From the NCBI GenBank assembly GCA_013360675.1, contig JABWBB010000019.1:1-47968 (forward strand): 47,968 bases of DNA, given 5' to 3'. Made by a program: the position numbers and the translations under genes. The DNA comes from Phycisphaerales bacterium. GTDB lineage: Bacteria; Planctomycetota; Phycisphaerae; Phycisphaerales; UBA1924. Positions within the stretch are counted from its first letter, which is position 1; the number at the start of each line of letters is the position of its first letter. The notes under the pieces were generated by a model, which was given only the letters and a program-made list of their open reading frames with translations, was not told the DNA's origin and searched no databases. Positions 1 through 47,968 of this stretch are shown here, piece by piece.

Positions 1-171
1 AAGGCCCCATGGCACACGGCCAGCGAGGCCCCCGGGGCGGCGGCGGCGCTGCGGCGCGGCGATGTGGTGCTGCTCAAAGGCTCGCGCGGGATCGGACTGG
101 AACGGATCATCAGCGCGTTACACTCGCCCGGAACCGAACCCAAGGCGGCCGCCACGACGACCGCCTCCTGA
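1..171 (+). CDS. murF: MurF, UDP-MurNAc-tripeptide D-Ala-D-Ala ligase, C-terminal end (partial)
   Basis: The reading frame is open from the first base and ends at TGA 169-171. The last 56 residues include GDVVLLKGSRGIGLERI, which matches the conserved end of MurF ligases (GDvvLvKGSrg). MurF adds D-Ala-D-Ala to UDP-MurNAc-tripeptide in the cytoplasm using ATP. Only the end of the third domain is present because the gene is cut by the window edge. mraY follows after 33 bases on the same strand, the usual murF-mraY order of the dcw cluster, which supports the call. Confidence 0.8.
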   Translation, partial: KAPWHTASEAPGAAAALRRGDVVLLKGSRGIGLERIISALHSPGTEPKAAATTTAS

Positions 172-204
172 CGACCCTCACCTCGCACGGACGCGAAGGC
201 ACCG

Positions 205-1407
205 ATGCTCTACCTGCTGCTGGATTGGACACGCACCTGGCTGATCGACGCGGGGCTCTACCGCTTCGTGTCGGTGCTGGACCAGATTCAGTTCCGAGCG
301 CTCGCCGCGGCGGGGCTGTCTTTCTTCTTCGTGGTCATGCTCGGTCGCCCGACGATCAAGTGGCTCCTCCGCCAGAAGATCGGCGACGCGGGGGCGACCG
401 ACGCCGAATCGCTGCGGGCCCACGCCTCGTCCAAGGCCAACACCCCCACCATGGGCGGGGTGCTGATCATCGGGGCGATCCTGGGGTCGATCGCGCTCCT
501 CGCGGATCTGCGCCAGTTCTATCTGCAACTGGGCGCGATCGTGCTTATCTGGCTGGCGGTGCTGGGGGCCTTTGACGACTGGCTCAAACTGACGGCCAGC
601 CGCCGGGGCACGGGCTCGCGCCAAGGGCTGCGGGCGTGGGAGAAACTCGTCTTCCAGATCGGCCTTGGGCTGCTGGTGGGCTACTTCGCGTTCCTGCGCC
701 CCGAGGCGGGGCTCGACAGCGTGGAGACGGCGCTGGCGCCGGCGATCCCCGACGTGCGCCACGTGCTGAATCTGCCGCTGCAGAAGACCTACATCGCGCC
801 CGAGATGAGCCTGAACCCGTCGCTGATCTTCCTGGGGCTGGGGTCGTTCATCACGATCGCGGTGCTGATGATCACGGGGATGTCCAACGCGGTGAATCTC
901 GCCGACGGGATGGACGGCCTGGCCGCGGGCACCACGGGGGCTGTCTCGCTGGGGCTGCTGGTGCTGACGTTCATCTCGCGCGACCAGGCGACCGCCCAAT
1001 ACCTGCTGGTGCCTTATGTGCCCGATTCGGGCGAGTTGACGGTGTTGACGGGGGCCGTCGCGGGGGCGTGCCTGGGGTTCTTGTGGTGGAACTGTTCGCC
1101 CGCGCAGGTCTTCATGGGCGATACGGGCTCGCTCGCGCTGGGGGGCGTGCTGGCCTACATCGGGCTGATCATCCGCCAGGAGTACGTCGTGCTGGTGATG
1201 TGCGGCATCTTCCTGATCGAGGCGGGGAGCGTCGCGCTGCAGGTGGGCTATTTCAAGGCGACCAAGGGCAAGCGGATCTTCCGCTGCGCCCCCTACCACC
1301 ATCACCTGCACATGGGAGGATGGACCGAACAGCAGGTCGTGATCCGCTTCTGGATCATCACGGTGCTGCTGGTGGTCGTGGGGCTGGCGAGCATCAAATT
1401 GCGCTGA
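205..1407 (+). CDS. mraY: MraY, phospho-MurNAc-pentapeptide transferase
   Basis: Integral membrane enzyme that moves phospho-MurNAc-pentapeptide from UDP onto undecaprenyl phosphate, forming lipid I. The 400-residue length is slightly above the usual 320-370. Family motifs are visible: ANTPTMGG (79-86), GAFDDW with the Asp pair D124/D125, NLADGMDGLA (231-240, metal and substrate-binding Asp), FMGDTGS (303-309, D306) and the triple His PYHHHLHMGGW (H365-H367). About ten hydrophobic segments run through the protein. The ATG at 205 has GAAGG 6-10 bases upstream. It lies 33 bases after murF, so the two are probably one operon. The next gene is convergent, so no murD, ftsW or murG follows as in the standard dcw cluster. 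Confidence 0.95.
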   Translation: MLYLLLDWTRTWLIDAGLYRFVSVLDQIQFRALAAAGLSFFFVVMLGRPTIKWLLRQKIGDAGATDAESLRAHASSKANTPTMGGVLIIGAILGSIALLADLRQFYLQLGAIVLIWLAVLGAFDDWLKLTASRRGTGSRQGLRAWEKLVFQIGLGLLVGYFAFLRPEAGLDSVETALAPAIPDVRHVLNLPLQKTYIAPEMSLNPSLIFLGLGSFITIAVLMITGMSNAVNLADGMDGLAAGTTGAVSLGLLVLTFISRDQATAQYLLVPYVPDSGELTVLTGAVAGACLGFLWWNCSPAQVFMGDTGSLALGGVLAYIGLIIRQEYVVLVMCGIFLIEAGSVALQVGYFKATKGKRIFRCAPYHHHLHMGGWTEQQVVIRFWIITVLLVVVGLASIKLR

Positions 1408-1420
1408 CGCCGCGTGGCGT

Positions 1421-2647
1421 TCAGGCCAGTGCCCTCTCGAGATCGGCCTTGAGATCGTTCACGTCTTCGATGCCCACCGACAGGCGCACCAGACCATCGT
1501 CGATGCCCAGGATCTTGCGCGCGTCGGCGGGGATGCTCGCGTGCGTCATGATCGCCGGGTGCTCGATGAGCGATTCGACCCCGCCCAGCGATTCGGCCAG
1601 CGAGAAGAGTTTCACGCGTTCGAGCATGGCGCGGCTGGGGGCCAGCCCGCCCTTGATGACCACCGAGATCATGCCGCCGAAGGCCCGCATCTGGCGCTTG
1701 GCCAGATCGTTCTGCGGGTGCGAGGGCAGGCCCGGGTAGATGACCTTCTCGACTTTGGGGTGCCTTTCGAGCCACTGGGCGATCGCCAGGGCATTGTCGC
1801 AGTGGCGCTGCATGCGCACGTGCAGTGTCTTGGTCGAGCGGAGCATGAGGAAGCAGTCCATCGCGCCCGGGACCGCCCCCACCGCGTTCTGCACGTAGCG
1901 CAGGCGGTCGGCCAGCGCGTCGTCATTGGTCATCAGCGCGCCCGCGACCAGATCGCTGTGCCCGCCGATGTACTTCGTGCATGAATGCAGCACGAGGTGC
2001 GCCCCTTGCGCCAGCGGGTTCTGCAGATACGGCGAGGCGAAGGTGTTGTCCACCAGCAGCAGCGGGCGCTCGATGGGGTTGCCCAGCGGGCCCAGGGCCT
2101 TGTCGCGCGCGCCAACACCCGGGGCGGCCTTGGCCGCGTGGGCGTCGACGATCGCCCGCATCGCGCCGATGTCGATCACCTTGAGCATCGGGTTGCTGGG
2201 GGTTTCGAGCCAGACCAGGCGCGTCGTGGGGCGCAGGGCCTTGGCCAGTTCGCCCTCACGGGTGAGGTCGACGCGGGTGACCTCGAGGCCGATGTGGCGA
2301 TAGACCTTGTCGAGCTGGCGGAACGACCCGCCGTAGACGTCGTCGGAGAGGACCACGTGGTCGCCCGCGCGGAGCTGGTGGAGCACGCAGTCCATGGCGG
2401 CGAGCCCGCTGGAGAAGGTCATGGCGTGGCGCGCCCCCTCGAGGGCGGCGAGGTTGTCTTCGAGCGCGGTGCGCGTGGGGTTCTTCGAACGGGCATAGTC
2501 GTACCCGTCCTTGAAGACGCCCGGCGAGGACTGCACGAACGTGCTGGTCATGTACACGGGCGTCATGATCGCGCCCGTGGAGGGGTCGGGATTCTGCCCG
2601 GCGTGGATGCAGCGGGTGGCAAAGCCGGCGTTGGGGCTCTCGGACAT
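1421..2647 (-). CDS. Cystathionine gamma-lyase / gamma-synthase family PLP enzyme
   Basis: Cys/Met-metabolism PLP enzyme of 408 residues. It has YARSKNPTR (51-59, phosphate binding in the partner subunit), the Asp of [11 protein letters not shown] (D200) and the Schiff-base lysine in [12 protein letters not shown] (K225). Sequence alone does not separate gamma-lyase (metC/mccB-type), gamma-synthase (metB) and beta-lyase. A cystathionine beta-synthase lies 4 kb away on the same strand, which favours cystathionine gamma-lyase in reverse transsulfuration (homocysteine to cysteine), but this is inference. Residues about 172-193 look like an extra loop compared with the core family. The start at 2647 is chosen because AGGAG sits 7 bases upstream; a longer reading to 2758 would add 37 unconserved residues. 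The 3' end faces mraY with only 13 bases between. Confidence 0.88.
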
Positions 2648-2885
2648 GGGCGTCTCCTGCGTCGTGGCCAAGCGTAGCGGGCACGCACGGGGCCTCCACG
2701 CCCATGGCAGAGAGAAGCCCCGGCCCGCACCTTCCCCGGGGTTCGCTTGGGGAGCCACGATCCCCTATGCTTATGTCGACTTGGCGTGATTGGCGACTTT
2801 GTCGGCCAGGGCGCCAGAGAAGCACGGACGCGCTTGTGCTGGAGGATGCTTCGGTGTCTGCCCGCGCGATCGCCAAAGAGAGCGC

Positions 2886-3899
2886 ATGACGCACGCACCA
2901 ACCCTGCCGGTTTGTCCCCCGCTCGAGGCAACCTCGCTCCCAGCGGCTCCTCCTGAAGCCCCTGTGACGCTTCACCCGCCGGCCCCGCTCCATACGCGGG
3001 TGGTCAACCTGGGCGCGGTGCTGATCCCCTTCGCGGGCGTGATCGTGGCCGGGGTGATGGCGTGGGGCGTGGCGCTCGACTGGGTGTCGCTATCGATCAT
3101 GCTCGTGATGTACATCGCCACGGGGCTGGGCATCACGATCGGGTATCACCGGCTCTTCACGCACAAGGCCTTCAGCACCTCGCGCTTCATGACGTTCGTG
3201 TGGGGCATGCTGGGAACGATGGCCGCCGAGGGCCCGGTGCTCGAGTGGGTCGCCACGCACCGCTGCCACCACCAGCACAGCGATTCCGATCACGATCCGC
3301 ACTCACCCCACACGCACGGCGACGACATCAAGGGCTTGCTGCTGGGGATCTGGCACTCGCACGTGGGCTGGCTGTTCAACTCGGCCCCCGCGGACTTCAA
3401 CAAGTATGCCCGCGACCTGCAGCGCGACCCGATCGTGCGTCACCTGAGCCGCCGCTTCGGGATGTGGTTCCTGGTGGGGCTGCTGGTGCCTGCGGTCGCC
3501 GGCGGGCTGCTGACGATGTCGTGGGCGGGGGCCGGGATGGGATTCCTGTGGGGCGGCCTGGTCCGCGTCTTCCTGGTGCACCACGTGACGTGGAGCGTTA
3601 ACTCGGTCTGTCATCTGTGGGGCAGCCGCCCGTTCGAGTGCCACGACGAGAGCCGCAACAACCCGATCGTGGGCGTGCTGGCGATGGGCGAGGGGTGGCA
3701 CAACAACCATCACGCTTTCCCGGCGTCGGCGCGACATGGGCTGGCCTGGTGGCAGTTCGACCTGAGCTATGTGATCATCTGGGCCATGGAACGCGTGGGA
3801 CTGGCGTGGGATGTCCGCCGCCCATCGCCCGAGATCATTGCCCGCCGCTCTCGGACGAATCCGACCCCGAACCCGGCTCAGACCCCGACGCAGGCGTAA
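2886..3899 (+). CDS. Acyl-lipid/acyl-CoA fatty acid desaturase (delta-9 type)
   Basis: Membrane di-iron desaturase of 337 residues that would introduce a double bond into fatty acyl chains and so adjust membrane fluidity. All three histidine boxes are present: HRLFTH (H88-H93), HRCHHQH (H125-H131) and GWHNNHHAF (H272-H276). Extra conserved His lie at 232-233 and 243. Four or more hydrophobic segments surround the boxes, as in stearoyl-CoA desaturases. The ATG at 2886 follows AAAGAGAG, a weak Shine-Dalgarno; an upstream in-frame ATG at 2790 would add 32 low-complexity residues and is less likely. The last 65 bases overlap the end of the convergent M60 peptidase gene. The C-terminal tail (rich in Pro/Thr) is unlikely to be functional core. 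Confidence 0.93.
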   Translation: MTHAPTLPVCPPLEATSLPAAPPEAPVTLHPPAPLHTRVVNLGAVLIPFAGVIVAGVMAWGVALDWVSLSIMLVMYIATGLGITIGYHRLFTHKAFSTSRFMTFVWGMLGTMAAEGPVLEWVATHRCHHQHSDSDHDPHSPHTHGDDIKGLLLGIWHSHVGWLFNSAPADFNKYARDLQRDPIVRHLSRRFGMWFLVGLLVPAVAGGLLTMSWAGAGMGFLWGGLVRVFLVHHVTWSVNSVCHLWGSRPFECHDESRNNPIVGVLAMGEGWHNNHHAFPASARHGLAWWQFDLSYVIIWAMERVGLAWDVRRPSPEIIARRSRTNPTPNPAQTPTQA

Positions 3900-6066
3900 C
3901 CCCTTCGGGCATCCACACGGGCAGATCCGCGATTGATGCGCGGGCCTCGTCGCTCGTCGGCACGCCCCAGGCCACAAAGAACGGCCCAAGGTTGTGCCCG
4001 CAGGCGCGGCTGAAACGCACCATCCACTGATCCATCTTCTGCGCATCGGTGCGCGGGCGCTGATCGTCGGGCAAGGCGCGATACTCGGCAAAGACTTTCT
4101 TGTATGTCTCCCAGCCGAAGGCCTCCTGCAACTGCACGTACATGTGCAGCGCGAGGAACGGGTCGCGCTTCCAGTGCTCGAACTTCGCGCCGTTGGCCCG
4201 GTACTGCTCAAATGACGGGGGCTTGTCCACGCCGCCATGCCCGCGCGTGCCCTCGGGCGGCGTGCAGACGGTGTCGATCGCGTGGAGCGCGAACAGGTTG
4301 CACGTCACCTCGCCCGTGCCCGAGAAGGTCCAGTCCCCCACCTGGCGGTTGTGCCCCAGTTCGTGCAGCAGCCCCCACGAGCCGGCCCTGAGTTTCTCGA
4401 CCTGCGTCATCTCGTCGACGGCGTCGAGGTGCGTCATGATCGGATAGCCGCTGTGCATATAGCCCGCGCTGATCTGCTCGTCGGCGACGAAGCGCTCGGG
4501 GCGGGGCGTCACGAGCGGGATCGTGCCGAGGATCGCGTGCGCATCGCTGATCTTGTCCCACATCTCGAGCACGGGGGTCGGGTCGGCGAGCGCGCGCAGC
4601 GCCTCGGACGGCACACTCACGATGATCTTCGCCGTCTCGATCTCGCCCCACGGGGCGGGGGCATTCTTCAGCGCGGCCCACTGCTCGGGTGTTGTCTCGC
4701 CCAGGATGAACCGGGGCGATTCGACCGCGCCCTCGATAACGGCGCTCAGGCGCGGGGCCCGTGCGGGGGTTTCGAGGTAGATCAGCCCGCCGAACGCGCT
4801 GGCCACGCGGTTGACGCCGGGCGCAAGCGGGGACTCGCGGGCGATGTCGGGGAAACGCCGCCACGCGTCATGATGCCAGAGGGTGTCGGTGTGGCAGCCG
4901 ATGCGGACGCGGAGCCCCTTCTTGGGGGCATCGGCAGAAAGAAAGACCGTGACGACCTCGCCCGGTGGCGCATAGAGACCCGTGCCCTGCCACCCGCGAC
5001 GGTCTGGATTGGTGGCGACCTCGCGACGGAGGCGAGAGGCGTCGGCGGGCACCTCGCCCGGGAAGAACGCCGCCGCGGCGTGGGGACGGATCGCGTCGGG
5101 CTTTGCACGCAGCTCGAGTTCAAGGTCGAGGGCGAGCAGCACGCGATCGCGGACGTCGCCCGCGCGCACCGGCTTGCGGGCCTGGGGCAGTTTCCGGTCG
5201 GTCGCGGCGGCGAGGAGTTCGCGGGCGCGCGCAAAGACCGGATGCGTGGGGTCGATGACGCGGATCGCCCCCGAGATGCTCGCCGCGACCTGCGCTGATT
5301 CGTCCGCCTGAAGAACATCCCCCGCGGCCAGCCGCTCCATGGCGGCGTCGGCGCGGAGCGTGTCGGGAAGCGACGGCGCGATTCCGAAGCCTTCGCCCCT
5401 GGTGCGGTCGAGCATCCCATCGCCGAAGCCCAGCCCCGCCCACATGAGCAGGCGATTGCCGGGGTGCTCGCGGATCGTGCGCGAGGGATTGAGTTGCAGC
5501 CAGCCCCAGCCCAGACCGGCGGCGAGCACGCCCCCACCCTCGCGGATGTAGTCCTGGAGAGTTTCGATGTCCTCGTCGCGCAGGCGGTGCGTGGGGATGC
5601 AGACCGCGTTGAACACGGCGAGGTCCGATGGGCGCAGCCCGCTGAACTCCGCCGCGTTGAACCCGCGGGCGCGGAGCGCTTCGGCCAGTTTCGCATCGCC
5701 CAGCACGCCGATCGTTGGCCCGCCCCGATCGCCCGCGGCCCAGCGGATGCACCGATCAAACAGCAGCCCCGTATCGGCAACTTTCAGAACGCCCGCGTCG
5801 AGATAGCCCGTGTGCCCAAAGGCGACGATGCGCCCCTGACCCGCGGTGGCTCCCGCGATCACCGCGTGCTGCGCCTTGCCCTGCTTGCCCGCGACGATCG
5901 GAAAGGCGTTGTCACCCGCGAGCACCAGCGGCCCCGGGATGCCCGGGGCGGCAACCTCGGCCACGTGCTCGATCATCGATTCGCGGGGCGTGGGCTGTGC
6001 AAGAACGGGCACGCCGAGCCACCAGGCCAGGGAAGCGCAGAACACTGTGAACAGGCGATGGGTCAT
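3835..6066 (-). CDS. Secreted M60-family (enhancin-like) metallopeptidase
   Basis: A 743-residue protein with an N-terminal signal peptide (MTHRLFTVFCASLAWWL then VPVLA, cleavage probably near residue 23). Residues about 110-195 resemble a glutamine-amidotransferase-like fold (GPTIGVLGD ... YIREGGGVLAAGLGWGW). The peptidase region has HELGH at 568-572 followed by E586, which fits the M60 zinc motif HEXXH-x(8-28)-E. M60 peptidases cleave glycosylated proteins such as mucins; the substrate here is unknown. The tail is Gly/Ser/Glu-rich and lies in the overlap with the convergent desaturase gene. There is no Shine-Dalgarno; CATAAT lies 6 bases before the ATG, suggesting a leaderless transcript. 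Confidence 0.83.
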   Translation of the reverse strand: MTHRLFTVFCASLAWWLGVPVLAQPTPRESMIEHVAEVAAPGIPGPLVLAGDNAFPIVAGKQGKAQHAVIAGATAGQGRIVAFGHTGYLDAGVLKVADTGLLFDRCIRWAAGDRGGPTIGVLGDAKLAEALRARGFNAAEFSGLRPSDLAVFNAVCIPTHRLRDEDIETLQDYIREGGGVLAAGLGWGWLQLNPSRTIREHPGNRLLMWAGLGFGDGMLDRTRGEGFGIAPSLPDTLRADAAMERLAAGDVLQADESAQVAASISGAIRVIDPTHPVFARARELLAAATDRKLPQARKPVRAGDVRDRVLLALDLELELRAKPDAIRPHAAAAFFPGEVPADASRLRREVATNPDRRGWQGTGLYAPPGEVVTVFLSADAPKKGLRVRIGCHTDTLWHHDAWRRFPDIARESPLAPGVNRVASAFGGLIYLETPARAPRLSAVIEGAVESPRFILGETTPEQWAALKNAPAPWGEIETAKIIVSVPSEALRALADPTPVLEMWDKISDAHAILGTIPLVTPRPERFVADEQISAGYMHSGYPIMTHLDAVDEMTQVEKLRAGSWGLLHELGHNRQVGDWTFSGTGEVTCNLFALHAIDTVCTPPEGTRGHGGVDKPPSFEQYRANGAKFEHWKRDPFLALHMYVQLQEAFGWETYKKVFAEYRALPDDQRPRTDAQKMDQWMVRFSRACGHNLGPFFVAWGVPTSDEARASIADLPVWMPEGVTPASGSEPGSGSDSSESGGQ

Positions 6067-6153
6067 GCCCGCATTATGCCAGATCCGGGCGGCAGGGCCT
6101 CATGAATGTCGTAACCAAACCCGGACCCGGGAATATCGCGATGCGGGGCATAC

Positions 6154-6175
6154 AGCCCGCGCGTGAGCGAGGGCT
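6154..6175. repeat. Short palindromic intergenic repeat (AGCCCGCGC / GCGAGGGCT)
   Basis: Arms 6154-6162 and 6167-6175 pair with one mismatch around a GTGA loop. From memory this sequence type (AGCCCGCGCGTGAGCGAGGGC) recurs between genes in many planctomycete genomes; I cannot confirm copy number here. It lies in the 318-base gap 6067-6384, which holds no gene but several such elements. Confidence 0.55.
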
Positions 6176-6201
6176 TACTTTGCAAACGAACACAAACAAA
6201 G

Positions 6202-6225
6202 AGGGCCCTCCCTGACGGTCGGGCT
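6202..6225. repeat. Second short intergenic repeat-like element
   Basis: AGGGCCCTCCCTGACGGTCG followed by GGGCT. It contains the 10-base palindrome GAGGGCCCTC (6201-6210) and outer GCCC/GGGC arms. The CCCTCCCTGACGGTCGGGCT core is, from memory, another common planctomycete intergenic repeat. Only one copy is seen in this window. Confidence 0.4.
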
Positions 6226-6311
6226 GCGGGCCGGACATTAAAGAATCGTGCAGGGCCACCACTTCAATAGCACGAAGAGAGGACACCACGCGCCGCGAGG
6301 ACGCGTCGGGT

Positions 6312-6366
6312 GGTGGCACCCGGAATTAGTATCGCGGACATGCTCAGGCGGGACGCCTGTGCCACC
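6312..6366. repeat. Nested inverted repeat with CAGGCG-GGA-CGCCTG hairpin
   Basis: A perfect 6-bp hairpin CAGGCG/CGCCTG occupies 6345-6359 with a GGA loop. It is enclosed by an 8-bp inverted pair, GGTGGCAC (6312-6319) and GTGCCACC (6359-6366). The string GGCGGGACGCCTGTGCCACC is a familiar intergenic repeat type in planctomycetes and related phyla (from memory). It ends 19 bases before the 3' end of cbs and could act as a processing or termination hairpin, but it has no T-tract. Confidence 0.5.
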
Positions 6367-6384
6367 CGGACCGAAGAGAGACAG

Positions 6385-7758
6385 TTACCGCCCCCGCCCG
6401 GCCATGAACTCGAGCACGTCGATCTTCGACACGATGCCCACGATCGCGCCCGCATCGACCACCACGCCCACCTGGTCGGTCTCGAAGATGCGGAAGAGTT
6501 CCTCGATGCGGGCCTTGGGGTAGATCAGCCCGCCGACGGGGTGGCTGATGCCCTTGGCGGCGGACTGGAGGGTGACCTTCCCCTCCTGCAGGCCGCGGAG
6601 CACGTCCACCTCGTGGACCATGCCCGAGGGGTGGCCCGAGGCATCGACGATGGGCACCTGCGACACGCCGTGCGTCTTGAAGAGCTCGATGATGCGCGAG
6701 ACGGGGGTCTCCTGCGTCGCGGTGATGATCGTGGTCTTGCCGCGGACGGCGAGGATTTCTTCGACCAGGCCCAGGTCGCGGTCCGAGCCCAGGAAGCCGT
6801 AGTCCCGCATCCACGAATCCTGCAGAAACTTGGTGATGTAGCGCGTGCCCGAATCGGGCAACACCGTCACGATCGTCTTGCCCTTGCCCAGTTCCTTGGC
6901 CAGGCGCACGGCGATGTGGACATTCGACCCCGACGACCCGCCGCAGAAGAGCCCCTCTTCGCGCACGAGGCGGCGTGCCATCGCGAAGGATTCCTTGTCG
7001 TTGACCTGGTGGAACTCGTCGACGACGCTGTAATCCATGGCGTCGCAAAGGATGTCTTCGCCGATGCCCTCGACCTTGTAGACGTGGGGCGTGGGCATGG
7101 TCTTGGTGTAGTAGTAGTGATAATGGACCGAGCCGATGGGGTCGACGCCCACGATGCGGATGTGGGGCGCCTTCTTCTTGAAGCAGCGGCCCACGCCCGA
7201 GAGCGTCCCCCCGGTGCCCGCGCCGCTGACGAAAACGTCGAACTTGCCGCCGGTCTGCTCGAGGATCTCGGGCCCGGTCGAGAGTTCGTGAGCCTGGATG
7301 TTGTCCTGGTTGTGGTATTGGTTGACGTAGAAGCCGTTGGGCGTTTCGCGCGCGATGCGCTTGGCCGTCTCGACGTAGTGCTGGGGGCTGTCGCCGGGGA
7401 CATCGGTCGGAGTGATGACCACCTCGGCCCCGAAGGCCTTGAGCATGTTGACCTTTTCGATCGACATCTTGTCGGGCATGGTGAAGACGCAGCGGAAGCC
7501 GTTGACGCAGGCCCACATCGCCACGCCCTGGCCGGTGTTGCCGCTGGTGTTCTCGACGATGGTGCCCCCGGGCTTGATCTCGCCGCGTTTGAGCGCCTGG
7601 TTGAGGATGTAGACCGCCATGCGGTCCTTGATGGACCCGGTGGGGTTCATGTACTCGCACTTGACGTAGACCGCCGCGTCGTTGGGGCCGACGACCTTGT
7701 TCAGGCGCACCAGCGGCGTGCGTCCCACCGCGTCGAGAATGTTGGCAAAGGACTGCAT
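6385..7758 (-). CDS. cbs: Cystathionine beta-synthase with C-terminal CBS-domain pair
   Basis: Type II-fold PLP enzyme of 457 residues. The catalytic part (1-320) has PTGSIKDRMA with the PLP lysine K44, NTSGNTGQG (phosphate/Asn loop), GTGGTLSGVG and GGSSGSN. Residues about 340-455 form two CBS domains (ETPVSRIIELFKTHGVSQVPI and TDQVGVVVDAGAIVGIVSKIDVLEFM), which in this family usually bind adenosyl compounds and regulate activity. It would condense serine with homocysteine to cystathionine (or act on O-acetylserine and sulfide). Together with the gamma-lyase-like gene at 1421-2647 it suggests reverse transsulfuration. The start at 7758 has AAGGAGA about 9 bases upstream. A TTGGGG-N17-TAAACT promoter lies just ahead, so it is transcribed separately from the AsmA gene. 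Confidence 0.93.
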   Translation of the reverse strand: MQSFANILDAVGRTPLVRLNKVVGPNDAAVYVKCEYMNPTGSIKDRMAVYILNQALKRGEIKPGGTIVENTSGNTGQGVAMWACVNGFRCVFTMPDKMSIEKVNMLKAFGAEVVITPTDVPGDSPQHYVETAKRIARETPNGFYVNQYHNQDNIQAHELSTGPEILEQTGGKFDVFVSGAGTGGTLSGVGRCFKKKAPHIRIVGVDPIGSVHYHYYYTKTMPTPHVYKVEGIGEDILCDAMDYSVVDEFHQVNDKESFAMARRLVREEGLFCGGSSGSNVHIAVRLAKELGKGKTIVTVLPDSGTRYITKFLQDSWMRDYGFLGSDRDLGLVEEILAVRGKTTIITATQETPVSRIIELFKTHGVSQVPIVDASGHPSGMVHEVDVLRGLQEGKVTLQSAAKGISHPVGGLIYPKARIEELFRIFETDQVGVVVDAGAIVGIVSKIDVLEFMAGRGR

Positions 7759-7800
7759 CGCCGGGTCTCCTTCGCCGAGAAACCCCCGGCGGACGGACCC

Positions 7801-7829
7801 AGTTTAGCCCATTGAAAACAGCACCCCAA
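7801..7829 (-). promoter_or_regulatory. Sigma-70-like promoter for cbs
   Basis: On the minus strand TTGGGG (7824-7829) and TAAACT (7801-7806) are separated by 17 bases. Transcription would start near 7794 and give a leader of about 36 bases containing the AAGGAG site of cbs. Pattern-based; no experimental support. Confidence 0.55.
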
Positions 7830-7879
7830 GGATCGCGCCCACGCCACAGCACCAGCCGAGACCCGCAGCCCGCACGGGT

Positions 7880-10800
7880 TTACTTGGGCGGGGCGGGCTC
7901 GTCCTTCTTGGGCGGCGGGCGCAGCAGGTCCTGCAGACGCCCCGCGCCTTCCTTGATCGCGTCGATCGGGTTGAGCTTCTCGAGGGTGCGCTCCCCCAGC
8001 AGTTTCAGGTCCGGACCGGTCGAGGGCTTGGCCAGCGGGCCACGCGTGCGGAAGGGCACCATGGTCAGCGATTCGAGCAGCGGCACGTTGCGGCCCAGCG
8101 CCGAACCCAGCCCCGTGTTGAGCGAGCCGGCGATCTCGTCGGTCAGCGCCCCGAACGGGATCGAAGTCACCACGTCGATCTCGCCCTTGGCCAGGTCGAC
8201 CTTGCCCTGGGTCTCGAGTTTGAATTCACCCAGCGGGATGATCCACTTCGAATACTCGACCACGCCCGCGCGCATCGAGACATCCAGCGGCTGGAGGCGT
8301 CGACCCACCTGCCCCGCCTGGCGGATCTTGGCGATGCTGAGCACCTCGGCGAAGAGGCTGCGCGTCGAGAACCTCGCCTCGCCCGGCGCCACGTGGATGT
8401 CGCCGCTGAGCTTGGTCATGTCCGAATCGAGCGGGATGACGAGGTTCTTCGCCTCGATCAGGCCCGGCGCGTCCTCGCCCTTGACCTTCTCAAACTGCGC
8501 CACGGGAACGCCCGTGAGCAGACGGGCGCTGACGCTGGGGCTGACCTCGAAGAGTTGCACGCGCACGGGTTCGCTCGCGTAGAAGGCCTTGTTGCGGATC
8601 TCGCCGCGCACGCTCATGCTCGCACGCTCGGAACTCGCCGCCAGGTTGAGGCTCGCGGGCCCTTCGGGCGGCGTGGGCGCATCGAGCCCGCCCAGGGGCA
8701 GGCGGTCGGCCACGAGTTTCACGCTCATCGCCGGCCCGAGCACATCAACCAGCATGCCCTCCTGCTTGGCCAAGGCATCGATCAGTCCGGTGGGCAGCAC
8801 GGGGATATCGCCGCGGGCCGAGAGATTCGCTCCGCCCACATCGAAGCCGCCCTCGGCGTCGATCAAACGGTCGACATGGCCTGTCAGCGCCAAACCGGTG
8901 GCGGAGGGCGCACCGGCCAGTTCCGACCGATCCACGCCGACGCGGTAATCGATGACACGCGCCGTGCCCGGACCGTTCGTCTTGGCGGTGATCGACACGC
9001 CCGAGAGCGTCAGCGGCTTCTCGGTCGGCGATTTGCCCGACGGGCGCTCGATCGAGTGCATCGCCAGGCGCGGCGCGCTGATCGCCACGTCGGCGTCGAG
9101 CATCGCCAGCGCCGAGCGCGGCAGCACCAGCGAACGCACCTCGATCTTCACCGGGGCCGTCTCGGCCAATCGCAACGCCGCGGCGGCCTGAGGCTGCCCT
9201 TCCTTCGCCGATGCGTCCAGGAACCGATTGGCCAGCGCCGGATCGACTTCGATCGTGATCTCGCCCGGGCGTGACAGCGCGACTTTGTCTGGACGAACAC
9301 TGAGCGCCAGCGGGGTGGTTGTCTTGGCGCGGGGCGCGTTCAGCGACAGCGTGGCATCGATCGCCGCATTGGCGTCAAACCCCTCCGCGCCCGGCACGGC
9401 CCGCAGACCGATCTCGATCCCCGCCGTCGCGCCCAGCGCCGACGAGAGCAATGCCCCCTCGCCCGCGAAGGGATCGAGCAGGGCGGTGTTGATCTGGGCG
9501 AGCGCGAGCGTCGCCGTCGCGGGCCCGTCGGGCTTGCCCGAGGCCAGGCCGACCTCGGCATCAAGTGTCACATCGCCGGCCCTGGCGCTGTTCTCGGCAA
9601 GGATCGCGGCGACGAGCTTCGCCCTGGCCTTGGCCGTGCCCGTGCCCAGGATCGAACCCAGCGGCACGCTCGCCTCAAGGCGCAGCGATTCAACGCCGAT
9701 CTCGCCCACGCGGCGCGTCGAGCCGTCGTCGGTGCGCAAGACAAGATTGCGCAAGGTCGTCTTCGCGGGAATGGTCAGCGTCATGTCCGCCTGCCCGGCG
9801 CGATCGAGTTTGGGCGACCACCCTTCCATGGGGATCGCGAGCGGTGCGACGCCGAACTGGAGCACGCCATCGCCCGCGATCTCGACACGATTGTCCGCGG
9901 TCCCGCGGAGGAGTTCGCGTGCCATGCCGCTGGTCAGTTGGGTGCGCAGCGCGGTGTCGCGCAGCGTCAGCGTGCCCTTCTCGAGGTGCGATCGAGTGCC
10001 CCCACGAATCGTGGCACTCTCCACGTCCAGTGCAGCTGTAAAGACGCCTGGCGATGGCTGTGCCGTTGTGATCGTGAGGCTCACGCCGGGGCCCGCAGCT
10101 TCACGGATCAGCGCGCGCAGATCGCGCCCGTCCGCCGCCGCGGGCGCCATGAACATGCCCGCCATCGAGGTGGGCACGCTGGTCAGCGCCACACGCCCCA
10201 CCGGGCGCACGTCATCGATCGACCCCGCGTGCATCCCCGCCATCCGAGTCGAGACCGCTCCCTCGAAGCGTTCGCTCCCATAGGCCATGCTCGCTCGCAC
10301 CTCCAGCGTCGGATCGGCGCCCGCGGCTTGCTCTGCGGCGAGTGTGAACCCGAGCAGATCGACCGTCGTGGGCTGGGCCCTGCCCTGTTCGTCGAGCTTC
10401 GCCAGGCGCAGGCCCGCGGTGGAAACGTTCAGCGTGCCCGCGCTCTGCGCAAAGTCGATCGAGCCATCGCTGGTTCGAGGCAGGCGCAGGTTCGTCAGCG
10501 TGAGCACTACCCCGCCCGCGTTGGCCGCGGGTGTCAGTTTCCAACCGCTGTCGGGGGTGATCATGCGCGAGGCGATTCGTCCCGCGCTGGCGGCTTCGAT
10601 CTTCAAGCCGTAGTCACGCGTGGCGATCGATTCGACATCGACGCGGAACGTACCCGCGGCTTTGATGTGCGCACTGGTCACGTTCAGGTCGAGATGGGTC
10701 GGCGGCATGCCGGCGCTCACTTGCCTCCCCACCGCGTACGCCGCCATGGAAACATCGAGCGTCGGGCCCACGTCCGTCGCCAAGTCAAGCCCGGCCATCT

Positions 10801-12244
10801 CGACAAAGGGCTGCGCGATCGCCGTCGCCACGCCCTCGACGCTCACGCGTCCCTCGAACCGCTCGGGCAACCCTGCGCGGATCGCCCCCGCGGCGTCGAG
10901 CAGACCCGCGGCGCTGGCCTCGATCGCCACCTTGCCCGCGGGCTTGGCGTCGAGCGTGAGATCGGTCGATGCGCCCAGCCGCACGCCCTGCGCCAAGGAT
11001 TCGAACGTGAGCGTCGCCGTGATGGGCGCGACGCGAAAAGCCTGCTCGGCCCCCTCGCCCACGCGCACGCTCCCGTTGATCTGCGACACTCCGAGCGAAG
11101 CCTCGCACGATGCCGATCGCCAGTCGATCGGTGTGCCGCCCGTCGGCAGCGGCAGGCTCAGGCGGCTGATCCGCAGCGAGACATCCGGCGCGCCCGTGAT
11201 CTTCCCCCCGGCCACGCCCTGCTCCATCTCGCGCACCTGGGGCAGCAACCCGGACAGCACCGATCCTCGCACGTCGGCAGTGATGGGTTCGGTCACGCTC
11301 AGCACGCCGTCGGCCACGCTCACGCCCGCGCGGATCGAGACCCGTGGCATCGCCGCGCTCAGTGTCGCCCTCGCCGCCTTCATCGTGCCCTTGACCTCGA
11401 CTGCCAGATCCAGCGTTTCACCCGCCGCGACGGCGAGCGGTTCAGCCCCATCGAGCAGCGGGCCGCTGAACAGATCCGCCAGGTCCACGGGCAGGCGCTG
11501 CGCGGTGATGGTCGCGTCGATCGACGCCGTATCGGGCGTGAGATCGCCCGCGGCGGTCGACCACGAATCAACGCGGATCTTCGCGACGAGCGAGCCCTCG
11601 GTCGTGGCGCCGCCTCGCGCGTGCGAGGTTGTGGTGGAGAAATCGATGGCGATGGGCTGTCCCACGCCGAATACCGCCTTGAGGTCGGCGGCGCGCAGCG
11701 CGATGACCGCGCCGGTGGGCGTGGCCTTATCGGTGAACGACGCCTGCAACCCCGTCACCGCCAGTGAGGCCTTGAGCCCCGCGGGGAGTCGGATCTCACC
11801 GCCACTTGAGCCGCTCCCCGAGCCGCTCGTTGAACCGCTCGGCTTGCTCGACGTGCCGATGGCCTTGTCCAGGTTCGTCGAACCGTCGGCGTAGCGCTCG
11901 ATGGCGGCGCTGGCGTCGGCGAGTGTGATCGTGCCAAGGTTCTGACCGACGAGCATCAGGCCCAGCAGGCCGCGGTCGAGGGTGACATCCCCGCTGATGA
12001 CACTCTGACCATCGGGCGTGGCGAGCGAAAAACCGCGCAGACGTTGGCTGCCCAGCCACGAGAGGCTGACACCCCGCACGTCGAGCCGCCCCGCGACCGC
12101 GACACCCGATTGCCCGCGGACGATCCCCGGGGCGAAGACGCCCGCGATCTTGGGCGCGAGCACGATCAGCACCCCCAGCAGCAACGCCAGGGCCAGGACG
12201 ATCTTGAGCCCGCGGCGGCGCGGGCGCGTGGTGGCATCGGTCAA
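7880..12244 (-). CDS. Very large AsmA-like (TamB/AsmA superfamily) envelope protein
   Basis: A 1454-residue protein with a short basic cytoplasmic N-terminus (residues 1-12), one membrane segment (about 13-31) and a long repetitive beta-rich body exported to the periplasm. A Ser/Gly linker lies around residues 135-150. The C-terminal 250 residues (ending in VEYSKWIIPLGEFKLETQGK, VVTSIPFGALTDEI, RTRGPLAKPSTGPDLK) follow the pattern of AsmA C-terminal regions, which in other bacteria are linked to phospholipid transport to the outer membrane. I choose the TTG at 12244 as start because AAGGAG (12252-12257) lies exactly 7 bases upstream; the ATG at 12319 would add 25 residues with no ribosome site. 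It follows nusG on the same strand after 144 bases, a place normally held by rplK. A precise function cannot be assigned. Confidence 0.75.
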   Translation of the reverse strand: MTDATTRPRRRGLKIVLALALLLGVLIVLAPKIAGVFAPGIVRGQSGVAVAGRLDVRGVSLSWLGSQRLRGFSLATPDGQSVISGDVTLDRGLLGLMLVGQNLGTITLADASAAIERYADGSTNLDKAIGTSSKPSGSTSGSGSGSSGGEIRLPAGLKASLAVTGLQASFTDKATPTGAVIALRAADLKAVFGVGQPIAIDFSTTTSHARGGATTEGSLVAKIRVDSWSTAAGDLTPDTASIDATITAQRLPVDLADLFSGPLLDGAEPLAVAAGETLDLAVEVKGTMKAARATLSAAMPRVSIRAGVSVADGVLSVTEPITADVRGSVLSGLLPQVREMEQGVAGGKITGAPDVSLRISRLSLPLPTGGTPIDWRSASCEASLGVSQINGSVRVGEGAEQAFRVAPITATLTFESLAQGVRLGASTDLTLDAKPAGKVAIEASAAGLLDAAGAIRAGLPERFEGRVSVEGVATAIAQPFVEMAGLDLATDVGPTLDVSMAAYAVGRQVSAGMPPTHLDLNVTSAHIKAAGTFRVDVESIATRDYGLKIEAASAGRIASRMITPDSGWKLTPAANAGGVVLTLTNLRLPRTSDGSIDFAQSAGTLNVSTAGLRLAKLDEQGRAQPTTVDLLGFTLAAEQAAGADPTLEVRASMAYGSERFEGAVSTRMAGMHAGSIDDVRPVGRVALTSVPTSMAGMFMAPAAADGRDLRALIREAAGPGVSLTITTAQPSPGVFTAALDVESATIRGGTRSHLEKGTLTLRDTALRTQLTSGMARELLRGTADNRVEIAGDGVLQFGVAPLAIPMEGWSPKLDRAGQADMTLTIPAKTTLRNLVLRTDDGSTRRVGEIGVESLRLEASVPLGSILGTGTAKARAKLVAAILAENSARAGDVTLDAEVGLASGKPDGPATATLALAQINTALLDPFAGEGALLSSALGATAGIEIGLRAVPGAEGFDANAAIDATLSLNAPRAKTTTPLALSVRPDKVALSRPGEITIEVDPALANRFLDASAKEGQPQAAAALRLAETAPVKIEVRSLVLPRSALAMLDADVAISAPRLAMHSIERPSGKSPTEKPLTLSGVSITAKTNGPGTARVIDYRVGVDRSELAGAPSATGLALTGHVDRLIDAEGGFDVGGANLSARGDIPVLPTGLIDALAKQEGMLVDVLGPAMSVKLVADRLPLGGLDAPTPPEGPASLNLAASSERASMSVRGEIRNKAFYASEPVRVQLFEVSPSVSARLLTGVPVAQFEKVKGEDAPGLIEAKNLVIPLDSDMTKLSGDIHVAPGEARFSTRSLFAEVLSIAKIRQAGQVGRRLQPLDVSMRAGVVEYSKWIIPLGEFKLETQGKVDLAKGEIDVVTSIPFGALTDEIAGSLNTGLGSALGRNVPLLESLTMVPFRTRGPLAKPSTGPDLKLLGERTLEKLNPIDAIKEGAGRLQDLLRPPPKKDEPAPPK

Positions 12245-12388
12245 GGTGCGACTCCTTCCATGTCTATCAGACGCCCCATCGGCGCGGGATGTTCCACCCC
12301 GCGCAGCAACGAAGGTCATGCCTCATTGTTGGGGCGCTGCGAACGCGGGCCTATTTCGGCCGCGCTGATTACCAGGTTCGGTCGCGGA

Positions 12389-13027
12389 TCAGACCTGCTC
12401 GGACTTGGCGATGAGCCACTCTTCGAGCTCGATCGGGGCCTGTCGCCCGAAGATCGTGACGAGAACCTTGACGCGCCCCTTCTCGGGGTCGACCTCGTCG
12501 ACCGTGCCCTCGTAGCCCTGGAAGGGGCCTTCCTTGACTGTGACGTGATCGCCCTTGTTGAAGACGAGCTTGACGATCGGCTCTTCCTCGGGCTTGCGCG
12601 AGTCGCGGAGCATCTTCTCGATCTCGTGCTCCTTCATCGGCGTGGGTCGCCCCGCGGTGCCGACGAAGTCGCCCACGCCCGTCGTCTCCTTGATGAGGAA
12701 GAAGACGTCCTGGGGGATGCGCCCGTCGTTCTCGAGGCGCATCTCGACGAAGACATAGCCGGGGTAGAGCTTGGTCTCGGTGATGCGGGTCTTGCCGGCC
12801 TTGACGGTCTTGGTCTTCTCGGTGGGCACCAGGATGCGCCCGACCAGGTGGGTCATGCCCTCGATCTGGACCTTGCGCAGGAGCGTCTCGCGGACGCTCG
12901 ATTCCTTGTTCGAGGCCACGCGCAGGACGAACCAGTCCATGCCCCCCTGGCGCATCGGCTCCGCGGCGCCCGCCTCGGGCGTGTTCTCGACCACCACCGG
13001 CTTGTCCGCGACTGGCTTCTCGCTCAT
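12389..13027 (-). CDS. nusG: NusG, transcription elongation/termination factor
   Basis: 212-residue NusG. The NGN domain starts at GGMDWFVLRVASNKE (28-42) and contains LYPGYVFVEM (87-96). The KOW domain is FNKGDHVTVKEGPFQGYEGT (156-175) and LEEWLIA near the end. NusG binds RNA polymerase and links it to Rho and ribosomes. A 25-residue acidic/Pro-containing lead-in precedes the NGN domain. GAGGTGG lies 5 bases before the ATG at 13027; a longer in-frame start at 13090 would run back over the secE end region and is rejected. It follows secE by 87 bases, the usual secE-nusG pair, but is not followed by rplK-rplA. Confidence 0.95.
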   Translation of the reverse strand: MSEKPVADKPVVVENTPEAGAAEPMRQGGMDWFVLRVASNKESSVRETLLRKVQIEGMTHLVGRILVPTEKTKTVKAGKTRITETKLYPGYVFVEMRLENDGRIPQDVFFLIKETTGVGDFVGTAGRPTPMKEHEIEKMLRDSRKPEEEPIVKLVFNKGDHVTVKEGPFQGYEGTVDEVDPEKGRVKVLVTIFGRQAPIELEEWLIAKSEQV

Positions 13028-13114
13028 GACCCACCTCGTGCAAAGCGTGCCCGACGCGCCGCGCGCCGGGCTCTTGATCCGCATGTTCAACCCGACGCCC
13101 GCGGGCGCCGGGCA

Positions 13115-13777
13115 TCAGAAGACGTTGATGGCCTGGAACAGCACCCGCCAGACGATGTCGCAGACGAACAGGAACGCCCCGATCAGCATCGTCGCCCCGA
13201 TCACCACCCAGGTCGAATCGAGGATGTTCTTCCGCGTCGACCAGTTGACCTTGCGCATCTCGGCGTCGGTCGCGATCAGGAACTCGGCCGAATCGGCCTT
13301 GTGCCCGACGAACCAGTACACGAAGAGCAGCCCGGCCACGATGATCGCCCCCGCCACCCCGGCCTTGAGATAGACCGGCTCAAAGACGGGGATGCCCATG
13401 CTCCGATTGACGTCCGCGGTGAATGAACCGTCAAGCGTCTTGATCTGCTTGGCATCGATGAAGCTGCGCCCCCGGGCCTCGGTCACCGAGCCCACGCGCA
13501 TGCGCCCCGACCCGCGATCGCCCGGAGTCCACGCCTCGATGGTCGCCTCGCCCAGGGTCACCAGCTCGCTGTGGCTCGTGTCGATCAGCGTCAGGCGCTG
13601 GCCCACGGGGGGCTCGCCCGACACTTCGGCGATCGTCAGATTCCACTGGGGCGTGGGCAGCTTGAAGCGGTCGAGTTCCTGCCAGGCCCACGCCGCACCC
13701 GCCAGGAAGAGCACGGCCAAGCCCAGCGCCGTCATGACGCGGACCCAGTACCCCTGGTCGGGCTTGTAGAGGCCCAT
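13115..13777 (-). CDS. secE: SecE, preprotein translocase subunit, with a long insert
   Basis: 220 residues. The C-terminal part carries the SecE signature: amphipathic helix with EMRKVNWSTRKNILDSTWVV (173-192) and the final membrane helix (about 189-212). Two further membrane segments lie at about 13-34 and 137-157, so the three-helix layout resembles E. coli SecE. Between helices 1 and 2 there is an insert of about 100 residues (35-135) that looks like a small beta-rich domain; with normal topology it would be periplasmic. The start at 13777 is just after tRNA-Trp; GGGGAG directly precedes the ATG, which is closer than ideal. An in-frame extension to 13936 would translate the tRNA and is rejected. 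Context (tRNA-Trp, nusG) is classical for secE. Confidence 0.9.
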   Translation of the reverse strand: MGLYKPDQGYWVRVMTALGLAVLFLAGAAWAWQELDRFKLPTPQWNLTIAEVSGEPPVGQRLTLIDTSHSELVTLGEATIEAWTPGDRGSGRMRVGSVTEARGRSFIDAKQIKTLDGSFTADVNRSMGIPVFEPVYLKAGVAGAIIVAGLLFVYWFVGHKADSAEFLIATDAEMRKVNWSTRKNILDSTWVVIGATMLIGAFLFVCDIVWRVLFQAINVF

Positions 13778-13806
13778 CTCCCCGCGGTGCGAGCGCTCGT
13801 CGTCAA

Positions 13807-13879
13807 CACGGCGGGAGGGACTTGAACCCGCAACCTGCGGATTTGGAATCCGCTGCTCTACCAGTTGAGCTACCGCCGT
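13807..13879 (-). tRNA. tRNA-Trp (CCA)
   Basis: Reads from 13879 down. Acceptor ACGGCGG pairs fully with CCGCCGT, the D arm is GCTC...GAGC, and the anticodon stem GCGGA/TCCGC encloses TTCCAAA, giving anticodon CCA. The T arm GCGGG-TTCAAGT-CCCTC has one C-T mismatch. Discriminator G; no encoded CCA tail (next bases are TTG). Located between rpmG and secE, where tRNA-Trp is found in many bacteria. Confidence 0.95.
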
Positions 13880-13969
13880 TTCATCGGGCTTGCCCGGTCC
13901 GGGGCGCCCGGGATTGGATCCGGTCGAAGATGCCACTGCTGTTCCCCATGGGGCCTTGAACCGCCAAAC

Positions 13970-14152
13970 TCACTTGCGCTTGATCTTGTGCAGCGTGTGC
14001 TTGCGCAAGCGGGGTGAGAACTTCTTCATCCCCTCCTTCACGCCCTCGGGGATGCCGCCCTTGGTGTTCAGGCTCGTGCGGTAGTTGAGGTCGCCGCACT
14101 CGGTGCACTGCAACCACACGTACTCGCGCGCCATTCCCTTTTTCTTCGCCAT
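13970..14152 (-). CDS. rpmG: Ribosomal protein bL33
   Basis: 60-residue basic protein: MAKKKGMAREYVWLQCTECG... then YRTSLNTKGG and RLRKHTLHKIKRK. The bL33 ending K-F-S-P-R-L-R-K-H-T is clear, as is the early CTEC pair (C16, C19). The second Cys pair of zinc-binding bL33 is missing (SPRL replaces CPxC), so zinc binding is doubtful. It is longer than the usual 49-55 residues because of a few extra residues before the ending (IPEGVKEGMKK). Lies between tuf and tRNA-Trp, matching the common tuf-rpmG-secE-nusG order. A possible Shine-Dalgarno (AAAGGG) is about 10 bases upstream. Confidence 0.92.
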   Translation of the reverse strand: MAKKKGMAREYVWLQCTECGDLNYRTSLNTKGGIPEGVKEGMKKFSPRLRKHTLHKIKRK

Positions 14153-14233
14153 GACAAACCGCCCTTTCCACCCGGCGCCGTTGTGCCCGGATGTCGCAAA
14201 CTCCCCGGAAAAACGGGGGACTCCCTAGAAACC

Positions 14234-14261
14234 GCCGTCCGGGCCTTTCGACCCGGACGGC
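14234..14261 (-). terminator. Strong hairpin between tuf and rpmG (terminator or attenuator)
   Basis: A perfect 10-bp stem, GCCGTCCGGG (14234-14243) with CCCGGACGGC (14252-14261), and an 8-base loop. On the minus strand it is followed by GGTTTCT, only a short T run. It lies 58 bases after the tuf stop and could end part of tuf transcription while allowing read-through to rpmG. A second, weaker hairpin with a TTTTT loop lies at about 14203-14222. Confidence 0.45.
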
Positions 14262-14318
14262 AACGATCGGACTATAGGCCCCCGCGTTGTTTCGTCCACA
14301 GGCGACGGGGGCCCGTGA

Positions 14319-15521
14319 TCAGGCGATGATCTCGGTCACGACGCCCGAGCCGATGGTGCGGCCACCCTCACGGACGGCGAACCGCAGGCCCTTTTCCATG
14401 GCCACGGGCTTGCCCATCAGGTCGACCTCGACCTGAATGTTGTCGCCCGGCATGCACATCTCGGCGCCGCCGGCGAGCGTCACGGTGCCCGTGACGTCGG
14501 TCGTGCGGAAGTAGAACTGGGGGCGGTAGCCGGTGAAGAAGGGGGTGTGACGACCGCCCTCGTCCTTGGTGAGGACGTAGACCTCGCCCTTGAACTTGGT
14601 GTGGGGCTTGATCGAGCCGGGCTTGCAGAGCACCTGGCCGCGCTCGACGTCGTCCTTTTCCACGCCGCGGAGCAGCGCACCGACGTTGTCGCCGGCGAAG
14701 CCCTCGTCGAGGGTCTTCTGGAACATCTCGACGCCGGTGACGACCGACTTGCGGTTGTCGGCGCGGAGACCGACGATCTCGATTTCATCGCCGACCTTGA
14801 CCTTGCCGCGCTCGATACGGCCGGTGACGACCGTACCACGACCCTTGATCGAGAAGACGTCCTCGACGGACATGAGGAAGGGCTTGTCGACCTCGCGGGT
14901 GGGCTCGGGGATGAAGGTATCGATGGCCACGAAGAGGTCATCGATGGGCTTGCAGATCGCGTCGTCCTTGGGGTTCTCGAGGGCGGCCTTGGACTGCCCG
15001 CGGATGATCGGGGTCTTGTCGCCGGGGAACCCGTACTTATTGAGCAGGTCGCGGACCTCGATCTCGACGAGCTCGAGCAGCTCGGGGTCGTCGACCAGGT
15101 CGACCTTGTTCAGGAAGACCACGATGTGGGGCACGCCGACCTGGCGGGCGAGCAGCACGTGCTCGCGCGTCTGGGGCATGGGGCCGTCGGCGGCGGAGAC
15201 GACCAGGATCGCCCCGTCCATCTGGGCGGCGCCCGTGATCATGTTCTTGACGAAGTCGGCGTGGCCCGGGCAGTCGACGTGGGCGTAGTGCCGATTCTCG
15301 GTCTCGTACTCCGTGTGCGACGAGGCGATCGTCACCGTCTTGTTGGCGTCACGCACCGTGCCGCCCTTGGTGATGTCCGCGTAGGACTTGATGATCCCGC
15401 CGAAGCGAGCCGCCGAGCGCGCCGAAAGTGCGGCGGTCAGCGTCGACTTTCCATGGTCGATGTGCCCGATGGTCCCGACGTTGACGTGCGGCTTCTTGCG
15501 TTCGAATACACCCTTTGCCAT
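14319..15521 (-). CDS. tuf: Elongation factor Tu
   Basis: 400-residue EF-Tu, close to the usual 394-400. G1 is GHIDHGKST (Ser in place of the usual second Thr), G3 is [16 protein letters not shown]4 is NKVD, and the C-terminal domains contain [20 protein letters not shown] and [18 protein letters not shown]. The switch I segment reads [20 protein letters not shown] instead of the common RARGITINTAHVEY; from memory planctomycete EF-Tu proteins share this variant. It delivers aminoacyl-tRNA to the ribosome. The start at 15521 has GGTGGAGG about 9-10 bases upstream; an extension to 15725 would run into the tRNA-Thr leader and is rejected. It follows tRNA-Thr and a strong promoter. Confidence 0.97.
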
Positions 15522-15744
15522 AACAACCAACCTCCACCAAATACCCAGTCGCGGGACACCCTGGTCGAAAACCTGGGGCGGGGCTCCCAATGCGCCTCCA
15601 CCAGGCCTGCCGTTCCTCGCGCGAGCGGTCGCCGCTCGCCGTCCGCCCGCCCCTGGGGTTGCTTCAGATCGCGGCTGCCAAAACCGCGGCCCGTCCGTGA
15701 CACACAACTCGTCACGACGCTGCAATCCAGGACCGAAACAGAAG

Positions 15745-15816
<72 letters not shown>

Positions 15817-15913
15817 GCATTCCAGAACACCGCCGCTGCATCCCGCCGAACCTGTTCCGTTCAACGCGACGACACCGACAGCGCCCCCGTCCCGACGGGC
15901 CACGGGGGATCCG

Positions 15914-15941
15914 ATGATAGCGACACCCCTCCCCCCGTCAA
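15914..15941 (-). promoter_or_regulatory. Sigma-70-like promoter of the tRNA-Thr/tuf operon
   Basis: On the minus strand TTGACG (15936-15941) and TATCAT (15914-15919) are spaced by 16 bases, the closest match to the consensus seen in the window. Transcription would begin near 15907, about 90 bases before tRNA-Thr. It fits the high expression expected of tuf. Confidence 0.7.
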
Positions 15942-15974
15942 TCGTCGCCGCCCCTTACAAAATCCTTTCAGAAA

Positions 15975-17162
15975 TCATTCGGGCAGCGTCGGGCCCGCGG
16001 CCCCGGGGGCGCTCGCCGGCGCCAGGATCGATTCGGGCGTCGGGGCCAGCAGCTCCACCTTGAACTCGGGGAGCGCAAATGCCCACCCCGCCCAGCGCGC
16101 GTTGAGCCGCGCCACCTCGGCCTTGGCCGCGGCGACCGCGGGGTCTTCGTCGGCTTTCGGCTCGGGAGTCGTCGGGGGCGTCTCGGGCGTGATCTCCGCC
16201 GCACCGCCTGATTCCAGCGGTGCAGCGGGCTCGTCGACCTTGGGCGGCTCGTAAAAGGCTTCGAATGTCGACCAGCGCTTGCCTTCCGAGGCCAGCGTGC
16301 GCACACGGATCACCACGCCGTCGAACCGCCGAAACTCGCTGAGCACCGCTTCGCCCATCTGCGCCTCGAGGTCCTTGGCCTTGCGGACATCCTCCATCGC
16401 GGCGAACGACAGGGCCGACACGCAGCGGCGCGGCAATCCATCATCCTTCAGTTGACGCCCCTCGGGGATCGGGGCGGCAAGGTAGACCGAATCTTCGGGA
16501 CGCTCGCGCCAGAAGCGCAGGCGAGCCCCGCCCGACGACGCCGGGTGCGTGACCTCGAGGCTCTGCATCATCTCAGACGACACGTCGGCGACCGTGCGAT
16601 TCACCCAGGCGATGGGGTCGGGCTCGGCCTCGATCGACAGCAGCGCAAGCAGGGACTGGGCTTGTCCTTCGACGCGCACGTAGCGCCCGGCCCTCGGCTG
16701 GCCCGCTTCATACGCCGCATCGGGCTTGGTTGCACCGACGATGACCGCGAAGATTGCGTGGTCGTCCTTGTCATCGACCCGGACGAGCATCGACGACGAG
16801 TCCGGCCCCGGGTCCGCCACGCCCAGCCGCTCGTACATCGCGGGGTCGGCGGTCTTGAGCTCGACGATGGTGGCCTGGGCCAGCGCCCGCAGCAAGGCCC
16901 GCGGCTTCTCCTTCTCAACAGGGAACTGGCCCTTGCCCGCGAGCACCCAGTCCGCAGGGCCCGTGCGGATCATCCGCGTCGTTGCGCCCCCACGCGTGAT
17001 GGTGATCGCCGAGATGTCGTCCACGCGATGGGCCAGCCCGGGGGCCAGGCTCCCCAGCGGGGCGGCGGCGGGCGAGGTGCGTCCCGAGCGCACGCTGAAA
17101 TACGCCGCCGACGCGACGATCAACACCACGATCGAGAGCCACAGAAGCGATTTGCTGCTCAT
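15975..17162 (-). CDS. DUF4340-domain membrane-anchored protein
   Basis: 395 residues with one N-terminal membrane segment (about 5-24), then an extracytoplasmic part. The pattern DDISAITITRGG ... DWVLAGKGQFPVEKEK ... LLRALAQATIVELKTADPAMYERLGV, followed by a glycine-rich VGATKPD..GRYVRVEGQ.QSLL, is typical of DUF4340 proteins. These are commonly encoded beside GldG-like ABC auxiliary proteins, exactly as here. The C-terminus is Pro/Ala-rich. The ATG at 17162 has AAGGA 7 bases upstream. It is the last gene of a four-gene operon with the ABC ATPase, permease and GldG-like protein. Its biochemical role is unknown. Confidence 0.8.
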   Translation of the reverse strand: MSSKSLLWLSIVVLIVASAAYFSVRSGRTSPAAAPLGSLAPGLAHRVDDISAITITRGGATTRMIRTGPADWVLAGKGQFPVEKEKPRALLRALAQATIVELKTADPAMYERLGVADPGPDSSSMLVRVDDKDDHAIFAVIVGATKPDAAYEAGQPRAGRYVRVEGQAQSLLALLSIEAEPDPIAWVNRTVADVSSEMMQSLEVTHPASSGGARLRFWRERPEDSVYLAAPIPEGRQLKDDGLPRRCVSALSFAAMEDVRKAKDLEAQMGEAVLSEFRRFDGVVIRVRTLASEGKRWSTFEAFYEPPKVDEPAAPLESGGAAEITPETPPTTPEPKADEDPAVAAAKAEVARLNARWAGWAFALPEFKVELLAPTPESILAPASAPGAAGPTLPE

Positions 17163-17198
17163 CGATGATTCCTTCTGGCCCCGCGCCGGGGCCTTGTG

Positions 17199-19115
17199 TC
17201 AGACGACCCTGGCCCTGCGACGCCGGCTGACCCGCAGCCCGAAGAGCCCCAGCGCCCCCAGCGTCACCAGGGCCGGAACAAGACCGATGTTGATGAACTT
17301 GAGCTGCGTGCCCAGCGACTCGATGTCCTGGCGCAGGTTCAGTTGCACGCGGCGCAGCTCCTTGCGGGTCTTGACGAACTCGTCCTTGAACTTGTCCACC
17401 TCGGCCTGCTGCTCGCTGGTCAGCACCAGCGTCGAGGTCGGGTCCGACGATCGCCGCGCCTCAATCTCCGCGATCTTCTGCTGCGTCTGCTGGATCTTCT
17501 GCTCGAGCAGTTGTTTCTCGGCGGCGTATCGCTGGTCGGCCCGGCGCTGCATGTCCTCCACCACCGTGAAGGGGCGGTTGGTGTCCTGCCGCGCCCGAAC
17601 GGCGATCAGGTCGTTCGACCCGCAGAGGTTGTCGAGCGCCCCCATCACCAACGCCCCGTTGTCGCGGAAGCGGCTGACCATCGTCACGCCGAAGACATTC
17701 TCACGACGCACCCAGTACTGATCCATCAGACAGTCCACGTCCGCCACGATCACCGCCTGGATCGGCCCCTTCGATTCGCTCAGGTGGGTCGCATCGGGCT
17801 CGGTCGGAGCGGCTTCACCCTCGGCCCGCGGCCGACCTTCGGGGAACGCGCTCTTCACGCTCCCGCCCAGGCGGGCGGCAATGGTGAACGCTTCCTTGCC
17901 CGCGATGTACCCCGCCAGCAGGCTCTCGGGGTCGGGTTGCAGGCCAATCGACGCCACCGGGATCGCCATCGCCACGCTCGTCGTCGTCAACAGCGGCTCG
18001 ATCGTCGCGGCCGGGCCAGTCGTCCCCTCTCCGACAGAGACACGCCGGATCAGACCCGGTGAAGGGACCATCACGCGCTGCAGCGGGCCCGTGATCGCAT
18101 CGGTCTTCGAGAGCCCGCGCTCATCGACATCGAGCCAGATCACCAGCGGCCCCGTCTCACGCCGTCCCTGAAAGCGCACGCGCAGGGCCAGGTCACGATC
18201 GGCGGCGACCATCTGCGGCGCGACCTCCACCCCCCACGCCCCCAGCAGCCGCGCGAGTTCAGACTCGCGGTTGGCGTCGGGGCGCGACGGGTCCATGGCG
18301 GGGTCGCTCTCGTACATGGGGTCGACAAAGGCCAGCAGCCGCCCGCCGCCCAGCACGTACTGGTCGATTGCATACAACGCCGCGTCGTTCAGGCCCCGCG
18401 GGTGAACGACCATGAGCGCGCTGATGTCTGCGGGGATCTGCGTGACGCCTTCGCCCAGGTTGCGCACCTCGAAGGTGGCCTTCATCTCTTCGACGATGCG
18501 CCACGCGGGGGTCTGGATGGGCTGGCGCGTGCGCGGGTCGATCGAGAAGCCACCCTCCATCGGCACGCTCGAGATCAGCCCGATGACGTGCTTGCGCGGG
18601 TTGGCCAGCGCGTGGATGATGCGGCTGACCTCGTACTCGACAAATCGCTCCTGCGAAGGATCAAAGAACGGGATGACCTCGCGTCCGTCCGCCGCGTTCA
18701 CCGCGACCAGCCCCAGGTAGAGCGAATCGCCCGAGGCGTTGACGGGCAGGCCCTGCAGCCCCGCGCCGACCGCTGCGTCCTCGGCGTCGCTGAAGGGCTC
18801 GGGGTTCACGATCGTCAGAACCACCTTCCCGCCCGAGGCCCGTTCGTATTCCTGGAGCAGTTCCTGCACGCGCTGGGCGTGGGCCTGGATCTGCGGCTGG
18901 CCCTGCGCGAGCTTGGGGGTGTAGTACAGCGTCAGGCGGATGGGTTCACTGGGGCTCTGGGCGATGTTGCGCGAGCCCTTCGTCAGCGTGTACACCCGCC
19001 CCTGCGTCGCGTCGATGCGCACGCCGCGGAGGTGAGTGCCAACCAGCATGTTGAGGGCGAGGAACCCCCCCAGCAGCAGGAACCCGGCGATCAATGCGGT
19101 CGTTCGTCGTCCCAT
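17199..19115 (-). CDS. GldG-like ABC transporter auxiliary protein
   Basis: 638 residues. An N-terminal membrane helix (about 8-27) leads to a large extracytoplasmic domain starting THLRGVRIDATQGRVYTLTKGS, which is the hallmark of the GldG/ABC_transp_aux family. A coiled-coil-rich stretch (about 520-600, many Gln/Glu/Lys) precedes a second membrane helix (about 608-630) and a short basic cytoplasmic tail. In Bacteroidetes GldA-GldF-GldG is associated with gliding; in other phyla the substrate is unknown, so no motility is implied here. GGAG lies 8 bases before the ATG. It is 15 bases after the permease and 36 bases before the DUF4340 gene. Confidence 0.85.
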   Translation of the reverse strand: MGRRTTALIAGFLLLGGFLALNMLVGTHLRGVRIDATQGRVYTLTKGSRNIAQSPSEPIRLTLYYTPKLAQGQPQIQAHAQRVQELLQEYERASGGKVVLTIVNPEPFSDAEDAAVGAGLQGLPVNASGDSLYLGLVAVNAADGREVIPFFDPSQERFVEYEVSRIIHALANPRKHVIGLISSVPMEGGFSIDPRTRQPIQTPAWRIVEEMKATFEVRNLGEGVTQIPADISALMVVHPRGLNDAALYAIDQYVLGGGRLLAFVDPMYESDPAMDPSRPDANRESELARLLGAWGVEVAPQMVAADRDLALRVRFQGRRETGPLVIWLDVDERGLSKTDAITGPLQRVMVPSPGLIRRVSVGEGTTGPAATIEPLLTTTSVAMAIPVASIGLQPDPESLLAGYIAGKEAFTIAARLGGSVKSAFPEGRPRAEGEAAPTEPDATHLSESKGPIQAVIVADVDCLMDQYWVRRENVFGVTMVSRFRDNGALVMGALDNLCGSNDLIAVRARQDTNRPFTVVEDMQRRADQRYAAEKQLLEQKIQQTQQKIAEIEARRSSDPTSTLVLTSEQQAEVDKFKDEFVKTRKELRRVQLNLRQDIESLGTQLKFINIGLVPALVTLGALGLFGLRVSRRRRARVV

Positions 19116-19130
19116 CGTGCTCGCTCCGTC

Positions 19131-19865
19131 TCAGGCCCGCTTGGCCTCGAGGATGATCGCGTTCATGGCCAGGCAGACGCCCATCAGCGTGGCGAAGAAG
19201 GCCACGTCCCGCGCGTCGATCACGCCCTTGCTCATTCCCTCGAAGCGCGTGAGGAAGCTGAACGAGGCGATGGCGTCGACCACGCTGGGCGGGGCCCACC
19301 CGCGGAAGAAATCCACCACCGGGCTGAACCCGGCCAGCAGGAAGCCCAGCACCAGCACCGCGGTGATGATGAAGGCGATGACCTGGCTCTTGGTTCCCGC
19401 CGAGGCGCACGAGCCTAGCGCCAGCACCGCGCCGGCCATCAGGAAACTCCCCACGTAGCCCGCGAGGATTGCACCGTTGTCGGGCGAGCCCAGGACGTTG
19501 ACCGTGACCCACACCGGGAAGGTCAGCGCCAGGGCCGCCCCGGCGAAGGCCCACGCCGCCATGAACTTGCCCATAATCGCCCCCGCCCGCGAGAGGGGCA
19601 GGGTCATCAGCAGTTCGATGGTGCCGCTCTTGTGCTCTTCGGCCCAGAGGCGCATGGCAAGGGCGGGCACGAGAAAGAGGTAGAGCCAGGGGTGGAAGGC
19701 GAAGAAGGGCTGCAGGTCGGCCTGGCCGCGCTCGTAGAGCCCGCCGATCTGGAAGGTGAAGACCCCCGCGAGGATCAGAAAGATGACGATGAAGACATAG
19801 GCCACGGGGGTGGAGAAGTACCCCGCCAGTTCACGCCGAAAGACCGCCGTTGCGCCGCGCAGCAT
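19131..19865 (-). CDS. GldF-like ABC transporter permease
   Basis: About 244 residues with six membrane segments. The start of the protein (FRRELAGYFSTPVAYVFIVIF) and the block RLWAEEHKSGTIELLMTLPLS are typical of ABC-2 permeases of the GldF/NosY type. It would form the channel for the adjacent ATPase. Two in-frame ATGs are possible, 19874 and 19865. GAGGA lies only 1 base before the first but 9 bases before the second, so I choose 19865. The gene follows the ATPase closely and is clearly in its operon. Confidence 0.88.
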   Translation of the reverse strand: MLRGATAVFRRELAGYFSTPVAYVFIVIFLILAGVFTFQIGGLYERGQADLQPFFAFHPWLYLFLVPALAMRLWAEEHKSGTIELLMTLPLSRAGAIMGKFMAAWAFAGAALALTFPVWVTVNVLGSPDNGAILAGYVGSFLMAGAVLALGSCASAGTKSQVIAFIITAVLVLGFLLAGFSPVVDFFRGWAPPSVVDAIASFSFLTRFEGMSKGVIDARDVAFFATLMGVCLAMNAIILEAKRA

Positions 19866-19877
19866 GGTGTTCATTCC

Positions 19878-20870
19878 TCAGGCCTTGTCCGTGGTGAGAT
19901 CTCGGAAGACGTCGTCGAGGCGCCCCGATTCGACGCGCATGGTGTCCACCTGCCAGGACCTGGCCTTGATGAGGTGGCTGATCTCGGGGGCAATGAGCGA
20001 GCCCTTCTTGGGGATGACCGTGCAGCGGACCTGCACGCCGTCCTTGGTCTGGTCGGTGCCGTGGTCCTCGACCTCGCGCACGCCGGGGATCTTGCGCAGT
20101 TCGTCGAAGATCATCGTGCCCGCGGGGGGGCACAGGGCCAGCGAGACGGCGTTGTGGTAGCGCGACCGGGCCATCAACGCCGCGGGGCGCTCATCGGCGA
20201 CGATGCGTCCCTTGGCGATGATCACCGCGCGGGTGCAGACGGCCTCGACCTCTTCGAGGATGTGCGTGCTCAGGATGATCGCCTTGCCCGCCTCGCCCCC
20301 CTCGCGCGCCATCGCGCGGATCAACTGACGCACCTCGTGCTTCTGGTTGGGGTCCAGCCCGTCGGTGGGCTCGTCGAGGATCAGCACCCGCGGCGTGTGC
20401 ACGATCGCCTGCGCCAGCCCCACGCGCCGCTTGAACCCCTTCGACAGCGTGTCGATCGTCTGGTGCAGCACGCCCTCGAGGTGCGTACGCGCGACGGCGG
20501 AATCGATCGCCGCCTTCGCCGCCGCTCCCTTGAGCCCGCGTACGTCCGCGACAAAGCGAAGGAACTGGAGCGGGGTCATCTCGGCATAGAGGGGCGAGCC
20601 CTCGGGCAGGTAGCCCACGCGTTCCTTCACGCCGATGGGGTCGCGCGTCACATCCAGCCCGCAGACATGGGCCGTGCCCGAGGTGGGCGGGAGATACCCC
20701 GTGACCATCTTCATGGTCGTGCTCTTGCCCGCGCCGTTGGGCCCGAGAAAGCCAAGGACCTCGCCCGGGGCGACCTCAAAGGAGATGTGATCGACCGCCA
20801 GAATCCCCGCGGTGCGCGACGAGCCGTACCTCTTGGTCAGGGCATCGAGTCGAACTAGCGTTTCGGGCAT
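19878..20870 (-). CDS. ABC transporter ATP-binding protein (GldA-like)
   Basis: 330 residues. Walker A GPNGAGKST (43-51), signature LSKGFKRRVGLAQAI, Walker B VLILDEPTDGLDP and the switch His in STHILEEVE are all intact. The C-terminal 90 residues form the extra domain seen in CcmA/GldA-type ATPases. It powers the permease encoded next. The start at 20870 has GAGGA 5 bases upstream. It is the first gene of the unit, with a TTGAGG-N15-TATAAC promoter candidate just ahead. Confidence 0.93.
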   Translation of the reverse strand: MPETLVRLDALTKRYGSSRTAGILAVDHISFEVAPGEVLGFLGPNGAGKSTTMKMVTGYLPPTSGTAHVCGLDVTRDPIGVKERVGYLPEGSPLYAEMTPLQFLRFVADVRGLKGAAAKAAIDSAVARTHLEGVLHQTIDTLSKGFKRRVGLAQAIVHTPRVLILDEPTDGLDPNQKHEVRQLIRAMAREGGEAGKAIILSTHILEEVEAVCTRAVIIAKGRIVADERPAALMARSRYHNAVSLALCPPAGTMIFDELRKIPGVREVEDHGTDQTKDGVQVRCTVIPKKGSLIAPEISHLIKARSWQVDTMRVESGRLDDVFRDLTTDKA

Positions 20871-20901
20871 GAGAGTCCTCGGATTATGGGGAGTGCAGAG
20901 T

Positions 20902-20928
20902 GTTATACGCGATGCGCGGGCGCCTCAA
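20902..20928 (-). promoter_or_regulatory. Candidate promoter of the GldA/F/G-like operon
   Basis: TTGAGG (20923-20928) and TATAAC (20902-20907) on the minus strand with a short 15-base spacer. The predicted start near 20895 leaves a 25-base leader with the GAGGA site. The spacing is below optimum, so this is tentative. Confidence 0.4.
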
Positions 20929-21087
20929 GTCCGCCGCACACCCGGCCCAGCCGCGCCAGACGACCGCCGGCCCGCACAACCACGGGCGACCGGGTGGTAT
21001 TCCCATCTCGTGTTTGTGACGCTTGATGTGCCCGGCGGGGTCGTCTCGTGGACGACGTCACCGGGCCATCGGGCAAGGAACTCACCC

Positions 21088-21549
21088 ATGCACGTCGCAC
21101 AGGAATCGGAACCCGCCGCCGACACGATGTTCACCTTCCGTCGGGTCGGCGAGGTCGGGGTTGTCACGCTCGTTTGCTCGGCCCTGCGAGAACGACAGGC
21201 CTCGCTCCTGACCAACTATCTCGCGGACCTGGCCGATCGGCTGCGGGGCAAGCTGGTGCTGGAAGTCTCGGGCGTTCGCAGCTTTTCGTGCGCCTGGATC
21301 AACGCCATGATCGAACTCTCGCGCCGGTGTGTCGGGCACGGCGGTGAACTCATGATCGTCGGGCTCTCCCCGCAGGCGCGAAAGCTCATGAACCGCACGG
21401 GCTTGCTCGAACATCTCCATATCGAGCGATCCCAGGCGGTGGCCCTGAAGCTTCTGGGCGCCCCCGTCCTTGACCCGTGGCGACTTACCGTGGCCCGGTG
21501 GCTCGGTGTGCAGATCGCCACCGAAGTGCCACGGTCCAGGGCCGCCTGA
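21088..21549 (+). CDS. STAS-domain protein (anti-sigma factor antagonist-like)
   Basis: 153 residues. Residues about 13-115 have the STAS pattern: FTFRRVGEVGVVTLVCSALRE, GKLVLEVSGVRSFSCAWINAMIEL, and GGELMIVGLSPQARKLMNRTGL. Such proteins bind anti-sigma factors in partner-switching and are often controlled by phosphorylation of a Ser in the D-S-x-G-type loop; here the loop reads VRSFSCAWINAM, so Ser is present but Asp is not. No kinase or sigma factor is adjacent. AAGGA lies 8 bases before the ATG at 21088; the longer frame from 20812 crosses the ABC promoter and is rejected. A strong hairpin follows the stop. Confidence 0.75.
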   Translation: MHVAQESEPAADTMFTFRRVGEVGVVTLVCSALRERQASLLTNYLADLADRLRGKLVLEVSGVRSFSCAWINAMIELSRRCVGHGGELMIVGLSPQARKLMNRTGLLEHLHIERSQAVALKLLGAPVLDPWRLTVARWLGVQIATEVPRSRAA

Positions 21550-21591
21550 GCGTCGAGTTCGAATCCCTACCCCGCTGAACCCCCTGATCCG

Positions 21592-21621
21592 CCCGGAGCC
21601 GGTGATAACACTGGCTCCGGG
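21592..21621 (+). terminator. Hairpin after the STAS gene
   Basis: A perfect 9-bp stem, CCCGGAGCC (21592-21600) with GGCTCCGGG (21613-21621), continued inside by GTG/CAC around ATAA. It is followed by TGTTCATTTC, a weak T-rich tail. Probable transcription terminator for the STAS gene. Confidence 0.5.
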
Positions 21622-21783
21622 TGTTCATTTCGGCGCGGATCCCCCAGGGAAAGAAACAGGACCCCATGCCCCCCGCGTATCGGGTGCTGGACTTGGACTG
21701 GAATCCATCCCGCAGGATCCCGATCTTCTCTTCTGTCGTCATCCGCCTGGATTCCATTTCTGCGTGCAGGGAGTACGTTCGCA

Positions 21784-23973
21784 TTGCGTAAGGGATATCA
21801 CAGAGCCGCGGCGTGCGCGTGGTCCCTTCTGGCGATGGCCGGGCTGGCGGCCGGCGATGACGTCGTTCCCGCGACTGGCACTCCTCTTTCGATTCGTGCA
21901 GGGGTTTTCACGCCGGCTCAGGTCGGACAGTTGCATCTGGGGCGCGACGCCTTCGAGGCCACGACACGCTACGTGATCGGGCTGGATGGGCCGCTGACTC
22001 CCGAGCGGGCCGAGGCGCTCGCGGCGGCGGGCGTGGCGCGTCTGGGCTACCTCCCCACTTACTACTGGCTCGCCGACCTGTCGCTCGCCACGCCCGAGGG
22101 GCTTTCCGCGCTGGGCTTTGTGACCGGCGTTGGCGTGTATCGCGAGGCCTGGAAAATCGACGAAGCACTGCGCGTGCCCCCGGCCCAACGCGGCTTTGAA
22201 TCGGATGAACGCCGCCACCTGGCCGCCACGGGGCAACTCGCCGTGCGCGTCTGGCTCTTCGAGGGCGATACCTCCGCCCAGGTGCGCAAGACGCTGGCCG
22301 AACTCGGCGGCGCGGTCATCGAGGAAGAGCGCGTCGCAAACGCGGTCAGCGTGGCGGCGATACTGCCCGGCCTCGCATCGGTCGATCGCATCGCGAGCCT
22401 GGGCAGCGTGCAGTTCATCGAGGAACTCCCCGAGTTCACCGCGCGGAGCAACGCGACAGTGCGCTGGGTGGTGCAGAGCGCAACCCCGCCCAACCCCAGC
22501 CCGGTGACGCCCCTCTACGCCGGCGGCTTGACGGGCGCGGGGCAGATCATGGGCGTGATCGACGGCTGGCTCGCCCACGAGCACTGCTCGTTCATCGACA
22601 CGGTCAACCCCATCGGGCCGCTGCATCGCAAGATCCTCGCGTACAACACGCCCTTCGGCTACAACTGGCACGGGACGCACGTCACGGGCACGGCGGTGGG
22701 CGACGCGGGCGACTGGTCCGACACGCGCGGCGTCGCCTTTGGCGCTCGCCTGGTCTTCAACATCTGGCCCGACGTCTCCGAGCCGAGCGTCTATTCGCGC
22801 TTCGACCTGCACCGCCAGCAGGGCGCGTTCGTGCACACCAACTCGTGGGGCAACAACCTCACGAATGCCTACGACGGGACCTGCCGCGCCATCGACTCGA
22901 TCCAGTGGACCTACGACGATCAGCTGCTGGTCTTCGCGGTGACGAACTCGTCGGCGGTGCGCAACCCCGAGAATGCGAAGAACCTGCTCGCCGTCACCGC
23001 CTCGGGCGGGTGGCCCAACGTCAACACGATGTGCGGGACGACGGGCGCGGGGCCGACAGCGGACGGCCGCCGCAAGCCCGAGCTCGCCGCCCCGGGCTGC
23101 CTCACGACATCGACGATCGGGCAGACGGGGTGCGCGGTGTCGGGGCAGTCGGGCACGTCGATGGCCACCCCCGCCGTCGCGGGCGTCGCGCTGCTGACAC
23201 GCCAATATTACATCAACGGCCTCTACCCGAGCGGCGTGGCCAACGCCGCCGACGCCTTCGTGCCCTCGGGCGCGCTGATCAAGGCGACGCTGGTCAACTC
23301 GGGCACGGACATGACGGGCGTGACGGGCTACCCCTCCGACCGCGAGGGGTGGGGACGCGTCCTGGCCGACGACGCGCTCTACTTCGCGGGCGATGCGCGC
23401 CGCCTGCTGGTGCATGACGTGCGCAACGGCACGGCGCGAGCGCTCACCACGGGCAAGACGCTGACCCAGCGCTTCCGCGTCGAGCCACTGCCCGCGCAGC
23501 GCCTGCGCGTCACCCTGGCCTATCACGACGCGCCCGCCATGGTCGGGGCGTCGCTCGCGCCGGTGAACAACCTCGACCTGCAGGTGCGATCTCCCTCGGG
23601 CGTGACCTATCGCGGAAACGTGCTCGCCGCGGGCGAATCGATCCCCGGCGGGAGCGCCGACGCGATCAACAACCTCGAGCAGATCCTGCTGGCCAACCCC
23701 GAGCCGGGCGAGTGGACCATCAGCGTCATCGCCAGTGCGGTGAACGTGGGCGCCCAGGGATACGCGTTCGTCATCACCGGCAATGTCCATGAAGTCGCCG
23801 CGTGCATCGCCGACTACAACCAGAGCGGCGGCACGCCCGACGACGCCGACGTCTTCGCCTTCTTCATGGATTGGGCCGCGGGCGAACCAGCAGCCGACGT
23901 CAACCAGAGCGGGGGCGTCCCCGACGACGCGGACGTGGCCTTCTTCTTCGAGGCCTGGGCGCAGGGGTGCTGA
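21784..23973 (+). CDS. Secreted subtilisin-like serine protease with GC-type dockerin-like tail
   Basis: 729 residues beginning at a TTG (AGGGAG 10 bases upstream). This start gives a proper signal peptide (MRKGYHRAAACAWSLLAMAG, cleavage after LAAG); the first ATG, at 21835, would lose its charged part. Residues about 30-230 are a pro-region-like segment. The S8 triad is D260 (GVIDGWLAHEH), H296 (HGTHVTG) and S459 (SGTSMATP), with the oxyanion Asn in NSWGNN. A P-domain-like beta region follows (VTLAYHDAPA, NNLDLQVRSPSG). The last 55 residues hold two copies of a D-x-N-Q-S-G-G-x-P-D-D-A-D-V repeat and end in GC, as in planctomycete dockerin-anchored proteins. It is likely exported and surface-attached; the substrate is unknown. 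Confidence 0.88.
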   Translation: MRKGYHRAAACAWSLLAMAGLAAGDDVVPATGTPLSIRAGVFTPAQVGQLHLGRDAFEATTRYVIGLDGPLTPERAEALAAAGVARLGYLPTYYWLADLSLATPEGLSALGFVTGVGVYREAWKIDEALRVPPAQRGFESDERRHLAATGQLAVRVWLFEGDTSAQVRKTLAELGGAVIEEERVANAVSVAAILPGLASVDRIASLGSVQFIEELPEFTARSNATVRWVVQSATPPNPSPVTPLYAGGLTGAGQIMGVIDGWLAHEHCSFIDTVNPIGPLHRKILAYNTPFGYNWHGTHVTGTAVGDAGDWSDTRGVAFGARLVFNIWPDVSEPSVYSRFDLHRQQGAFVHTNSWGNNLTNAYDGTCRAIDSIQWTYDDQLLVFAVTNSSAVRNPENAKNLLAVTASGGWPNVNTMCGTTGAGPTADGRRKPELAAPGCLTTSTIGQTGCAVSGQSGTSMATPAVAGVALLTRQYYINGLYPSGVANAADAFVPSGALIKATLVNSGTDMTGVTGYPSDREGWGRVLADDALYFAGDARRLLVHDVRNGTARALTTGKTLTQRFRVEPLPAQRLRVTLAYHDAPAMVGASLAPVNNLDLQVRSPSGVTYRGNVLAAGESIPGGSADAINNLEQILLANPEPGEWTISVIASAVNVGAQGYAFVITGNVHEVAACIADYNQSGGTPDDADVFAFFMDWAAGEPAADVNQSGGVPDDADVAFFFEAWAQGC

Positions 23974-24116
23974 GCCGGCATCTGGCCCGCCCCGTGGCAG
24001 TCAAGGGCGAAGCGGGCGAGATTCGGACCACAAGCTCAGCAACGGGCTATCAGATGGCCCGATAAGACTTGGCGGAAGCCTCGCGTTATTCTGGCGTGCG
24101 CGGTACAATCACTCCG

Positions 24117-24878
24117 GTGGTGAAGATTCGTTCCAAGGCGGCGTTCTCGCTGCTCGAGTTGCTGGTGTGCATCGCGATCATCGCGCTGCTGCTGGGCATC
24201 TTGCTGCCCGTGCTGGTGCATGCCCGGCGCGTGGGTTACGCCGCCGTCTGCTCGAGCAACCTGCGCCAACTGAGCATCGGGTGGCAGTCGTACCTGCAGG
24301 ACAACAAGGACATGTTCCCGCGCTATGGGGCGCTGCCCGAGTGGGAATACGGCGGGGCGGTGTTCGTCGGCGCGGAGCGGCGCGCGGCGCTCGATGCCCG
24401 TCGCCCGATCAACCGGCATCTCGACGCCGCCAGCCGTGAAGATTCCGATCTGGCGCGTCTCTTTCACTGCCCGGGCGACCAGGGCGTGTATGAGCGGGGC
24501 GTGGCCAGCCGCGGACGGGCCGGCCCCTCGCTGCTGGCGCGCGGGTCGGCGTTTGAGCAGTACGGCACGAGCTACCGCGCCAACCCGCTGCTGATGGATT
24601 CGAGCAAGGCGGGGCTGGATCGGGCCGCACGCCCGCTGGGGCTGCACGAACTGCACGCCGACCACAGCCGCGTGCTGCTCACCGCCGACGCGACGTGGGC
24701 CTATGCGACAGCGACGCCGGGAAGCGAAGAGGCCTCGCGCGAGGCCTCGTGGCATGGCAACCGCGACCAGGGCAACATGCTCGCGGTGGACGGCTCGGTG
24801 CGGTACATCAACTTTGCACAGAGCCCACGCGTCGAGTTTGTGATCTCGCCCCGTCCCGAGATCGCGGACGCCAATTGA
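24117..24878 (+). CDS. Type IV pilin-like secreted protein with H-X9-DG motif
   Basis: About 253 residues. The prepilin leader reads MVKIRSKAA then FSLLELLVCIAIIALLLGIL; cleavage would be before Phe with Glu at +5, as required for a prepilin peptidase. The end has WHGNRDQGNMLAVDGSVRYI, the H-x9-DG motif of planctomycete and verrucomicrobial pilin-like proteins. These are abundant in these phyla and of unknown role. The start is uncertain: GTG at 24117 or 24120, or TTG at 24069. I prefer 24117 because no Shine-Dalgarno is visible and TACAAT (24104-24109) ends 7 bases before it, suggesting a leaderless transcript. A peptidase for the leader is not in the window. Confidence 0.78.
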   Translation: MVKIRSKAAFSLLELLVCIAIIALLLGILLPVLVHARRVGYAAVCSSNLRQLSIGWQSYLQDNKDMFPRYGALPEWEYGGAVFVGAERRAALDARRPINRHLDAASREDSDLARLFHCPGDQGVYERGVASRGRAGPSLLARGSAFEQYGTSYRANPLLMDSSKAGLDRAARPLGLHELHADHSRVLLTADATWAYATATPGSEEASREASWHGNRDQGNMLAVDGSVRYINFAQSPRVEFVISPRPEIADAN

Positions 24879-24930
24879 ACCGATCATCGGGCCGTGCACG
24901 GTGCTGAGTCTTCAGCGGCGTGCGGTCGCG

Positions 24931-24966
24931 CCAAAAACAACCGAACCCCGCGTGGGCGGGGTTCGG
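24931..24966 (-). terminator. Rho-independent terminator of the H1-like gene
   Basis: Perfect 11-bp stem CCGAACCCCGC (24941-24951) with GCGGGGTTCGG (24956-24966) and a 4-base loop. On the minus strand it is followed by TTGTTTTTGG. It lies 34 bases after the stop of the H1-like gene and is one of the clearest terminators in the window. Confidence 0.85.
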
Positions 24967-25000
24967 CGCAACCGTCCATGGTTGATTGGATCGTCCGTGA

Positions 25001-25243
25001 TCAGGCGGCCTTGCGGGTGAAGGTCGCGGTGGCGCGGCGGGTGCGCCGAGCCTTGCGCTTGGGGGCCTTGCGGGCCGTGGCGGCCTTGAAGGACCAGCGG
25101 CTGTTCGTCTTGCGGGCCTTGGGCGCCGCCTTGCGGGCGGTCTTGCGGGCCTTGGGGGCCGCCTTGCGGGCGGTCTTGCGGGCCTTGGGGGTGCGCTTGG
25201 CCGAGGCTTTGCGCGTGTTCGAACGGGTACGGGTCGTCGGCAT
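25001..25243 (-). CDS. Small histone-H1-like basic protein with KARKTARKAAP repeats
   Basis: 80 residues, more than a third Lys/Arg and rich in Ala and Thr, with no acidic residues. The centre has the 11-residue unit KARKTARKAAP repeated about two and a half times, and the whole is predicted to be disordered. This resembles the C-terminal tail of histone H1 and bacterial H1-like proteins, which bind and compact DNA or bind RNA; that role is inference. Two ATGs lie close together (25249 and 25243). AGGAG is 2 bases before the first and 8 before the second, so MPTTRTRS at 25243 is chosen. It stands alone with its own terminator and is probably well expressed. Confidence 0.75.
   Translation of the reverse strand: MPTTRTRSNTRKASAKRTPKARKTARKAAPKARKTARKAAPKARKTNSRWSFKAATARKAPKRKARRTRRATATFTRKAA
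25107..25190 (-). repeat. 33-bp tandem repeat inside the H1-like gene
   Basis: The unit starts at 25107, 25140 and 25173 (period 33), about 2.5 copies, differing by a single base (GGGCGCC versus GGGGGCC) in the compared copies. It encodes the 11-residue KARKTARKAAP unit. Such coding repeats can change copy number by slippage or recombination. Confidence 0.85.
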
Positions 25244-25479
25244 ATTCATTACTCCTGACTGTCGGGCCTCCGTGCCCGCTGGTTGACGCCGCGAGTGCCG
25301 ACGGGCCGACGTTGGCCAGTCGCCGAGCGCGACACCAACGCATCCATGCGTCACGTCGCGCCGGGGGTTTGCCCTCCCGGACACCCACCGCATCGGCCGA
25401 TGGAGGGTCCGAGATCAGTGTCAGGCGAGATAAACTTCGCAGAATTGCTTCACCCTTGTCTTCCCACTCGAGCCGATCC

Positions 25480-26862
25480 ATGCCCCCCACTCCCGAACCC
25501 AACCCCGGCTGGAGCCCCGACACCTGGCAGCAGGTCGGAGGCGCCCATCAGTTTGAATACGACGACCCGCAAGATTTGGCTCGCGTGCTGGTGCAACTGG
25601 CGGCGTTCCCGCCGCTGGTCACCTCGTGGGAGATCGAGCGCCTCAAGAAGGAGCTGGCCCAGGCGCAGGCGGGCGAGCGGTTCCTGCTGCAGGGGGGCGA
25701 CTGCGCCGAGATGCTCCGCGACTGCACGCCCGGGGCGATCACCAACAAGCTCAAGATCCTGCTGCAGATGTCGCTGGTGCTGGTGCACGCCTCGAAGAAG
25801 CCGGTGATTCGCGTGGGGCGCTTCGCGGGCCAGTACGCCAAGCCACGGTCAAGCCCCACCGAGACCCGCGTGGTCGACGGTCAAGGCGTCACGCTGCCCA
25901 GTTACTTCGGCGATCTGGTCAACGCGCCCGAGTTCGAGCCCCAGGCCCGCCGCCCCGATCCGATGCAGATGCTGCGGGCGTACACGCGCTCGGCCCTGTC
26001 GCTCAACTTCATCCGCTCGCTGGTCGAGGGCGGGTTCGCCGACCTGCACCACCCCGAATACTGGGATCTCTCGTTCTTTTCGCACGCGAGCCTGGCCCCG
26101 GTCGTGCGCGATCGCTACGAGCGCATGGTCGAGCGCCTGGGCGACGGCCTGCGCTTCATGGAAGCGCTGGGCGAGCGGACCATCGACGACCTGACGCGCG
26201 TCGAGTTCTTCACCAGCCACGAGGGGCTCAACCTGTACTACGAGCAGGCCCAGACCCGAACCGTCCCCCGGCGCGAGGGGTGGTACGACCTCACCACCCA
26301 CATGCCCTGGATCGGCGATCGCGCCCGCCAGCCCGACGGCGCGCATGTCGAGTTCTTCCGCGGCGTGCGCAACCCCGTGGGCGTCAAGATCGGCGCCGAG
26401 GCCGACCCCGCGCAGATCGCCCGGGTCTGCCAGCGCCTCAACCCCGGCGACGAGCCGGGCAAGGTAGTGCTGATCACGCGACTGGGCGCGGAGCGTGTGC
26501 GCGACCTGCTGCCCAGGCTCATCTCGCGCGTCGCCGACGCCGCCGGGCGCGTGCTTTGGGTCTGCGACCCGATGCACGCCAACACACAGTCCACAACGAG
26601 TGGGATCAAGACACGCTCGTTCGACGCGATCCTCGCCGAACTCGAGACGACCTTCGAGACGCACGCCGCCTGCGGCTCGCACCTGGGCGGGGTGCACTTT
26701 GAACTGACGGGCGAGGACGTGACCGAGTGCGTGGGCGGAGCCGCGGGAGTGACCGAGGCCGATCTGAGCACCCGCTACGCCTCGTTCTGCGATCCTCGCC
26801 TCAACTATCAGCAGGCCCTCGAGATGGCCATGCGCCTGGGCACGCTCATGGGCCGCACGTAA
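25480..26862 (+). CDS. Type II DAHP synthase (3-deoxy-7-phosphoheptulonate synthase)
   Basis: 460 residues, the normal length for class II DAHP synthase. It condenses phosphoenolpyruvate with erythrose 4-phosphate, the first step of aromatic amino acid synthesis. Class II signatures are clear: WSPDTWQQ near the start, FLLQGGDCAEML with the metal-binding Cys, KPVIRVGRFAGQYAKPRS, FTSHEGLNLYYEQA, NPVGVKIG and WVCDPMHANT. The ATG at 25480 matches the family start; the open frame back to 25312 has no similarity and is rejected. There is no clear Shine-Dalgarno. A TAAACT box lies at 25431-25436 without a recognisable -35. No other shikimate genes are nearby. Confidence 0.95.
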   Translation: MPPTPEPNPGWSPDTWQQVGGAHQFEYDDPQDLARVLVQLAAFPPLVTSWEIERLKKELAQAQAGERFLLQGGDCAEMLRDCTPGAITNKLKILLQMSLVLVHASKKPVIRVGRFAGQYAKPRSSPTETRVVDGQGVTLPSYFGDLVNAPEFEPQARRPDPMQMLRAYTRSALSLNFIRSLVEGGFADLHHPEYWDLSFFSHASLAPVVRDRYERMVERLGDGLRFMEALGERTIDDLTRVEFFTSHEGLNLYYEQAQTRTVPRREGWYDLTTHMPWIGDRARQPDGAHVEFFRGVRNPVGVKIGAEADPAQIARVCQRLNPGDEPGKVVLITRLGAERVRDLLPRLISRVADAAGRVLWVCDPMHANTQSTTSGIKTRSFDAILAELETTFETHAACGSHLGGVHFELTGEDVTECVGGAAGVTEADLSTRYASFCDPRLNYQQALEMAMRLGTLMGRT

Positions 26863-26973
26863 GACTGCTTCCCACGCCTGGGGGAGCGGTCGCGTGAATT
26901 CGGGCAGGCGGACCAAAGTTGCCCGTGCGTGGTTCCGATAGTCCTTGACGCCCCGCTGGCGAGGGATCAAGCC

Positions 26974-27309
26974 ATGGAATCGCAACACTCCGAGCACCCC
27001 GAACTCAAGTTGACCGTCGCCCGTGAACGCCGCCGCGCCCCACGCGTCGGCGTCAAGGGGAGCGCGATGACGATCTTTTCATCGGGCTCGGCGGCGGGAA
27101 TGCTGACGCGCGTCGACCTCGTCGACGCCAGCCACACGGGCCTGGGCGTCACCAGCCCCATCGCGGTCTCGCCGGGAACCTCGTTCTCGCTGATCCCCGA
27201 GGCGGTGGCCTCGCCACGCCAGATCGGCATCGTGGTGCGCTGCGAGCAGGATGATAAAGGCCTGTACCGGCTTGGACTGCGCAGTCGCTTCGCCAAGGCC
27301 GTGGCCTGA
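26974..27309 (+). CDS. PilZ-domain protein
   Basis: 112 residues forming a single PilZ domain. The c-di-GMP binding elements are RERRRAPRV (RxxxR-type) and DASHTGLGV (D-x-S-x-x-G), which suggests binding of c-di-GMP. Stand-alone PilZ proteins act as receptors that change the behaviour of a partner; none can be named here. GAGGG lies 8 bases before the ATG at 26974, which decides the start over 26929. Confidence 0.8.
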   Translation: MESQHSEHPELKLTVARERRRAPRVGVKGSAMTIFSSGSAAGMLTRVDLVDASHTGLGVTSPIAVSPGTSFSLIPEAVASPRQIGIVVRCEQDDKGLYRLGLRSRFAKAVA

Positions 27310-27546
27310 CGCGCATCGCTTGATCAATCCGCGCATTCACGTTGATGTTTGCAGCGTGTTTGTAACCTGCACGCAGTTCACGCGCGCATACACACCAATT
27401 GGGTAATTCGATACACGTAGATCTCAAACGTGTTGCCTTGCGGTATCGCGCCAGGTTGTTACACCGGAGGCATTCGCTGCGGGGCGTTGAATGGCCTACG
27501 CGCCCCTGGAGGAAGCAGTCCCCTCGGCCAGAAATGGAGAGACACG

Positions 27547-28200
27547 ATGAAAGCCATGCAACGATTCAGCGTCGTATCCGCTCTCGCAGCTATCAGCGGC
27601 ACAGCTTCGCTCGCGCTCGCGGGCGATGCTTTCCCGCCGCCGTGGCGGGGCGATCCGGGCTCGACATTCCAGATCTGGCGTTTCCAGAACCCCACGAATC
27701 CATTCCCGGATGAATTCGACAATCCGTACGGCGTTCCACAGCTGGAGCTGAACCCCGGCAATGAATGGCTCCCGGGCCCGCCCGAGCTGCCCGGCTATAC
27801 CGGCGGCGTCTGGTGCATTCCCGCGGGTGGTTCGCTCAGTTTCCACATCCCCAACGTCGTCTCGACCGACCGGGAGAAAGAGATCTACTTCCAGATCAAA
27901 TACTTCAGCCCGGGCACGGTGCCCACGCCCAGCGGCGTTGATGCCGCGGGCAACCAGGCCCAGCCCTGCGGGCCGATCTTCACCCCCAGCCCCGGCGGTG
28001 TGCCGGGCCAGAGCTACTGGGCCGGGAGCCTCTGCTTCCCGATCTGTGCGGGCGGTGAAACCATCACCTTCTCGAACGTCAACCCGACCCAGCCGATGTA
28101 CATCGACCAGGTCGTGATTGACACACGCTGTGTCCCGACGCCCGCCTCGCTGGCCCTGCTGGGCCTGGCCGGGCTGGTGGTGACGCGCCGTCGTCGCTGA
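27547..28200 (+). CDS. Exported protein with PEP-CTERM-like sorting signal
   Basis: 217 residues. It has an N-terminal signal peptide (MKAMQRFSVVSALAAISGTA then SLALA), a Pro/Gly-rich body with four Cys, and the C-terminal tripartite signal PTPASLALLGLAGLVVTRRR: a PxP motif, a short membrane segment and a basic end. This is the PEP-CTERM type handled by exosortase/archaeosortase-like enzymes; none is encoded in the window. The body is not recognised. GGAGAG lies about 6 bases before the ATG. A 237-base AT-richer leader region precedes it and a terminator follows. Confidence 0.8.
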   Translation: MKAMQRFSVVSALAAISGTASLALAGDAFPPPWRGDPGSTFQIWRFQNPTNPFPDEFDNPYGVPQLELNPGNEWLPGPPELPGYTGGVWCIPAGGSLSFHIPNVVSTDREKEIYFQIKYFSPGTVPTPSGVDAAGNQAQPCGPIFTPSPGGVPGQSYWAGSLCFPICAGGETITFSNVNPTQPMYIDQVVIDTRCVPTPASLALLGLAGLVVTRRRR

Positions 28201-28233
28201 CCGCTGTTGGAGTGAGAGATCCCGTGGACAAGG

Positions 28234-28265
28234 CCCGGCACGCACACCGCGTGTCGGGTCTTTTT
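28234..28265 (+). terminator. Rho-independent terminator after the PEP-CTERM gene
   Basis: 10-bp stem CCCGGCACGC (28234-28243) with GCGTGTCGGG (28249-28258, one G-T pair), loop ACACC, then TCTTTTT. It lies 33 bases after the stop codon. Confidence 0.85.
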
Positions 28266-28311
28266 GATGCGCGACGGATTCACGCGCACTGATCGCGCAC
28301 GACACCCAGGG

Positions 28312-28884
28312 TCACGCCGTGGGGCGGCCCATCGCGTCCCACGTGTCGTGGTAACGCTGCCACATCACGTCGAGTGCGCCGGGGATGACGCGCACCTGCC
28401 CCACCACCGCCATGAAGTTCACGTCGCCGCCCCAGCGCGGCACAAGATGCACGTGCAGATGCTGGGGCACGCCCGCGCCCGCCGCCCGTCCCTGGTTCAC
28501 CCCGATGTTGATGCCCTGGGGCTCGATGGCCTTGTGCATGATCTCCGCGGCGAGGTCCGTCAATCGCCAGAGCTGCGCGCGCTGCTCGGGCTCATAGTCG
28601 AGCAACGTCGGGCGTGCATCGCCCAGCGCGACGAGCAGGTGTCCGTTGGCGTAGGGATACGCGTTGAGCAGGATCAGCCCGCTGAGCGTGCGCACGATCA
28701 CGTGATTGGCCTGGTCGCGCGACGCATCGAGCCAGTACTCGCGCAGGAACGACCCCGACGCCGGGCGCGGCACGCCGCCGCTCTTTTCGCTCGCGTCCAT
28801 GGCCTCGAGGTAGCCCAATCGCCAGGGGGCCTGGATCGACGCGGGAGAGCCCTGCTGGGCGCGGTCTGGTGCGGGATCGGGCAT
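28312..28884 (-). CDS. HIT-family nucleotide hydrolase/transferase
   Basis: 190 residues. The histidine triad is HLHVHLVPRW, and NAYPYANGHLLVAL and NIGVNQGRAAGAGVPQ complete the HIT pattern of the Fhit/AP4A-phosphorylase-like branch. Such proteins hydrolyse dinucleoside polyphosphates or AMP-adducts. The ATG at 28884 is chosen: longer frames run through the divergent dciA gene. No Shine-Dalgarno; TACGCT ends 6 bases before the ATG. It shares a 44-base divergent start region, built as an inverted repeat, with dciA. Confidence 0.9.
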   Translation of the reverse strand: MPDPAPDRAQQGSPASIQAPWRLGYLEAMDASEKSGGVPRPASGSFLREYWLDASRDQANHVIVRTLSGLILLNAYPYANGHLLVALGDARPTLLDYEPEQRAQLWRLTDLAAEIMHKAIEPQGINIGVNQGRAAGAGVPQHLHVHLVPRWGGDVNFMAVVGQVRVIPGALDVMWQRYHDTWDAMGRPTA

Positions 28885-28932
28885 CGGCAGAGCGTACGCC
28901 CCTGCGCCGCAAGCCGTACGATCTGCCGATGC
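28881..28932. repeat. 18-bp inverted repeat holding both start codons of the HIT/dciA pair
   Basis: GCATCGGCAGAGCGTACG (28881-28898) and CGTACGATCTGCCGATGC (28915-28932) are reverse complements except at one position, with 16 bases between. Each arm contains a TACGNT box followed by CTGCCG and the ATG of the gene reading outward. It may be a symmetrical leaderless divergent promoter or an operator. Confidence 0.85.
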
Positions 28933-29273
28933 GCCGTCCCAGTGCCCGGACCCAGATCGAGCAACTCCGCAAGTTCCGGGTGCGTCCGCCCCGCGATGCC
29001 TCGATCGGCGCGGACGTAAGCGCCCTGCACGCCCAGTTCGCCCGCCAGCAGAAGCGGGGCGGGGGCTTCGAGGCGCTCTGGGCCGAGATCGTGCCGCCCG
29101 AAATCGCGGCGAGCACCCGCGTGGACCGGTATACCCGTACGGGCGTCCTCGTCGTGCGCGTCCAGGATTCCGCCGCTCGTTTTCAGACCACGCAGTGGCT
29201 CGCGGGGGGCGGGCTCGAGGCGCTGCGGGCCAAGGCTCCGGCAACGCTGAAACTCGTGCAACTCAAGCTCTAA
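28929..29273 (+). CDS. DciA-like (DUF721) protein, probable helicase-loading factor
   Basis: 114 residues. The C-terminal half (RYTRTGVLVVRVQDSAARFQ ... LRAKAPATLKLVQLKL) is the DUF721 domain. DciA proteins act with the replicative helicase DnaB in bacteria that lack DnaC or DnaI. The N-terminus is basic. No dnaA, recF or gyrB is adjacent, unlike some other genomes. There is no Shine-Dalgarno; TACGAT ends 6 bases before the ATG, in the inverted repeat shared with the HIT gene. Confidence 0.72.
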   Translation: MRRPSARTQIEQLRKFRVRPPRDASIGADVSALHAQFARQQKRGGGFEALWAEIVPPEIAASTRVDRYTRTGVLVVRVQDSAARFQTTQWLAGGGLEALRAKAPATLKLVQLKL

Positions 29274-29291
29274 TCTCTCTCAGACGCGCCC

Positions 29292-29744
29292 ATGGATACC
29301 GGCCTCTCGTCCATCAACATGCCGCCCCACACGTGCGGATACTGCACCTATTCGCTCGACCCCGCGCTTGCCGCCTGCCCCGAGTGCGGCACCACCACTC
29401 AGACCGGGCAATCGTTGTCCGACGATCTGCATCGCCAGCGCCGACACGTCGCCCTGGCGATGGGCGTGGCCGGGATTGCCTCGCTCGTGATGATGGCCGT
29501 CGGGCCGGAATGGATGCCCAGCACGGCCGGAGCCAACGGACGCGTCGGTGGGATTGCGCTCTTCTTCGGCACGCTCGCGTTTGGCGTGGTGCTGCTGCTG
29601 GCGTGGCACTGGCGAAGCCCGCGCGGAGCCGCGACCTTTGGCGCGATCTGGGCGATGATCTATCTCGCGCCGCTCTTCTGGGCCGCCTCCCTCTCGCTGT
29701 GCGCGATCGGAAGCGTGTTCGGGCTCATCGGCCGATGGTTCTAA
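29292..29744 (+). CDS. Zinc-ribbon membrane protein of unknown function
   Basis: 150 residues. CGYC and CPEC (residues 15-18 and 29-32) form a short zinc ribbon at the N-terminus, followed by about four membrane segments (about 51-71, 86-106, then two in the last 40 residues). No known family is recognised. It starts 18 bases after dciA on the same strand and may be cotranscribed. No clear Shine-Dalgarno precedes it. Confidence 0.65.
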   Translation: MDTGLSSINMPPHTCGYCTYSLDPALAACPECGTTTQTGQSLSDDLHRQRRHVALAMGVAGIASLVMMAVGPEWMPSTAGANGRVGGIALFFGTLAFGVVLLLAWHWRSPRGAATFGAIWAMIYLAPLFWAASLSLCAIGSVFGLIGRWF

Positions 29745-29760
29745 TCGCGTGGGGCGGGCT

Positions 29761-30822
29761 TCAACGCCAGCCGGTGGTGATGAGTTCCGCGCCGCCGTAG
29801 TCGATGCCCTGAAGCCCGCCGCGTGTCCAGCGGAAATACCCGTCGAGCAAATCCTCGAAAGGCGGGTAGAACCCTCCCGAGGGTGTGGGCACCTCCCACA
29901 GGCCCGGGATGTAGCGGAAGCGTGTGGGGAAGCTGCGGAAAGGCTGGGACGGGTCGAAGCCCTTGTTGGCGTCGCCGGTGCGGCGCATCACGACCGATTG
30001 GTCGAAGAAGAGCAGCGGCGACTTGGCTTCGGGATAGGCGTAGAAGAGCGATCGCTTGCCGCTGTGGCGTGCGAAGGTTTCATGGTGGTGCACCTTCTGC
30101 GAGGGGAACGAAACATCACCCATACGGCGACGCCCGAAGATGTCGGCGGACATGGCGGCATTGGTGAACTGGTAGTAGCGGTGCGTGGAGGCCTGTCGCA
30201 CGCTGCTGTGGTTGGGCGCGTCGCCGCGGTCAGGTGTGAACGAAGCGGGCACACTCTCGTAGCTGCTGCTATAGGGCCAGCGCTTGCCGCGGTCGGTGCC
30301 CTGATCGGGCGCGTGGGGAGAGATCTCCATGTTGTCGAATCCGAGCGGGTTGTCCTGCCACTGCATGCGCAGTCGGTCCTCGGGGCACGAGACCATGCGC
30401 TCGGGCAGGCGCTGCGCGAGGTAATCCTGCAGCACCAGGTGGTTGTAGAGGATCTGCGGGATCCAGTTCTCGAACCACGTCATGTCGTCGCGCCCGGCGC
30501 GACGGCGCAGAATGTCGATCGCCTGCGCCGACGCCGCCTGCAGGTCATCGCCCCAGGGCCCGCGCAGGTCGGCAAACTCCGAGCGTGTCTCGACGCCCGC
30601 CTTCCACGTGAACGAGAAGATCTTGTCCTGGAAGTCGGCGGCGTAACTGGCCGTCGCCGTCCCCAACTGCTTCAGGTTGGTCTGGCAGATGGTCAGCCGC
30701 CCGGTCTTGCGGGCCTCGCCCAGCGCGGGCAGCAAAATGCTGATGAGCAGCGCGACGATCGCGATGACGACCAGCAGTTCGATGAGCGTGAACCCCAAAC
30801 GACGCGAGTGCGTGTACCCCAT
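29761..30822 (-). CDS. Type IV pilin-like secreted protein
   Basis: 353 residues. The leader [10 protein letters not shown] is followed by [20 protein letters not shown], a textbook class III signal with cleavage after Gly and Glu at +5. The remainder begins [20 protein letters not shown], as in the planctomycete pilin-like family, and is otherwise not recognised. It lacks the H-x9-DG end seen in the 24117 gene. No Shine-Dalgarno; TAGGCT (30831-30836, read on the minus strand) ends 8 bases before the ATG. The gene diverges from the MFS transporter 41 bases away. Confidence 0.8.
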
Positions 30823-30863
30823 GGCGGCCCAGCCTACCACAAGACGTACACTCACCACCCCCC

Positions 30864-32084
30864 ATGATCTCGGCTTTTTCAACACACCACGGCGCCCCCA
30901 AGGCCCGCATGCTCGCCCTGATCACCACCCACAGCGTGATCGACTTCTTTTCGTACATCATCATCCCGATTCTGACCGTCCTCGAGGGCCGCGTGAACCT
31001 CACCCCCGCCCAGGGGGCCATGCTCCTGGGGCTGGGGTCGGTCGCCAGCGGCTTGGTGCAGCCCCTGACGGCATGGGCCGGCGACCGCTATGACACCCGC
31101 TGGTTCGGCACCATCGGCCTGCTCTGCGCGGTCCTGGCCATCGGCTCGGTCGGCTTCGCGGAAACCTACTGGCACCTGCTGCTCATCCAGGGCATCGGCT
31201 CGGCGGGGGTGGGTGCGTTCCACCCGCCCGGGGCGGCGGCGATGGGCCAGTTGGCCGGGTCGCGCCGCTCGCTGGGGGTCTCGGTCTTCTTCGCCGCTGG
31301 CATGGTGGGCGGGATCAGCGCCAACTGGATCACCCCCCACTACGTGCGGGTCTTCTCGCCCGAATCGCTGGCGTGGCTCATGATTCCCGGGGTCTTGGCC
31401 GCGGTGCTGTTGATCTGGTCGGTCCACGCCATCCCGCACCGGGCGGCGGGCGCCCGCGAGGCCCACGACGCCCTTCCCGCCAAGGAACGACGCGCCCGCT
31501 GGGGCGCGGTCGGGCTGCTGTATGTGGCCAACGTGGCGAGGTTCGTCGTCAACATGATGCTGGTGCAACTGGTCATCCGCTGGAGCGAGATGATCGCGCT
31601 GGGACGCATGCCCGACGAGGTGCTGACCGCCGATGTGCGCACGCTCGCGTCCACCATCGGCGGGCCGGTGCAGGCCGCGATGCAGGTAGGCATGGGGACC
31701 GCGGGCCTGCTGCTGGGGGCGATCGTCCGTGAACGCCACGAACGCCTGGTGCTGGTGGTCATCCCCGCCCTGGCGGCGATCGCCGTCGCGGCCTTCCCGA
31801 TGGCCCAGGGCAAGGGGGCGGCGTTCGCGCTGGCGGTGGTGGCGGGCGTGGGGTTCGCCGGGGTGATGCCCATCACGATCTCGATGGCCCAGCGCCTGCT
31901 CCCCCACCGGACAGGGCTGGCCAGCGGGTTGATGATGGGCGGGGCCTGGGGGCTGGCGTTTGTAGGTCCCCCGTTGGCCCAGTGGTTACTCGAGCGCATC
32001 GGTCTTCAGGGGGCGTTTCTGGTGACGGCGGGGCTGCTGGCCGGGAGCGGGGTGCTGATGATCTGGATGCGGCGGGTTCTGTGA
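30864..32084 (+). CDS. MFS transporter, similar to fosmidomycin-resistance-type (Fsr) pumps
   Basis: 406 residues with about 12 membrane segments. [20 protein letters not shown] near the start and [20 protein letters not shown] after helix 4 resemble the Fsr branch of the major facilitator superfamily. [10 protein letters not shown] between helices 2 and 3 is the MFS loop motif. Proton-driven efflux is likely; the true substrate cannot be read from sequence, and fosmidomycin resistance should not be assumed. TACACT lies at 30847-30852, 11 bases before the ATG, and no Shine-Dalgarno is seen. Confidence 0.8.
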
Positions 32085-32136
32085 GGGTCTATACTCCCGC
32101 CCCTGTCGTTTTCGTCCGATGAGGAGGGGAACGAAC

Positions 32137-32210
<74 letters not shown>

Positions 32211-32298
32211 TTGAATCGATCGACCGTTGGGTCGATCGCGCACCCGCGACCATCCGAACCGGGCAAATCGATCCGGGCATTTCCGACGAATCGCGGCT

Positions 32299-33180
32299 AT
32301 GACGCCCAAGGCCAAAACAGTTCACGAACGCAGTTTCAAGAAGGTCATCGGGCGGGGGATGGCCGTGCTCCTCCCGTCGATCCTGACGCTGTGGATTCTG
32401 TGGTACGCCTTTGTCTTCGTGTACAACAACGTGGCCGAACCGATCAACGGGGGCCTGCGCACCGGGGTGATGGCCGTGGTGCCGATCCTGCCCGCGGATT
32501 TTCATCCGGGCTGGTACGAGGTTTCACCGGCGGACGTGCAGCAGGCGCGGCTGTCGCAGCCCAGCCGCGGGGGCGGCGTGCCCGATGCGCAGCTCACCGC
32601 CCAGATCCGCCACAAGAACCTGAACGAGTTCTGGAACGAGCGCTGGTACATGCAGGCGCTGGGGCTGGTGGTGGCGATCCTGCTGATCTGGCTGGCGGGG
32701 CTGCTGCTGGGCGGGTTCGTCGGGCGCAAGCTGTACGACAAGCTCGAGCAGGTCATTTCGACGATTCCGGGGTTCAAGCAGGTCTACCCGCACGTCAAGC
32801 AACTGGTGGAACTGATCTTCGGCGATCGGCCCATGGCCTTCAGCCGCGTGGTGCTCGTCGAGTTCCCCAAGAAGGGCTCGTGGGTGATGGCGTTTGTGAC
32901 TTCGGGGGGTCTGAAGACCGCCGAGCAGACGATCGGCGGGGCGTCGCTGTCGATCTTTGTGCCCAACACGCCCACGCCGTTTACCGGATTCACAATTAGC
33001 GTGCGGGCCGACGAGGTGATCGACGTGCCCATCAGCATCGACGAGGCGCTTCGCTACATCATCACCGGGGGCGTGCTGGTGCCGCCCGGGCAGATCAGCG
33101 GGAATGGCGGCGCCGATGCGGGCCAGGGGGCATCGCTCCCGCCCGCGGGTGGGCCAAGTGCCGGGTCGGGCGTGGGGTGA
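32299..33180 (+). CDS. DUF502-family inner membrane protein
   Basis: 293 residues. Two membrane segments (about 17-42 and 117-138) are followed by YDKLEQVISTIPGFKQVYPH, FGDRPMAFSRVVLVEFPKKG and VPNTPTPFTGFTISV, the characteristic DUF502 blocks. A Gly/Pro/Ser-rich tail ends the protein. Function is unknown. The ATG at 32299 is chosen over 32227, which would start inside the tRNA-Ile trailer. No convincing Shine-Dalgarno is present. Confidence 0.85.
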   Translation: MTPKAKTVHERSFKKVIGRGMAVLLPSILTLWILWYAFVFVYNNVAEPINGGLRTGVMAVVPILPADFHPGWYEVSPADVQQARLSQPSRGGGVPDAQLTAQIRHKNLNEFWNERWYMQALGLVVAILLIWLAGLLLGGFVGRKLYDKLEQVISTIPGFKQVYPHVKQLVELIFGDRPMAFSRVVLVEFPKKGSWVMAFVTSGGLKTAEQTIGGASLSIFVPNTPTPFTGFTISVRADEVIDVPISIDEALRYIITGGVLVPPGQISGNGGADAGQGASLPPAGGPSAGSGVG

Positions 33181-33275
33181 TGCGACGCGTATCATGACGT
33201 CTACCGCCTTGCGGGCAGCACGTCAGGAGCGTGTTCGGTTCGCGGGCGACACGAGGCACGAGCGGGGATACGTAC

Positions 33276-33584
33276 ATGCGAGTGGATGTAGTCGGACGGC
33301 ATTTCGAGGTGACTGACGCGATCCGCCAGTACGCCTGGAACAAGGCCGAGAAGCTGAGCAAGTTCTTTGACGGCCTGCAGGCGGTGACGGTGACGATCCA
33401 GCCGCAGGACCACACACACTCGCCCCAGTACGAGGTCGAGCTCGTGCTGGACGTGGAGAAGCACGCCGACTTCATCGCCAAGGCGACGGGGAAGGACCCG
33501 TACGCGGCGATCGATCTGGCGTCGGAGAAGGGCGAGCGGCAGCTGCGCGACTTCAAAGAGAAACTCAAGCAGAACAAGCACTGA
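33276..33584 (+). CDS. hpf: Ribosome hibernation promoting factor, short form
   Basis: 102 residues, the size of short HPF/YfiA. MRVDVVGRHFEVTDAIRQYA then KAEKLSKFFDGLQAVTVTIQ and YEVELVLDV and DPYAAIDLASEKGERQLRDF match the S30AE domain. It binds 30S subunits in resting cells. Without the long C-terminal domain it is not expected to dimerise 70S ribosomes by itself. GGGGA lies about 8 bases before the ATG. It heads an hpf-ptsN-ptsH cluster. Confidence 0.93.
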   Translation: MRVDVVGRHFEVTDAIRQYAWNKAEKLSKFFDGLQAVTVTIQPQDHTHSPQYEVELVLDVEKHADFIAKATGKDPYAAIDLASEKGERQLRDFKEKLKQNKH

Positions 33585-33612
33585 GCGCGCAGCGCCCCAG
33601 GAGTATCGCGTC

Positions 33613-34095
33613 GTGATGTTCAAGTTGACCGACATCGTGGCGGAACAGGCGGTCGTCGCCCCGCTCAAGGGCCAGTCCCGCGACGAGGTCGTGGCGGAGC
33701 TGGTGGATGCGCTGATCACCGCGGGTTCGGCCCCGGCCTCGCTCCGCGATGAGCTCATCGCCAAGGTGCTCGAGCGCGAGAAACGCGGCTCGACGGGCTT
33801 TGGCAAGGGCGTGGCCGTCCCCCACGTGAAGCACAAGGCGGTCTCGACGATGGCCGCGGCGGTGGGCCTGTCGTCGCGTGGGGTGGATTTCAGCAGCCTC
33901 GACCGCCAGCCGGTCTATTCGATCGTGCTGCTGCTCAGCCCCGAGGACAACCCCGACGCGCATCTCCGGGCGATGGAGGTCATCTTCCATCACCTGGCCA
34001 AGGACACGTTCCGGCGGTTCCTGCGTCAGGCGGGCTCCCCCGCCGAGGTCCGCGCGCTCTTTGAAGAGGCGGACGGCTTCCACCAGCCCAGTTGA
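33613..34095 (+). CDS. ptsN: PtsN-like PTS EIIA (nitrogen/regulatory type)
   Basis: 160 residues forming one EIIA domain of the fructose/Ntr type. The phospho-accepting His is H71 in GKGVAVPHVKHKAV. EIIA-Ntr accepts phosphate from an HPr and acts as a regulator rather than in sugar uptake. Two start codons are adjacent, GTG 33613 and ATG 33616; AGGAG (33599-33603) is 9 bases before the GTG and 12 before the ATG, so GTG is slightly favoured. It lies 28 bases after hpf and 14 bases before the HPr gene, pointing to one operon. Confidence 0.88.
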   Translation: MMFKLTDIVAEQAVVAPLKGQSRDEVVAELVDALITAGSAPASLRDELIAKVLEREKRGSTGFGKGVAVPHVKHKAVSTMAAAVGLSSRGVDFSSLDRQPVYSIVLLLSPEDNPDAHLRAMEVIFHHLAKDTFRRFLRQAGSPAEVRALFEEADGFHQPS

Positions 34096-34109
34096 GCCAC
34101 GGGGGCCAC

Positions 34110-34385
34110 GTGTCGGATTCCTGCACGGTCAACGCGACGATCATCAACAAGCTTGGGCTGCACGCCCGGCCGGCGATGTCGTTCGTGGACCTGGCGGGGA
34201 CCTTCCAGTCGGCCATCACCGTGCGCAAAGACGAGACGAGCGTGGACGGCAAGTCGATCATGCAGATGATGATGCTCGCCGCGGGCAAGGGATCGGTGCT
34301 CGAGATCCTGGCCGAAGGCTCGGACGCGGCGGCGGCGTGCAAGGCCCTCAAGGCCTTGGTCGATGCCGGGTTTGATGAGGAATAG
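34110..34385 (+). CDS. ptsH: HPr phosphocarrier protein
   Basis: 91 residues. The active site is NKLGLHARPA with phospho-His H18. DGKSIMQMMMLAAGKGS carries S49, equivalent to the regulatory Ser46, so control by HPr kinase is possible. No EI or HPr kinase is encoded in the window. The GTG at 34110 is chosen: GGGGG lies 6 bases upstream and the protein then begins at the normal distance from the active site. An upstream TTG at 34092 overlaps the ptsN stop and is less likely. Confidence 0.92.
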   Translation: MSDSCTVNATIINKLGLHARPAMSFVDLAGTFQSAITVRKDETSVDGKSIMQMMMLAAGKGSVLEILAEGSDAAAACKALKALVDAGFDEE

Positions 34386-34437
34386 GTCGCCCCTCACATC
34401 AGTCATTGATCCCGATATTCACTGCCGCACATGGTCC

Positions 34438-34465
34438 TTGCAGGCCACGACCTCATCGGTACACT
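34438..34465 (+). promoter_or_regulatory. Candidate promoter directly abutting a start codon
   Basis: TTGCAG (34438-34443) and TACACT (34460-34465) with a 16-base spacer. Transcription would begin at about 34472, the A of the ATG, so the mRNA would be leaderless. This is the only one of the leaderless-type starts here with a recognisable -35. Confidence 0.6.
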
Positions 34466-34471
34466 TTTTGC

Positions 34472-35101
34472 ATGTTTCAACGAACCCTGTCGCTTCTACT
34501 GGCGTGCATCCTGCTCCTGAACCTCGGCGGCTGCGAGGGCGATGAAGAGCAAGCGATCCGAGATTGCTACCTCAAGTTCGCCACGGCGTGCGAGAACTAC
34601 GACCCTGACGCGGCGATCCAGGCCCTCAGCCCAGACGCGATCGAGCACTACGACACCCTGCTCCAGATCGCCAAGAACGCCACGGGCGACCAGGTCCGTG
34701 CGCTCCCGCCCCACTCGCTGTTCGACGTGGCCTACATCCGGCATGCGCTCCCCGCTCACGAGCGCCAGACCATGGATGGAACGGGGTTCATCCGGCACAT
34801 GGTGTCCAACGGGCTGTGGGTGCGCCCCGGCGGCTGGGAGATCCTCGAGAAGATCAAGGTCCGCAAGAGCAGCGCCACCGCGGTCGTCCCCTCCGACCGG
34901 CCCAACTCGGATGTCAAGCTCGACTTCCTCCTGGTGGATGGCGCCTGGAAGATCGACTTCATCCGTTTTCAAGAGGATCGCAGCCGCCTGCTCAAGGCGC
35001 GCGCCAGCGACGAGGGGATCGAACTTGTGCCCCTGTTCATGCGGCTTCTCGAGCTCAAGACCGGCAAGGCCCCGCGCAAGGATCTCCTCGATCGCCCCTG
35101 A
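34472..35101 (+). CDS. Lipoprotein, possibly NTF2/SnoaL-like
   Basis: 209 residues. MFQRTLSLLLACILLLNLGG then C is a lipoprotein signal with lipobox LGGC (Cys21). The mature part begins DEEQAIRDCYLKFATACENY and alternates helix and strand; LDFLLVDGAWKIDFIRF is the kind of strand pair found in NTF2-like proteins, but this is only a suggestion. The start has no Shine-Dalgarno and sits 6 bases after TACACT. Confidence 0.68.
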   Translation: MFQRTLSLLLACILLLNLGGCEGDEEQAIRDCYLKFATACENYDPDAAIQALSPDAIEHYDTLLQIAKNATGDQVRALPPHSLFDVAYIRHALPAHERQTMDGTGFIRHMVSNGLWVRPGGWEILEKIKVRKSSATAVVPSDRPNSDVKLDFLLVDGAWKIDFIRFQEDRSRLLKARASDEGIELVPLFMRLLELKTGKAPRKDLLDRP

Positions 35102-35135
35102 CCGCGGCGCGGCGTTCCACGCTACGCTCTCCCTC

Positions 35136-35993
35136 GTGCAGGTGTACCTCAACGGCAAGATCGTCCCCGCTGCGCAGGCGCAGATCAGCGTCTTCGACCG
35201 CGGGTTTCTCTTTGGCGACGGTCTCTACGAGGGCCTGCGGGCCTTCGACGGGCGCGTCGTCGCCATCGACCGCCATGTGAAGCGCATGAGCGACGGGCTG
35301 CGCGAGATCGCGCTGGCCTTTGATCCGGCCTCACTCGTCCGCCCCACGCAGGACCTGCTCCGCGCCAACAACCTCAAGGACGCGTTCATCTACTGGCAGG
35401 TGACCCGCGGCACGCCCGGCGCAGGGCGACCCGTCCGGGCGCGCATCCCTCCGCCGGACATCACGCCCACCGTGATGATGTATTGCGTGCCCACGCCCGG
35501 GCTGGGGGCGTATCCGCCCGTGCCGACCAAGAGCGCGTGCGTGATCCCCGATCTGCGCTGGCACCGGGGGCACGTGAAGAGCATCGCGCTGCTGGGCAAT
35601 GTTCTGGCCGCCCTCGATGCGGAACAGGCCGGGTGTGATGATGCGATCCTGGCGCGCGGGGACTTTGCGGGCGAGGGGACGAGCGCGAACCTGATCGCGG
35701 TTGTGCCGCGCAAGGGCGGGGGCGATGAGGTCGTGACGCCCTCGATGTCGAGCGCGTCGATCCTGGGCGGGGTGACGCGCGATCTGCTGCTCGCGGCCGA
35801 CGCGTCGATCGTCGAACGCCCGCTACGCGTCGAAGAACTGCGCACCGCCCGCGAGATCATGCTCTGCGGCACACTCACGATGATCACCAGCATCACGCGG
35901 CTGGACGGCGTGGCGGTAGGCGACGGCACGCCCGGGCCGCACGCGCTGCGCCTGCTCAATCTGCTGCTGGGCTCGATCCGCTCGGGGATGTAA
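35136..35993 (+). CDS. Class IV PLP aminotransferase (D-amino-acid / branched-chain type)
   Basis: 285 residues, the length of D-amino acid transaminase. Seen: VYLNGKIVPAAQAQISVFDR then GFLFGDGLYEGLRAF, the PLP lysine in HVKSIALLGNVLAALDAEQ, GEGTSANLIAVV and the cofactor-binding GGVTRDLLL. The GNVLA block after the lysine is closer to D-alanine aminotransferases than to IlvE, but 4-amino-4-deoxychorismate lyase is also possible. The start is GTG at 35136: similarity begins exactly there, no Shine-Dalgarno is visible and TACGCT ends 7 bases before it. Confidence 0.83.
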   Translation: MQVYLNGKIVPAAQAQISVFDRGFLFGDGLYEGLRAFDGRVVAIDRHVKRMSDGLREIALAFDPASLVRPTQDLLRANNLKDAFIYWQVTRGTPGAGRPVRARIPPPDITPTVMMYCVPTPGLGAYPPVPTKSACVIPDLRWHRGHVKSIALLGNVLAALDAEQAGCDDAILARGDFAGEGTSANLIAVVPRKGGGDEVVTPSMSSASILGGVTRDLLLAADASIVERPLRVEELRTAREIMLCGTLTMITSITRLDGVAVGDGTPGPHALRLLNLLLGSIRSGM

Positions 35994-36020
35994 CTGCCGA
36001 TTGAACCCGCCGCGGGTGTG

Positions 36021-36515
36021 TTATTCGACGACGCGGACGGACTCGATCACGATCGGGGTGGCGGGCACGTCGCCCATGCCCGCGCGGGTGCCGGTGGCGA
36101 CGCTCTTGATCTGGTCGACTACCTCCATGCCGCGGGTGACCTTGCCGAAGACGGCGTAGGCGGCCCCGTCGGGCTGCGGTCGGTCGAGGAAGCCGTTGTC
36201 GGCGACATTGATGAAGAACTGGCAGGTGGCCGAGTCGGCCTTCCCCCCCAGGCGCGCCATGGCGATGGTGCCCCGCGTGTTCTTCAGCCCGTTCTTCCAT
36301 TCGTTGGCGATGCCCGGGCGGGTGGGCTTCTGCGTCATGTCGGGGGTGAAGCCGCCCCCCTGGATCATGAACCCGTCGATGACGCGGTGGAAGATCGTGC
36401 CGTCGTAGTGGCCATCCTTGGCGTACTGGGCGAAGTTGGCGGCGCTGACGGGGGCCTTCTGGGGGTCGAGGGTCAGGGCGATGGTGCCCACGCTGGTCTT
36501 CATCTCGATGTTCAT
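36021..36515 (-). CDS. Cyclophilin-type peptidyl-prolyl cis-trans isomerase
   Basis: 164 residues, the usual size of bacterial cyclophilin. TSVGTIALTLDPQKAPVSAA, GTIFHRVIDGFMIQGGGF (catalytic Arg in FHRV), GTIAMARLGGKADSATCQFF and YAVFGKVTRGMEVVDQI are intact. No signal peptide, so cytoplasmic. The start at 36515 has no Shine-Dalgarno; TACCAT ends 8 bases upstream on the minus strand. It diverges from the mscS gene 54 bases away. A longer frame to 36902 runs antisense through mscS and is rejected. Confidence 0.95.
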   Translation of the reverse strand: MNIEMKTSVGTIALTLDPQKAPVSAANFAQYAKDGHYDGTIFHRVIDGFMIQGGGFTPDMTQKPTRPGIANEWKNGLKNTRGTIAMARLGGKADSATCQFFINVADNGFLDRPQPDGAAYAVFGKVTRGMEVVDQIKSVATGTRAGMGDVPATPIVIESVRVVE

Positions 36516-36569
36516 GATGAGTGATGGTAGACGCCGGGGCGGGTTTTGGCCTCCTACCTTGCACGCGTC

Positions 36570-37391
36570 ATGCCCGAAACCCAGACACCGGCCACGCTGA
36601 TGGAACGCCTCACCGGCATGCTCGTGGAGACCGCGCCACGCGTGGTAGGCGCGATCCTCTTTCTCATCGTCGCGTGGATCATCGCTTCGTGGGTGCGAAG
36701 GCTGGCGCGCAGATCGCTCGAGCGGGCCAAGGTCGAGCCCACGCTTGCCCGTTTCCTCTCGAACCTGTCGCGGATGGCGCTGATCGTGCTGTCGGTGGTG
36801 GCGTGCCTGGGCATCTTCGGGGTGCAGACGGCGAGTTTCGCCGCCGTCATCGGCTCGGCGGGCATCGCGATTGGCCTTGGCCTGCAGGGGAGCCTCTCGC
36901 ACCTGGCCGCGGGCGTGCTACTGATGGTGACGCGCCCGTTCAAGACGGGCGACATGGTGAGCATCGCCGGGCAGATCGGCATGGTGGACGAGATCGAACT
37001 CTTCTCGACCCACATCGACACCCCCGACAACCGGCGCCTGATCATCCCCAACGGGCAGGTCTTTGGCTCGCTCATCGAGAACCTCACGCGCCACCCGATC
37101 CGACGCGCGGACGTCGACGTGGGGGTGGATTACGCGGCGGATCTCGACAAGACGCGCGAGGTGCTGCTCGCCGCCGCGATGCGCGTGCCCGGGCGGGCCA
37201 CCGAGAAGGACCCCGAGGCGTTTCTGCGGCAGTTGGGCCCGTCGTCGGTGGACTGGCAGGTGCGGGTGTGGGCCCCGCGTCAGGACTTTGGCAAGGTGCG
37301 CCAGGCCGCGGTGCGCGAAGTGAAGAAGGCCCTTGATGAGGCGGGGCTGACGATCCCCTTCCCGCAACTCACGATCAGCAAGCGCCCGTAG
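36570..37391 (+). CDS. Small-conductance mechanosensitive channel, MscS family
   Basis: 273 residues, the size of E. coli MscS. Three N-terminal membrane segments end in the pore helix region SFAAVIGSAGIAIGLGLQGS then LSHLAAGVLLMVTRPFKTGD, followed by the beta domain (FSTHIDTPDNRRLIIPNGQV) and a C-terminal alpha/beta domain. It would release solutes at osmotic downshock. No Shine-Dalgarno; TACCTT ends 9 bases before the ATG. The start at 36570 is preferred to 36546. Confidence 0.93.
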   Translation: MPETQTPATLMERLTGMLVETAPRVVGAILFLIVAWIIASWVRRLARRSLERAKVEPTLARFLSNLSRMALIVLSVVACLGIFGVQTASFAAVIGSAGIAIGLGLQGSLSHLAAGVLLMVTRPFKTGDMVSIAGQIGMVDEIELFSTHIDTPDNRRLIIPNGQVFGSLIENLTRHPIRRADVDVGVDYAADLDKTREVLLAAAMRVPGRATEKDPEAFLRQLGPSSVDWQVRVWAPRQDFGKVRQAAVREVKKALDEAGLTIPFPQLTISKRP

Positions 37392-37429
37392 CAACGACCC
37401 CCGGGGAGTGGGTGTGCGTGGACAAGCGC

Positions 37430-38071
37430 TCAACGCCGCGCGGGGCGGCTCGCCTCGGGCACCTGTTTCACGAACTCATCGCACACGTCGCGGGCGGCGT
37501 GGGTGCGGGCCAGCAGATCGCCCGCGATGACCTCGGTCCAGAGGGGCGCGGGGGGCTCGACGTTCGCCGCGATGGCGTGCTGGAGCGAGAGCAGGCGGTC
37601 GTCGAGCAGGCGGAGGATGGGGTTGAAGGCCTCATCGGCGTGGTCGAGGGCCTCGATCGCTGCATCGAAACGCGTGCGCACGAGCGAGCGCTGGCGCGAG
37701 GCCTCCTTGGCCAGTGCGCCATCGCTGTAGGTTCCGATCTCTTCGCCCCACTGCTCGAAGAGCAGATCGCCCGTGAGGCGTGAATGCTCGAGGCGACGCC
37801 CGGCGAGTTGGGCCCGCGTGCGAAGACGCTGCACCTCGCGACGCGCCCCGGCGAGGATATCGCCCGCATCGCCCTGGGTGACCCCCGCCGCGGCGAGGGC
37901 CTCGATCGCCTTCTGGGCGGCGGCCTCCTGGGCCTCGACCGTCAGGTTGATCGCGCGGGCCACCGCCCCCAGCCGGTCGCCCCGGGGGGGTTCGACCGTC
38001 CAGGCGGCATCCTGAGTGCAGGACGCCGCAAAGCACAGCAGCACAAGAGTCATCAACAGCAGCACGCGCAT
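37430..38071 (-). CDS. DUF2959-like lipoprotein
   Basis: 213 residues. MRVLLLMTLVLLCFAAS then C18 is a lipoprotein signal. The rest is almost all helical with Glu/Ala/Arg-rich coiled-coil character. LLFEQWGEEIGTYSDGALAK and HADEAFNPILRLLDDRLLSL followed by an HAIAAN-type ending match the pattern of DUF2959 proteins as I remember it. Function unknown. No Shine-Dalgarno; TAGGCT ends 6 bases before the ATG. Confidence 0.68.
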   Translation of the reverse strand: MRVLLLMTLVLLCFAASCTQDAAWTVEPPRGDRLGAVARAINLTVEAQEAAAQKAIEALAAAGVTQGDAGDILAGARREVQRLRTRAQLAGRRLEHSRLTGDLLFEQWGEEIGTYSDGALAKEASRQRSLVRTRFDAAIEALDHADEAFNPILRLLDDRLLSLQHAIAANVEPPAPLWTEVIAGDLLARTHAARDVCDEFVKQVPEASRPARR

Positions 38072-38123
38072 GAACCCAGCCTAGGGGATGCCCACCCCCG
38101 ACGCAACGACGCCCTGGTTCTCG

Positions 38124-38519
38124 TCAGGCCTGCGGGTTGCCGATGCGGCAGAAGCCATCGATCACCGCGCCCGTGTCGGCCACGAGCGAGGCGGCGGCGA
38201 TATCGCCACGCACGCACCCGCGCGAACCCACGTGCACCACGCCCCCGCTGCTCACCTGCGCCTCGACCTCGCCCTCGATCTCGACGCCGTCGCGGGCGTT
38301 GATGTGGCGCGTGACGGCACGCCCTTTGCGCTCGACCACGACCCGCCCGCAGGTGATGAGCTTCGCGCCGCTCACGCTGTCACGCACGATCAGATCGTCG
38401 AGCACCAGCCCCCGGTAGCAGCGCGGGCACGTGACCGAACGCGCCGCCATCGACATCGCGATGCGATGCCCGCAGTGGTAGCACTCGGCAATGCGTTGCT
38501 CGGACTTCTGCTGGAACAT
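38124..38519 (-). CDS. Bactofilin-like protein with N-terminal zinc ribbon
   Basis: 131 residues. CYHC (C13, C16) and CPRC (C31, C34) form a zinc ribbon over residues 10-36. After it comes a short-period beta-helix-like stretch (DLIVRDSVSGAKLITCGRVV, AVTRHINARDGVEIEGEVEA, VHVGSRGCVRGDIAAASL), the pattern of bactofilin/polymer-forming cytoskeletal proteins. It lies 22 bases after a plain bactofilin gene on the same strand, so the two are probably cotranscribed and may co-assemble (inference). GGAG is only 2 bases before the ATG. Confidence 0.72.
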   Translation of the reverse strand: MFQQKSEQRIAECYHCGHRIAMSMAARSVTCPRCYRGLVLDDLIVRDSVSGAKLITCGRVVVERKGRAVTRHINARDGVEIEGEVEAQVSSGGVVHVGSRGCVRGDIAAASLVADTGAVIDGFCRIGNPQA

Positions 38520-38541
38520 GGCTCCGCCAGGTTCGTGGGCG

Positions 38542-39051
38542 TCAGGCTGATCCGGTCAGGCCCGCCATCCAGGTGGGCTTGGCATTCTCGGGAATCGCGG
38601 TCGTGGGCGTGGGGGTCCAGTCCGTGGTCTTCTTCTCGCCCGCCCACTCGGGGGCCTGCGCCCTCGACTTGGCCTTGGGTTCGATGGTCGTCGTCGTGCG
38701 CGCGGGCGGGTTCGCCAAGGCCTCGGGACCCACGCGGCAATGGCCGATGAACGTCGCACCTTCAGCCACGGCGACGGCGGCGGCGGTGATGTCGCCCTTG
38801 AGCGTCGCCTTCGAGCTCAGCGTCAGCCGCTGACGCGCGACCACGTCCCCCTCGACGGTCCCGTCGATGACGACCGTGTCGGCCTCGATCGCGGCCTGGC
38901 AGACGGCCCCCGACCCGATGGTCAGCTCCCCGGTGCCGTTGATCTGGCCGTCCACCCCACCCAGAATCCGTGCCGATCCTTCAAAGGCCAGTTCGCCCTT
39001 GATCTTGGTGCCGGGTCCGATAATCGTTGCGGTCGTCTCACGCTCGGGCAT
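38542..39051 (-). CDS. Bactofilin (polymer-forming cytoskeletal protein)
   Basis: 169 residues. The bactofilin core (about 8-108) starts ATIIGPGTKIKGELAFEGSA and continues in six-residue-type beta-helix turns (RILGGVDGQING, VVIDGTVEGDVVARQRLTLS, ATLKGDITAAAVAVAEGATF). A disordered Pro/Thr/Lys tail follows. Bactofilins form nucleotide-free filaments used in cell shape and envelope positioning. GGAG lies 9 bases before the ATG. Confidence 0.88.
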   Translation of the reverse strand: MPERETTATIIGPGTKIKGELAFEGSARILGGVDGQINGTGELTIGSGAVCQAAIEADTVVIDGTVEGDVVARQRLTLSSKATLKGDITAAAVAVAEGATFIGHCRVGPEALANPPARTTTTIEPKAKSRAQAPEWAGEKKTTDWTPTPTTAIPENAKPTWMAGLTGSA

Positions 39052-39188
39052 TGACGCATCTCCGGACGCACCCCGGCATTCGCGCAGGGAGCGGTATCCG
39101 CTTTCTATCGGACGTGGGCCTTACCCGGTCGCAGACTTTTTCCTGCGTGTTTCGGCGTTCGGGGTGCCGCCCGCCGACTGTCGTGCGG

Positions 39189-40334
39189 TTAGAGCCCCTC
39201 GTGAAGGATCGCGCGGACGACCTCGAAGGCGATGAGCAGGATGATGATCCACTCGAGGATCTCCATCCGCGTGTTGGCCTGGCGGTCGGCGAGCTTCTGA
39301 TAGACACTGTCGAGGGTGCCCAGTTTGCGCAGGACGGTGGTGTCCCAGTCGGGGAGGTGCAGGCGCTGGGCGGCGAGGCGGTAGAGACGCGCCAGGTACT
39401 GATCCCCCACCAGCTTGAGCGCGTTGTTCACGCCTTCGAAAAGGGCGGCCGAGTCCATCTGCAGGCGGGCCACGCGGCGCAGCCGATGCGCCCCCCCCGT
39501 GAACCGGTTGGCCAGCGACATGGGCTGGTGCACCAGGCGGTAGACCTCGTCGAGCGAGCGGTCGAGTTTGTCGTCGAGCGCGCGCAGTTCGAGCAGCTCG
39601 ACGTTGGCGAACTCGAGCACGCTGAGCGTGTCGGCGGCCGCTCGATCGAAGACGATCGACGCGTTCCAATCGATGAGGGTCAGGTCGTGCTCGCCATACG
39701 ACAACCGGGCGGCGAGGGCCTCGCCGATCTCCTGGGCCGAGAAGGGATCGCGCTCGGACCTCAAGATGCCCGCGACCAAGGCCCGGTTGGCTTCGACAAA
39801 TGCGTCATAGGTTGAAACGCCATCGGGCAGCGTGGCCCGAGCGATATGGAAGACGTGGTAGTCCTCGGCGATGGGGACGACATCGGGGCGATCAAGGGCC
39901 GCGTGCAGATCTTGCATCAGGCGGTCGAGTTGGCTCCGGGCCTCGTTGAGGAGGGACTCGTTTTCATACAACGCCGCGGAGAGGTCGCGCAGGCGGGCGA
40001 AGGGCCCGGCCAGGGGGAACATGAAGGCGACGGAGACGGCGCCGAAGTCGTAGAGGGTGAGTTCAAGGGTGGGGCCGGTGTGGAAGCCCCCCACCTCGAG
40101 GGCCGCCGCGGGGCGGGTGATGCACAGGGGGAGGGGGCGGTAGTCAAAGTGCTCGGGGGCTCGGCGGCTGTTGCGGACGGTTTCGCGGTGCCCATCGGCG
40201 TCGGCGATGCTCGCGATGAGGCGTTCGGCCAGGTCGAGGTCGATGGCCCGGGCGATGTCAAAGGCGAACATGACGGTGCAGACGCCCTCGTCCACGTGAA
40301 GGTCCGGGCGGGATGCGTGCTGTGCGTCGGGCAT
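39189..40334 (-). CDS. Rmd1/YagE (DUF155) family membrane protein
   Basis: 381 residues. The central DUF155 domain contains EDYHVFHIARATLPDG and, near the end, YLARLYRLAAQRLHLPDWDT, KLGTLDSVYQKLADRQANTR and MEILEWIIILLIAFEVVRAI, the usual C-terminal membrane anchor of the RMND1/Rmd1 family. Eukaryotic members act in mitochondrial translation or positioning; bacterial roles are not defined. No Shine-Dalgarno; CACAAT ends 5 bases before the ATG at 40334. Longer frames to 40676 run antisense through the next gene. Confidence 0.85.
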   Translation of the reverse strand: MPDAQHASRPDLHVDEGVCTVMFAFDIARAIDLDLAERLIASIADADGHRETVRNSRRAPEHFDYRPLPLCITRPAAALEVGGFHTGPTLELTLYDFGAVSVAFMFPLAGPFARLRDLSAALYENESLLNEARSQLDRLMQDLHAALDRPDVVPIAEDYHVFHIARATLPDGVSTYDAFVEANRALVAGILRSERDPFSAQEIGEALAARLSYGEHDLTLIDWNASIVFDRAAADTLSVLEFANVELLELRALDDKLDRSLDEVYRLVHQPMSLANRFTGGAHRLRRVARLQMDSAALFEGVNNALKLVGDQYLARLYRLAAQRLHLPDWDTTVLRKLGTLDSVYQKLADRQANTRMEILEWIIILLIAFEVVRAILHEGL

Positions 40335-40415
40335 GGGGGATTGTGGGCGCGGTACACTGCCCGTGTCGACCGTGCCGGGGCGTTGTTTCGGGCGGGACGA
40401 CCCAGGAGACCGCTC

Positions 40416-40727
40416 ATGCTGACGAAACTGATCCGAATTGCGCCGATGCTGGCGGTGGTGGTGTGCGTGTTCCTGGGCGGGTGCGAAGAGAAACTCACCA
40501 ACGAGAACTTCGCGTCGATCACGCCGGGCATGACCATGTCGCAGGTCGAGGACATCCTGGGCAAGGGCACGAAGCAGGAGGCCACGGGCGTGAACATCAG
40601 CGCCTATGGCGTGGCGGGCGGCTCGAAGCCCAGCGAAGAGTTTGTGATCCTCACCTGGCGCAAGGGCAACACGCACTACAGCGTGCGCTTCAAGGACGGC
40701 AAGGTCGTCGAGGCCGTCAAGGGCTGA
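40416..40727 (+). CDS. Small BamE/SmpA-like lipoprotein
   Basis: 103 residues. MLTKLIRIAPMLAVVVCVFL then GGC is a lipoprotein signal (Cys23). The mature part (FASITPGMTMSQVEDILGKG, later FVILTWRKGNTHYSVRFKDG) has the BamE/DUF3862 pattern: a helix pair followed by strands. BamE belongs to the outer membrane barrel assembly machine, but many such small lipoproteins have no shown link to it. AGGAG lies 7 bases before the ATG. TACACT at 40352-40357 is a possible -10, giving a leader of about 50 bases. Confidence 0.72.
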   Translation: MLTKLIRIAPMLAVVVCVFLGGCEEKLTNENFASITPGMTMSQVEDILGKGTKQEATGVNISAYGVAGGSKPSEEFVILTWRKGNTHYSVRFKDGKVVEAVKG

Positions 40728-40864
40728 TCCTTAGCCACGCTGAACAACGACGGGGCACGATGCTCGCGCGAACGCGGGAGTGATCGTCACGAATGCGCTT
40801 GGGTATCACACCAAAGGCCCTGGGTTCTACCCACGGAACCCGACGCCGGCTTCGTGCGTCAAAC

Positions 40865-41179
40865 CTACGGCATGTCCCCGGCTCTGACGAACAACACCAT
40901 AGCCGGAAGGTATGAAAGCGCGATTCCCGCGACACGGACATTCCACGCGCCCACACCGCCGGGGAGCAACCCAAGCACCATGGACGTGCGGATCGGCGGG
41001 ACATCGTTGGGGGGTGAGCCAAACTGGCCCGAGAGCGCACCCTCGCGAGCGGCCATGTCGTTCAGGTCGGTGTCGGGTGTGTACGTCAAGACCCGTCTCC
41101 CGACGAGGCTCCATAGCATGATTGACAGCGCGACAATCCCCAGCACGCCAAGCAGAGCAATCCATGGCACGGCTCGCAT
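40865..41179 (-). CDS. Small membrane protein of unknown function
   Basis: 104 residues with two membrane segments (about 5-25 and 80-98) joined by a polar stretch that would face the periplasm if both ends are cytoplasmic. No family recognised. The ATG at 41179 is supported only by CATACT ending 8 bases upstream. A frame extending to 42277 exists but lies antisense to the LolA-like gene and is rejected. Confidence 0.5.
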   Translation of the reverse strand: MRAVPWIALLGVLGIVALSIMLWSLVGRRVLTYTPDTDLNDMAAREGALSGQFGSPPNDVPPIRTSMVLGLLPGGVGAWNVRVAGIALSYLPAMVLFVRAGDMP

Positions 41180-41224
41180 GAATCGGGAGTATGCCGCGAT
41201 CACGCGTCGGAGAGGGAGTTCACG

Positions 41225-42229
41225 ATGATGTTGTTGGCCATGATCCTGACGACGGCCGTGGGTTGGACCCAGCCCGCGCCGGTCTATTCGGTCGGGTTGA
41301 GCCTCGCTGTCCAACCTCAGCCCGCGGACGAGCCAAAGACGCCCCCCGCGGAGCCAAAGCCCGCCACGGAACCAACGCCCGCCGAGCCCTCCTGTCCGCT
41401 CACCTCTCCCAAGGTTCCCTCGGCGGCACCCACGCCGCCACCGGCGGCATCCGAGACACCTCCCGAGATCAAGCCCGGCGCACCGATCACGACGCCCGAG
41501 GCGTTGCTGTCGGCGCTCGAGGTGGCTGATGCGGACATGCGCACGATCCAGGCCGACTGCCGCTATGACAAGATCTTTGAGATCGCCGGCGACGAGCAGG
41601 TGCGCTGGGGCAAGCTCTATTACGAAGACCAGACCAAACCCGGTGAAGCGCGCATGCGGCGCTTCGCGGCAAGTTTCGAGCAACTGCGCATCGGCCGTCG
41701 CATCGAGAAGGAGCCTGTGGTCTACGTCTTCGACGGCACGATGCTGATCGAGACGCGCCCGACGCGCAAGGAGATGGTGCGCAGCCGCGTGGCCCGCGAG
41801 GGCGAGGCGATCGATCCGCTGCGGATCGGCGAGGGCCCGCTCCCGCTGCCTATCGGGCAGAAGCGCGACGACATCCTGGCGCGGTTCGAAGCGACGCTGC
41901 TCCCCGCCGATGCGGACCTGCCCGATATCCGCGAGAAGGCGGCGTTCTCGGCCCTGGTCGCGGGGGCGTATCAGTTGCGGCTGTCCCCCAAGCCGGGCAT
42001 CAAGGAACTGCGCGAGTTCGCGGACATTCGCCTGTGGTACCGGGAATCGGGCGGGCGGCTGCTCCCCGTGGCGGCCAAGACCACGAACAAGACGGGCGAC
42101 CTGAGTATTTTCTGGCTCGACAAAGTTCAGGTGAACGCTTCGATCGAACCGCACGTATGGGCGTCGGAGACCCCGGGTGAGGGCTGGTCCGTGGTTGAAC
42201 GGAACCTGGCCGACCCCGAGGGCCGATAG
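41225..42229 (+). CDS. LolA-like outer-membrane lipoprotein carrier family protein
   Basis: 334 residues. A weak signal peptide (about 1-20) is followed by a Pro/Glu/Ala-rich linker (30-95). The folded part, from LLSALEVADADMRTIQADCR through ARMRRFAASFEQLRIGRRIE and VVYVFDGTMLIETRPTRKEM, follows the LolA/LolB half-barrel pattern. LolA carries lipoproteins through the periplasm, but this distant relative may do something else. AGGGAG lies about 6-9 bases before the double ATG. It is 8 bases from the TPR-peptidase gene, so the pair is an operon. Confidence 0.68.
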   Translation: MMLLAMILTTAVGWTQPAPVYSVGLSLAVQPQPADEPKTPPAEPKPATEPTPAEPSCPLTSPKVPSAAPTPPPAASETPPEIKPGAPITTPEALLSALEVADADMRTIQADCRYDKIFEIAGDEQVRWGKLYYEDQTKPGEARMRRFAASFEQLRIGRRIEKEPVVYVFDGTMLIETRPTRKEMVRSRVAREGEAIDPLRIGEGPLPLPIGQKRDDILARFEATLLPADADLPDIREKAAFSALVAGAYQLRLSPKPGIKELREFADIRLWYRESGGRLLPVAAKTTNKTGDLSIFWLDKVQVNASIEPHVWASETPGEGWSVVERNLADPEGR

Positions 42230-42237
42230 GGAGACGT

Positions 42238-44829
42238 ATGCGTTTGTCCCTGGTCCGACGCGGCATGGCCGCCGCAATGCTGATGTGGGTGTGTGGGCAC
42301 GCGGCGAACGCCGCCCCGCAACCCGAGGGGATTCCCTATCCCGATCTCTCGCCCGCGGTGCGCACGCTGCTCGCGCAGGACTATCTCACCGCCGACGAAC
42401 GAACGGCCCTGCGAATCCGCCACGGAACATGGGAACAGGGCGATCTGTCCGATCCGATCGCGCGCGCATCGGCGTCGCTGATCCGCGGGGCGTGGAATGA
42501 TGACGCTCTGCGCGACGAACGAACCCCCGCGCTCGACCGGGCCGAGGGTTCCCTGCGCCGCGGCGAGCCCGAGGCATGCCTCACGCTCTGCGAGGGCCAG
42601 CCCGGGCCGCGGGCCCTGCGCCTGCGCGGCGAGGCGCTGCTCGACCTGGGCCAAACCAAAGAGGCGATCGAGGCGTTGAGCGCGGCGGCCTCGCACGCGG
42701 GCGCCGGAACGCTCGCGGACGTCGTCGAGCCGGTGCTGGCGCGAATTCTGTTGTCGCGCCTGCGCGAGGCGGGCCATGCCGACTACCGCGCGATGATGGG
42801 GTCGCTCTCGCGCGTACGCGAGCAGGTGGACAAGCTGGCGTGGGAGCCGCGCCTGGCCGAGGCCGCGCTGCTGTACGAAAAAGACAACTACCCCGAAGCG
42901 GCGCAGGCGCTGACCGAGGCGATGACGCTCAACCCGCGCCTGGGTGCGGGCTGGGCGCTGGCGGGGCAACTCGCCGTCGATGCCTTCGACATGGACAAGG
43001 CCGAGGCCATCGCCACGCGCTTGGATGAACTCGCGGCCCCATCGCCCAGCCCCGAGGGAGCGATCGTCCGCGCCCGCGCTCGTCTTCGCCTGAGCGACGG
43101 CGAAGGGGCACTCAACGCCCTTGCCCCCGCGATCGAGCAGTTCCCCACCCATCGCGGGCTGTTGGCAGCGCGGGCGGCGGCGACGGCGGCAACGTTCGAC
43201 GACGCGGGCGCCAAGGCCCACCTCGATGCGCTCGACGCCCTGGCCCCGGGCACGCCGATGGGCTACATGGAAACCGGTCGAGCCATGGCCGGCGCCCGCC
43301 AATACGACGAAGCCGCCGACGCGCTGCGCTTGGCGACAAAGCGTGCCCCCGCGTGGGCCGAGCCTTGGATCGAACTGGGTCTGTCGGAGCTGCAGGCGGG
43401 GCGGCTGGATTCGGCGCGCGTGTCGCTCGAAAAGGCCGCGTCGCTGGATTCATTCAATGTGCGTGCGGCCAACAGCCTGACGCTGCTGCGCGAGATCGCC
43501 TCATACGCGACGATCGAAACCCCGCACTTTGTGGTGCGCTACAAGCCGGGGATCGACGAGGTGATGGCCCGCGAGATGGGCCCGGTGCTCGAGCGGATCT
43601 ACACGCGTGTGACGGGCGACGAGCCGGGCGGGATCGACCACGAGCCCGAGGGAAAGACGACCGTCGAGCTGTATCCCAACCACCGCTGGTTTAGCGTGCG
43701 GATCACCGGCATGCCGCGCCTGCACACGATCGCGGCGGCGACGGGCCCGGTGATCGCGATGGAGCCCCCGCGCGAGGGGCCCGGGCACAAGGCTGGGGCG
43801 TATGACTGGTCGCGCGTGGTGCAGCACGAGTTCACGCACACGGTCACGCTCTCGCGAACGCGCAACCGCCTGCCCCACTGGTTCACCGAGGCCGGGGCGG
43901 TCTATCTGGAGGATTCGCCCAATGACTACACGGCGATCCAGGTCGTGGCGCGGGCCTACGAGACGAACACGCTGCTCGACTTCGACACGATCAATGTCGC
44001 GTTCGTGCGTCCGGCACGCCCGACCGACCGGTCCCTGGCCTATGCCCAGGGGCACTGGATGTACGAGTACATCGTCGAGCGGTTTGGGGCCGAGTCGCCG
44101 CTGAAGCTGATGGACCTCTACGCCGCGGGCGTCCGCGAGGAGGCGGCGTTCGCGCAAGTGCTGGGCATCACGCGGCGCGAGTTCCTCGATGATTTCCGCG
44201 CACACGCCGGGAAACGGCTGGGCGCGTGGGGCGTCGTGCCAACGCCCGAGCACCCGTCGATCCGTGAACTGCTCAGCGCGTCGGCGGGCGCCACCGAAGA
44301 GGCCCCCACCACCCCCTCCGACGCCATGCTCGACCGCTGGCTCGCCGAGCACCCGGCCAACCCCTTCGTGCTCGACGCGGCGGTCAAGCGGATGCTCCGC
44401 GCAACGAAGAACGCGCCCACGATCGACGATGCCCCGCTGCTCGAGCGTTACGCCGCCGCGAGGCCCGTTGACCCGCTCCCGCACAAGCTCCTCGCGGCGA
44501 TCCGACTGGCCGGCCCCACGCCCGAGGCAGCAATCCCTCACCTTCAGTACCTCGACGAGCGCGAGCAATACACCGCGGCCTATGCGACCGAACTCTCGCG
44601 GCGTTACCTCGCCCAGGGCGACTTGACCCGCGCGATGGAGAAATCGCTGCGGGCGACACGCATCGCCCCCTACGACGCCAGGGTGCGCGAGTTTGGCGCG
44701 ATGGTGGCGATCCGCGCGGGGCAACTCGACGACGCCCAACGTCACCTCGAGGCGCTGACGCTGATCGAGCCGGATCGGCCCATCCACGCCGAGCGGCTTG
44801 AGGCGCTGCGCGCGATGAAGGCCCGCTAG
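42238..44829 (+). CDS. Exported TPR protein with gluzincin-type metallopeptidase domain
   Basis: 863 residues. A signal peptide (MRLSLVRRGMAAAMLMWVCG, cleavage near 25) leads to a long array of TPR-like helices (about 80-420 and again 690-860). Between them a peptidase domain carries HEFTH (H530-H534) and then E551 in WFTEAGAVYLE, giving HEXXH-x16-E, the gluzincin zinc site seen in peptidase-MA-like proteins. It probably works in the periplasm; the substrate is unknown. GGGAG lies 5 bases before the ATG. Paired with a LolA-like gene upstream. Confidence 0.82.
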   Translation: MRLSLVRRGMAAAMLMWVCGHAANAAPQPEGIPYPDLSPAVRTLLAQDYLTADERTALRIRHGTWEQGDLSDPIARASASLIRGAWNDDALRDERTPALDRAEGSLRRGEPEACLTLCEGQPGPRALRLRGEALLDLGQTKEAIEALSAAASHAGAGTLADVVEPVLARILLSRLREAGHADYRAMMGSLSRVREQVDKLAWEPRLAEAALLYEKDNYPEAAQALTEAMTLNPRLGAGWALAGQLAVDAFDMDKAEAIATRLDELAAPSPSPEGAIVRARARLRLSDGEGALNALAPAIEQFPTHRGLLAARAAATAATFDDAGAKAHLDALDALAPGTPMGYMETGRAMAGARQYDEAADALRLATKRAPAWAEPWIELGLSELQAGRLDSARVSLEKAASLDSFNVRAANSLTLLREIASYATIETPHFVVRYKPGIDEVMAREMGPVLERIYTRVTGDEPGGIDHEPEGKTTVELYPNHRWFSVRITGMPRLHTIAAATGPVIAMEPPREGPGHKAGAYDWSRVVQHEFTHTVTLSRTRNRLPHWFTEAGAVYLEDSPNDYTAIQVVARAYETNTLLDFDTINVAFVRPARPTDRSLAYAQGHWMYEYIVERFGAESPLKLMDLYAAGVREEAAFAQVLGITRREFLDDFRAHAGKRLGAWGVVPTPEHPSIRELLSASAGATEEAPTTPSDAMLDRWLAEHPANPFVLDAAVKRMLRATKNAPTIDDAPLLERYAAARPVDPLPHKLLAAIRLAGPTPEAAIPHLQYLDEREQYTAAYATELSRRYLAQGDLTRAMEKSLRATRIAPYDARVREFGAMVAIRAGQLDDAQRHLEALTLIEPDRPIHAERLEALRAMKAR

Positions 44830-44839
44830 AGAAGAACGT

Positions 44840-45589
44840 TTATCCTGGCGTGGGTGCTGGCGCGTCGGTTTCGCCCGGGAGACTGCCGATGTCGTTGGCC
44901 TTCCAGCCGGTCCACGCGAGGTAGCGCTGGCGAAGATCGAGGGCGATCTCGTCGGGCGTAAGACCCGAATCGGCGTAGTCGATGGGCTCGTGAAAGACGA
45001 CGCGCGAGCGGCTGGGGCGGATCAGGCTGGCCCAGGCGTGATCGACCGCGGGCGTGCCGTCGACGATCACGGGCAGGACGCGCACCTTGGTCTTGGCGAT
45101 GAGCAGACCCACGCCCGCGTGGAAGCGCCGGATCTGGCGGGGCGGACGCTCAAGGCCCCCCTCGGGGAAGACGCCGATGACGCCCCCGTGCCGCAGATGG
45201 CGGATCGCGTCGCGCGTGCCGCGGACGTCGCGCCCGGTGCGCTTCACGCTGATGATGCCCGCATAGTTCCAGAACCACTCGAAGGCGGGCAGGCGCATGT
45301 CCTGGGCCATCATCCAGCGGATCTCGAAGGGGCAGGCGGCCTGGATGAGCAGCGGATCGATGCCCGCGGTGTGGTTCGAGATCACGATCAGCGCGCCCGG
45401 GTGACGCCCCGCCGGGATGTGGTGCCGCCCCTCGACGCGAAGCGAATGAACCAGTCGCGCGTACCACTCGGTGAAACGGAAGAACATCCCGCTGACGGGC
45501 TCTTCGCGCGGCGTGTCGAGCAGCCAACGCGACACGAACGCGAAGGCCACCATCGCCATCAACGCCAAGATGAGCCATAAAAGCCACAT
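44840..45589 (-). CDS. 1-acyl-glycerol-3-phosphate acyltransferase (PlsC-like)
   Basis: 249 residues. One N-terminal membrane segment (1-20). The acyltransferase motifs are NHTAGID (H73, D78), the Arg-containing block SVKRTGRD, FPEGG (141-145; the usual form is FPEGTRS) and VLPVIVDGTPAV. It would add the second acyl chain in phospholipid synthesis or act on a related acceptor. The ATG at 45589 has no Shine-Dalgarno; TAACAT ends 11 bases before it. It diverges from rarA. Confidence 0.88.
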   Translation of the reverse strand: MWLLWLILALMAMVAFAFVSRWLLDTPREEPVSGMFFRFTEWYARLVHSLRVEGRHHIPAGRHPGALIVISNHTAGIDPLLIQAACPFEIRWMMAQDMRLPAFEWFWNYAGIISVKRTGRDVRGTRDAIRHLRHGGVIGVFPEGGLERPPRQIRRFHAGVGLLIAKTKVRVLPVIVDGTPAVDHAWASLIRPSRSRVVFHEPIDYADSGLTPDEIALDLRQRYLAWTGWKANDIGSLPGETDAPAPTPG

Positions 45590-45657
45590 GCGGGGGGCGG
45601 ATGTTAGTCAACCCAAACCCGGAAGGGTTGTGTTCGGTAGTGGCCTAGAGTCGGGGC

Positions 45658-47004
45658 ATGGGTGATCTGTGGGCGAGCCGGCGGGCGGCGGCGGTGCGGG
45701 CGGTCGAGCCGCTCGCGCAGCGCCTGCGCCCCTGCACGCTCGACGAGTTCGCCGGGCAGACGCACATCCTGGGCCCGGGCAAACTGCTTCGCCGCATGCT
45801 CGACGCCGACACGATCAGCAGCCTGATCCTGCACGGCCCGCCGGGCACGGGCAAAACCACGCTGGCCGAGTTGATCGCGTCGCGCACCAAGCGCCACTTC
45901 GAGCGCGAGAACGCGGCGAGCGTGGGCGTGAAGCGCATCCGCGAGTTGATCGACGAGGCGCGCAGCCGCCTCGAACTCGAGGGACGCCGGACGATCCTCT
46001 TCCTCGACGAGATCCACCGATTCACCAAGGCCCAGCAGGACGTGCTGCTGGGGGACGTCGAACGCGGCTTGATCACGCTGATCGGGGCGACGACGGAGAA
46101 CCCGCTGTTCGCGGTCAACAGCGCGCTCGTCAGCCGCAGCACGCTGCTGCGCCTCGAAGCCCTCGACGAAGAGGCGATCGTCGGGGTGCTCCGCCGGGCC
46201 ATCGCCGACCCCGAACGCGGCTACGGCAACCTCGCGCTCACGGTGAGCGACGACGCCCTGCGCCTCTGGGCGACCAAGTGCGACGGGGACGCCCGCCGGG
46301 CGCTGACGGCGCTGGAAGTCGCCGTGCTCAGTTCGCAGGGAAACCAGGCCGTGCCCGCCCCGATCGTGATCGACCGCCAGGTGGCGGAGGATTCGATCCA
46401 GCAGAAGGCGGCGGTCTACGACGCCACGGGCGACGAGCATTACGACGTCGCCTCGGCGCTCATCAAATCGGTGCGCGGGAGCGACCCGGACGCGGCGGTC
46501 TACTGGATCGCGCGGATGCTCGACGCGGGCGAGGACCCCCGATTCATCGCGCGTCGCCTGGCCATCCTCGCCAGCGAGGACATCGGCAACGCCGACCCGC
46601 GGGCGATCATGGTGGCGAGCGCGGCGTGGCAACTGGTCGAGCGCATCGGCATGCCCGAATGCCGCATCACCCTCGCGCAAGCCGCGATCTACCTCGCGCT
46701 AGCCCCCAAGAGCAACGCCTCGTACCTGGCCATCGAAGAGGCCCTGGCCGACGTGCGCGAGGGACGGACCATCCCCGTGCCGGTGCACATCAAGGACGCC
46801 AACGTGCGCAAGGCGGCGGACATGAGCAAGGGCTCGGGCGGGGGTGCTGCCTACGCCTATGCGCACGATTCGCCCGGCGGCATCGGGACGCAAGACTACC
46901 TCGGCGTGGACAAGACCTATTACCGCCCGTCGCAGCATGGGCTCGAACGCCAACTGGCCGAACTGCTCGAGCAGATCCGCGCCTCGCGCGAGGGCACGAA
47001 GTAA
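45658..47004 (+). CDS. rarA: RarA/MgsA, replication-associated recombination AAA+ ATPase
   Basis: 448 residues, normal for RarA. RLRPCTLDEFAGQTHILGPG near the start, Walker A HGPPGTGKTT (59-68), Walker B ILFLDEIHRF (113-122), sensor GATTENP, and the C-terminal tetramerisation part (DEHYDVASALIKSVRGSDPD, AAVYWIARMLDAGEDPRFIA, RRLAILASEDIGNADPRA). It acts at stalled replication forks. No Shine-Dalgarno; TAGAGT ends 6 bases before the ATG. Confidence 0.96.
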   Translation: MGDLWASRRAAAVRAVEPLAQRLRPCTLDEFAGQTHILGPGKLLRRMLDADTISSLILHGPPGTGKTTLAELIASRTKRHFERENAASVGVKRIRELIDEARSRLELEGRRTILFLDEIHRFTKAQQDVLLGDVERGLITLIGATTENPLFAVNSALVSRSTLLRLEALDEEAIVGVLRRAIADPERGYGNLALTVSDDALRLWATKCDGDARRALTALEVAVLSSQGNQAVPAPIVIDRQVAEDSIQQKAAVYDATGDEHYDVASALIKSVRGSDPDAAVYWIARMLDAGEDPRFIARRLAILASEDIGNADPRAIMVASAAWQLVERIGMPECRITLAQAAIYLALAPKSNASYLAIEEALADVREGRTIPVPVHIKDANVRKAADMSKGSGGGAAYAYAHDSPGGIGTQDYLGVDKTYYRPSQHGLERQLAELLEQIRASREGTK

Positions 47005-47070
47005 GACGCGCACGAACCGGGCCGCCCTATTCGCCCCCGACCGGTGTGCATGCCGATAGAAGGTATCCCC

Positions 47071-47658
47071 GTGCCCGCGAACCACTCGCCCAAGCAGGAA
47101 CTCCGTGCGCAGGTCCGTCAGCGGCTTGGAGCGATCGATCCAGCGGATTGGGCTCGGGCGTCGGTTCAAGTCTGCCGCCGACTGGTCGAGCGGTTCCCGC
47201 GCCCGGCGTGCGTGATGGTCTATGCCCCGATGGCGGGCGAGATTGATCCGGGCGAAGCGGCGATGGCGTGGCTGGGTACGGGGGCGGTGGTCTGCCTGCC
47301 GCGGGTGGATTGGACGGCCCGGGCTATGACCCCGGCGCGGATCGATGCCTGGCCCGGGGCGCTGGTGGCGTCGAAGCACGGCGTGCGCGAGCCGGGGCCC
47401 GACGCGCCGAGCGTGGGCCTGGATCAACTGGATGTGATTGTCACGCCGGGGCTTGCGTTCTCGCCCGGGGGGCAGCGGCTGGGGCGGGGCGCGGGCTTCT
47501 ATGATCGGTTTCTGGCGCGGCGCGAGCGGCGGGCACAGGCCGTGGGCGTGGCGCTGGATGAGCAGGTGATCGAGCACGTCCCCACGGATGGCGACGACGT
47601 GCGTCTGGATTCGGTGTGCACGCCCACGCGATGGCTGGGCCCATTCCACGGAAGGTGA
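47071..47658 (+). CDS. 5-formyltetrahydrofolate cyclo-ligase
   Basis: About 195 residues. KQELRAQVRQRL at the start, VMVYAPMAGEID, LDVIVTPGLAFSPGGQRLGR then GAGFYDRFLA are the family blocks; the last holds the ATP/substrate loop. It converts 5-formyl-THF to 5,10-methenyl-THF with ATP. GTG 47071 has GAAGG 7 bases upstream and is preferred to ATG 47050, which has none. Confidence 0.9.
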   Translation: MPANHSPKQELRAQVRQRLGAIDPADWARASVQVCRRLVERFPRPACVMVYAPMAGEIDPGEAAMAWLGTGAVVCLPRVDWTARAMTPARIDAWPGALVASKHGVREPGPDAPSVGLDQLDVIVTPGLAFSPGGQRLGRGAGFYDRFLARRERRAQAVGVALDEQVIEHVPTDGDDVRLDSVCTPTRWLGPFHGR

Positions 47659-47660
47659 CC

Positions 47661-47968
47661 ATGGCATTGCCCTCACAAGTCGAGCGGTCGGTCGAGATGA
47701 GTCGCCCGGTGATGCGCCGCCCGCACCGGCGGCGCAGCAACACCGGGGCGAAGGCGATCGTCTATGGCGCGCTGCTGCTGGGGGCGTGCGGTTCGCCGTG
47801 GAACAATCCCTATCCGGCCTCCGAGGGTGGCACAAACCGCGTACTGGGCGATTCGGGAATGCCGATTCCCCGTGCCGGACCTGCCCTCCGGGAGCGCGAT
47901 CCGGTCGAAGACCGGCCAGAAGGCCAGCCCCAGGCGCCGCGGCCGCTGCGCCGCCACCACCCGGAGCT
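47661..47968 (+). CDS. Lipoprotein, N-terminal fragment (possible ABC solute-binding protein)
   Basis: An ATG at 47661, two bases after the previous stop, opens a frame to the window edge (102 residues). A basic N-terminus (MRRPHRRRSNTG) and AIVYGALLLGAC form a lipoprotein-type signal. CGSPWNNPYPASEGG resembles, from memory, the mature start of family-5 (peptide-type) solute-binding proteins. After about residue 60 the frame becomes Pro/Arg-rich and no longer resembles that family, which could reflect a frameshift, a poor sequence end or a wrong guess. Confidence 0.42.
   Translation, partial: MALPSQVERSVEMSRPVMRRPHRRRSNTGAKAIVYGALLLGACGSPWNNPYPASEGGTNRVLGDSGMPIPRAGPALRERDPVEDRPEGQPQAPRPLRRHHPE

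Follow-up and report, generated by a model that had tools for sequence, protein, structure and literature searches.

Many genes of an uncultured member of the Phycisphaerales (Planctomycetota) carry a TANNNT hexamer 5–9 nt before the start codon. We consider it very probable, judging from the DNA sequence, that these boxes are -10 elements, mostly without a -35 element, and that the mRNAs predicted from them are leaderless and begin at the start codon. Roughly one in six of the genes sampled from the host and its relatives in the order bears such a box at this spacing. The original prediction was drawn from a window, the whole 47,968-nt stretch of the host draft genome that was analysed. Its ten listed boxes are all present at their given spacings, and two further hexamers (at 30847 and 45601) were absent from that list. 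The boxes are as follows.

24104..24109, + strand: TACAAT, 7 nt before GTG 24117, prepilin-like protein with N_methyl motif
28891..28896, - strand: TACGCT, 6 nt before ATG 28884, HIT-domain protein, divergent to 28929
28917..28922, + strand: TACGAT, 6 nt before ATG 28929, DciA-like protein
30831..30836, - strand: TAGGCT, 8 nt before ATG 30822, prepilin-like protein, 41-bp divergent spacer
30847..30852, + strand: TACACT, 11 nt before ATG 30864, MFS transporter
34460..34465, + strand: TACACT, 6 nt before ATG 34472, protein without Pfam match
35123..35128, + strand: TACGCT, 7 nt before GTG 35136, class IV aminotransferase
36524..36529, - strand: TACCAT, 8 nt before ATG 36515, cyclophilin, 54-bp divergent spacer
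36555..36560, + strand: TACCTT, 9 nt before ATG 36570, MscS-type channel
38078..38083, - strand: TAGGCT, 6 nt before ATG 38071, DUF2959 protein
45601..45606, - strand: TAACAT, 11 nt before ATG 45589, acyltransferase
45646..45651, + strand: TAGAGT, 6 nt before ATG 45658, RarA/MgsA-type AAA+ ATPase

Position and enrichment of the boxes

Gene starts were called by codon usage alone. In the window, the first T of a TANNNT fell at -15 to -11 in nine of the 43 called genes, where about one was expected (binomial p 1e-6); the chance rate measured 2.5%, in line with the 2–3 percent per gene and single chance box estimated originally. The HIT gene at 28884 (- strand) was missed in this count because the caller set its start 66 nt downstream, and orthologues back 28884 as its start. 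We then drew on 367 genes in 448 kb of the host draft genome (387 before removal of genes shorter than 80 aa or with less than 70 nt upstream). A box stood 5–9 nt before the start in 54 of them, again with a chance rate of about 2.5%, and in 45 of 326 when the window was left out. A pool of 1,367 Phycisphaerales genes, with exact duplicate upstream sequences removed, placed the first T at -15, -14, -13, -12 and -11 in 26, 27, 43, 79 and 45 genes, respectively, and at the edges in six genes at -16 and one at -10. The mode at -12 (79 genes) compares with 5.94 per position. Spacers of 5–7 nt account for 167 of the 218 box genes and spacers of 8–9 nt for 51. The box at 30847..30852 is weak because its 11 nt fall outside the 5–9 nt peak; in the relatives L029 and L035, TAACAT stands 6 nt ahead of the start of the acyltransferase (45589 in the window).

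Chance or faulty start calling might be suspected, since TA is scarce in this GC-rich DNA, so that a few boxes catch the eye, and the caller reproduced just 15 of 21 matched starts when compared with the E. coli annotation (23 plus-strand genes from one 50-kb stretch). The caller, however, was blind to the upstream sequence, and the own-genome sample nevertheless gave a peak of 20 genes at -12 against 1.85 per position. Among 349 own-genome genes (those with a called upstream neighbor), TANNNT occurred in 53, whereas permuted motifs averaged 6.4, and the boxes persist in orthologues. We take this explanation as refuted by these three lines and give it a negligible probability.

In the order pool, none of the one-letter variants of TANNNT came near its count at the peak positions. 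CANNNT was below background there (37 seen, 53.6 expected), so that CATAAT, CACAAT and CATACT, which had been proposed as near-matches and do occur in the sequence, were rejected as members of the class. TANNNA was slightly raised (24 vs. 15.2), and the last T of the box may thus not be strict. A genome-wide pattern count that ignored gene starts (134 vs. 104 for the reversed pattern) was too blunt and was set aside.

Probable promoter features and start modes

With the mode at -12, the start codon begins 7 bp downstream of its box. At this distance bacterial RNA polymerase most often starts, and it seldom shifts by more than 2 bp in the downstream or 1 bp in the upstream direction (PMC5730371). 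The box would then serve as the -10 element of a housekeeping promoter that mostly lacks a -35, RNA polymerase would begin transcription with the start codon's first base, and ribosomes would initiate on the leaderless mRNA. We infer that the box is used by a sigma70-type polymerase, that transcripts begin at the start codon with a leader of 0–2 nt, and that ribosomes read these leaderless mRNAs directly. Transcription from the same -10 element might instead start a few bases up or down and give very short leaders. In favor of this, spacers of 8–9 nt are at the limit of the usual start range, and in the window two boxes stand 11 nt from their starts. Spacers of 5–7 nt, however, keep the start codon no more than 1 bp from the modal start (PMC5730371), and we regard short leaders as quite unlikely. 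Leaderless or nearly leaderless mRNAs from a -10 box fit position, the scarcity of Shine-Dalgarno cores, context and conservation best.

In 22 of the 218 box genes a TTG began 22–24 nt ahead of the box (6.6 expected), and 11 of these lay exactly at the 17-bp promoter spacing, compared with 2.2 per position elsewhere. A -35 hexamer about 17 bp upstream, the classical sigma70 arrangement, was not a general feature: between -45 and -5, counted from the box, no column held more than 0.06 bits. An extended -10 TG was barely above chance (23/218 vs. 12.3 expected), and one other sampled position reached 21. A general -35 or extended -10 was accordingly rejected for these upstream sequences. Discriminator purines showed no relation to spacer length (Spearman p 0.61), contrary to the link predicted from a start-site rule of PMC5730371.

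A Shine-Dalgarno core (GGAG, GAGG or AGGA) was found in 416 of the 1,367 pool genes, with its peak at -14 to -9. Box genes had been predicted to lack Shine-Dalgarno sites, and only 10 of the 218 had a core, as against 406 of the 1,149 others. This exclusion is partly mechanical because the box occupies the space. Permuted motifs at the same places were accompanied by a core in 34 of 188 gene-motif cases, so the fair contrast is 10/218 with 34/188. A pyrimidine at -1 was more frequent in box genes (176/218) than in Shine-Dalgarno genes (277/406), though it is common in the latter too. The claim that two start modes coexist held in part: a box class and a core class were both seen, but 743 of the 1,367 genes, about half, carry neither, so the two modes leave part of the genes unaccounted for.

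Gene context and conservation

We tallied boxes in the order pool by gene context, with 62 genes without a called upstream neighbor shown apart. Boxes preceded one of 113 genes overlapping a same-strand neighbor, 19 of 127 at same-strand gaps of 0–24 nt and 38 of 141 at gaps of 25–59 nt. In divergent spacers they preceded 43 of 84 genes when the spacer was below 100 bp and 14 of 152 when it was at least 250 bp. Shine-Dalgarno cores followed the opposite trend (55/113 in overlapping genes). The original prediction had placed boxes mostly at the first genes of units, which agrees with their near absence from overlapping genes; they also precede same-strand genes after short gaps, however, and are therefore not confined to the heads of long units.

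This distribution bears on whether the box is instead a translation element, either an AU-rich enhancer or a bS1-type ribosome site, in an ordinary leader with no promoter. The box does sit where a ribosome site would and seldom together with a Shine-Dalgarno core, and U-rich signals near -10 may, according to PMC5397173, stem from bS1 sites. Such an element should nevertheless work inside operons, where overlapping genes favor the core over the box; its motif would not need to be nearly strict, and neither the crowding of boxes into divergent spacers below 100 bp nor the TTG at -35 distance would be expected of it. We judge a translation element improbable. Context, conservation and the TTG are consistent with a promoter role for the box.

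The upstream stop codon was tried as the source of all close-neighbor boxes and rejected, as it explains 7 of 19 at gaps of 0–24 nt among genes with a called upstream neighbor. At gaps of 8–12 nt, TAA or TAG stops made up 19 of 28 compared with 278 of 745 elsewhere (p 0.002), and a T stood at the sixth place in 7 of 19 compared with 38 of 278 (p 0.014). As a lead from small numbers, some boxes at these gaps may borrow the TA of the stop codon.

For conservation, a box was scored if it stood ahead of any candidate start in frame and close to the match; a locus that lacked a usable start was counted as a miss, and distant matches and likely paralogues were kept. Of 26 rarA loci fetched for the order (the host's among them), 25 carry a box, whose middle letters and flanks vary. 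Across all 69 rarA loci, ten control motifs averaged 9.7, with T..A.T and T...AT reaching 23 and 32, in genomes that are partly AT-richer. The HIT gene showed a box ahead of an in-frame start in 16 of 21 genomes (control motifs 1.8), the class IV aminotransferase in 10 of 21 matched loci and DUF2959 in 6 of 10, own included in each. The MscS box, seen in 2 of 21 matched loci including the host's own, was not conserved, and ptsN, a Shine-Dalgarno control gene, had a box in 2 of 21.

In a small sample from outside the order, TANNNT occurred at control rates. One Planctomycetota genome (G137) had a box in 4 of 17 genes. The same pipeline gave 3/112 in E. coli (control 6.4) and, as a modest positive control, 11/141 in Deinococcus deserti (control 5.0), the species reportedly treated by De Groot in 2014.

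Relation to known leaderless systems

Leaderless TANNNT genes as a kind are already known. In the leaderless genes described by Zheng et al. (2011), a TA-like signal (TANNNT) lies some 12 bp ahead of the start (PMC3160421), and here, too, TANNNT at that distance stands above background and Shine-Dalgarno cores are rare in box genes. The two are alike in motif, place, high-GC host and the little information in the middle three letters, and the gene share here is near the approximately 20% given for Actinobacteria (PMC3160421). The 207 genomes with leaderless genes in that account fall in named groups plus one unclassified, with no Planctomycetes among them (PMC3160421), whereas the trait here lies in one planctomycete order; the host is neither an actinobacterium nor a Deinococcus. 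Deinococcus-Thermus has a -10 motif adjoining open reading frames, and the abstract of that study reports experiments in which the motif proved to act as a -10 region for leaderless genes (PMC12340547). TANNNT beside the start codon and a coexisting GGAG motif are shared with our genes, among which the core-bearing genes form a separate class; the phylum is different, and the role of the box was shown there by experiment and is read here from sequence. That work scanned species across all bacteria and may include Planctomycetota (PMC12340547).

Bidirectional promoters offer a second comparison; Warman is said to have dealt with them in 2021. They have a symmetric shared -10 and divergent start sites most often 18 bp apart, and they resemble our cases in placing back-to-back promoters in one short spacer (PMC10268837, PMC12825309). 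In contrast, 12 of our 15 two-box divergent spacers (counts that include duplicates and short genes) are 36–104 bp long with separate boxes. Opposite boxes share one TA in two pairs, both in 26-bp spacers, and are separate in the other 13; two starts about 18 bp apart on one -10 were not found among the 15.

Among 5,007 prokaryotic genomes, 21.6% of the bacterial species were predicted to rely on leaderless transcription (PMC9581028, where GeneMarkS-2, Lomsadze 2018, is cited), and Planctomycetes could be among them. For Planctomycetes, the only account found was a one-genome survey whose ambiguous signal is described as leaderless or bS1 (PMC5397173). We found no report for Phycisphaerales in open-licence PMC main texts on leaderless or Shine-Dalgarno initiation in Planctomycetes.

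A broader proposal, which we offer tentatively and lean slightly against, is that Phycisphaerales evolved a second, order-wide start grammar in which -10 boxes fused to start codons, for the most part lacking a -35, were kept gene by gene (that of rarA almost throughout the order) and shrank divergent spacers to tens of base pairs. Its extreme may be back-to-back leaderless genes on a shared TA, with one polymerase excluding the other, and some boxes may borrow the TA of an upstream stop. The leaderless reading itself would place a planctomycete order among the lineages with abundant leaderless mRNAs, and the box would offer a rule by which gene starts and promoters could be fixed in uncultured Phycisphaerales. 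If this order still differs from its sister orders when larger samples are taken, the gain or loss of leaderless genes would become testable within one phylum.

Start calling and the TANNNT peak

All ten TANNNT boxes listed by the original prediction, and its three near-matches, were recovered in place when the window sequence was re-read. Within a draft genome of 2.92 Mb and 84 contigs, the window forms contig 65, and its 863-aa TPR/peptidase-like protein has relatives encoded in 25 records, 24 with planctomycete names, mostly Phycisphaerales. The sole other name is that of locus L023 (QWIH01000007.1), titled Leptolyngbya sp., which may be mislabelled.

Starts were called from codon usage and start-codon type only, ignoring upstream sequence, in the window and twenty 20-kb stretches of its own genome (448 kb, 387 genes, 367 usable). 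Aligned upstream of these starts, the 448-kb sample bears out the proposal that many genes carry TANNNT shortly before the start codon: the motif peaks at -12, with its first T at -15, -14, -13, -12 and -11 in 7, 8, 14, 20 and 6 of the 367 genes (background 1.85 per position). Shine-Dalgarno cores (GGAG/GAGG/AGGA) have their maximum at -14 to -9. A box, defined as TANNNT at any of the five positions (spacer of 5-9 nt), was found in 54 of 367 genes, or 45 of 326 when the window was left out, and a Shine-Dalgarno core accompanied 2 of the 54 versus 135 of the 313 remaining genes. The same caller recovered 15 of 21 matched annotated starts in E. coli and found boxes there in 3 of 112 genes (letter-permuted control motifs, 6.4); for Deinococcus deserti plasmid 1, the count was 11 of 141 (control, 5.0). 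Because some starts are miscalled, box genes probably make up somewhat more than 15% in reality.

We enlarged this sample with 12 genomes from the window's family, nine from five other Phycisphaerales families and 25 named loci. Once redundancy was removed, the pool held 1,367 genes; they come from 47 genomes or records, where a named record and a genome may be one organism. The first T lay at -15 to -11 in 26, 27, 43, 79 and 45 genes, respectively, falling to 6 at -16 and 1 at -10 (background 5.94); box genes with spacers of 5, 6, 7, 8 and 9 nt numbered 45, 79, 43, 26 and 25. RNA polymerase favors a start 7 bp 3' of the -10 element and seldom departs from it by over 2 bp in the downstream or 1 bp in the upstream direction (PMC5730371); with a 6-nt spacer, the start codon falls exactly at this position. 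No one-letter variant approached the TANNNT peak in the 1,367 genes: CANNNT was depleted (37 seen, 53.6 expected), TANNNA (24 versus 15.2) showed a small excess, AANNNT was seen 37 times versus 29.1 expected, and GANNNT was in excess at -11 and -10 (94 versus 66.7), probably from Shine-Dalgarno cores. About half of the pooled genes (743 of 1,367) had neither box nor core; some of these may be miscalled starts, and the remainder would have another start mode.

Gene context and putative promoter features

Pooled box rates by upstream neighbor
Divergent, <100 bp: 43/84
Divergent, 100-249 bp: 38/183
Divergent, 250 bp or more: 14/152
Same strand, overlapping: 1/113
Same strand, gap 0-24 nt: 19/127
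Same strand, gap 25-59 nt: 38/141
Same strand, gap 60-119 nt: 30/189
Same strand, gap 120 nt or more: 31/316
No called neighbor: 4/62

The near-absence of the box from overlapping genes argues for a promoter rather than a translation signal, since a promoter would be missing there and a translation signal would not. Shine-Dalgarno cores followed the reverse trend (55/113 overlapping genes, 12/84 short divergent spacers). Divergent pairs with 35-99 bp spacers numbered 36, of which 11 had a box before each gene and 14 before one of the two; for the 77 pairs with spacers of 250 bp or more, these counts were 1 and 12.

Closely spaced divergent pairs in the window
28884(-)/28929(+), HIT-domain and DciA-like genes: 44-bp spacer, two boxes
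36515(-)/36570(+), cyclophilin and MscS-type channel: 54-bp spacer, two boxes
30822(-)/30864(+), prepilin-like protein and MFS transporter: 41-bp spacer, two boxes of which one lies at 11 nt, outside the 5-9 nt rule; it would otherwise be a third two-box pair

In each of two 26-bp divergent spacers (L158:3009-3034 and L308:2079-2104, in fetched loci), the opposite-strand TANNNT boxes have one TA dinucleotide in common. In 7 of the 19 close-gap same-strand boxes, the upstream stop codon (TAA/TAG) supplies the TA of the next box; this overlap was in excess at gaps of 8-12 nt (e.g., loci L048:17527 and L049:15766; p 0.002 and 0.014, small sample).

The upstream columns of the 218 box-aligned sequences held no general -35 element. 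TTG began 24, 23 and 22 nt 5' of the box in 4, 11 and 7 genes (2.2 per position elsewhere, with a count of 7 also met at one further position), 23 nt being the classical 17-bp spacing. The expected relation between discriminator purines and spacer length was absent from the pooled box genes, and a pyrimidine at -1 (176/218) is a weak sign, being frequent in Shine-Dalgarno genes too (277/406).

Conservation in orthologous loci

The box before rarA, 45658(+), was present in 25 of 26 rarA loci from the order, the window's own included; genome G018 of the order, with just a weak match, is outside these 26. With loci sorted by kinship, sister orders within the class had it in 12 of 24 and more distant classes in 3 of 19, for a total of 40 of 69, where ten control motifs averaged 9.7 and two of them reached 23 and 32. 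Within the order it read TAGAGT, TAGGAT, TACACT, TACAAT or TACCAT, with T1, A2 and T6 constant and variable flanks. The divergent layout of acyltransferase 45589(-) and rarA recurs in three fetched loci (L029, L035 and L160), where TAACAT precedes the minus-strand gene and TANNNT precedes rarA.

Boxes in orthologous loci (first four counts include the window's own gene)
HIT gene, 28884(-): 16/21; control motifs 1.8
Aminotransferase, 35136(+): 10/21; control motifs 0.9
DUF2959, 38071(-): 6/10; control motifs 1.9
MscS, 36570(+): 2/21, not conserved; control motifs 1.9
ptsN, picked as Shine-Dalgarno control: 2/21; control motifs 1.3; cores 16/21
41225, picked as Shine-Dalgarno control: 2/20; control motifs 2.7; cores 13/20

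Taxonomic spread and known leaderless genes

Boxes preceded 64 of 277 genes sampled from the window's family (control, 8.9). Elsewhere in the order, families f2, f4 and f5 had 10/58, 20/110 and 11/124 (controls 1.2, 3.8 and 5.4), with little signal in f3 (1/30; 0.6) and f6 (3/52; 1.5). With GC classes summed, in small samples whose low-GC part is weak in power, boxes stayed at control level in other orders of the class (12/200 versus 11.2) and in the phylum's remaining classes (17/258 versus 16.8); rarA itself frequently bears a box in the sister orders. Unlike most genomes sampled outside the order, G137, from another class, had boxes in 4 of 17 genes, which may reflect a second origin.

Actinobacteria and Deinococcus are already known to have leaderless genes with a TANNNT -10 box (PMC3160421, PMC12340547). 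Planctomycetes are not named in the 2011 list of groups with leaderless genes (PMC3160421), and a 2017 survey includes one planctomycete, its signal ambiguous between leaderless and bS1 (PMC5397173). In the main text of open-licence papers, we found no report of leaderless genes mapped or predicted in Phycisphaerales. Strong evidence at the sequence level suggests that the Phycisphaerales box genes join the known class of TANNNT leaderless genes.
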